Part shown: piece after piece, positions 1 to 33,325 of the stretch | Layout: each line of letters opens with the position of its first letter | Numbering within the stretch: position 1 is the stretch's first letter | IMG/VR virus record: IMGVR_UViG_3300027770_000166 | Coordinates: 1 to 33,325 of that record | Length of the DNA stretch: 33,325 nt | Direction: 5' to 3' (one strand) | Origin: a virus | Position numbers and translations under genes: made by a program | The notes under the pieces: generated by a model | The model's input: the letters and a program-made list of their open reading frames with translations, nothing else | Told to the model about the DNA's origin: nothing | The model's database searches: none

Positions 1-47
1 AAAAAGAAAGAAAAGGAAAGGAAAGAAAAGGAAAGCGAAATAGAGAT
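1..47. repeat. Terminal direct repeat: left copy of contig-end overlap
   Basis: These 47 bases match 33279-33325 with one difference (A at 5, G at 33283). The sequence is purine-only for its first 35 bases. A coding frame runs through both copies in the same register, so the two ends join into one gene. This is the signature of a circular or circularly permuted molecule cut open at an arbitrary point inside a gene. True packaged terminal repeats normally do not interrupt a gene this way. The repeat contains two 15-bp tandem units, so the unit count at the join is not certain. Confidence 0.9.
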
Positions 48-468
48 TCCTGAAATTCAAAAACCTAAAAAGAAAAAACCGGAAACGAATATAATTAACA
101 CCGGATTATTTACTGGCGACAAAACAACCGACTTAGAAGAACTTCCAACTTCTGACGCGGCAAGAAATGTCTTAACGCTTATGAACACCGTGTTATTTAC
201 TCGATTCGGTGCGACAGAAAAAAACCTAAGATTTGTGAACGGTCGCTTAAGCGAAGGTTTCAAGCTTGAAGATTTCAAAAAAGTCTTTGAAGTTAAGCGA
301 AACGAATGGGATGGCACCGATATGGCCAAATATCTGCGCCCTAGCACGCTTTTGGGTACGAAGTTTGATGAATACCTATCCCAAGCCGAAAACGCTTTAA
401 AACCGAAGCTAGACCCCTTAGACGAGTTCTTCCAAAAATACGCACCAAGCACTGAGATGGGGGCATAA
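1..468 (+). CDS. Phage replication protein, C-terminal part (start lies at 32922 across the contig join)
   Basis: This is the C-terminal part of a replisome-organiser-like protein. The frame is open from base 1 and continues the gene that starts at 32922; joined, the product is about 274 aa. The last 90 residues match the conserved phage C-terminal domain (Phg_2220_C, PF09524): NGRLSEGFKLEDFKKV, then a Trp-containing helix and KYLRPSTLLGTKFDEYL. A Lys/Glu/Arg-rich linker precedes this domain. In other phages the domain is fused to winged-helix DNA-binding or DnaD-like N-terminal regions and is found next to helicases or helicase loaders. The stop codon overlaps the start of the downstream ATPase by one base, which suggests coupled translation. 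Confidence 0.85.
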   Translation, partial: KKKEKERKEKESEIEIPEIQKPKKKKPETNIINTGLFTGDKTTDLEELPTSDAARNVLTLMNTVLFTRFGATEKNLRFVNGRLSEGFKLEDFKKVFEVKRNEWDGTDMAKYLRPSTLLGTKFDEYLSQAENALKPKLDPLDEFFQKYAPSTEMGA

Positions 469-1265
469 TGACGCTATACTTCACAAAAGAAGAACAGGAT
501 TCTTTCTCCGCTGCGTTAAAAGAAGTCCACTTTAAAAGTAAGCTCGGATTTATTAATTCAACTAATGGATTTCGGCGCGGCAACATGCACCTTTTTATCG
601 CTGGATCAGGGCAAGGTAAATCAACCCTCGTTAGAACCATTCTGAGAGATCTTGTTTTTGATAAAGAAAACAATCCTATTATTTGTGTTTGGTTATCAGA
701 AGAAACGATTCAAGAATATCGATCAATGTTTTCCGCAGGCGTACCAAGCGATGAGAAACTTCTCTGCACCAACGCACAATCGGAACAGGATAAGCAAGAC
801 ATTAACGAAATATATTTCTTTGAATGGATTGACATGCTTCGCCCTGACGTTTTGATTTATGACAATATTACTACAAGCAAATTTTACGAAGGCCATACAC
901 CTAAAGACCAGGCGCGATTTGCTTCTAAGTTAAAACATGCGCTCAAAAAGAATAATTGTGTTGGCGTTATTATGGCCCACGCTGACTCACAACAATCAAA
1001 TCAAAAAGGCGGCTTACTTGACATGAACAATATTCGAGGCGCGAAAACTATTGTTAACCTTACCGAGTTTGCTTACATGTTCCAAACCTTTAAAGCTGAC
1101 AAGCGTGTTCATTCAATCCTTAGGATAGCAAAAAGCCGATCTCAGGAAATTGTGCATGATACTTATTTGCTTAATTATAACCCATTAACTAAGTCTTACC
1201 CTACTGATACAGCCATTCCATTTTCTCAATTTAAAGAGGCTTATGAAAAAAGAAACAAGCTCTAA
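468..1265 (+). CDS. RecA-fold ATPase, DnaB/RepA-like replicative helicase
   Basis: A 265-aa P-loop ATPase. Walker A is GSGQGKST (residues 46-53). Walker B is the hydrophobic strand ending in YDN (about 126-133). A strand with MAHAD (169-173) and an IRGAK segment (189-193) occupy the places of the sensor and DNA-loop motifs in SF4 (DnaB/RadA-type) proteins. It lacks a DnaB N-terminal domain, so it resembles compact RepA-like helicases. The ATG overlaps the stop of the replication protein gene (ATAATG), so the two probably work as initiator and helicase. A RadA-like recombination ATPase is the main alternative; the neighbour favours replication. Confidence 0.75.
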   Translation: MTLYFTKEEQDSFSAALKEVHFKSKLGFINSTNGFRRGNMHLFIAGSGQGKSTLVRTILRDLVFDKENNPIICVWLSEETIQEYRSMFSAGVPSDEKLLCTNAQSEQDKQDINEIYFFEWIDMLRPDVLIYDNITTSKFYEGHTPKDQARFASKLKHALKKNNCVGVIMAHADSQQSNQKGGLLDMNNIRGAKTIVNLTEFAYMFQTFKADKRVHSILRIAKSRSQEIVHDTYLLNYNPLTKSYPTDTAIPFSQFKEAYEKRNKL

Positions 1266-1569
1266 ATATCAACAATGGCATAGCGATATCGGAAACGATG
1301 AAAACGAATGGGAGAATTTTGTGAAAGATTTCTACAAAGAAGAATGGGACAAAATAGATGGCAATGAAAAGGCGGTTTGTATGACGTACGAAACACAATT
1401 AAAAAAACCAGAAATGCCAAGTGCGAAACTAATAAAAGTAATTAATGAGATACAAGGCAAGTATCCAGATTTGTGTATTAGTTATTCGCCGAAAAAGAAA
1501 GAGGCCATCAAACCCATTAATTTTATGACTCAAGATTTCTCAGGCCTTTTACCAAGCGAGACAAAATGA
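1243..1569 (+). CDS. Hypothetical protein, 108 aa, acidic N-terminal half
   Basis: No family is recognised. The gene overlaps the last 23 bases of the ATPase gene and has GAGG just upstream of its ATG, so it is translated as part of the same operon. The N-terminal half is rich in Trp, Glu and Asp; the C-terminal half is Lys-rich. No cysteine pairs, membrane segment or signal peptide are seen. Its place directly after the helicase could fit a helicase accessory or loader role, but this rests on position only. Confidence 0.7.
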   Translation: MKKETSSKYQQWHSDIGNDENEWENFVKDFYKEEWDKIDGNEKAVCMTYETQLKKPEMPSAKLIKVINEIQGKYPDLCISYSPKKKEAIKPINFMTQDFSGLLPSETK

Positions 1570-1805
1570 ATGAATTAGATTTCCCTGATTATAATTTAAA
1601 CTTTATCGAGCGCGAGACTGGCAAAGTTTTTAAGGGTAAGCGATTAACCAACGACCAGTACGGAATCTTAATTGATCCTACTATCGGACTTAAAGAATAT
1701 TTCTCGGGTTTCAAATTTAAGAAACGTTTTAAAAGTGCTGTAAGTAATCGCAGGTTTTACAACTCCTCGGTAAGTAAATGTAAAACTATTTATCATTTTC
1801 AATAA
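1566..1805 (+). CDS. Small hypothetical protein, 79 aa, possible paralogue of the next gene
   Basis: A 79-aa basic protein whose ATG overlaps the stop of the preceding gene (ACAAAATGAATG context). Aligned by eye with the 77-aa product of 1858-2091, both show an acidic/aromatic start ending in an NL pair (DYNL / DFNL), a central strand ending in ID, then Gly, aromatics and a Lys-rich segment ending VSN(R/K)R. They may be tandem diverged copies. Near its 3' end the DNA carries two GTAAGTAA copies (1740, 1770) and an inverted repeat GTTTTACA/TGTAAAAC (1754-1786). Function unknown. Confidence 0.6.
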   Translation: MNELDFPDYNLNFIERETGKVFKGKRLTNDQYGILIDPTIGLKEYFSGFKFKKRFKSAVSNRRFYNSSVSKCKTIYHFQ

Positions 1806-1857
1806 GAAAAAACCTTACTCTTCTTGATATGTAAAAAACATTTTCAAGGATTAAAGA

Positions 1858-2091
1858 ATGATTAAACTCGAAGACTTTAATTTGATTTACCTAAGGAAAG
1901 AAGACAGTAGAAAGTATCTGGTTAGACATGTAACCAAATATGACTCAGTTATTATTGATTCTGTAACTGGCGATGTTTTTAGAGTGACATGGTATTTTTT
2001 AACCAAGCTTTACAAAAGAGACAAGGTCTCAAATAAGCGAAATAAAAAACGACCACGGTTTATAAACTTTGGTCGAAAAAGATGCGCGTAA
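1858..2091 (+). CDS. Small basic hypothetical protein, 77 aa
   Basis: The gene starts at an ATG preceded by AAGGA at a normal distance. The product is strongly basic at its C terminus (KRNKKRPR), which could bind nucleic acid. It resembles the preceding 79-aa protein in length and motif order, suggesting a duplication. The last codons overlap a 26-bp palindrome at 2050-2075. No recognised domain. It lies in the early rightward operon, between replication and methylase genes. Confidence 0.6.
   Translation: MIKLEDFNLIYLRKEDSRKYLVRHVTKYDSVIIDSVTGDVFRVTWYFLTKLYKRDKVSNKRNKKRPRFINFGRKRCA
2050..2075. repeat. 26-bp imperfect palindrome
   Basis: CGACCA (2050-2055) pairs with TGGTCG (2070-2075). The centre is the perfect 10-bp palindrome GTTTATAAAC (2058-2067). 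Both are concentric at 2062.5, with only two non-pairing positions on each side. It overlaps the 3' end of the 77-aa gene, and a second hairpin follows 60 bp later. A protein operator, a replication-origin element or an RNA hairpin are all possible; nothing decides between them. Confidence 0.6.
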
Positions 2092-2133
2092 AAAAAGTCG
2101 TAACCACTTTAACGAGTGCAGGAAAAATATGTA

Positions 2134-2157
2134 GATCCAGCTTGCGACGGCTGGATC
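2134..2157 (+). promoter_or_regulatory. 8-bp perfect hairpin in leader of the small membrane protein gene
   Basis: GATCCAGC (2134-2141), an 8-base loop, then GCTGGATC (2150-2157), followed by ATTTTAA. It lies between the stop of the 77-aa gene and the likely start at 2172. Just upstream is AGGA with an ATG followed directly by TAG (2129-2134), a start-stop unit. The hairpin with a short T run could be a weak terminator or attenuator for the genes downstream. Confidence 0.45.
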
Positions 2158-2171
2158 ATTTTAAGGGATTT

Positions 2172-2351
2172 ATGCTAAAGCGCCTCGAAGATAACTTTGT
2201 TTTAATTTACTGCTTTATTTTATTCAATTTGGCGTTTTTGTTTCTTGGTTCAGAAATATCAACCATACAGCATGATGCGGAATTAAGACAAGCGCAACAT
2301 ACAGTTGAAAAATGCCAAGTGTTAATAACTCGAGGAGAAATGTACAAATGA
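2172..2351 (+). CDS. Small single-span membrane protein, 59 aa
   Basis: I choose the ATG at 2172, which has AAGGGA just upstream, over an upstream in-frame ATG at 2082. The longer form would translate through the 2134-2157 hairpin and lacks a convincing ribosome site. The product has a basic N terminus, one hydrophobic span (about residues 9-27, rich in Phe/Leu/Ile) and a helical, partly charged C-terminal tail of about 30 residues. This resembles small holin- or spanin-like or exclusion proteins, but its place in the early operon argues against a late lysis role. Function unknown. Confidence 0.55.
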   Translation: MLKRLEDNFVLIYCFILFNLAFLFLGSEISTIQHDAELRQAQHTVEKCQVLITRGEMYK

Positions 2352-2947
2352 AAGTCCTAATTTCTTGCGAATATTCAGGAACCGTAAGGGACGAATTTAT
2401 TAAACTCGGTCATGACGCTATTTCTTGTGACTTGTTGCCATCGGATAAACCTGGTCCGCATTATCAGGGAGACGTTTTTGATATTATTAATCAAGGATAT
2501 GATCTCATGATCGCTCACCCTCCTTGCACTTACTTAGCTAATTCGGGAGTAGCTTGGCTACATAAAGACATTAAACGTTGGCCCATGCTTTTTGAGGGTG
2601 CCGAGTTTTTTAAAAAGCTGCTTAACGCAAACATTCCAAAAATAGCGATTGAGAACCCGATCATGCACAAATACGCCAGATCAATTATCGGAGTCGATAA
2701 AAATCAAATCGTCCAACCCTGGCAGTTTGGACACGCTGAAAGTAAGGCTACTTGCTTCTGGTTAAAAGGGCTTAAACCATTAATGGAAACTAATAATGTG
2801 AAAGAAGAGTTTTTGAAAAGAGACAAGAGGGATGCTCAAAGGCTTCACTATCTTCCCCCTAGTCCTGATCGATGGAAGCTTAGATCAACAACGTTTCAAG
2901 GTATTGCCGAAGCTATGGCGCAACAATGGGGTATGTATGAGATTTGA
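2348..2947 (+). CDS. C5-cytosine DNA methyltransferase-like protein
   Basis: A 199-aa protein from the ATG at 2348, downstream of GAGGAG. It carries C5-methyltransferase landmarks in order: an AdoMet-binding start (SCEYSGTVRDEF, about 6-17), motif IV with the catalytic Pro-Pro-Cys (HPPC, 57-60), a motif-VI-like ENP (102-104), and a motif-VIII-like segment with CFWLKGL (136-142). It is much shorter than bacterial enzymes (300-400 aa) and has little room for a target-recognition domain, as in other compact phage members. A likely role is protection of phage DNA from restriction; activity is not assured. The stop overlaps the next gene. Confidence 0.75.
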   Translation: MKVLISCEYSGTVRDEFIKLGHDAISCDLLPSDKPGPHYQGDVFDIINQGYDLMIAHPPCTYLANSGVAWLHKDIKRWPMLFEGAEFFKKLLNANIPKIAIENPIMHKYARSIIGVDKNQIVQPWQFGHAESKATCFWLKGLKPLMETNNVKEEFLKRDKRDAQRLHYLPPSPDRWKLRSTTFQGIAEAMAQQWGMYEI

Positions 2948-3371
2948 AATTTTTATTAATGATCCAATAATTCATAAAGCTGCGAATATTGTCGAAACAC
3001 ATTACAAGGATCAGGCTTTTTTAAATATCTTATGCGGAGTTGAGAGGTTTAATTTTACTTACCATTCAGGCGTTCATGTTGCTGCCAATATAGCATCCTC
3101 AGAATTAAAAATACAGATTAAGCCTTATACATCTTTGTCTCCCTGGTCCAAGGTAATTGGCTATGCCACAGATAACACAATCTACATCAACACAAGAAAG
3201 CTTGATCTGCCTCTAAAAGATAGAATCGAGAACATCAGGCATGAGATTTTTCATCTACAAGACTACTCACACAAGGGGAATAGAGTCACTGAGTTTAACT
3301 TGAGGACTGTGCCGTACTTGGGCGCGAGTTTGTTTGTTAAGTATTTAAAATCGATTGGAGTAATAGAATAA
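2937..3371 (+). CDS. Small HExxH zinc-metallopeptidase-like protein, 144 aa
   Basis: Start taken at the ATG at 2937, which overlaps the end of the methyltransferase gene by 11 bases. Near the C terminus is HEIFHLQDYSH (102-112). This supplies HExxH plus a third histidine at the metzincin spacing, HExxHxxGxxH, with Asp in place of Gly. No signal peptide is seen, so it would act in the cytoplasm. The family is not recognised and the zinc ligands are read from the motif alone. It could process a phage or host protein. It is one of two HExxH proteins in the genome (the other at 6198-6497). Confidence 0.6.
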   Translation: MRFEIFINDPIIHKAANIVETHYKDQAFLNILCGVERFNFTYHSGVHVAANIASSELKIQIKPYTSLSPWSKVIGYATDNTIYINTRKLDLPLKDRIENIRHEIFHLQDYSHKGNRVTEFNLRTVPYLGASLFVKYLKSIGVIE

Positions 3372-3435
3372 CGAACTAATCAAAACAACGAACTTCCTGG
3401 TAATCCCAGACAGTTCAAATAACAAAGGGAAATGT

Positions 3436-3609
3436 ATGGTTACACGCTGGATTAATGAAAAAAAGTACAAGAACAAAGAATTTAAAGGTTCTTATGAGCG
3501 CAAAAAAAATGGGCAGCGTATTTTTAACCTTGCCTTTAAAGACATTGAAATAAGCTTTGAGGGATACGGACAAGCGAAAAAGCTTGGCTGGATTTTAATT
3601 AAAAAATAA
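3436..3609 (+). CDS. Small basic hypothetical protein, 57 aa
   Basis: An ATG at 3436 follows AAAGGGAA at good spacing, and the frame runs 57 codons to TAA. The product is Lys-rich with regular aromatic residues (starts MVTRWINEKKYKNKEF, ends WILIKK) and looks like a compact beta-rich small protein. It fills most of the gap between the metallopeptidase-like and integrase genes. No family recognised. Confidence 0.55.
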   Translation: MVTRWINEKKYKNKEFKGSYERKKNGQRIFNLAFKDIEISFEGYGQAKKLGWILIKK

Positions 3610-3717
3610 AAAAAGCCCGTGAGTATTTTGAGAGTAAATAAATAACGCACTAACTAAACAAGTTAACGAAATATTATTAACGGAATAAAGCGCGACATTA
3701 CGCGCAAGGCTATTGCT
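3610..3717 (+). promoter_or_regulatory. Integrase leader with a hairpin touching the ribosome site
   Basis: This 108-base stretch is non-coding. At 3690-3705 GCGCG, a 6-base loop and CGCGC form a GC-only stem. AAGG (3706-3709), the probable ribosome site for the TTG start at 3718, follows immediately. Such a stem could limit integrase translation or be an operator half-pair. At 3641 a segment ATAACGCACTAAC resembles ATAACGAACTAAT at 3368, upstream of the preceding small gene; both sit 65-77 bases before a start codon. Confidence 0.4.
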
Positions 3718-4983
3718 TTGTTAAAATGGAAAGTATTAAATTCAATGCCAATATCAAAACTTTGCAAAGGTGCAATTTTGTCGGCGCGTATTTATGCAGA
3801 CGTTAAAGGCAATAAGTGTAAGTGCGGAGGCTCTTTCTCTAAGCGCGAGCCTTACGGTAAAGATGGTTTAATCATTCTGCCAATATGCTCTCTTTGTGGT
3901 GAAGATCCTATTCTTTATGTAATCGATGCGACCGCTAAAGACGAAAATGGCGGTAAGGTTCAAGTCAGAATTAGAAACACGAAAGATAGCGAGCGGTTAG
4001 AATCAAGGGAAAACGTTTCCTATATTATTAAAGTTATTCAGCGCGAAATCTTGGAAGGGACTTTTAATATTCGGCATTACGACTCTGAAAAATCAAAAGA
4101 ATCATTCATTTTTAAAAACTACGTCATTGAATATATCGCTCACCATGAAAGACGCTTGAAACGCGGAGACATTACGCCGAAAGGATTAATGGATAAAAAG
4201 GGATTGATTAAAAGAGAACTTCTTCCTTATTTTGGCAAAATGGAACTATTTAGAATTAACGCCGCGACTATTCGCAAGTTTCAAGAAAGCTATACGGATA
4301 AGTTCAGGACTAGAGATTTAGCACTTGGGGAGCTTAAAGCATTGCTCAATCAAGCACAAAGGGACGAGCTTTTAAAGTCAGTTCCAAAATTTGAGCCAAT
4401 CCCAAGATCAAAACAGCGCGATGAAATCATTCCTTTCGCTCTTGCCATAAAAACCGTCGAGACAATCACGAAGAAAATCTTTAGAGACATGTATACCATC
4501 ATGCTTGAATATCCGATCAGGCCCGGAGAACTTCGCGCTTTAACGTGGAAAAATGTTAATTTTACGACTGGCGAATTTACTATCAACCAACACTTCTCGG
4601 ATAATGTTTTGATCGACGGAAGAAAATCAATTAAAAAAGGCAAAAAGCAAGCCTCTTTAAAGTTTAGTATCTCAAAAGAAGCGCGAGAAATCTTTTTAAG
4701 ATATAGGACCGCCGACATTGTTTCACTAAGTTCTTTTGTGTTCTTGTCTAATCAAGGGAATGTCGTTTCAGGGGATTCATTATGGGAATCTTGGAAAGTG
4801 GCAAGGGACAAGCTCGGTCATAAATATGCGCCTTATGAGTGTCGCCACGCCGCCGCCTCCGCTCTTTATGTTAAGACTGGCCACGACATACTTAGAACCA
4901 AAGAAGTGGGCGGTTGGACTAATACAAGCACGCTCGAAATCTATGCCAGAGATCAGTCAGACAATTCGGACCTGTTTCAATAA
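3718..4983 (+). CDS. int: Tyrosine-family site-specific integrase with N-terminal zinc-ribbon-like segment
   Basis: Integrates and excises the phage at the tRNA-type attachment site at 5780. With the TTG start (AAGG 8 bases upstream) it is 421 aa; an ATG at 3745 is the alternative. The C-terminal catalytic domain shows Arg268 (RPGEL), a Lys-rich beta segment near 306-310, Arg376 in YECRHAAAS, Trp400 in GGW in place of the usual His, and nucleophile Tyr409. The first His of HxxR is replaced by Tyr373. Residues 34-60 hold CKC and CSLC, a four-cysteine ribbon probably used for arm-site binding. A core-binding helical domain spans about 130-225. Confidence 0.93.
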   Translation: MLKWKVLNSMPISKLCKGAILSARIYADVKGNKCKCGGSFSKREPYGKDGLIILPICSLCGEDPILYVIDATAKDENGGKVQVRIRNTKDSERLESRENVSYIIKVIQREILEGTFNIRHYDSEKSKESFIFKNYVIEYIAHHERRLKRGDITPKGLMDKKGLIKRELLPYFGKMELFRINAATIRKFQESYTDKFRTRDLALGELKALLNQAQRDELLKSVPKFEPIPRSKQRDEIIPFALAIKTVETITKKIFRDMYTIMLEYPIRPGELRALTWKNVNFTTGEFTINQHFSDNVLIDGRKSIKKGKKQASLKFSISKEAREIFLRYRTADIVSLSSFVFLSNQGNVVSGDSLWESWKVARDKLGHKYAPYECRHAAASALYVKTGHDILRTKEVGGWTNTSTLEIYARDQSDNSDLFQ

Positions 4984-4999
4984 CATCGCTCCCCAGAAG

Positions 5000-5024
5000 T
5001 TGACATTCACGTTTTCGCGACTCT
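5000..5024 (+). promoter_or_regulatory. Promoter-like element before the methyltransferase, weak relative of the late element
   Basis: TTGACA (5000-5005) is followed after 12 bases (ending TTTTCG) by CGACTCT. The late element on the other strand is TTGACA-N12-GGATTCC. The -35 and spacing agree, but the second half matches at only four of seven positions. A start about 35 bases from the -35 would lie near 5034, only a few bases before the ATG at 5040. That fits the lack of a clear ribosome site there. Confidence 0.4.
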
Positions 5025-5039
5025 AAGTTTTAATTACCT

Positions 5040-5699
5040 ATGATTAAAATTAATTTAATGAAAGGCGATTGCCTTGCCTTGATAAAAACGGTTCCAGATC
5101 TTTCCATTGACTCTGTTGTTACCGACCCTCCTTACGGCATGGACTATCAGAGCGCCTGGCGCTCTGAGGAAAAACGATTTAAAAAGATTGCGAACGATAA
5201 AAAGCCTTTTATTTGGTTTTTACATGACGCCTTTAGGGTTTTAAAGGATGGCGGATCTTTGATTTGTTTTAGTGATTGGAAAAATCAAGAAGCTTGGAAG
5301 CAGGCTATTGAGTGGGCCGGATTTACCGTTAAATCTCAAGTGATTTGGAATCGTGAGCATCATGGAATGGGCGACCTTGCCGGATCATTTGCACCTATGC
5401 ATGACATTATCTGGTTTGCGGTTAAAGGTAATTATAAGCTTCCCGGTAAAAGGCCCAAGTCGGTAATATCTTCTAAGCGGATCGGTGGCGACAAACTCGT
5501 GCATCCAAACGAGAAACCAATTGACCTCATGGAAGAGTTGATTAAGTCCGTAACACCAGAAAACGGCTCTGTCCTTGACCCTTTTTTAGGTTCCGGCGCG
5601 ACCGGAATAGCTGCAGTAAAAAACGGCTTCAGCTTTACCGGATTTGAGAAAAGTGAAGAGTATTTTGAACTTGCCAAGAATCGTATCGAAAAGGCTTAG
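5040..5699 (+). CDS. DNA N6-adenine/N4-cytosine methyltransferase (beta-type)
   Basis: A 219-aa AdoMet-dependent DNA methyltransferase. Catalytic motif IV DPPYG is at 29-33. HPNEKP (155-160) precedes motif I, LDPFLGSGAT (179-188). This motif order (IV before I) is the beta class, PF01555. DPPY suits adenine N6 or, less often, cytosine N4 methylation. No restriction partner is nearby, so it is an orphan, probably for anti-restriction or regulation. It is the last gene of the rightward arm and sits between integrase and attachment site. No clear Shine-Dalgarno sequence is seen; its end overlaps the first integrase arm-type repeat. Confidence 0.88.
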   Translation: MIKINLMKGDCLALIKTVPDLSIDSVVTDPPYGMDYQSAWRSEEKRFKKIANDKKPFIWFLHDAFRVLKDGGSLICFSDWKNQEAWKQAIEWAGFTVKSQVIWNREHHGMGDLAGSFAPMHDIIWFAVKGNYKLPGKRPKSVISSKRIGGDKLVHPNEKPIDLMEELIKSVTPENGSVLDPFLGSGATGIAAVKNGFSFTGFEKSEEYFELAKNRIEKA

Positions 5700-5735
5700 T
5701 CGTGTACTTTCCGTGTACCTATTTTAAGCCGTTTT
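5693..5735 (+). terminator. Possible weak terminator of the rightward arm
   Basis: GGCTTA (5693-5698) can pair with TAAGCC (5725-5730), and GTTTTT follows. The loop is long (26 bases) and contains two integrase arm-type repeats. It is the only terminator-like candidate between the converging arms, but it is weak, and the pairing could be coincidental. Confidence 0.25.
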
Positions 5736-5884
5736 TGGCGAAAAAAAGAAGTTAACTTGCTGAATTTATTATTATTTAATGGTGCCCAGAACTGGACTTG
5801 AACTAGAACGCCAGTCTTTTAAGTGGTTAAAAAAACACGTAAATAGAGGCTGAATTTCTGAAGTCGTGTGCTTGTCGTGTATTT
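5699..5884. other. attP: Phage attachment site attP with tRNA 3'-end core and arm-type repeats
   Basis: On the - strand, bases 5807-5780 read as the 3' end of a tRNA: a T-loop TTCAAGT closed by CCAGT, acceptor strand TCTGGGC, discriminator A and CCA. No complete tRNA is present, and the 5' side of the T-stem is partly mispaired, so this is a tRNA-derived crossover core and not a gene. CGTGTAC-type heptamers flank it in tandem pairs with an 11-bp period: 5701 and 5712 on the left, 5865 and 5876 on the right, about 60 bp from the core on each side. A single inverted CGTGT lies at 5835-5839. This matches integrase arm sites. Confidence 0.8.
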
Positions 5885-5890
5885 CTGACT

Positions 5891-5938
5891 GTAAAAATAT
5901 AGAATTTATTCGAACTTTATACGGTAAAAATATAGAAT
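5891..5938. repeat. Pair of 15-bp direct repeats beside attP
   Basis: GTAAAAATATAGAAT occurs at 5891-5905 and again at 5924-5938, a period of 33 bp (about three helical turns). The sequence is AT-rich and non-coding. It could bind an excisionase or a host bending protein, or carry promoter elements. No coding feature explains it. Confidence 0.6.
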
Positions 5939-5967
5939 ATATCCTCGCCAATAAGTTACATATCCCG

Positions 5968-6201
5968 TCACTTACCGTCTTGATCTTGGTCTTTATCAAC
6001 CACTTTTAAGCGGTCACGGTTCATGTGGATAAAGCGATCATAACAAAGCCTTGCCTGGTAATCGTTAACCCTCGCCTCTTTCAGGTCATACCAAAAAACC
6101 GCTTTGGCCTCATTGATTCTGTCTTGCATTAAGTAGTTTTTTCTTAATTCCTCGTCGCCACAATCAAGCCATCTATTAAGATAAATGACTTGCGCGGTCA
6201 T
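5968..6201 (-). CDS. Hypothetical protein, 77 aa
   Basis: Last gene of the leftward arm. The ATG at 6201 overlaps the stop of the upstream HExxH gene (ATGA) and has AAGG five bases upstream, so it is preferred over an earlier in-frame ATG at 6225. The product is helical and charged, with several Tyr/Arg residues, and ends in an Asp/Gln-rich tail. No family recognised. Its position after the lysis genes marks it as accessory. Confidence 0.6.
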   Translation of the reverse strand: MTAQVIYLNRWLDCGDEELRKNYLMQDRINEAKAVFWYDLKEARVNDYQARLCYDRFIHMNRDRLKVVDKDQDQDGK

Positions 6202-6497
6202 AATACCTTTTTCATATCTTCGCAAAAAGCTGTTAGTAACTGGCAGTACATTTCATTTTCTGACTCGCTTAATCTTTGATCCATTCCGGCGATGATAAGC
6301 ATGGCATGGCAAGCCTCGTGAATAAGTGTTTGGCGCTTGGAAACATCGCTTTGAGTGCTTTCAATGTAAATCGTGAGCTTATTATAGTCGCATAATCCAA
6401 GGATCATTTGCCCTTGATAAGAGATATTCTTTTTACAGATTACTTTGAATTTTCGACCTAGAACAATGATTGACCTTGGGAAAGCTCGCTTTTTCAT
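6198..6497 (-). CDS. HExxH zinc-metallopeptidase-like protein, 99 aa
   Basis: The ATG at 6497 has AGGAG seven bases upstream and replaces a longer form from 6536. The central motif is LIHEACHAML (58-67: His60, Glu61, His64). Glu80 and Glu82 in SESENE could give the third zinc ligand at a gluzincin-like distance. The layout (short beta N terminus, HExxH helix, C-terminal helix) resembles compact ImmA/IrrE- or SprT-like peptidases. ImmA-type enzymes cleave phage repressors that cannot cleave themselves, and the repressor here has no autoprotease domain. That link is inference only; the gene is far from the repressor. Confidence 0.65.
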   Translation of the reverse strand: MKKRAFPRSIIVLGRKFKVICKKNISYQGQMILGLCDYNKLTIYIESTQSDVSKRQTLIHEACHAMLIIAGMDQRLSESENEMYCQLLTAFCEDMKKVL

Positions 6498-6508
6498 GTT
6501 GCCACTCC

Positions 6509-7465
6509 TTAAAGGTGAATTGTTCTCGCGCCCCACTGGTCAACCCAGCCGAAACCTAGTTGAAAATTTGCAAGCTTTGACGAGGTATAACTTAAAGGCT
6601 TTGACTCAACATCACCCAGAAAGCCGCAAGACATTTCAAAAATTGATTGCCCATGTATACGCCGATGCATGACGTATAACTTATGGTCATGCCCATGAAT
6701 GACATTTTTAAGGTAATAATCTTTATGAGTGCCAGAGCCTAAAAAACCATGAGTGAATAATATTCCATCGATCTCAAGTTCTTGGCGAGTATCAAAAATT
6801 GTCTCAACGCCTTCAAAGCTAAAAAGCTGTTTAAAATAGGCTTCAATCCAATGCTCAGCAATTGGCAGGACTTCCAGGGTTCGCTTTAAAATCCTTACGT
6901 CATGATTACCCATTAACTGATAACATTTGGCGCCTGGGCACCCTTTAATGAGTTGTTGCCATGCTTTTGTGGCCATCTCAATCCCTAGCCGTTCCTCTTC
7001 TTTGGGCGTGAAAATATTCTGTGATCTTGGAAATTTGGAAGCGGCGTAACAATCGAGCAAGTCACCAACCTGGATGATGTAATTCGGTTGATGCTCGATA
7101 GCGAAATCAATCATCTTTTGTTCGGCTTCTTTGTTTACAAAAGGATAGTGTGAATCGGGCCAGCATAATATCTTCGAAAATTTGTTTTGTTTGTTTAGTG
7201 TTCGCGGTTCGTATTCTTCTATATGCCGATCAATGTCTTTATGAAAAATTTCATTAGTGATTTTTTCGCTCTTTCTCATTTTCATTGAGTCGGCTTTTGA
7301 GTGCGCTTCAAGCCCGGCCATAGAAAGGATATTTAAGTAACCGTGTCTGTCCATTTTGTGCTGTGAAATAATTCCAGAAGACTGTATTTCAAGCCTTAAA
7401 GGCGTTCGCCCAAGCTCGTTCGAAAGAGACTTAACTTTTTGAACAATTTCATTAAGCTCGTTCAT
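6509..7465 (-). CDS. Calcineurin-like metallophosphoesterase with N-terminal homing-endonuclease-associated repeat
   Basis: 318 aa. The C-terminal 220 residues carry the metallophosphoesterase motifs in order: PDSH (103-106), GDLLD (134-138), GNHD (186-189), THG (238-240) and GHDH (258-261). These supply the two-metal site. The N-terminal 50 residues (ELGRTPLRLEI ... ILSMAGL) resemble the small DNA-binding repeat found beside homing endonucleases (HNH_repeat family). The combination suggests a phosphodiesterase directed to nucleic acid, but the substrate is unknown. It lies between the endolysin and the HExxH gene near the end of the leftward arm, where accessory genes are common. Confidence 0.82.
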   Translation of the reverse strand: MNELNEIVQKVKSLSNELGRTPLRLEIQSSGIISQHKMDRHGYLNILSMAGLEAHSKADSMKMRKSEKITNEIFHKDIDRHIEEYEPRTLNKQNKFSKILCWPDSHYPFVNKEAEQKMIDFAIEHQPNYIIQVGDLLDCYAASKFPRSQNIFTPKEEERLGIEMATKAWQQLIKGCPGAKCYQLMGNHDVRILKRTLEVLPIAEHWIEAYFKQLFSFEGVETIFDTRQELEIDGILFTHGFLGSGTHKDYYLKNVIHGHDHKLYVMHRRIHGQSIFEMSCGFLGDVESKPLSYTSSKLANFQLGFGWVDQWGARTIHL

Positions 7466-7473
7466 TTTTTTCC

Positions 7474-7845
7474 TTAGATTAATTCAACATGGGGCCAATC
7501 TTTAAATTTAAAGTCTCGCCCTAGTCTAATTTTTAAACCTTGGTCTTCGGCTATGGCCTCAATCGCGAGAATCATAATCTCAAAAGCTTTAAGATCAACC
7601 CATGAAATCGTTTTAGGGCTTCGGTCGGGGTCGGGAACTAGGTCAACCGCCAGTGAGGGAAAAAGGTTGTGTTTCGAATTTGGATATTCCAGTTTTGAAT
7701 GATTACTTTTAAACGCTGCATTTTGGTCTTCCTTGTTTCGATGGCCACAAATAACGTGAACGGGGTAAATCTCATCCACTCGCATAATTAATTTTATAAG
7801 CCGTGGGTCGCACTGTTTAAGTTTATCTAGGCTTGCGGTGTTCAT
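7474..7845 (-). CDS. Endolysin, peptidase M15 family
   Basis: A 123-aa peptidoglycan peptidase (L-alanyl-D-glutamate or D-Ala-D-Ala type). It has the M15 zinc ligands His59 (SKHN), Asp68 (AVD) and His119 (WPHVE), and the conserved CGHR near residue 33. It is compact, like T5-type endolysins, with no signal peptide or cell-wall-binding domain, so it needs a holin to reach the wall. AAGG lies upstream of the ATG. It follows a lipoprotein and small genes that form the lysis region. Confidence 0.88.
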   Translation of the reverse strand: MNTASLDKLKQCDPRLIKLIMRVDEIYPVHVICGHRNKEDQNAAFKSNHSKLEYPNSKHNLFPSLAVDLVPDPDRSPKTISWVDLKAFEIMILAIEAIAEDQGLKIRLGRDFKFKDWPHVELI

Positions 7846-7951
7846 TCTCTAACCTTTTTAAAATTAGCTCCCACATCTTTTTTTCTTTCTCAGTCTTCGC
7901 GTTAAAAATATTCTGTTTGATAGTTTCAAGTGAAGGCTTTTTAACTTTCAA
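7823..7951 (-). CDS. Very small basic protein, 42 aa, TTG start
   Basis: TTG at 7951 overlaps the lipoprotein gene's stop (TTGA) and is preceded by AAAAGGG at seven bases. The frame runs 42 codons and overlaps the endolysin start by 23 bases. The product is a helical, Lys/Glu-rich peptide (starts LKVKKPSLETIKQNIF, ends NEHRKPR). It fills the only gap between the lipoprotein and endolysin genes, and the tight overlaps on both sides support translation. Function unknown. Confidence 0.45.
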   Translation of the reverse strand: MKVKKPSLETIKQNIFNAKTEKEKKMWELILKRLENEHRKPR

Positions 7952-8295
7952 GGCATGACCCTTTTCGTTAATCCGAAATCGTTATCCTTAAAAAATCTCA
8001 TCATTTCTGAATCATTGAACTTAAAAGAAACTTTTTTGTGTCGCCATTTGAAACAAATAACAAACTTTGTTTCGCACTCGCGCCATGAGTAATAGACGCC
8101 AGACAAATCTTTTTCGATTGGAAAGAAGGCCTTATTATGAGCGAAAGGAATATCAGGCCCAATATGAACCAGTGAAACGCCGTCACTTTTTGCCAGAGTA
8201 TTGGACAAAGTTTTTTGCGATTGTGGTAATGTCGAGCAAGCACTTATCCAGAGTAAGCTGAGAACGCTCATCTTCATGAAGTGAAAGTTCGGCAT
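7948..8295 (-). CDS. Lipoprotein of the lysis region, possible outer-membrane spanin
   Basis: The ATG at 8295 has AAGGAG four bases upstream. The first 20 residues form a signal peptide ending in the lipobox ISAC, giving a lipid-anchored Cys20. The mature part is about 95 residues, with a later Cys pair (WRECETKFVIC) and a basic C-terminal half. The gene starts inside the preceding 73-aa gene in another frame, overlapping by 113 bases, as outer-spanin genes (Rz1) do inside Rz. Against this, it is longer than usual Rz1, not Pro-rich, and the partner lacks an obvious membrane span. Confidence 0.65.
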   Translation of the reverse strand: MPNFHFMKMSVLSLLWISACSTLPQSQKTLSNTLAKSDGVSLVHIGPDIPFAHNKAFFPIEKDLSGVYYSWRECETKFVICFKWRHKKVSFKFNDSEMMRFFKDNDFGLTKRVMP

Positions 8296-8404
8296 AATAC
8301 TCCTTTTCAAGCTTGATAATTTTATCCATGTATTTAGTCGCCTCCTTAGCGTTCCAAAGCTTTAAACCCTCTTTAAGAACGCCAAGGATAAGACTTAAAT
8401 CCAC
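8183..8404 (-). CDS. Small helical protein, 73 aa, in the lysis region
   Basis: GTG start at 8404 overlaps the stop of the upstream gene by one base. The protein is predicted helical: a short amphipathic or hydrophobic start (MDLSLILGVLKEGLKLW), then charged helices with KEYYAEL and a C-terminal KK. It overlaps the lipoprotein gene by 113 bases in a different frame. No clear transmembrane segment, so an inner-membrane spanin or holin assignment is not supported. Function unknown. Confidence 0.6.
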   Translation of the reverse strand: MDLSLILGVLKEGLKLWNAKEATKYMDKIIKLEKEYYAELSLHEDERSQLTLDKCLLDITTIAKNFVQYSGKK

Positions 8405-8688
8405 TACTTAATTTCTTCTTTGATTTCTTTGAAAGCGTCGTAAGCTTTTTTTACGAGCGCAATGCCTTCCATTATGTCGATGTCTTTAATTTCTTCGGCA
8501 AGATTTGGCTTTGAGGCCACGAAAGAAACGAGTTCTTTGATATTTTCAAACGCCGCTGGAAGTGAAATAAGATCGGATTCGTTCACGCCGTCTTTGGCGA
8601 TTTCAAGACCTAGTAAAATGTTTTTTGATGCAAGCTCAATGACTTTTGATAAATCGCTTATCCCTTGCTCGGCTTTTGATTCTGACAT
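8404..8688 (-). CDS. Acidic helical phage protein, 94 aa
   Basis: The first gene of the lysis transcription unit, with AAGGGG five bases upstream of the ATG and the late-promoter element about 45 bases further up. The protein is acidic and helical (starts MSESKAEQGISDL, ends KEIKEEIK) and resembles small conserved proteins near the end of late operons in other tailed phages. No membrane segment is evident. Function unknown; coordination with lysis is possible by context. Confidence 0.65.
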   Translation of the reverse strand: MSESKAEQGISDLSKVIELASKNILLGLEIAKDGVNESDLISLPAAFENIKELVSFVASKPNLAEEIKDIDIMEGIALVKKAYDAFKEIKEEIK

Positions 8689-8730
8689 ATTGACCCCTTA
8701 AAATTAAAGAAATGGTTTCTTCAATAAAAA

Positions 8731-8756
8731 GGGAATCCTGAAGTGAGTCTTGTCAA
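8731..8756 (-). promoter_or_regulatory. Late-promoter element upstream of lysis genes
   Basis: On the - strand, TTGACA (8756-8751), 12 bases ending CTTCA, then GGATTCCC (8738-8731). The same arrangement occurs at 24637-24661 and 29823-29848. It lies in the 76-bp gap between the 102-aa gene (which starts at 9073 and ends at 8765) and the 94-aa gene starting at 8688. There is no TATAAT at the normal spacing; GGATTCCY takes its place. Confidence 0.7.
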
Positions 8757-8764
8757 TCTATAGC

Positions 8765-9073
8765 TTAAAGATTGTATTGATTGTTTAGTCTTATAATTGC
8801 TATCTGCATAAACTTTTCTAGTCGGTCGTACGCCTGTTTTTTTAATGTTGGCGAGCAATCATTATAGAAATTGTCATTTATGGAAATGAAGTCGTTCAGC
8901 CTAAATCTAAACTTTATGCCATCAATAAAGACTTCAAAGTCATCCAATTGCCCCACGGGCGTATTGGATAAAGAATTTAAGGCCTGAGAGAAAGCCAAAG
9001 CCATCTTTTGTCTAAGATCAACGTTATTCTCTACAATTTCTTTGTACTTATTTTGTGCGATTGGTGTTGGCAT
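8765..9073 (-). CDS. Hypothetical protein, 102 aa
   Basis: Good ribosome site (AAGGGAATTTT before ATG). The protein has a helical N terminus, a central beta part (FEVFIDGIKFRFRL) and a helical C terminus. No family recognised. It sits downstream of the fibre genes and upstream of the lysis promoter, so it is expressed with the tail fibre block. It could be a fibre chaperone or a small virion protein. Confidence 0.6.
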   Translation of the reverse strand: MPTPIAQNKYKEIVENNVDLRQKMALAFSQALNSLSNTPVGQLDDFEVFIDGIKFRFRLNDFISINDNFYNDCSPTLKKQAYDRLEKFMQIAIIRLNNQYNL

Positions 9074-9083
9074 AAAATTCCCT

Positions 9084-9350
9084 TTAAGCGAATAGTTGAT
9101 TATTCATTGCTAATTTCATTAAACCCAGCCCTTGGTTGTAGTATTTAAGTTGGTCGGAATGGGACATACCAGAAATTTGTTCATCCGTTAGTGCCACTTT
9201 TACTTTTGAACCATCCCATAAAATGTCTTGATGGTTTGTGGAAGGGGCCCCGATAGAAGATAAAGATGCCTCTAAATCATTAAAAAAGTTTAAAATTCTA
9301 TTTTGTCTTGTCCCTAGTTTTGCGTACTGAATATCTGTAAAACTTGACAT
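9084..9350 (-). CDS. Hypothetical protein, 88 aa
   Basis: Strong ribosome site (AGGAG before ATG). The soluble product starts MSSFTDIQYAKLGTRQNRIL, with a polar middle and a helical C terminus containing a Met-rich end. No family recognised. It lies between a very small acidic gene and the 102-aa gene in the fibre block; a fibre-associated or assembly role is likely by position only. Confidence 0.6.
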   Translation of the reverse strand: MSSFTDIQYAKLGTRQNRILNFFNDLEASLSSIGAPSTNHQDILWDGSKVKVALTDEQISGMSHSDQLKYYNQGLGLMKLAMNNQLFA

Positions 9351-9351
9351 A

Positions 9352-9513
9352 TTAAACTCCTAAAATTTCTGTATTCGACTCAGTTGATAGTTCTGCACGA
9401 TACTCATCTCCAGAAGATCTCAGTTCTTCTAGGATAGAAGATAGGGAAGATTCTTCCACATCTTCTTGAATTAAAATCCACGCATCATTTTCTAATTCCC
9501 ATATTGTAATCAT
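9352..9513 (-). CDS. Very small acidic protein, 53 aa, after the tail fibre gene
   Basis: ATG at 9513, one base after the stop of the large fibre gene, reading 53 codons to TAA at 9352. The product starts MITIWELENDAWILIQED and is strongly acidic with a Ser/Glu-rich helical middle. It fits exactly between two genes. Small acidic proteins immediately after fibre genes are often assembly helpers, but nothing in the sequence proves this. Confidence 0.5.
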   Translation of the reverse strand: MITIWELENDAWILIQEDVEESSLSSILEELRSSGDEYRAELSTESNTEILGV

Positions 9514-9514
9514 A

Positions 9515-11509
9515 TTAATCATGCGCCTTTATCATTACATAACCAGCAGTAACACCAACACCAGCAGTTGATACTCGTGCTCTTACTGCTGCCGAGTTGA
9601 TAGTTGTAACTGTTAATTGTACTGTGCTACTCGCAACAGCCGTAAGTGGTGATCCTATGGAATACCATGTCGATCCAAAATCTTCACTACCTTCAAGTTG
9701 TAAAACTGGTGGAGTAGCGGCTGCCCCAGTATTAATTACTAATTGCAAAGCGTTTCCACAGTCCCGAGTTAATAGTATTGGAGTAGTGGAATTTAGAGTG
9801 GTAAGTGAAATAGTTCTATCTATTAATTGTCTTACTGGCAAAGCAGGGTAGGAAGATTGAAGGCGGTTTATACTTCGAGTAAAAGAAGGAGTGGTTCCGC
9901 CCACGGTTTGAACATACCTTACTCTGTTCCCCATAAAAGGGATGTGGGGACTTCTGTAAATACCTGTTCCAGTAATTCTAGGAAAATCATAAACCTTGTA
10001 CCAGTTTATTCCGGTATCGTCTGATTCTTCAATGGTCACGTCTAAAGTTGGCGAAGTACCAGAAACAACCGTAACCGGAATGTTTACTTGGTAAGAAATT
10101 CCAAATGACGGAATGAATGTTGCTGATGTGGTTGTGGTTATTAGTGCAGCACTTACAACATCTGCAAAAATTGTAGGAATTGCTAAGTTGGCCGATGTTA
10201 TTGATGAGACAGTAGTAACTGTTCCCACGGAAGTCAGACTTCCCACCACAGTAGCGTTTAAGTTTGCAGCCGTAGCTTGAGAAATGTTTTGAATAGTTTG
10301 GGAAAATGAGTTTTGACTTAAACGAGTAAATGTTTGGACTGAACCACCCGTAAGAGTTGTTACAATGCGAAGTCTCAAGTATCTAAACTGAACGCTACCC
10401 GTCCACATCACTTTCGTAGCCGTTGCTGTAATTGCAGATACGCTGATTATTGGAACAGCTAATGCTTGGTTGTAGATCGGTACGGGCTCAAAGTTAACGT
10501 TATCGTTGGAACCTTCTACGATATATGTTCCAGCTGTTGCTGTACTTGCCACTTGGATACTAAATGATTTGTAGCCAGAACAATCCGTAGCCGATGGTCC
10601 TGATGTTGTAGAAAGAATATTGTTAACAATTGCAGTTTGGGCTGATTGTCCAGTGATAAAAAGATCAGACGCTGATATTGAAACAACTTGATCCGATGGC
10701 AAAACAACAGGGCTAGAACCGGACGATAGTTTTTGCCCGAGAGTTGGAGTTTTATTTGTTATACCAATTAAAGTTGCATCGACAGAAGTTGATATTGCAT
10801 TTCCAGAAGTTTGAAGCGCGGACGTAGAAAAATCTTTTGCATTTAATGTGGTTAATTTTCCATCAACAGAAGTCAATGAAGCGTTGCCAGATGTCTGAAG
10901 TGCTGATATTGAGGCACCTGTTGGAAGTGGTAGTGATGTTGCGCTTACTGGTTGTGATGCAGGAAAATTATCAACTGAAACTGTACCAGCTACACCAACA
11001 GACCCGTTTACGGTAATAGGTCCAGATTGACTGCAATCAACGATTAGCTCATTGTTCACGTTCATGGCAGGGGCACTTAATACGCCGCCGTTTAATACTG
11101 CAATACTTAGAGATTGATTTTCAAATGGGCTTGGTAGGACTGAATTTAGCGTCCCTCCGTATGCGCTTGAAGCTAAGTGAACATTGGGTGAAGTTATTCC
11201 GCTCACAATATCAATCGAGCTTGATTCCTCTTGGTCGTAAATCACGCTAAGAATATCAGCATCAGACATTCCAGCGGCGCTACAATTGAAGTTAAGATTT
11301 AAAGTGTAAAAACCTATCGAACCAATGAACGAACCGCTGATAGGTGAGCTAGGCCCCCCTCCGGTTGAGTAAATCATGATTTGATTTATTGACACGTTAA
11401 TGACTGCAAGCAATCTCTTGGGGTCAAAGTCTGGAAAATTATTTGAGAAATCAATTTGATTTGACCCGACTGAGAGAGAAAATTGATTTGTTGGCAGCAT
11501 TATTTTCAT
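9515..11509 (-). CDS. Large beta-rich tail fibre or receptor-binding structural protein
   Basis: 664 aa, rich in Ser, Thr, Val and Gly with few charges, typical of tail fibres and adhesins. The middle (about 200-260) contains a repeated LQTSGNA...SVD module. The C-terminal 370 residues hold three related beta-sandwich-like units, each with an E(G/E)S-(N/E)D motif followed by an aromatic or Trp: VEGSNDNVNF, IEESDDTGINW and LEGSEDFGSTW. The unit repeats suggest stacked surface domains. The N terminus probably attaches to the fibre or baseplate made by the upstream genes. Confidence 0.7.
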   Translation of the reverse strand: MKIMLPTNQFSLSVGSNQIDFSNNFPDFDPKRLLAVINVSINQIMIYSTGGGPSSPISGSFIGSIGFYTLNLNFNCSAAGMSDADILSVIYDQEESSSIDIVSGITSPNVHLASSAYGGTLNSVLPSPFENQSLSIAVLNGGVLSAPAMNVNNELIVDCSQSGPITVNGSVGVAGTVSVDNFPASQPVSATSLPLPTGASISALQTSGNASLTSVDGKLTTLNAKDFSTSALQTSGNAISTSVDATLIGITNKTPTLGQKLSSGSSPVVLPSDQVVSISASDLFITGQSAQTAIVNNILSTTSGPSATDCSGYKSFSIQVASTATAGTYIVEGSNDNVNFEPVPIYNQALAVPIISVSAITATATKVMWTGSVQFRYLRLRIVTTLTGGSVQTFTRLSQNSFSQTIQNISQATAANLNATVVGSLTSVGTVTTVSSITSANLAIPTIFADVVSAALITTTTSATFIPSFGISYQVNIPVTVVSGTSPTLDVTIEESDDTGINWYKVYDFPRITGTGIYRSPHIPFMGNRVRYVQTVGGTTPSFTRSINRLQSSYPALPVRQLIDRTISLTTLNSTTPILLTRDCGNALQLVINTGAAATPPVLQLEGSEDFGSTWYSIGSPLTAVASSTVQLTVTTINSAAVRARVSTAGVGVTAGYVMIKAHD

Positions 11510-11518
11510 ATTTAAAAC

Positions 11519-12448
11519 CTATCCAAAAATGAGGGCGTTTATTATTGTTCTAGTCACGGTTGCATAATCAACGTCCGCGATTGCTTGCGAGGTTGTTGAG
11601 CCGTCGCCTTTGATTAATCCGTTTATGTCGGTGCCCGTACTTGAAGCATAGACATAATTTGGCCCGTCGTTTCCGTCGATTCCATTTGTCCCATTCGTTC
11701 CATTTGTCCCGTTCGTTCCATTGATTCCATTTGTACCGTTTGTGCCATTTGTCCCATTGGTGCCATTCGCTCCATGAAGAGAAGCAAGCCAAGCGGACTC
11801 AGTGCCAACAAAACCATTTCCAACCGCGACTAAATAGGCCGAAATTCCATTCTCGCCGGTTGCTCCGGTTGCTCCGGTGTTTCCAATATCGCCTTTCGCT
11901 GCTAGTAAATCCCAGTAAGGTGAAGCGCCCGGAGCGTACCCCGAAGAGGTGTAAACGTTTCGATACCAGAGTTGGCCCTGATAAGTGACAATATCCCCAA
12001 CGGTATAAATCAACCCACCGTTATACTCGCCGAGATAATTCCAAAGAGCGTTTGCGCCATTCGTTCCGTCGTCTCCGGCTTCGCCTTGAATCCCTTGGTC
12101 GCCAGTCTCGCCTTGGATTCCTTGAATACCTTGCGCCCCAGTGTTTCCAGTGTCACCCTTGACGCCTTGAATACCTTGCGCCCCTTGGCTTCCTGTAGCT
12201 CCCTGTAGACCGATTTCACCTTGGATACCTTGGATTCCTTGGATGCCTTGAATCCCCTGCGCTCCGGTCGCGCCCGTGGCGCCCGTTAATCCAATATTAC
12301 CTTGAGGCCCTTGGATTCCCTGAATCCCTTGAACTCCTGAGGTCATGATTTCAATCGTTGTATTCTCGACAATCGTCGTCACCTCAACACTCGTTTGAGT
12401 CTCAACGACTTCGACATTGATTGGTGATTCGATTACCTCAATAATCAT
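11519..12448 (-). CDS. Collagen-like tail fibre protein with carbohydrate-binding-like insert
   Basis: 309 aa. Residues 38-133 are Gly-X-Y repeats (GIQ, GAT, GET). Residues 135-182 form a Trp/Tyr-rich module (GDIVTYQGQLWYR ... SPYWDLLA) like chitin-binding CBM5/12 domains. Short Gly-X-Y follows, then the segment SAYLVAVGNGFVGTESAWL common in phage fibres. Next come Gly-Thr-Asn repeats (226-262) and a terminal GLIKGDGSTTSQAI segment found in many fibre proteins. Gly-X-Y repeats form trimeric rods. The ATG overlaps the stop of the upstream gene. The repeats are long at DNA level and could change length. Confidence 0.85.
   Translation of the reverse strand: MIIEVIESPINVEVVETQTSVEVTTIVENTTIEIMTSGVQGIQGIQGPQGNIGLTGATGATGAQGIQGIQGIQGIQGEIGLQGATGSQGAQGIQGVKGDTGNTGAQGIQGIQGETGDQGIQGEAGDDGTNGANALWNYLGEYNGGLIYTVGDIVTYQGQLWYRNVYTSSGYAPGASPYWDLLAAKGDIGNTGATGATGENGISAYLVAVGNGFVGTESAWLASLHGANGTNGTNGTNGTNGINGTNGTNGTNGTNGIDGNDGPNYVYASSTGTDINGLIKGDGSTTSQAIADVDYATVTRTIINALIFG
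11663..11773 (-). repeat. Gly-Thr-Asn coding 9-bp minisatellite
   Basis: About twelve imperfect 9-bp units coding Gly-Thr-Asn and variants (Gly-Ile-Asn, Gly-Ile-Asp, Gly-Asn-Asp). Unit length is a multiple of three, so gain or loss of units would keep the frame and alter rod length. Third-base changes between units show the array is not freshly expanded. Confidence 0.75.
12050..12337 (-). repeat. Gly-X-Y (GIQ/GAT) coding repeat array
   Basis: About 32 consecutive Gly-X-Y triplets, many coded as the 9-bp unit GGNATHCAR. Several stretches carry four or more near-identical GIQ units in a row. They form the first collagen-like rod of the fibre protein. Confidence 0.75.
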
Positions 12449-12789
12449 TTTGTTATCTCAGGATCAAAGATTAATGAGCCTTGTAAAATTCTTTTTTTGT
12501 TTGATCCGCTATTCATTTCAACGTCATAAAACAAGGGAAGCTTGACCGATGTTTTGCGCTTAGAGGAAACGGCGCTCGACATTATCATTTCCACTTGCCC
12601 GAGATTAGTGACTTGATTTTTTACGTTGAAAGTAAACTCAAGAAATGTTTCGGTCAATGAAGTGGCGCGAACTTGTCCCGTAAAAGTAAAGCCCGTCAAA
12701 TTAATCGGAGCGCCTAGCTCGTCTTTAATTGTAAGTAAGCGAAAAAAGTCTTCGCCCTGTTTTATTTCAAGGTCTAATTTATTGCTCAT
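12445..12789 (-). CDS. Fibre-connecting or upper baseplate-like protein, 114 aa
   Basis: A beta-rich protein starting MSNKLDLEIKQGEDF with a strand pattern (LTGFTFTGQVRAT ... FDPEI) similar to the Ig-like N-terminal adaptor of phage baseplate upper proteins and fibre attachment modules. It directly precedes, and overlaps by ATGA, the collagen-like fibre gene, so it likely anchors that fibre. A family match is suspected but not certain. Confidence 0.55.
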   Translation of the reverse strand: MSNKLDLEIKQGEDFFRLLTIKDELGAPINLTGFTFTGQVRATSLTETFLEFTFNVKNQVTNLGQVEMIMSSAVSSKRKTSVKLPLFYDVEMNSGSNKKRILQGSLIFDPEITK

Positions 12790-12804
12790 TGAAAACCTTT
12801 TTAA

Positions 12805-12954
12805 TTAAAACTTTTTTAAAAACTTTCCGGCTTTTTCCATTTGCTTAGATTCCCAACACGGTGAAGATTTAAATGATTCAGCTTTGCAGACTTCATAGTT
12901 TCTTGTTCCGTTATGGGCCGAAGTAACAAGAAAAACAAATAGGACTAAAAACAT
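12805..12954 (-). CDS. Very small secreted protein, 49 aa, with signal peptide
   Basis: ATG at 12954 with AAGGAG five bases upstream. The N terminus (MFLVLFVFLVTSA) is a short signal peptide with a likely cleavage after Ala13. The mature product is about 36 residues, with two cysteines (C23 and C33) that could form a disulfide, and it is Lys-rich at the end. It sits among tail fibre genes. A periplasmic small protein from a late gene could affect lysis or exclude superinfecting phage; this is inference. No family recognised. Confidence 0.55.
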   Translation of the reverse strand: MFLVLFVFLVTSAHNGTRNYEVCKAESFKSSPCWESKQMEKAGKFLKKF

Positions 12955-12963
12955 AAATTCTCC

Positions 12964-13302
12964 TTAACAAGGTTTAATCATCAAGCCTTTAGAAAAATAA
13001 ACAATTGGTTCAATGGTTTTGTATGCTTCGTATGTCACAACTTCGTTCTGAGTGACGATAGTTTCACCCAATTCATTAACGCTTGATTCTTCTGTGATTG
13101 TTTTCACTTCGTTTTTTAGAATTAGGTTTTTGTTATAATCTAACTCGTAAAACTTGGGTGATTCATAAATTTCTACATAGAAATTAAGGTCAATTAAATC
13201 TTTATTTAGCCTTAAAGCTTTTGCAGTTGCCTCGATAAAAATATCGCCTTCTGAGTTAGCCCAAAAATCTTTTAAAATATTATCTAAAAATAAACAAAAC
13301 AT
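12964..13302 (-). CDS. Hypothetical protein, 112 aa, in fibre block
   Basis: GAGG five bases before the ATG. The N-terminal half is mixed helical/aromatic (MFCLFLDNILKDFW) and the C-terminal half beta-like and acidic (ITEESSVNELGETIVTQNEV). No recognised family. The first residues are hydrophobic but contain Asp and Asn, so a true membrane span is doubtful. Probably a minor fibre or fibre-assembly component by position. Confidence 0.6.
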   Translation of the reverse strand: MFCLFLDNILKDFWANSEGDIFIEATAKALRLNKDLIDLNFYVEIYESPKFYELDYNKNLILKNEVKTITEESSVNELGETIVTQNEVVTYEAYKTIEPIVYFSKGLMIKPC

Positions 13303-13311
13303 AAAAACCTC

Positions 13312-13713
13312 TTAAGAAATGACGTTATATTCTTGAACTATGATTCTAAAAGTACCAGTGCCAGAAATAACTGTACCAGTAGGCACCCATACTTGAGAAA
13401 TTACGGTTTTTTGGTCGATAGCGGTTGCAAATGCTGCAAACGTAGTCGCAAAAGTTCCGGACGTTGTGATTATACCTTGCCCAGAAGTAGCTCCCCCTGC
13501 AGTTTGCACGTTAAAAGCGTCCACTACTGAACTTCCGAGGACATCGTTTTGAGTTCCTTGTAATGCTGTTACCCCACCGATCGTAAAAGTTGCTGAACCG
13601 ATTAAATTAACAGTCAGTAGGGCGTACTTTCCTGCCGGAATAGTATAGGAAGCAGTTTTAACAGATACACTAGATGGGTTATTATTAAACGGAATGACAA
13701 AAGGTGCAGACAT
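13312..13713 (-). CDS. Beta-rich structural protein, 133 aa
   Basis: Low-charge Ser/Thr/Gly/Val-rich protein (starts MSAPFVIPFNNNP; TIPAGKYALLTV and SATFTIGGV strands), typical of small phage surface or fibre-tip proteins. Good ribosome site (GGGG before ATG). It lies directly after the 171-aa tail protein. No family assigned; a minor tail or fibre role is likely. Confidence 0.6.
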   Translation of the reverse strand: MSAPFVIPFNNNPSSVSVKTASYTIPAGKYALLTVNLIGSATFTIGGVTALQGTQNDVLGSSVVDAFNVQTAGGATSGQGIITTSGTFATTFAAFATAIDQKTVISQVWVPTGTVISGTGTFRIIVQEYNVIS

Positions 13714-13715
13714 AT

Positions 13716-14231
13716 TTATTCCCCGTAAACTGTGATTAAAAATTTACTCATAACGCCACTTGTAGGCATTTGAGTTATATCAAAGCGCAAAAGATTCCCA
13801 ACAACCATGGATGTTTTTGTAGCATCAAACACTTGGTTTGTACTTTTTGCATAGTCAGCAATTGAGGCGTAAACAAGTGATGGTTTAGTAGTGAAAATTG
13901 TCGTGAATGATGTTGAATTTAAGTCAGTGGTTGATTTTTTTATGTCAACCTCAAACGTTCCAGTCAAAGAACCTTTTTCAAAAATCTGAACATAGGCGCT
14001 AGTTATTGTGAAGTTATCGTTCGATTCCCAATAGTACAAACCTGTTCCAGTTGAAAATTCTGAACCATTTAAAACAAAGAATTTAATGATAGGAATTTTT
14101 GAAGATGAAGATTCGATTGCATTTAGGCGAGTTTCCAAATCATCAAAATTATTTTTAACCTTGTCCCATAGTTCTTTTTTAATCGCTGAACCCACGGCGA
14201 TGGCAAGGCTTGAAATTGAACTAAACGCCAT
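13716..14231 (-). CDS. Tail fibre or tail-associated protein, 171 aa
   Basis: The N terminus (MAFSSISSLAIAVGSAIKKELWDKVKNNFDDLETRLNAIE, given here in parts: residues 1-17 hydrophobic, then a helical linker ending in NAIE near residue 40) is a pattern common at the start of phage tail fibres. A beta-rich domain follows (about 50-171). It begins two bases after the tail-tip gene and probably mounts on it. Confidence 0.55.
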   Translation of the reverse strand: MAFSSISSLAIAVGSAIKKELWDKVKNNFDDLETRLNAIESSSSKIPIIKFFVLNGSEFSTGTGLYYWESNDNFTITSAYVQIFEKGSLTGTFEVDIKKSTTDLNSTSFTTIFTTKPSLVYASIADYAKSTNQVFDATKTSMVVGNLLRFDITQMPTSGVMSKFLITVYGE

Positions 14232-14233
14232 GA

Positions 14234-16777
14234 TTAACCTATTATGTTACACGCCAAAGCGTCTTCGCTTGCGGCGTCCGGTGTTAAAGTGTCATTGTCT
14301 ACAATGTATCCAAAAAGGACTTTGTCATCATTTTTCGCAAGGGCGAAATCTTGGGCGGTATTTGGGCAAATTGCCGGAACTCGGTTAAAAATATTCCCAA
14401 GGTCGGAAATCGTGACCTCAACTTCGGTTTGGCTTTTCTTGATTCCGGTCACAATCCCAATTTTTCGGCGGTCATTCCCACCAAAACGCTTAAATAATCG
14501 GTCAAAATTGATAAAAATCTTGTCATTGACGGCGTTTAGATAGAAAAGCATTTTACCTTTAAGGGTGACGGTCGTTGAGGCAAGCGAGAAGAAAAGCGCC
14601 AGACGTTGAGCAATAATTTCGGCCTTATCGGATTCAAATAAATAGAGTGTTCTTTCTAAGGTATTTTTAAGCCCCACGTATTTATCCACAAAACCCGAGT
14701 TATAAGTCACGGTTTCAAAAGTATCTTGGCCGTTTTGCGTATCCGTAAACGGGCGATAAGAACAAATCACATTATTATAAATCTCGGTCTTTGACTGAGT
14801 GTCCCAAGAAAGAACGTCATCGTCTTTTAGGACTTTGGTTGTGTCGGGCTTTTCAGCATTGAGGATACTGTAGGAAATGCTTAGTGAACTATCCCCGTAA
14901 AGGCTTCCAAAGACACTTTCGTTTATGCGAGTAATGGAGTCACGAATGGAGGGCGCCTCGCTTCCAATCGTGTCAGGAATAACCAAGGAAACAACATAGT
15001 CGCAATCGGCCTTAGCTTTCTCAAAAGAGGGCGCATTGATTGACGAGAAGCCAGCGTCATTAACGACTAAGTGCTTAACTACGTCCGAAGGTGTTTTAAG
15101 CCACGCGCCCGAAGCGTCTTCAAAGCCGAGGCAATTGCACGTTATTAGTGAATCGTCTTGGATGTAATCAACCGCTTTAATAAGTGCGGTCGTGGTCGCC
15201 GTCGTTCCCGTGTAGTTTGATCTAAGGATTATACTTTGCTCTTTGACGTCAAGAATTTCGTGCCAAGTGTTCTCGCCTGAAATAATAGAGTTTTTTCTTA
15301 TCCAATCGCGCGGCTTTAAGATCGAACGAAAATCAACCGTCGCAGTCGTTGAGAGTGTTGAGGTTGAACTTGTGAAAGTTATACTTACACCGGCAAGCTT
15401 TTCTTGCGTGATATTAAATTCGGCCAACGGTTCAAGTGTGATAATAGCTTCGGCGAGATTGATAAAAGTCCAATCCCTATTAAAAATAAGCTCACGATTA
15501 CCGAAGAACACGTTTTGAATAGCGAGCTTTATGAATGTATCCCCTGCGCTTGGAGTGGGCGCAATGGCGTTTTGCGTGACAATTTCGCTTCCTGAGATCC
15601 TTCGCACCGTGACGAGGTCGCCGTTTATCTCGACTTGATCGCCGGCGAAAATGTCCTCAGTTGAGGCCACTATAAAACGGTTGTTGGCCTTGACGGTTGT
15701 GATTGTGGTCGTCGGTTGCCTTAAGGCGTGTCCGGCCACGTGCCATGACCTATTGTAAAAACGGTAAGGGATTTTTGGGTTGTTACGAATCGCCTGACTA
15801 ATGATGTTTGTCTCGGCGACCTTATTCAAGACTAGTGCCGTATTACTAGAAATAGATTCCACTCCGAACTTGTAAACGACTGATTCTACTGTGAAAATTA
15901 ATTCATCCCCAACGCTTACTTGGCTTAAGAATAAAGTGCCCACGCCTGCGAGTGTATTGGTTGCGATTAAGACCGTAGCCGTACCAGTAAGAGGAAATGA
16001 TTCTAAAATATTACTTACTCCGGCGGTCTTGACTTGCTTTACTTGCCCGTAAATTCGGCGCTTAGGTGTATCAATTAATGAGTCTTGAATCGTCCCATCA
16101 AGGGCGGTGAAGACGCCGAGATTGACCTTGTCCCGAAGCTTAAAAACGAAATCCTTGACGTTAAACTTCACGCTAGAAATTCCGTAATCCTTGGAATCAA
16201 TCACGCCCTCGAAGACTCTCCGCGCTTCCGTGACTGGCGTTTCAGTGAACCATGAATAGAACGAGACGGTTTTGTTTTCAAAAATAAACGTGTCAAAAAT
16301 CTCATCAAAAAAACCGGTGTTAATAAAATCAATTGAGCTTGATGACTCTAAGACCACGCCCGTCGATTCCGAGTCAAGTTGTTGGCCCACGCTTCCGATG
16401 CTTGTCAAATAAGGAAGCCACTCGACGACCTCGCCACTAGCTAAATCATAAGGAAGATTTAAGGGGGCGTTAGAAAAGAAAAGCTTATAGGTGAAACTCA
16501 TTTCAAGCGTCTTAGGATTAACCCCACCAACGCAAAACAAGTAAATGGTTTTATTTTTTATGTCATGGTAATAAGTTCCGGACACGACCGCGCCAAGGCT
16601 TGAGACTTTTGTCATTGCTTGGCCTGAGACTTTAACGGATTCCACGAAATGATTGACGGAACGCTTATAGATTGAGCCAGAGTGAAGCGTGAAAAGTTTA
16701 ACTAAATGCTCGGCTTGACACGTTACCAGAGTGACCTTTTCACTTCTCGTTAATAGCGCCGCCTCTTCAAATGTCAC
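14234..16777 (-). CDS. Large tail tip or baseplate hub protein
   Basis: 847 aa, the largest protein in the genome. It follows tape measure, distal tail protein and a small membrane protein, the position of the tip/hub protein (J-, Tal- or Dit-associated) in siphoviruses. It is mixed beta-rich, with several small all-beta stretches. No catalytic lysin motif was noticed. The C terminus ends ACNIIG. The start overlaps the preceding small gene by ATGA. Position and size, rather than a clear domain, support the call. Confidence 0.6.
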   Translation of the reverse strand: MTFEEAALLTRSEKVTLVTCQAEHLVKLFTLHSGSIYKRSVNHFVESVKVSGQAMTKVSSLGAVVSGTYYHDIKNKTIYLFCVGGVNPKTLEMSFTYKLFFSNAPLNLPYDLASGEVVEWLPYLTSIGSVGQQLDSESTGVVLESSSSIDFINTGFFDEIFDTFIFENKTVSFYSWFTETPVTEARRVFEGVIDSKDYGISSVKFNVKDFVFKLRDKVNLGVFTALDGTIQDSLIDTPKRRIYGQVKQVKTAGVSNILESFPLTGTATVLIATNTLAGVGTLFLSQVSVGDELIFTVESVVYKFGVESISSNTALVLNKVAETNIISQAIRNNPKIPYRFYNRSWHVAGHALRQPTTTITTVKANNRFIVASTEDIFAGDQVEINGDLVTVRRISGSEIVTQNAIAPTPSAGDTFIKLAIQNVFFGNRELIFNRDWTFINLAEAIITLEPLAEFNITQEKLAGVSITFTSSTSTLSTTATVDFRSILKPRDWIRKNSIISGENTWHEILDVKEQSIILRSNYTGTTATTTALIKAVDYIQDDSLITCNCLGFEDASGAWLKTPSDVVKHLVVNDAGFSSINAPSFEKAKADCDYVVSLVIPDTIGSEAPSIRDSITRINESVFGSLYGDSSLSISYSILNAEKPDTTKVLKDDDVLSWDTQSKTEIYNNVICSYRPFTDTQNGQDTFETVTYNSGFVDKYVGLKNTLERTLYLFESDKAEIIAQRLALFFSLASTTVTLKGKMLFYLNAVNDKIFINFDRLFKRFGGNDRRKIGIVTGIKKSQTEVEVTISDLGNIFNRVPAICPNTAQDFALAKNDDKVLFGYIVDNDTLTPDAASEDALACNIIG

Positions 16778-16986
16778 TTTTTACGTTCCATTAAAATCGC
16801 CTCTATGTTTCGAGTGCGAATTGTGATTTCTTTAACGTTCTCGGAAATGGACTCAACGCGAACCTCAGTCGGCTTCACTACGGTGTATGCTCGCCCTAAA
16901 ACATAAGCGTCAAACCCATAAAACAAACCGACGACGGTTGAGCATGGAATGACGACATATTTAATTAATAGAGCAAACGATTTCAT
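16774..16986 (-). CDS. Small membrane protein, 70 aa, holin candidate
   Basis: One hydrophobic span at residues 5-25 (FALLIKYVVIPCSTVVGLFY), then a soluble tail that looks helical and charged, ending MERKK. It overlaps both neighbours by 1-4 bases between the two tail-tip genes. No holin is evident beside the endolysin, so this is one candidate. A tail-tip membrane-insertion peptide is another. Evidence is only the single span and position. Confidence 0.55.
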   Translation of the reverse strand: MKSFALLIKYVVIPCSTVVGLFYGFDAYVLGRAYTVVKPTEVRVESISENVKEITIRTRNIEAILMERKK

Positions 16987-17744
16987 TACGTCGCCTCTTC
17001 TAGGTTCATGGAAATATCATAGAGCCCGTAAGACTTATTATTGATTTGCGGAATTGAATTTAGATAAAACATTCCGGCAAAGCGGTCTGGATCATTAATC
17101 ATTGAAGCGTCACCAATGCGAGCAAAGAAAGGCTTGGTCGTTCCCTTGGAATCATAGACCACTAAGACTTGATCGAGTTCCGTTTTATCCATGGAGCGAA
17201 TTGAAAAACTAATTTGTTTTTGTCGGCTTATAACATCAACGAACTTTTGCCCGTAACGGTTTTCTTTAATCGTTGAAAGCTCTTTATCTTGATAGTTCCA
17301 ACCGAGGTCTATACCCATGCCGTTGGCGAAGGTGATTTTTTGACCGATAAAAATATTTGAAAGCTCGCAATATCCAAGCGCCGAGGTTAAAACGATTCGC
17401 GCATAGCGATAGGTTTGATTAGTGAACTCTTTAAAGCCAAAGCCTTGAGCCGTGTTAATTGTGACGGTCGTAGTAAATGCCGGTGAAGTCCAAGCGTTTG
17501 TTGTATTCATTTGGAACGTGGCGGTTAATATCCCAAAGCCTGAGCGTGGGGAATCAACTAATAAAATAGAATTAACCACGGAGGCGGTGCCAAAATCAAA
17601 AACTATTGAGTCGCCGTTTGCATTGCTTCGGAAAACCTTGGTTCGCCTATCGTCTTTAAGGTTTACCAATGGAAAAAGAGCGTTCTCAGAAGAGGCCGTC
17701 ATGCTTGCTTGATCTATTAAATTCGTCGAATAAAATGAAATCAT
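16986..17744 (-). CDS. Distal tail protein with discoidin-like fold
   Basis: 252 aa following the tape measure. The N-terminal 135 residues (NLIDQASMTASSENALFPL ... YRYARIVLTS) resemble F5/8 type C (discoidin-like) modules seen in tail tip proteins: a ligand-loop start, a central FDFG strand and the RYARI signature. The C-terminal part is beta-rich and may be the tail-tube docking region. It overlaps the tape measure stop by ATGA and is likely the Dit-equivalent linking tube and tip. Confidence 0.6.
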   Translation of the reverse strand: MISFYSTNLIDQASMTASSENALFPLVNLKDDRRTKVFRSNANGDSIVFDFGTASVVNSILLVDSPRSGFGILTATFQMNTTNAWTSPAFTTTVTINTAQGFGFKEFTNQTYRYARIVLTSALGYCELSNIFIGQKITFANGMGIDLGWNYQDKELSTIKENRYGQKFVDVISRQKQISFSIRSMDKTELDQVLVVYDSKGTTKPFFARIGDASMINDPDRFAGMFYLNSIPQINNKSYGLYDISMNLEEAT

Positions 17745-19738
17745 GAAATCCTAAAACCGGATTGTACTTCCTTTCTAATCACGGTCGCGATTGCCCGTCC
17801 GTCAACTGAAACGTTTATAGGTTGTGCCATTATGGCGCTAGTTAAGCGGTTTATGGCGTCAATAGTTGAGGCGTTGTTTCCATTACCTGAGCCGTTGGCG
17901 ATATTGAAAAGCTCGGTTTGCTGGGTTCGGTTTAAAATCATCTCGCCCGAGTTTACTCGCGCCTGAACGGAGTCGCCTGTCATGGCGTTCCCTGAGATAA
18001 TCCCCCCTTGTTCGAACTTGAGACCCGAAAGCCTAGCAGCTTGTGCGGCCCCAGCGGCGGCGGCGATTCCTCCGAAGATTGTCCCGAGAACTGGACCCCC
18101 AATACTTGACCCGAATTTAAACGAGGACATTACGGCCGGCGGTGTATCACGGGCAATTTGAGCAAGACCGGCCGCGATTCCGATTCCGGCCATGGTTTTA
18201 TTCTGTGAACTTGCGAGCGAAGTCGCAGCACTAAAGAAAGTGTTCTCGTCGCTTAGAGTGGCCTTGTTAGCGTCTTGCTTTTGCTTAAGCGCCAAATCAT
18301 CAAGTTTCTTTTTACTGTCAACCTTAGACTTTTCAAGTGCCAATTCTTTATCAGATCCAAGTTTTTGGAGCGTTAATTGTGAGGTTTGACTGTCTTTGAT
18401 GAGAGTGGCTTTTTGTTCTTCGGCTGCGAACTTGGCGGCAATTTTGGCCTGTTCAATTCCTATTAATTGTTCAAGCTCAAAAGCATAATTGTCGGCGGTG
18501 ATTTGAGTCGATAAGACACTTTGCTCGGCCTGATAAGCGGCCCACTCAATATCAGATTGCTCCATAAGTAAGCGAGCGGCGGCGCGAGAATCAACGGCGG
18601 CCTTGTCTTCCGGTTTAATATCAGCCTTCCCACCGGAGGCGGCGGCTTGTTTTTTATTTGTTACATCAACCTCAATCGCCCCATTTTTTACTTGGGTTTC
18701 AAGGGCCAATAATTCGGCTTGATATTTTTTAATCTTTGATGTGTCGAATTGGTCTAGCCCGTTTGGTAAGCCCTTGGCCTTGGTTTGAAGCGCCTCGATT
18801 TTCATAGTCACGTTTTCATATTCGCGAGAGAGTTGATTGACTGAGTCGGCGGTTTCTATAAAACCATTACCGCCCCTTGCTTGCTCAATCCGGTAATCGA
18901 CTAGCGCCTGAGTCGCCTCTTCAAATAATCCTTTGGCCGAAGTCATGACGTCTTTAACGAGAGTGCTTCCGGTAACGAATCCCCCAAGTTCTTCCTGTAA
19001 GTCGGAATAAGCGTTAGAGAGTGAAGTCACGCCCCCTTGATAGGTTGCCAACTCGTTAGCGGCTGCGCCTCCGAATTTAGCGTTTACAATATCAAACGCC
19101 GCGCCATTTTTGAGTTGTTCTTCGGTGAGATTTTTTAGCTCGGGAATAAATTGCGCCAGTCTTCCGGCGCTTCCTGAAAATGTTTTTCCTAGTTTTTCGA
19201 CGTTTGATTCTAATGAACCGCCGAAAGTCGCGGCGAGATTGGCGGCCGCTTGAACGAGTTGTTTTGATTGCTCATTTGAGGCACCAAACGACTTGGCCAC
19301 GGCGATTTGACTGACAACAACCTCGTCCCCATAGACCGAGACTTTTTGCATTGAAGTGGCGAAATTCAAAAGGTCATTACTTGCGGCGCCTGAGAAGTCG
19401 CCCGAAGCTTTTAAAGATTGATTGAGTCGATTGATTGCGTTTTCTTGCTCAATGGCGGCGTTAACTGAACCCAAGACAAAATCTTTTATGGCGTTGGCCG
19501 TTCCAATAATTGCCGAGCTTGCAAGGTTCGCAATCGTGACCCCACCGACAAGGCTTTTAAACCCACCACTCACACCTTGAGCCGCTTGGGCAATGACGCC
19601 CATGGATTCATCCCCCTTTTTCCCGAGGGTTTCAAAGCCGTCCTCGGTCTTTTGAATTTCTTTAGTTAGCTGTTTGAGTGCTTTCTCGGCAGCGTCTTTT
19701 AAGAGTTGAATTTCAACGGAGACTTTATTTTCGGCCAT
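17741..19738 (-). CDS. Tail length tape measure protein
   Basis: 665 aa. The N terminus is coiled-coil (KQLTKEIQKTEDGFETLGK). Hydrophobic segments lie near 65-95 and 515-555, and a long Lys/Gln/Ala helical part runs about 370-500. These are typical of tape measure proteins. It follows the frameshifted chaperone pair, the standard siphovirus order. At about 0.15 nm per residue, the tail would be close to 100 nm. The start overlaps the chaperone stop by 14 bases. Confidence 0.88.
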   Translation of the reverse strand: MAENKVSVEIQLLKDAAEKALKQLTKEIQKTEDGFETLGKKGDESMGVIAQAAQGVSGGFKSLVGGVTIANLASSAIIGTANAIKDFVLGSVNAAIEQENAINRLNQSLKASGDFSGAASNDLLNFATSMQKVSVYGDEVVVSQIAVAKSFGASNEQSKQLVQAAANLAATFGGSLESNVEKLGKTFSGSAGRLAQFIPELKNLTEEQLKNGAAFDIVNAKFGGAAANELATYQGGVTSLSNAYSDLQEELGGFVTGSTLVKDVMTSAKGLFEEATQALVDYRIEQARGGNGFIETADSVNQLSREYENVTMKIEALQTKAKGLPNGLDQFDTSKIKKYQAELLALETQVKNGAIEVDVTNKKQAAASGGKADIKPEDKAAVDSRAAARLLMEQSDIEWAAYQAEQSVLSTQITADNYAFELEQLIGIEQAKIAAKFAAEEQKATLIKDSQTSQLTLQKLGSDKELALEKSKVDSKKKLDDLALKQKQDANKATLSDENTFFSAATSLASSQNKTMAGIGIAAGLAQIARDTPPAVMSSFKFGSSIGGPVLGTIFGGIAAAAGAAQAARLSGLKFEQGGIISGNAMTGDSVQARVNSGEMILNRTQQTELFNIANGSGNGNNASTIDAINRLTSAIMAQPINVSVDGRAIATVIRKEVQSGFRIS

Positions 19739-20158
19739 TTTTTGCGCTCTTTTTTAGTTGTTCAATTTCTTTTTCGCTCACTATTGATTCGACTAAATTC
19801 ATAACGTCTAGATACTTTGCCGGTTGATCGAGTAGACCGCCGTGATTTGCCAGGATTCCTTTTCTGAATTGCCGGTGAACGTCTAAAAGTTGTCCATAAG
19901 CTTGATTATAAAAGTTTCCGGCGCAAATCGTGTAAAATATTCCTTCGCTTAATGGACGCTTAAACGGAACTTTTCCCGTGCATCCCTTTCTTGTTTCCCT
20001 GTAGTTCTCGTCGGTCTTTAAGGTGCAGCGGTTGCATTGAAGCGCCTGATTATAAATGACCTCGATCGAACTTTTAACCATAACGAAATCATAATTAGTG
20101 ACCTCGTTAATCGCCTGAGCTTCCCAAAGGAAAGCGTCTAAGAAACTCAGACCGCCTT
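19725..20158 (-). CDS. Second tail assembly chaperone segment (GT-type T part), made by -1 frameshift
   Basis: This frame is open from the slippery site (20162-20156) to 19725. After slippage it adds 143 residues beginning GGLSFLDAFLWEAQAINE to the upstream chaperone, giving a fusion of about 284 aa. A free 118-aa product from an ATG at 20081 is possible, but that ATG has no ribosome site. The T part has four cysteines (positions 16, 19, 34, 53 of the 118-aa numbering), a Cys-x2-Cys pair plus two, resembling a zinc site. It would bind tape measure and tube protein during tail assembly. Its stop overlaps the tape measure start by 14 bases. Confidence 0.8.
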
Positions 20159-20162
20159 TTTT
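20119..20162 (-). other. -1 programmed ribosomal frameshift site
   Basis: On the - strand the chaperone reads GAA AAA AAG, containing the heptamer A AAA AAG (20162-20156) in the correct frame. It is followed after 3 bases by a hairpin GTCTGAG-TTT-CTTAGAC (20152-20136), then directly by a second, GCTTTCC-TTT-GGGAAGC (20135-20119). The zero-frame stop is 4 codons past the site. The -1 frame is open to the tape measure gene. This is the lambda G/GT arrangement. Confidence 0.88.
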
Positions 20163-20578
20163 TCGTCCTCACTCATCTTGGCAACGCGCTCAACTAATAT
20201 CCCTTTGACCGGATTCCCTGACATTGGACTAATGACTTCTCCAAAAATTCCGCTCATGATTTGCGTATTTGCTACGGTGAAATAAGTGTTCACTAGGAAG
20301 CTTAAGACTTCCTCTCCGCAAGTATCATTAAGACAATCCCCATCAAACTCAAGACTGTAATCAATTCCGTCATGGTCTTTTATCCCTTGAATCTCTTTGA
20401 TTGAATGTTTAACGAGGTAAAGCTCTTGCGAGGCCTTATCAATGTAGAGCTTGCCGTCATTGCCCTGCTTAATCAAAGAGGTCATTTCTAACTTTTGACG
20501 GCCAGAAAGAGGGGCAACGATTACCGTCACCCCGTCCATTTTTATTTTAAATCGGTCGCTCAATCTTGCTATTTTCAT
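20147..20578 (-). CDS. Tail assembly chaperone (G-type)
   Basis: 143 aa, starting downstream of GGGGGAA. It sits between the tail tube and tape measure genes, the usual place of the tail assembly chaperone. It has a beta start (ARLSDRFKIKMDGVTVIV) and a helical remainder ending in the acidic/basic run MSEDEKKAV. Most ribosomes should stop at 20147, giving this short form; a minority slip at A AAA AAG to make the long form. Confidence 0.82.
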   Translation of the reverse strand: MKIARLSDRFKIKMDGVTVIVAPLSGRQKLEMTSLIKQGNDGKLYIDKASQELYLVKHSIKEIQGIKDHDGIDYSLEFDGDCLNDTCGEEVLSFLVNTYFTVANTQIMSGIFGEVISPMSGNPVKGILVERVAKMSEDEKKAV

Positions 20579-20598
20579 TTCATTTCCCCCTCAGAAAA

Positions 20599-21774
20599 TT
20601 AAATAAAAGATAAGAAAACAGAATCATTTCCGTTTTTACGGAAAGCTTTGAACTCGATAGCGTCTAAAAGAACGCCGTCACTATCTGCGCTTGGCATATT
20701 GGTGATTTTCATGTTTGGAATCCAAATCGCTACGGCCTGATTGAACTCGCCGGCCGTTGCCGTTGGGTTGTAAGCGTAAACGAAAAGACTTGTCACCGTT
20801 CCGTTCTCAAAGCTATTCCATCGGTCAACGTTCACGGCACTCATATAAGGATTAATTGAACCCGAAACCGAGAACGCTGTTTTTCTTGTCCCAATCTTTC
20901 CACTTGGAGAGCAAGCACTTAACAAATCGGCCTTAGTGTTTTCCATTGAAAGACCAAGTTCAGAGTAGTCAATTTCAGTCGTGCCAATAAAGGCGCAAGC
21001 GTTTTGAAGAACCGGAACTTTTGAATCGTTTGAAAAATCAGGTGAAAGACTTGGTGAGTCTGGCGCTCTTGTAACGTCAAGGCCCTCAACCGAGAAAGAA
21101 ATGTTTGGTGTTTTATTAGCGGCCCAGTTATCAAGTGAAGCCGAGATTGTTTTTAAACCGCTTACTGATTCAAGAATTTCGCCCCCGATATAATGAGCGG
21201 CCGAGAATGACACGGCATCCGAGTTATGAAAGTAAGTTGTGACTTTTTCAATAACCTGAGCTTGAGACATTGCAGAAAAAGGAATCGCCATATTCAAACC
21301 GGCGGCGCCAATAGTGGTCACGACCGAGGCGATTGGACGAAGTTGAAAATCACCGGCCTGCTTTAAAAGAATCGTATCACCGGCCGCGAAATCTGCAATG
21401 TCGGCGTCTTCAATCGCTAAGAATGAAACGGTGTTACCGCTTGCCTTAGTCGTTGTCGTTGACGTGATTTGTCTTTTGCCACCTAAAAGAGATTCATAAA
21501 GAATTTGCCCACGAGGCTCGGCGCCTGCGCTTGACCCTGCTTTAAACTCTAAAGGGATAGTTCCGGTCACGGTCTTAACCCCTAGGCGAGGCTCAACGGC
21601 TTCAATGGTATCGGTCAGGGTTGAACGCTCAATAGATTCACGCGCAAGCTTGAACTCTAAACCGTCTTGAAGTGGCTCTATCGCCTGATTTACAAGTGTT
21701 TCTGGGACAAAAGTTCCCTCGGTAATTTCTTTTACTAAGTAAATGCTTGATTGGCCTTTAACTAATGTTGTCAC
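20599..21774 (-). CDS. Major tail tube protein
   Basis: 391 aa, GTG start at 21774 with AAGGGG upstream. Beta-rich, starting MTTLVKGQSSIYLVKEI, with the N-terminal TEGTFVPETL pattern of phage tube proteins. An additional central domain makes it longer than minimal tube proteins (about 150-250 aa). It is followed by the chaperone pair and tape measure and preceded by the terminator, as expected for siphoviruses. The GTG overlaps the terminator gene's stop. Confidence 0.8.
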   Translation of the reverse strand: MTTLVKGQSSIYLVKEITEGTFVPETLVNQAIEPLQDGLEFKLARESIERSTLTDTIEAVEPRLGVKTVTGTIPLEFKAGSSAGAEPRGQILYESLLGGKRQITSTTTTKASGNTVSFLAIEDADIADFAAGDTILLKQAGDFQLRPIASVVTTIGAAGLNMAIPFSAMSQAQVIEKVTTYFHNSDAVSFSAAHYIGGEILESVSGLKTISASLDNWAANKTPNISFSVEGLDVTRAPDSPSLSPDFSNDSKVPVLQNACAFIGTTEIDYSELGLSMENTKADLLSACSPSGKIGTRKTAFSVSGSINPYMSAVNVDRWNSFENGTVTSLFVYAYNPTATAGEFNQAVAIWIPNMKITNMPSADSDGVLLDAIEFKAFRKNGNDSVFLSFI

Positions 21775-22214
21775 TATTTAACCCCTTTTCTGTAAGTTAT
21801 TGGATATTTAAAAATGATTGAAACTGATTTTTGATTTTGATTTATTTGCGGCTCACTAAATGAAGGCTCGCCCACAACCAAGATATTTCCAGAGCGGCGA
21901 TAACTTATTTCTCGCATGATTAACTCGGCGTCGGAATAGATTGATTCTATGGCGTCCCGAATAGACTGATCGGTTGAGCCTTTTTCGATGAACTCTTTGA
22001 CTAGCTCAATCTCAAAGTCATGCTCAACGGTAATAAAACGAGTCACGCCTTTAACACTTGAGGCGCCAGTCGGACGAATGGCATAAATGTAAGCGTTCTT
22101 AATGCCGTCATTCTTCGTCAAATCGTAAAAGTTTCGTGAAGGGTAAATCATAGGGGTCGCGGTTTTAATCGCGTCCTCGATCATTTTAAGCACTTCTGAG
22201 ACTGCACTACTCAC
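21774..22214 (-). CDS. Tail terminator/completion protein
   Basis: 146 aa, GTG start with AAGGAT upstream. Mixed alpha/beta: an N-terminal helix (EVLKMIEDAIKTATP), then strands with HDFEIELV and SVSIIFKYPITYRKG near the end. This suits tail terminator proteins that cap the tube and bind the head connector. Position, just before the tube protein, supports the call. Confidence 0.65.
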   Translation of the reverse strand: MSSAVSEVLKMIEDAIKTATPMIYPSRNFYDLTKNDGIKNAYIYAIRPTGASSVKGVTRFITVEHDFEIELVKEFIEKGSTDQSIRDAIESIYSDAELIMREISYRRSGNILVVGEPSFSEPQINQNQKSVSIIFKYPITYRKGVK

Positions 22215-23040
22215 GCTGTATCCTTATGAACTGAATCGCCAAGTTTTCAGTGGCGTCGGTTTCTCCGGAATCATTTGAATCAATCGTGACTAGGTTTGAA
22301 TTATAGGAATCAAGGAATCTTTCATAATAGCGTTTAGACTTTTGAAAATAGGCGTCCTCGTCACTCTTTGACATATAGTCAAAAATCAAATGAAGGGCCA
22401 AATATTTCGAGGCGTTTCTAAATTCCTCAATCTCAAGTAGGTCAAATTGGTCTACTTGGCGCGTATCAATTGGGCGAAGGTTGAGACCTAGCTCAATCGG
22501 AAAAAATGTCCCAATCTTAGAAATCTTTTTGCCCGAGTTTCTTAACATTTGGACTATGATGTTTCGCGCTTCTTGATGAAACGCAATGAATGAAGTGCTT
22601 TTTTCTGGTAGATAATCGCCAATATTTGGCACAAAAGAAAGGTCAGAGTCGTTTGATAAAACGAGATTAATCCCATTAATCATGACGCCGGCCGGAGCGT
22701 TGTCGAGTAATAAACGAATCCAAAACTTTTCACCCGTCCCACTATAATCAGTGCGAACGTGCTTCACGGCTTCGGGCCATGAGATCATACCAGAGTTATT
22801 TAGGCCAAAGGTCAAATCAATGACGTTTTCAATTGGTGCCCACGCAGTACCCGTCCAGTATTGAACCGTGAGAATTGAAACATCTTCTCGCGTGTCCATT
22901 TCGACGTAAATGTTTTTAAGGGGCTTATGAAACCCAATAGAAAAATCATCCGATCCAAAATCAAACTCAGTCGTCGGATTGGCGAAGTTGTCTAGCTTAT
23001 TTGAATAATCCAATAAATCGTTTCTAATTTCTAGCTTCAT
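22207..23040 (-). CDS. Head-tail connector/adaptor protein with N-terminal beta domain
   Basis: 277 aa. The N-terminal half is a beta domain (YVEMDTRED ... VQYWTGTAWAPIE) of a kind found on phage surface proteins. The C-terminal half is helical (LLEIEEFRNASKYLALHLIFDYM ... YYERFLDSY, in parts) and resembles head completion adaptors of the gp6/gp15 type. It lies between coat and tail terminator genes. AAGG is present upstream of the ATG. The two-part structure suggests an adaptor fused to a decoration-like domain. Confidence 0.55.
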   Translation of the reverse strand: MKLEIRNDLLDYSNKLDNFANPTTEFDFGSDDFSIGFHKPLKNIYVEMDTREDVSILTVQYWTGTAWAPIENVIDLTFGLNNSGMISWPEAVKHVRTDYSGTGEKFWIRLLLDNAPAGVMINGINLVLSNDSDLSFVPNIGDYLPEKSTSFIAFHQEARNIIVQMLRNSGKKISKIGTFFPIELGLNLRPIDTRQVDQFDLLEIEEFRNASKYLALHLIFDYMSKSDEDAYFQKSKRYYERFLDSYNSNLVTIDSNDSGETDATENLAIQFIRIQRE

Positions 23041-23056
23041 TCTTCACCTTAAAAAT

Positions 23057-23093
23057 TCCCCAATGGTTAGTTTTTTAAGCTAACCACTGAGGG
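23057..23093 (-). terminator. Intrinsic terminator after the coat protein gene
   Basis: On the - strand a stem of about 13 bp forms from CCTCAGTGGTTAG (with two wobble pairs) and its partner CTAACCATTGGGG, followed by AATTTTT. The core TGGTTAG/CTAACCA is perfect. It lies 50-90 bases after the coat stop and before the adaptor gene, and would lower transcription past the coat gene. Confidence 0.7.
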
Positions 23094-23105
23094 AAAACAA
23101 AAAAA

Positions 23106-23140
23106 CAGGGGCGACTCAATCCATGAGCAACCCCCGATTT
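23106..23140. terminator. Bidirectional hairpin between coat and adaptor genes
   Basis: GGGG and CTCA pair with TGAG and CCCC around a 3x3 internal loop, with a T run on one side and an A run on the other, so it could act on either strand. With the neighbouring hairpin it forms a double stop behind the coat gene. Confidence 0.5.
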
Positions 23141-23145
23141 TTTAC

Positions 23146-23985
23146 TTAAGAATTGTTATCTTTGATGATTAGGCGAGAAAAACCGCCAGAAAGGTAAGAT
23201 GCGCCAACTCCAAAAAGCTGATCCATTACGCATAATACACCTTGAGTACCAAAGTTTAGGTCGGCTTGTTCGGCGTAAGCTGGGGCCATTTGGAAACCGT
23301 AAACCACTGACTCTTTTGCTGCAAGGTAGTATTGATTTGCAGAAAGACCAAGGCGAACGATAACAGGAATCCCGTAAAGCTTTTCGATCATGCCGTCTTT
23401 GATTAAAGATGAGCCGTAAGATTCAGCTTTATAAACGTCAGGATTTGCAAGAATATCGGCTTCGCACTCCGTTGAGATAACCCAAACAGCGTTCTTTAAT
23501 TTACCTTTATTATCAAGGTATTTTTTACGCATTTCCACTGCGATTGCCGGTGTAAACACTAGGCCAACAGTAGTCATTGCTGTTCCATAAGTCTCGAGAG
23601 CCGCGAGAAGTTTTGATTCAAAAAAATCAACGTGGTCTTCGGCTGCGATTTTAGCACACTCAAGTTTCCAGTTAAGAGTTGACTGGATAGCACTCGCGCC
23701 GTCGATTCCATATTTGATTTCTGCAAGTTGATCTAGGTTCAATGATTCAACCGTAACGGCCGGAGCTTGACGGTCAGTTGACCCACCATGAGCACGGTTA
23801 TTAACGGTAAATTTTCCGATTGCAGGAAATGAAATTTTATCCACGCCCTTTACACTGAATGTTGAAATGTCGCGGAATACTGAACCCAAAACAGCTTCTT
23901 CTCTCAACACGGCCTGCGCCATTGCTGAAATATGCTCGCCAATTGTCCCAGTCATTCCTGATTTTTTGATTTCTACGTCGGCCAT
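23146..23985 (-). CDS. Major capsid protein, P22-like/HK97-fold
   Basis: 279 aa following the scaffold. Features include a helical N-terminal arm (MTGTIGEHISAMAQAVLREE), a spine-like FPAIGKFTVNN strand, the helix AAEDHVDFFESKLL, and the C-terminal LFGVGASYLSGGFSRLIIK. These match coat proteins with HK97 fold of the P22 gp5 type. The start ATG has GGAG upstream. High expression is suggested by the scaffold/coat promoter upstream and terminators directly behind. Confidence 0.85.
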   Translation of the reverse strand: MADVEIKKSGMTGTIGEHISAMAQAVLREEAVLGSVFRDISTFSVKGVDKISFPAIGKFTVNNRAHGGSTDRQAPAVTVESLNLDQLAEIKYGIDGASAIQSTLNWKLECAKIAAEDHVDFFESKLLAALETYGTAMTTVGLVFTPAIAVEMRKKYLDNKGKLKNAVWVISTECEADILANPDVYKAESYGSSLIKDGMIEKLYGIPVIVRLGLSANQYYLAAKESVVYGFQMAPAYAEQADLNFGTQGVLCVMDQLFGVGASYLSGGFSRLIIKDNNS

Positions 23986-24007
23986 TTTCTACTCCATGTT
24001 TTTTTGG

Positions 24008-24613
24008 TTAATTACCAAATGTTTGTTTTGCTATTTGCATAATTTCAGCACTTGATTTGCCACTAAAATCAGACTTGTTTGAGACTGATTTATAATTGGG
24101 CTTTGTGCTATCCACGCCCACTTGCTGCGTGTTCTTGTTAAGGTAAGGGTATTTTTCCAAAACAAGATTGACGGCGTCTTTGATTACGTCTTCATTTACC
24201 GTCATGTTTTCGGGGTCTATTCCAGTTTTCACTGAATCCCTGAATTCTCTTCGGTTGATAATGTCGTCGTGGTTATGGGCATCCTTAGCGTATTTTGTGA
24301 CGGCACTGCGAATTGATTGATCGAGCGTTTTTTCACGAAGCTTTTTATAGTCTTCGAGAACTTTTTCACGCTGCTTTCTTTCATAGTCGACTTGCGCCTT
24401 AGCGTCACCGCTAGATTCAACCTTTAACCTTTCGGCCTCATCAAACTTTGATTTAAAATCGGCGGCCTGATCTTTCCATTTCTTCGACTGGTCTAGTAAT
24501 CGATTATTGGTTGATTCAAGTTGTTCGATTCTTTTCAACACTTCGCTAACATCAACCGTAGAGCGTTCGCCGTCCGGCTTTGAGCCTTCGCCCTGTTTGT
24601 TATCGTCACTCAT
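24008..24613 (-). CDS. Scaffolding protein
   Basis: 201 aa from the ATG at 24613 (GGAGG eight bases upstream), not the longer form from 24661, because the late promoter lies inside that extra stretch. Highly charged, with a long coiled coil (VLKRIEQLESTNNRLL ... DYERKQREKVLEDYKKL, in parts), a DxxG-poor helical centre and a short Ser/Lys-rich C-terminal helix. Located immediately before the coat gene. Such proteins guide procapsid assembly and leave the shell afterwards. Confidence 0.8.
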   Translation of the reverse strand: MSDDNKQGEGSKPDGERSTVDVSEVLKRIEQLESTNNRLLDQSKKWKDQAADFKSKFDEAERLKVESSGDAKAQVDYERKQREKVLEDYKKLREKTLDQSIRSAVTKYAKDAHNHDDIINRREFRDSVKTGIDPENMTVNEDVIKDAVNLVLEKYPYLNKNTQQVGVDSTKPNYKSVSNKSDFSGKSSAEIMQIAKQTFGN

Positions 24614-24636
24614 TTGTCGTCCTCCACGATTAAACA

Positions 24637-24661
24637 GGAATCCCGAAAAATGTTGTGTCAA
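24637..24661 (-). promoter_or_regulatory. Late-promoter element upstream of scaffold and coat
   Basis: On the - strand, TTGACA (24661-24656), 12 bases ending TTTCG, then GGATTCC (24643-24637). A start about 35 bases from the -35 would be near 24626, just before the GGAGG ribosome site of the scaffold. One of three matching copies in the genome. Confidence 0.7.
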
Positions 24662-24671
24662 CCGTCAATTT

Positions 24672-25133
24672 CTAGATGTTGTACTTGATAGCGTCTTTAA
24701 GGGCGTTGATGATTTTCTGAAATAATCGAAGCGTGAACTCTTCACCCGTACCAGTGGGAAGTAATCGGCGTTTGACCTTTTGTTTTCCTACCCCAATGTC
24801 GTTGTGATATTCGGCTTTCTCGTCGGTGAAGGTGACAACGGGGTTTTCTTTTGAAATGTCGATCTTGAGAGACTTATGAAGATCCCCGGTGAGCTTAAGG
24901 TTTACAGGCCGAACTTTCTTGCCAACGCCTAAGCCATCTCTTTTAATTTGTTTCTTATATGATTCAGAATATTCGGGTTGACGGTTTTTTGACTCTTTGA
25001 CGGGGCTTATCCCTTTGTCTAAAAGGTTTAAAAGTTCAGGGCCAAAGCCTTCGGCAATATTCTTTTTGAAATCCTTGCCGATCTTTTCAATAAACTCCGG
25101 CTCTTTGAACCGCTTAAAGAATTTGGCGCCCAT
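24672..25133 (-). CDS. HK97 gp10/virion-morphogenesis-like protein, 153 aa (copy 1)
   Basis: The pattern LKLTGDLHKSLKIDI, a strand VVTFTDEKAEYHND, then RRLLPTG and a terminal helix matches phage neck or tail completion proteins (LTGxLxxSI ... A.YH ... PaR.fl). The product of the next gene has the same landmarks (LGGDLLDSL ... AYGHITG ... RKLIPNG), so the two are diverged paralogues. Normally such proteins are coded after the coat; here both lie between portal and scaffold. AAGGG precedes the ATG. Confidence 0.6.
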   Translation of the reverse strand: MGAKFFKRFKEPEFIEKIGKDFKKNIAEGFGPELLNLLDKGISPVKESKNRQPEYSESYKKQIKRDGLGVGKKVRPVNLKLTGDLHKSLKIDISKENPVVTFTDEKAEYHNDIGVGKQKVKRRLLPTGTGEEFTLRLFQKIINALKDAIKYNI

Positions 25134-25147
25134 AGATTCCCTTTAAG

Positions 25148-25648
25148 TTATGCCGGAGCCGTGTCAGCGGCCGCACTTCCCGAACCTTCAAAGTCGTCAA
25201 TTATCATTTGAATCCCGTCTTGAATGTCCTGGATAAACTTTTCTTTGCCGTTCGGGATGAGCTTTCTCGGTGCAACTTTACCGTCAAGCCACGGATGACC
25301 CTTAAAGCCGGTTATATGGCCGTAGGCCTTAATGGCTTGCCCTTCTTCCCAAGTCCCAATCTTGACCCCATAGGCGTCGGCTTCATAGGTTAAAGAATCA
25401 AGCAAGTCGCCCCCAAGTTCCATATTGGGCGTTCGGTCGCCATCTTTTTGGGCGTCGGCGTATTTGGTTGTGAGCTTGGATAAATCCCCCACGCCCTCAA
25501 CCGGTGACTGACCATCGGCCAATAGATCAAGCATTGAGGTTAAAACGTAGTCACCAATTTCGTTCATTAGGTCAGTACGCTCGGAGTCGTCCAGATAATC
25601 CGGAAGCTCTGGGCGAATCTCTTTCCAGACCTCAGTTTTTGAAATCAT
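25148..25648 (-). CDS. HK97 gp10/virion-morphogenesis-like protein, 166 aa (copy 2)
   Basis: The ATG overlaps the portal stop (TAATG). Helical N terminus, then MELGGDLLDSLTYE, VKIGTWEEGQAIKAYGHITG and APRKLIPNG, the landmarks of the gpS/HK97-gp10 type. Ala/Ser-rich C-terminal tail. Paired with the upstream-type 153-aa protein; they may form one neck ring with two chains or act at head and tail sides. Confidence 0.6.
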   Translation of the reverse strand: MISKTEVWKEIRPELPDYLDDSERTDLMNEIGDYVLTSMLDLLADGQSPVEGVGDLSKLTTKYADAQKDGDRTPNMELGGDLLDSLTYEADAYGVKIGTWEEGQAIKAYGHITGFKGHPWLDGKVAPRKLIPNGKEKFIQDIQDGIQMIIDDFEGSGSAAADTAPA

Positions 25649-27186
25649 TAGAATCCGTTATTAAAAGGCTTTACGACTGGCGCAACAACCGGCAAATCAT
25701 TCGGTACAATCTTTCGCGCTTGCTCCTCAGTCATACCAAATGAACTGATAAGAATATTAACCGCCGACTCAATAGGCATTTGCTTCGTGGCGGCCGCAAC
25801 AACGACCTCGACAAGTGAACTCACTTGGGCGCCATTGAAGACATTTCCGGCGTCTAGTGCTTTAAGCGAGGCGCGGTCAAAGACGATTTTCTTGGCCTCT
25901 TCTTCGGTCAAGTTAGGGTCAACATCTTGGAGCAATTGCCACTCCTCCCATAATCCCAACGCTTTCTTTTTAGCAAGGTTATCAAGCTTCTCGGAGTCAC
26001 TTGAAAGGATTTTAGGACGGGCGAATTTAACGACTAGCTTTTTAGATTTAAAAGTAAAGTTCCCATCTCGAAGGTTCATGCCTTGGACGATTTCATAAAT
26101 CTCGCCTTCAATGCGCGTGAAGACGTCTTGATTGTTTTCAATAATGTCGGAAACGTCGGCCCCTGCCAAGGCGCGATCAAAGCCTGAACTAAACTTTTCA
26201 CCGCCCTTGATTGTGTTGGCCGTCATGCCATGCTCATCTAAAATCATCATCATGTAGGTCAGGATTGACTCTTTATGACCATCTAGGTTTGGACTTGGTG
26301 AAATATATTCGGCAGTCGATGGGGGTGCGCCGTCTTTGGTTTCTTGCTCTAGTTTCATCGCCGTCATTAGGCCCGAAACAATCCAATCTATTTTTTGAGT
26401 TTTGGGATATTTCAAAACGAGTTGACCGATTTGCATATTGCCCGACGTCATATAGATCGAGAGATTCGTGTTCAGTTCTACCGTTTGTCTTGGAAGTGAA
26501 GACTGATAAGGGTAGGCACCTTGAGAATCGTCCGGAACGTAAATAAAAGGAATAAGGCCATAAGGATTGACCATATCAGGATTGCCATTAATTTCGACAA
26601 AAGAAAATGCTTTGTAATCGCGAGTTTTGATTTTAACGTGGCTCTCAAGGCTCCAAAGTGTCCATACATAATAATCGCCCTCTTTTCCGGTTGGGAATGA
26701 CCACGCATAAATGTTTCCATTGAAGTCTCGGTGAACGTTAAACTCATAAGGGGCAAGCGCCCAAAAGTTGTAAGCGTCTTCACTCCCACCGTCTTCAAGT
26801 TCAAAGCGTTCACGAACCACGCCCACGGCGCAGTATTTATGGCGGTTAAAAAGTAAATCAACCGCCTTCATAGTGTCGTTAAACTTGTTATCATCCAAGA
26901 TTTGAGAGTAAAGCTTTGACTCGGCTTCTTGGTCGAGCGATCTAATCGGCGGCCTTAAGTATGATTTTGATTTCTTGTCGGTAATCTTTTTATGAATATT
27001 GTAGTCTGCTACATTGTAGCATGACCACGTTTTCGGATACATTTCTTTGAGTTTTTGCTCAACAAAGAGGTGTAATTGCCCCTCATAAATCATGAGATTC
27101 TCAAGCTCTTTTTGGCGTCTATTCTTTTCAAAGTCGCTATTGATTTCGGTTAAAATGGACGGAATAGTTGAGGCGTCTAAAATCAT
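25648..27186 (-). CDS. Portal protein
   Basis: 512 aa directly after terminase large subunit. The length, alpha/beta mixture with a Tyr/Trp-rich clip and stem region, and a long C-terminal helical part (VDPNLTEEEAKKIVFDRASL) fit portal proteins of the Gp6/HK97 type. AAGGGA precedes the ATG. It forms the dodecameric DNA channel at one capsid vertex and binds TerL and connectors. Confidence 0.82.
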   Translation of the reverse strand: MILDASTIPSILTEINSDFEKNRRQKELENLMIYEGQLHLFVEQKLKEMYPKTWSCYNVADYNIHKKITDKKSKSYLRPPIRSLDQEAESKLYSQILDDNKFNDTMKAVDLLFNRHKYCAVGVVRERFELEDGGSEDAYNFWALAPYEFNVHRDFNGNIYAWSFPTGKEGDYYVWTLWSLESHVKIKTRDYKAFSFVEINGNPDMVNPYGLIPFIYVPDDSQGAYPYQSSLPRQTVELNTNLSIYMTSGNMQIGQLVLKYPKTQKIDWIVSGLMTAMKLEQETKDGAPPSTAEYISPSPNLDGHKESILTYMMMILDEHGMTANTIKGGEKFSSGFDRALAGADVSDIIENNQDVFTRIEGEIYEIVQGMNLRDGNFTFKSKKLVVKFARPKILSSDSEKLDNLAKKKALGLWEEWQLLQDVDPNLTEEEAKKIVFDRASLKALDAGNVFNGAQVSSLVEVVVAAATKQMPIESAVNILISSFGMTEEQARKIVPNDLPVVAPVVKPFNNGF

Positions 27187-27198
27187 TTTAATTATCCC

Positions 27199-28554
27199 TT
27201 AATAGAATGTTGCGACTCCGACGGCGGCGGTTTCATACTCTTCGACGTAGTCAACGGCGTAGCCAATTGCGGTCGTGCAATGTTGCCACGGGCATAAAGG
27301 GCCATCATCTTCAATCAATCCGCTTCCCTTTTTAAGCTTCGTCAATCTAAAACCTTCGTCCGCGTCGTAAGCCTCTGAGTAAATATAAAAGCCCACTTGA
27401 TTGTTAGCATTTAAAAACTTGGCGTTCATCCTGTTATGCCTTCGTCTAATCGGTGGGTTCGACCTTGGGACGTCAATTGAGAATTCTAAGGTTGAGCCGT
27501 CTTTTCTTTTATAGTGGCCTAAAAAGTCTTCGATAATGTCCCAATCGGATTGGTTGGAACGAGTGTCCGAATGTCTTCCGGTGGCATCCCCGTAAATCTT
27601 AAAGGTCGTTTTGTTTTCAAAGAGACCGTCATCGGCCATTTCATCAAGGATTTGGTGCGTGTTGGATTTGAATAAGAGATAGGTCTTTTTAATATGCCAT
27701 GCGTTGTCATAGAATTGACCCACGAAGGCCGACATGGGCTTTCCTTCGCCTATATTAAAGTCGTGCCCAATCGCTATCGGATACTTAGGATTAAACTCAA
27801 AAACCTCGCCTCGCTTGAAATTGCGATCACTGGCGTAATTGTAATAAATAGAATCCCCTGCAATGGACAACCATTCCCCCATTAATTTTCTGCGCGCCAT
27901 TAACGGGCTTAAATCTCGCTTAAGATTTTCTAAGTACCATTTCGGGAGAAACGGGTTTTGTTCAGTGATTGAGTAGAAAACCTTCTTATTTGGATGCTCA
28001 ACGTCTTCAATGAAATATTTATGAAGCCAATGGCTCGGCTCGTCCGGATTGCACCGCGCTTGAATTCGGTTTTTATAAACCCCTGCGCGACCTACCCGAA
28101 GCTTGAGTGCTTGATAAACTTCTTTGGGCATTTCGTTGGCCTCTTCAATATCAAGATGAGAAAGCGCCAGAGATTGAAACTTGTTTAAGTCGCCGTCGTC
28201 ATAGGAATCACCAAAGATTTCCGAGCCGTTTTTAAAAGTTATTTTCATGTCGGTTTTATGAATGGACTCAATCGCTTCGGGAATGTCGGCCATGTGTTGC
28301 AATAGCTCGACCCACGAGGTTCGCTTTAAGTCTTTAAGCGCCCGACGCACCATTAAGGCGCGTGAGTATGGTTGGCGTACCATGTCCATGACGAGCATGT
28401 GAATGTGGTCAATAGTCTTAGCTGAACCTACGCCGCCAGAATAAAATAATTCTAGAGCGCCGGAGTGATAATTAAACTCTCTCTCGAAAACCGTCGCGTC
28501 CCATTGCCACTTAATAGCTCTAGGGTCAAAGTCTTGAAAAAGAGGGGTTGTCAT
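27199..28554 (-). CDS. terL: Terminase large subunit
   Basis: 451 aa packaging motor and nuclease. The ATPase domain has Walker A GGVGSAKT (40-47), Walker B LDIEEANE (134-141) and the coupling region ARCNPDEPSHWLHKYF (166-181). The nuclease domain starts near IAIGHDFNIGEGKP (Asp265), with a second acidic residue at KIYGDATGR (Asp323). The start overlaps the small subunit stop. Whether packaging is headful or cos-type cannot be told, though a circularly permuted contig fits headful. Confidence 0.92.
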   Translation of the reverse strand: MTTPLFQDFDPRAIKWQWDATVFEREFNYHSGALELFYSGGVGSAKTIDHIHMLVMDMVRQPYSRALMVRRALKDLKRTSWVELLQHMADIPEAIESIHKTDMKITFKNGSEIFGDSYDDGDLNKFQSLALSHLDIEEANEMPKEVYQALKLRVGRAGVYKNRIQARCNPDEPSHWLHKYFIEDVEHPNKKVFYSITEQNPFLPKWYLENLKRDLSPLMARRKLMGEWLSIAGDSIYYNYASDRNFKRGEVFEFNPKYPIAIGHDFNIGEGKPMSAFVGQFYDNAWHIKKTYLLFKSNTHQILDEMADDGLFENKTTFKIYGDATGRHSDTRSNQSDWDIIEDFLGHYKRKDGSTLEFSIDVPRSNPPIRRRHNRMNAKFLNANNQVGFYIYSEAYDADEGFRLTKLKKGSGLIEDDGPLCPWQHCTTAIGYAVDYVEEYETAAVGVATFY

Positions 28555-28904
28555 TTATCAGGATAAGCGACTTGAAAAACAATGGCGCCGCCCTCTTCGC
28601 TTGATGCAACCTCGACACTTCTAAGTTCAGGGTGAAGGTATTTGCAAGCGTCACGCGCCGACTTTTGCCTAAGCTCGGGGCTTATTGTTAGCTCGTCAAT
28701 GGTTGTGGATTCCGCGCCCTTGCCGATTACTTTGGTTTGATACTCAGAATATCCAAGCGCCGCAAAGTCACCCATGGCGAAAAGGCAAAGCACTTCAAAC
28801 GGCTTGCATCCTAGTCGCTCTGCAATGTCTTTGGCTTCCTGACTCGCCTTATTTAAAGCGCCCTTTGGTCGTCCATTTGGGTTATTAGTCTGGCCCTTTT
28901 CCAT
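28551..28904 (-). CDS. terS: Terminase small subunit
   Basis: 117 aa. The start NNPNGRPKGALNK is typical of many terminase small subunits. A helix and ARDACKYLHPELRSVE follow near the C terminus. It recognises phage DNA and feeds TerL. AGGGGCG is upstream of the ATG, and the stop of the preceding gene abuts it (TAAATG). Confidence 0.82.
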   Translation of the reverse strand: MEKGQTNNPNGRPKGALNKASQEAKDIAERLGCKPFEVLCLFAMGDFAALGYSEYQTKVIGKGAESTTIDELTISPELRQKSARDACKYLHPELRSVEVASSEEGGAIVFQVAYPDK

Positions 28905-29168
28905 TTAACGCGCCCCTGTTTTGCTTTGTTCAATACAAAGCGCCGCCTTTACTTCCGCTAGGCTTTTCTCAATGCGATTGATCTTTTCTTTAATGCTATT
29001 GATCGACCTATCATCTCGATAAACGCTTTTGACCTCTTTCATAGCGACCGGCTTGTTTACGCTTCTAAACTTGTTATAACAGCTTAAACAGTAGGCCTGG
29101 TCGCCGTAGTGTTCTCTATCCATTTGTCTTGTATTGTGTGACTTGCACTCGGGGCATGGTCTAGACAT
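28905..29168 (-). CDS. Small zinc-ribbon protein with C-terminal coiled coil
   Basis: 87 aa. Cys5-x2-Cys8 (CPEC) and Cys27-x2-Cys30 (CLSC) form a zinc ribbon. The last 45 residues (SINSIKEKINRIEKSLAEV) form a coiled coil. GGAG lies upstream. Immediately before the terminase genes, where phages often place DNA-end processing or packaging helpers; no HNH motif is present. A DNA-binding role is likely, the target unknown. Confidence 0.6.
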   Translation of the reverse strand: MSRPCPECKSHNTRQMDREHYGDQAYCLSCYNKFRSVNKPVAMKEVKSVYRDDRSINSIKEKINRIEKSLAEVKAALCIEQSKTGAR

Positions 29169-29169
29169 A

Positions 29170-29442
29170 TTATTTTACTCCGCATTTGAAAGAGTCGATT
29201 ACTTGCATCAAATAAGAATCTTCCTTTTTTTCTCTTTGCCACTCTTCAAGAAAGTATTCTTTATAGTCGCAAATATCTGGCGCGTTTTTTTGAATCTCTG
29301 AGAATGTTTTCCTGGCGTCTTGCTCAGTATTTATCACCTGGATGCAAGCGCAGTTTTCCCATTTCTCGCCTTCGCTTATCATCCAAATTTTCTTACCAAT
29401 GGGTAGACCGATTAGGCTTTGCGCCATTAATTTCTGACTCAT
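29170..29442 (-). CDS. Hypothetical protein, 90 aa
   Basis: The ATG at 29442 overlaps the RusA stop (GTATGA) and has GAGG upstream, so it is preferred over a longer form from 29535. Contains CAC and IC cysteines and a helical, acidic C-terminal half (FLEEWQREKKEDSYLM). No recognised family. It is translated between RusA and the zinc-ribbon gene at the head of the late operon. Confidence 0.6.
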   Translation of the reverse strand: MSQKLMAQSLIGLPIGKKIWMISEGEKWENCACIQVINTEQDARKTFSEIQKNAPDICDYKEYFLEEWQREKKEDSYLMQVIDSFKCGVK

Positions 29443-29813
29443 ACTTCCTCGACTGTAATGAAAATTTTTTTCTCGTCTTTCATTTTTATTTTGGTTTGAT
29501 CTATTGTGTAGTTTGCATGGTTTAGGAATTGCCAAGAATCGTCTTTAATGACTCCGCTCAAAGTAAGCCCGTCAATGTAGGGCTTAAGCATTGAATAGCA
29601 ATTATCTAAATCCATAAAAGAGGGGGAATACCTATGCGCCGAAATTTTAAAAGATGTTAAGGGGTCTTTAGGCCCTCGACCGCGAACGAGATGAATAATC
29701 TCATTTTTTACTTTCTTGAAAATGCGGGCCTTGGTGTACTTGGATACGCCCAAGATCCTATTTGAATCGGTAGGCGCTATTGAAACTTCAAGCGTGATAG
29801 AATATTTCCCCAT
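29439..29813 (-). CDS. rusA: RusA-family Holliday junction resolvase
   Basis: 124 aa from the ATG at 29813. Residues 61-92 hold the RusA signature: Asp68-Leu-Asp70-Asn, Lys77, Asp81 and Asp91-Asp92, matching E. coli RusA Asp70, Asp72, Lys76 and Asp91. It resolves branched DNA, clearing junctions from recombination products before packaging. A TTG start at 29840 is possible, but it lies inside the late-promoter element, which makes 29813 more likely. No good ribosome site precedes it; the promoter may give a very short leader. Confidence 0.88.
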   Translation of the reverse strand: MGKYSITLEVSIAPTDSNRILGVSKYTKARIFKKVKNEIIHLVRGRGPKDPLTSFKISAHRYSPSFMDLDNCYSMLKPYIDGLTLSGVIKDDSWQFLNHANYTIDQTKIKMKDEKKIFITVEEV

Positions 29814-29822
29814 TCTTACAAC

Positions 29823-29848
29823 GGGAATCCTGAAACGCAATTTGTCAA
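29823..29848 (-). promoter_or_regulatory. Late-promoter element upstream of RusA/terminase operon
   Basis: On the - strand, TTGACA (29848-29843), 12 bases ending TTTCA, then GGATTCCC (29830-29823). At normal spacing transcription would begin near 29814, next to the RusA ATG. The gene just upstream codes a ribbon-helix-helix protein, which may control it. First of three copies in the leftward arm. Confidence 0.72.
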
Positions 29849-29858
29849 ATTTTTGAAT

Positions 29859-30062
29859 TTACTTCTTTGATTTCACTTTTACGGGGGCTTTTTTTTGATT
29901 CGATTCAGTAAAATCTTTTATGAGTTCCTCAATCACTCTCGAGGGTGATAAGTCTTTGCAAGCGTCCTTAAATTCGGCAAAGATTGACCGAGAAAGATAC
30001 AATGACATTCTAATTCGGTCACTCTCCCCTTTAAGCCTTTTTTTGATTTCCTCAGTATCCAT
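29859..30062 (-). CDS. Ribbon-helix-helix DNA-binding protein
   Basis: 67 aa. A short strand RIRMSLYL (16-23), helix SIFAEFKDACKDL (26-38) and helix SPSRVIEELIKDFTES (39-54) follow the Arc/CopG pattern, ending in a Lys-rich tail. It probably binds DNA as a dimer through the paired strand. It sits first in the leftward arm, directly upstream of the late-promoter element, so a regulator of late genes is the natural guess. A weak ribosome site (AAGGG, long spacing). Confidence 0.65.
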   Translation of the reverse strand: MDTEEIKKRLKGESDRIRMSLYLSRSIFAEFKDACKDLSPSRVIEELIKDFTESNQKKAPVKVKSKK

Positions 30063-30123
30063 ATTCTTTTTATTATCCCTTAATTATGAAACTGAAAATA
30101 GGTTGAATAAATCATCATAACTA

Positions 30124-30152
30124 AGTATTCGTTATTGCTACACAATGTCCAA
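30124..30152 (-). promoter_or_regulatory. Probable sigma70-type promoter for the leftward regulator gene
   Basis: On the - strand, TTGGAC (30152-30147), 17 bases, AATACT (30129-30124). The match to consensus is moderate (four of six in each box). It lies about 60-90 bases upstream of the ribbon-helix-helix gene, in an AT-rich 177-bp gap that shows no other feature. Confidence 0.4.
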
Positions 30153-30239
30153 CCTTAAGAAATCTTTGGCCTAGAAATCTATAAAGAGCACGATAATTAA
30201 TAAACACTTAATATTTCAATTAAAATAAAAGAGGTCTAG

Positions 30240-30413
30240 ATGTCAAAAAAACAGGCAATTATCATGGAGGTCTTAAGAGTCCTTCACTCTAAAGATGTTG
30301 GTAGTGAGAGTGGGAGGGTGATCGAGGTTTCTCTTGATTGCGGCTCAAAAGTCTTTATCCTGGTAGAGATTAAAGATAAAAAGTCAAAACTTAAGCTAGT
30401 TAAAGCCGGTTAG
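30240..30413 (+). CDS. Small protein, 57 aa, convergent with the repressor gene
   Basis: ATG at 30240 with GAGG upstream, 57 codons to TAG. It starts MSKKQAIIMEVLRVLHSKDV, followed by strands RVIEVSLD and KVFILVEIKD and a Lys-rich end. Probably a small alpha/beta protein. It is the only rightward gene in the leftward half of the switch, and its end overlaps the repressor 3' end by 14 bases. Convergent transcripts could give antisense control of the repressor. Function unknown. Confidence 0.5.
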   Translation: MSKKQAIIMEVLRVLHSKDVGSESGRVIEVSLDCGSKVFILVEIKDKKSKLKLVKAG

Positions 30414-30431
30414 CTTTTTTCTCGGCTTTAA
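30400..30431. terminator. Hairpin at convergent 3' ends
   Basis: TTAAAGCCG (30400-30408) pairs perfectly with CGGCTTTAA (30423-30431), with a 14-base loop containing six T's. It overlaps the ends of both the small rightward gene and the repressor. It may act as a bidirectional terminator, but neither side has a long T run after the stem. Confidence 0.4.
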
Positions 30432-30783
30432 GCTCAGCGCCCACTATTAGAGCACTTCGAACCGTATCCCAGACTTCTGAGTCAAGATTGACCCCTTGAG
30501 CAAGGTCATACACATCGTCCGGAATCGCGGCCATCTTTATAAGCACTTTAGACATAGGCAAATTGACCACTACGGGGCTTTTGCCGGTTTCGAGTAGTGA
30601 CGCCGCCGAAACCCCTAAAACCTCAGAGATCGCGATTAAAATATCAATAGAAGGATTTCTTCGCCCCTCCTCAATGTCGTAAATATTCTGATAAGTCGTA
30701 CCGGCTTTTTCCGCCAATTTCTGGCGCGACAATTCACCCCTGGCGAGGCGTATATTTTCCGCAATCTTTTTAGCTATATCCAT
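30400..30783 (-). CDS. XRE-family (HTH_3) repressor, probable lysogeny repressor
   Basis: 127 aa. Residues about 6-63 form a Cro/CI-type helix-turn-helix with RQKLAEKAGTTYQNIYDIE and SIDILIAISEVLGV. The C-terminal half is short and helical, with no LexA/CI autoprotease (no Ser/Lys dyad region), so SOS self-cleavage is unlikely; induction would need an antirepressor or a separate protease. Divergent from the early operon. The -10 box TATAAT ends six bases before the ATG and there is no ribosome site, which points to a leaderless transcript, as for lambda cI. Confidence 0.82.
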   Translation of the reverse strand: MDIAKKIAENIRLARGELSRQKLAEKAGTTYQNIYDIEEGRRNPSIDILIAISEVLGVSAASLLETGKSPVVVNLPMSKVLIKMAAIPDDVYDLAQGVNLDSEVWDTVRSALIVGAELKAEKKANRL

Positions 30784-30789
30784 AATTTC

Positions 30790-30817
30790 ATTATAACCAA
30801 TCTATAAATTTTACCAA
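30790..30817 (-). promoter_or_regulatory. Repressor promoter giving a leaderless transcript
   Basis: On the - strand, TTGGTA (30817-30812), 16 bases, perfect TATAAT (30795-30790). Start of transcription is expected 6-7 bases further, at or next to the ATG (30783). Confidence 0.65.
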
Positions 30818-30828
30818 GCTTGGCTTTT

Positions 30829-30858
30829 AGACTAGTTTTATCTTGATATAAATAGTCT
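30829..30858. promoter_or_regulatory. Operator candidate: 30-bp imperfect palindrome
   Basis: Half-site AGACTA-N-TT-N-TATC on each strand, with outer AGACTA (30829-30834) and TAGTCT (30853-30858); 12 of the 14 outer positions pair on each side. It overlaps the -35 box of the early rightward promoter. A second inverted pair, TTATCTT (30838-30844) and AAGATAA (30866-30872), brackets the same promoter. These are likely repressor sites. Confidence 0.6.
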
Positions 30859-30870
30859 TTAAGCTAAGAT
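30843..30870 (+). promoter_or_regulatory. Early rightward promoter
   Basis: TTGATA (30843-30848), 16 bases, TAAGAT (30865-30870). The -35 has five of six, the -10 four of six consensus bases. It overlaps the operator palindrome and points to the recombination/replication operon. Start near 30877 leaves a leader of about 115 bases. Confidence 0.55.
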
Positions 30871-30948
30871 AAGGCAAATAAAAAACTGTTTGGGAGTCGC
30901 ATTTTCGGTGGCCCTGTACCCAACTATAAAACAACGCAACCGAATGGC

Positions 30949-30968
30949 ACCTCAGCATTATCTGGGGT
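30949..30968 (+). promoter_or_regulatory. Hairpin in early operon leader
   Basis: ACCTCAG, loop CATTAT, CTGGGGT (one wobble pair), followed by TTAGATTTT. It lies between the early promoter and the first early gene. Upstream, TTCGGT (30905-30910) could pair with ACCGAA (30939-30944). The 110-base leader is thus structured and could be an attenuator or antitermination site. Confidence 0.4.
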
Positions 30969-30992
30969 TTAGATTTTAACAAAAGAGGTTTT

Positions 30993-31208
30993 ATGCCACC
31001 AAAGATTTTAGAACTTTTCATTCATTTCACAAAAGAAGAACTGGAAATTTTAATGTCGGAATATGAAGACGAAATGGCCATTAAGTTCGCCGTATCAAGA
31101 CTACTCAATAAAGAAATAGCTAATCATTGTGAAAAAATAACCATGACTGACAAGTGGCTTTTTAGAAACTCAGTTATTGAAATAGATGAATCAGAAGAGG
31201 TTTTATGA
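30993..31208 (+). CDS. First early gene, hypothetical protein, 71 aa
   Basis: AAGAGG upstream of the ATG. Acidic, helical (LELFIHFTKEELEILMSEYE, then a second helix with NKEIANHCEKI). No helix-turn-helix pattern is obvious, but as the first gene after the early promoter it may be a regulator like Cro or a host-takeover protein. Its stop overlaps the following gene's start (TTATGAG). Confidence 0.6.
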   Translation: MPPKILELFIHFTKEELEILMSEYEDEMAIKFAVSRLLNKEIANHCEKITMTDKWLFRNSVIEIDESEEVL

Positions 31209-31396
31209 GTGAATTTTTAAAGTCAGATTATTGTACTGAGTGCGAGGGCGAGGGTTTTATTACTTACTCTTATGTAACCCCTTTTTTTGATAGTCAACAA
31301 CTAGAAACCGATCAAGAGCAATGCCCCGAATGTGAATTTTTACATCAACAAGAAATTCGTGCGGACCGATTGCACGACGAAATGAAGGGAAATTAA
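31205..31396 (+). CDS. Small zinc-finger protein, 63 aa
   Basis: Cys10-x2-Cys13-x-Gly-x-Gly (CTECEGEG) and Cys40-x2-Cys43 (CPEC) form a DnaJ-type or ribbon zinc site; acidic throughout. The ribosome site (AGAGG before ATG) is identical to that of the preceding gene. Directly upstream of recT, so it may assist recombination. Function unknown. Confidence 0.6.
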   Translation: MSEFLKSDYCTECEGEGFITYSYVTPFFDSQQLETDQEQCPECEFLHQQEIRADRLHDEMKGN

Positions 31397-31397
31397 T

Positions 31398-32285
31398 ATG
31401 AGCGAATTATCGATACAGGATTGCGTTTACTCAGTCGAAAAAGATTTTAAGCAAACTAATGACTATGGGCTTAACTTTGCCAAAGAAGCAGGCTTTGCGC
31501 TTCAGCTATTAAGTGGGAACGACTACTTACTTAAAGCTGCAAAATCTAACCCTGAAGCTTTGGAATATGCCTTAATTAATTTGGCATCAATCGGCATTAG
31601 TCTTAACCCTGCTTTAAAAGAAAGTTACCTTGTCCCTAGGGGTGGCAAGATTTGTCTCGATATTTCCTATATGGGTTTAATCAAACTCGCTACCGATACC
31701 GGCTCAATCGTTTGGGTTCAAGCTGAAATCGTAAAGAAAAATGATAAGTTTACTTACAACGGAGTCGGACAAGCGCCAATACATAGTGCTGATTTTTTCA
31801 GCGATCGCGGCGAAGTGGTCGGAGTTTACACCGTTGCCAAGTTGTCGACTGGCGAATTTCTAAGCACCGTCATGTCTAAAGCTGAATGTGATTCGATTAG
31901 AGATAAATCTTCTCAGGCTTCAAAGTCTGGCCCGTGGCAAACCTTTCCTGAAGAAATGATGAAAAAAACAGTAATCAAAAGAGCTTCAAAGCTTTGGCCC
32001 AAATCAGAACGATTAGACACGGCGGTCGATGTTTTGAACCAACATGAAGGAATTGATTTAAATAACTCAAAAACTCCTCACATGGACGCGCCAGTAAATA
32101 ATGAAGCGCCAAACGAAGCCACTTTCTCAAATATTCGCGCCCTGCTTAAAGCTACGAAAAAAACAGAAGAAAGCCTTTTGCTCTACCTGGCCACTCAGTC
32201 GGGAGTTAAAAAAATCGAAAGGCTTGAAGATATAAACGCACAACAAACTGAGTACGCTTATAGAGCATTGGGGGGTAAAAAATGA
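31398..32285 (+). CDS. recT: RecT-family single-strand DNA annealing protein
   Basis: 295 aa. Conserved RecT core: ALINLASIGISLNPALKESYLVPRG (about 76-100, given here as the segment around SLNPALKESYLV), ICLDISYMGLIKLA, a central GEVVGVYTVAKL, and the MMKKTVIKRASKLWP segment (about 188-202). It anneals complementary strands after resection by the neighbouring exonuclease. AAGGGA upstream. The C-terminal 75 residues are variable. Its stop overlaps the exonuclease start. Confidence 0.9.
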   Translation: MSELSIQDCVYSVEKDFKQTNDYGLNFAKEAGFALQLLSGNDYLLKAAKSNPEALEYALINLASIGISLNPALKESYLVPRGGKICLDISYMGLIKLATDTGSIVWVQAEIVKKNDKFTYNGVGQAPIHSADFFSDRGEVVGVYTVAKLSTGEFLSTVMSKAECDSIRDKSSQASKSGPWQTFPEEMMKKTVIKRASKLWPKSERLDTAVDVLNQHEGIDLNNSKTPHMDAPVNNEAPNEATFSNIRALLKATKKTEESLLLYLATQSGVKKIERLEDINAQQTEYAYRALGGKK

Positions 32286-32920
32286 AACCAGAGTTTATGG
32301 TAATCGATCAAGGCTCAGAAGCTTGGAAAAACTTAAAACTCGGTGTTTTAAGCGGCTCCAATATCTCTAAGGCCCTTGCTAAAAAAGGCACTGAAACAAG
32401 AAACACTTATTTAATGGAACTGGTCGGACAAATCGCCACGCGCCAGTTTGATGAGATTAACGCCAAGTCTTTAGAGTACGGCAAAGTTAATGAAGTAGCG
32501 GCGCGAGCGGCTTACGAGTTTGAAACCGGTCATAAAGTGCAACAAATTGGCTTCATATACGCCCAAAGTAAGCGTTTAGGCGCTTCCCCTGATGGTATTA
32601 TGCCCACAATCAAAAAGGGCCTAGAATTAAAATGTCCCATTACGGCCAAGGTTCACGCCGACTTTTTATGTAATGATAAAATCAAGCCTGAATACATATA
32701 CCAGGTCCAATTTTCGCTTTTTGTTTCTCAGTATGAAACTTGGGATTTCGCCTCCTTTAATCCTAGCTTTAAAACCAATATGCTCAAAATTGTGACCATT
32801 GAAAAAGACCCGAAAGTTTTCGAGCGATTCGAGAATGAATTGCCGGAATTTATAAGTGACTTAGATACAGCCTTGGCAAAACTGGCGCTTAATTTTGGCG
32901 CACAATGGGAGATTAAATAA
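32282..32920 (+). CDS. YqaJ/lambda-exonuclease-family recombination nuclease
   Basis: 212 aa. PD-(D/E)xK motifs: SEAWKNLKLGVLSGS near residue 12, Glu66/Glu71 in the EYGKVNE helix, Asp104 in GASPDG, Glu115-Leu-Lys117 in LELKCP and Gln141/Gln143 in YQVQ. It resects DNA ends to expose single strands for RecT. Start overlaps the recT stop by four bases. Together they form a RecE/RecT-like system. Confidence 0.9.
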   Translation: MKPEFMVIDQGSEAWKNLKLGVLSGSNISKALAKKGTETRNTYLMELVGQIATRQFDEINAKSLEYGKVNEVAARAAYEFETGHKVQQIGFIYAQSKRLGASPDGIMPTIKKGLELKCPITAKVHADFLCNDKIKPEYIYQVQFSLFVSQYETWDFASFNPSFKTNMLKIVTIEKDPKVFERFENELPEFISDLDTALAKLALNFGAQWEIK

Positions 32921-32921
32921 G

Positions 32922-33325
32922 ATGGCATCAGGGAAAAAGAATTATTTTAGACACTCATTTTTTGCCAGAAACGACATTAAACTAAAGCTATTAAGGGACA
33001 AGATTGGCGTAGGGTATTATTTTTATTTCTTCACTTTGTTAGAACAATGTGGCGAAGCGTCGAGCGACGAATTGCAAGAAATATACACGTTCCACGACTC
33101 CACGATTCGCAGTTTATGGGGTGTAAACTTGAAAAAAAGTGAACGAGTAGCGAACGAAATGGCATCGGTTTGTTTGCTGGAATTCAAAAAAGTTAAAAAT
33201 ACTTTTACGTTCAAGATACCTAACTTGTCGAAATATTTAGGACAATATGAAACCAAATCCCCTTCAAATATGTCTAATAAAAGGAAAGAAAAGGAAAGGA
33301 AAGAAAAGGAAAGCGAAATAGAGAT
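32922..33325 (+). CDS. Phage replication protein, N-terminal part (continues at base 1)
   Basis: ATG at 32922, open to the contig end and continuing in frame at base 48 after joining the 47-base overlap. This part is 134 residues: a winged-helix-like replisome organiser domain (MASGKKNYFRHSFFARND, then KLLRDKIGVGYYFYFFTLLE, the layout seen in DnaD-like or phage replisome N-terminal domains), then the Lys/Glu-rich linker. The joined protein (about 274 aa) carries the Phg_2220_C domain at its other end. It probably binds the phage origin and recruits the ATPase coded after it. Confidence 0.82.
   Translation, partial: MASGKKNYFRHSFFARNDIKLKLLRDKIGVGYYFYFFTLLEQCGEASSDELQEIYTFHDSTIRSLWGVNLKKSERVANEMASVCLLEFKKVKNTFTFKIPNLSKYLGQYETKSPSNMSNKRKEKERKEKESEIE
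33283..33312 (+). repeat. Two tandem 15-bp purine units within the replication gene
   Basis: GGAAAGAAAAGGAAA at 33283-33297 and again at 33298-33312, coding the charged linker. The left contig end carries the same two units, with one base change in the first. The repeat explains why assembly broke here. Confidence 0.75.

Follow-up and report, generated by a model that had tools for sequence, protein, structure and literature searches.

The late genes of this phage raise the question of what kind of promoter is formed by a perfect TTGACA hexamer that is followed, 12 bp further on, by GGATTCC instead of a normal -10, and of which protein would read such a site. The window, that is the whole stretch of DNA analysed, comprises all 33,325 bases of virus record IMGVR_UViG_3300027770_000166, with a G+C content of 41.3%. 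Positions 1-47 and 33279-33325 of the window form a 47-base overlap of the record ends with one mismatch, so that the record is probably the assembly of a complete, circular genome. The plus strand carries the early genes for RecT, an exonuclease, a helicase, an integrase and methyltransferases, and the minus strand carries those for a ribbon-helix-helix (RHH) protein, RusA, terminase, portal, scaffold, head, tail and lysis proteins. The phage is temperate, judged by its integrase and its cI-like repressor.

The host is probably a predatory Bdellovibrio-type bacterium of the phylum Bdellovibrionota, an assignment based on the genomes in which relatives of two phage proteins occur. Of 369 Bdellovibrionota genomes, 4 contain relatives of the portal protein, compared to 0/274 and 0/289 genomes of two other classes. 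Relatives of the RHH protein occur in 13 of 359 Bdellovibrionota genomes compared to a single, marginal one among 158 genomes and none among 157 elsewhere. A profile scan of genomes for the tail-tube protein gave no matches, and neither did a search for the portal protein among phage records.

The sequence TTGACA-N12-GGATTCC has exactly three exact matches in the window, all on the minus strand (Table 1). The earlier note on this DNA had described this three-copy repeat with coordinates that are off by at most one base, and its description of the surroundings is borne out as well: at all three sites GGATTCC is preceded by TTC[A/G] and followed by [C/T][G/T]TT, and the sites lie on the late-gene strand, where they precede the RusA/terminase, scaffold/coat and lysis blocks. 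Among the three window sites, 18 of 29 positions are invariant.

Table 1. Positions in the window of the element copies, the late gene blocks and the candidate regulators
Feature	Positions	Strand	Remarks
Element 1, TTGACA aattgcgtttca GGATTCC	29824..29848	-	between the RHH gene and RusA, head of the RusA/terminase block
Element 2, TTGACA caacatttttcg GGATTCC	24637..24661	-	ahead of scaffold and major head protein
Element 3, TTGACA agactcacttca GGATTCC	8732..8756	-	ahead of the lysis block (8688..6509)
Late block 1: RusA resolvase, small genes, probable small terminase, large terminase	27199..29813	-	
Late block 2 start: scaffold protein and major head protein	23146..24613	-	
Scaffold gene	24008..24613	-	
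Late block 3: 94-aa ORF (possible holin), possible lipoprotein, endolysin, metallophosphoesterase	6509..8688	-	
67-aa RHH protein	29859..30062	-	candidate activator of the earlier note
Cro/cI-type helix-turn-helix (HTH) repressor, 127 aa	30400..30783	-	alternative candidate for binding the box
87-aa protein with CX2C...CX2C zinc-ribbon-like N-terminus	28905..29168	-	between RusA and terminase

Since about 0.8 comparable triples are expected by chance in a random sequence of 33 kb, both strands counted, the repetition by itself is weak evidence, and it is this expectation anywhere in a sequence of this size that speaks for a chance or non-transcriptional repeat. The confinement of the copies to gaps on the gene strand is, however, not a matter of chance. 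All three elements contain 0 coding bases in a window of which the gaps between genes make up 8.7%, every copy lies in the gap at the head of a block, and the number of triples expected drops to 7e-5 when these are limited to gaps on the gene strand. An unbiased scan for gapped 13-letter words seen at least three times, with 40 shuffles as a control (mean of 0.9 such words per strand in the shuffled sequences), yields only the element, one set of coding words and one T-rich word after low-complexity, collagen-like and terminal-repeat words are removed. A second repeated word, TTTTGAA-N20-AAAGGCTT, sits in coding sequence and is taken as a coincidence.

The strongest confirmation of the element is its conservation between phages, which also tells against a chance repeat, as the orthologous position is retained; such a repeat is the least probable of the readings weighed here, and an extremely unlikely one. 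The earlier note had proposed a motif search in related phages as a check and had named absence of the motif at equivalent places as a refutation. Three relatives (L010, L005 and L180) do retain the element at the position that corresponds to the scaffold site, so that the proposal withstands this check there; the comparison holds for the scaffold site only, the RusA and lysis sites not being covered by relatives. In L010, which is 86% identical in the tail tube, 25 of 25 bases at the scaffold site are the same, compared to 4 of the next 9. L005 (62% portal identity) was identified independently of the motif. Its TTGACA is as far from the scaffold ATG as that of the window, and its second box reads CGACTCG instead of GGATTCC; this box is the perfect palindrome AACGACTCGTT, TTGACA and GA-TC stand at identical spacing, and the chance of such a match is about 1e-4 to 6e-6. 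L180 (approximately 65% portal identity) likewise has CGACTCG at the same place ahead of the scaffold gene. As this phage was found by a search for TTGACA-N13-GANTC-N12-GGAGG, only the flanking C..G, the central base and the orthologous position are independent evidence there. L005 and L180 are identical at 13 of 13 positions in the two boxes, compared to 5 of 21 in the spacer and the sequence that follows the second box. The farther relatives L135, L136, L012 and L013 do not have the element, and a motif search of viral contigs returned matches only in this phage, in L010 and in L101, the last of which lies inside coding sequence and was set aside.

Across the three window sites and the three relatives, both TTGACA and the 12-bp gap to the second box are invariant. 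A sigma-70 -10 (A at -11, T at -7) at 16-18 bp is found at none of the sites, in agreement with the earlier claim that TATAAT is missing at this distance: at 17 bp the window sites have the hexamers CCCGTT, CCTGTT and CCCTTT and the relatives have CCAGTT, CGTTCT and CGCATT, and promoter scans of the two stretches holding the three window sites list none of these 17-bp window hexamers. A T is present at the -7 position in 6/6 sites, and nothing else downstream is kept between phages. A conserved -10 at 21-22 bp (TTTAAT, TTTTAT, TTGTAA) is ruled out, L010 having TTAGTC there. For element 1, the RusA ATG is at 29813, and with TTGACA as the -35 the transcription start at the usual distance would coincide with this ATG. 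RusA would then be leaderless from element 1, or be supplied by an upstream transcript, which may come from the RHH promoter.

The second box itself is a 7-bp odd (3-1-3) palindrome with a GANTC core in all six sites and two variants of the outer pair, GGATTCC or CGACTCG. With TTGACA as the -35, it spans -17 to -11 and occupies positions -12 and -11 of a normal -10. With a loop of a single base the 7-mer cannot fold into an RNA hairpin, which leaves a DNA-binding dimer as the natural reader. The palindrome thus points to DNA that is read by a dimeric protein and not to a novel -10 recognized by a sigma factor. The earlier proposal of a promoter class with an altered second box accordingly needs rewording: an intact -35 with a non-standard box is found, but the box is not a single fixed word and is better described as a GGATTCC/CGACTCG palindrome.

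An alternative sigma factor had been offered in the earlier note as one explanation. GGATTCC would then be the -10 element of a sigma factor of phage or host, and the non-standard second box at fixed spacing speaks for this. A Bdellovibrio contig with related head genes (L129), derived from a metagenome-assembled genome, encodes a sigma-70-family factor with regions 2, 3 and 4 in its late block (L129:7051-7773), possibly a phage-encoded sigma factor for late genes; besides genes for phage terminase, portal and head proteins, the same contig has one for a Fis-type HTH protein (L129:8873-9106). However, no sigma-factor or RNA polymerase domains were found among the window proteins scanned, the structural proteins having been scanned in part, in a record that is apparently complete and circular. 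Furthermore, the box becomes CGACTCG in relatives with the palindrome retained, and the element has matches in 0 of 359 Bdellovibrionota genomes, which argues against a host sigma class, provided that the host phylum is right. The sigma-factor explanation is therefore considered improbable.

The other suggestion of the earlier note, that the 67-aa RHH protein encoded just upstream of element 1 reads the box, is not supported, as a sister phage, G006, keeps the RHH protein yet lacks the element. The G006 protein is 56% identical, is encoded near a related RusA and has the predicted DNA-facing strand residues (R-R-S-Y) unchanged, but no copy of the element is present in G006 even when two mismatches are allowed. 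Similarly, the Bdellovibrionota genomes that encode small RHH relatives are among those without the element. In G006 itself (contig L099), a simple count shows three CTTYGAC-RR-GTCGAAG-like palindromes instead, at 1120, 6153 and 10146, in the gaps ahead of RusA and two other blocks.

The RHH protein is nevertheless probably regulatory. On its own it matches no RHH family, but it belongs, by sequence similarity, to a loose Bdellovibrionota family of which other members weakly match the RHH_1, RHH_7, ParG and 56B_RHH models. The best match to a solved structure is 56B (2kel; E 0.007), and a single-sequence AlphaFold prediction gave helices only and was uninformative. The RHH promoter regions of the two phages (window 30096-30166 and L099 243-310) share AAGATTTCTTAAGG and, inverted, TTCAACCTATTT, which are candidate operators. 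This sharing suggests that expression of the RHH gene is regulated, without a tie to the box. The regions upstream of chromosomal RHH relatives (L138-L151) have no operator in common with the box. GGTATA/TATACC occurs in 6 of 10 of these regions compared to a shuffle mean of 1.2, possibly reflecting autoregulation, although other AT-rich 6-mers are as frequent there.

Two further proteins of the phage come into consideration as readers, the Cro/cI-type repressor and, as a weak alternative candidate, the 87-aa zinc-ribbon-like protein. In a relative, the region between RusA and the small terminase encodes a Fis-like HTH protein (L134:477-734) and a protein of 262 aa that begins like a zinc ribbon and matches an HTH weakly (L134:1339-2127).

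With moderate confidence, the three sites are best explained as co-regulated late promoters of the host's main RNA polymerase at which a dimeric regulator binds the palindrome, and the element is probably a late-gene switch. The host polymerase would be anchored at TTGACA as the -35, and a phage-encoded or phage-induced dimer would bind the palindrome, overlapping the -10. Once bound, the dimer would help the anchored polymerase to open the DNA, and the packaging, head and lysis genes would thereby be switched on together. We infer all of this scheme beyond the sequence anatomy of the element. That the palindrome differs between the two phage subgroups suggests a single regulator family with two specificities. 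A more specific version can be put forward tentatively, in which the sites would form a new class of phage late promoter: a perfect -35 holds the polymerase, the palindrome of a small phage dimer replaces the upstream half of the -10, and the dimer stands in for -10 recognition, with a switch between GGATTCC and CGACTCG from one subgroup to the other.

The main rival is a repressor that covers a weak promoter. The palindrome would then be an operator, bound between -35 and -10 by a phage repressor such as the HTH protein, which would keep weak late promoters silent in the lysogen until relief of repression turns the late genes on. A dimer site overlapping -17 to -11 is in the classic place for a repressor, much as cI-type operators that overlap the -10 put a dimer palindrome between -35 and -10; the phage is temperate and encodes an integrase and a cI-like protein; and two palindrome variants would suit immunity-group specificity. 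However, a promoter under repression should retain a -10 that can be used, and here no such -10 is present or conserved. In addition, cI-type operators have copies in the immunity region, whereas GGATTCC is found 0 times in the repressor/early control region at 30784-30993, the nearest sequence there being a single CGACTCC. The operator reading is accordingly judged rather unlikely, and the regulator is more likely an activator than a repressor because no usable -10 is conserved. An activator at -17 to -11 alongside an intact -35 is unusual, and the leaderless RusA message implied by element 1 and the lack of the element in G006 and the farther relatives likewise count against the favoured scheme.

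P1 Lpa, Mu Mor/C and P2 Ogr likewise rely on one small phage protein for the activation of several late or middle operons, but at sites of a different geometry. The late sites of phage P1 combine a good -10 with an inverted repeat centred near -22 and lack a -35, and the host protein SspA acts there beside the activator Lpa. In contrast, the present element has an intact -35 but no -10, and its palindrome would be centred near -14. The likeness lies in the single element placed ahead of several late operons, which in P1 is served by the small phage activator Lpa together with the host RNA polymerase (PMC8201110). The dimeric phage activator Mor of Mu works with host sigma-70 and binds 5-bp inverted repeats in a 16-bp element centred at -43.5 (PMC4390567). 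The Mu Mor/C sites are located upstream of or over the -35, whereas the palindrome here is downstream of an intact -35, and no Mor/C domain is found among the window proteins scanned. In P2, the small zinc-binding activator Ogr turns on several late operons from TGT-N12-ACA sites near -55. The present phage resembles P2 in having a small CX2C...CX2C protein among its late genes, and this 87-aa protein has no match to the Ogr family. The sites of P1 Lpa, Mu Mor/C and P2 Ogr either make up for a poor -35 or are located upstream of the -35.

The nearest mechanical analogue is GcrA of Alphaproteobacteria, a cofactor that recognizes GANTC in promoters in its methylated form and aids opening by acting on sigma region 2 (PMC3667746, PMC7403470). 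As in GcrA/CcrM promoters, GANTC is present in the promoter, between -35 and -7, at 6/6 sites, and the phage encodes a DNA methyltransferase somewhat similar to CcrM. The box could then be a methylation-read site, with its GANTC core recognized by a GcrA-like cofactor of sigma-70. However, no GcrA domain was found among the phage proteins scanned, the methyltransferase scores 77.9 bits against a CcrM cut-off of 830, and GANTC has no strong genome-wide bias (163 observed against 129 expected). Moreover, the GcrA/CcrM system is described for Alphaproteobacteria (PMC3667746), in which portal relatives number 0 of 289, and the host is probably not an alphaproteobacterium. A GcrA-like or methylation-read site is for these reasons very improbable.

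Taking the sites as late promoters with a dimer at the palindrome, the arrangement would differ from that of the phage late activators compared, which usually make up for a missing -35. A perfect -35 with a regulator site where the -10 should begin is, if true, an uncommon arrangement. If this reading is true, the element would also give a first handle on how phages of predatory Bdellovibrionota control their late genes, a subject on which a search of open-access papers returned nothing.
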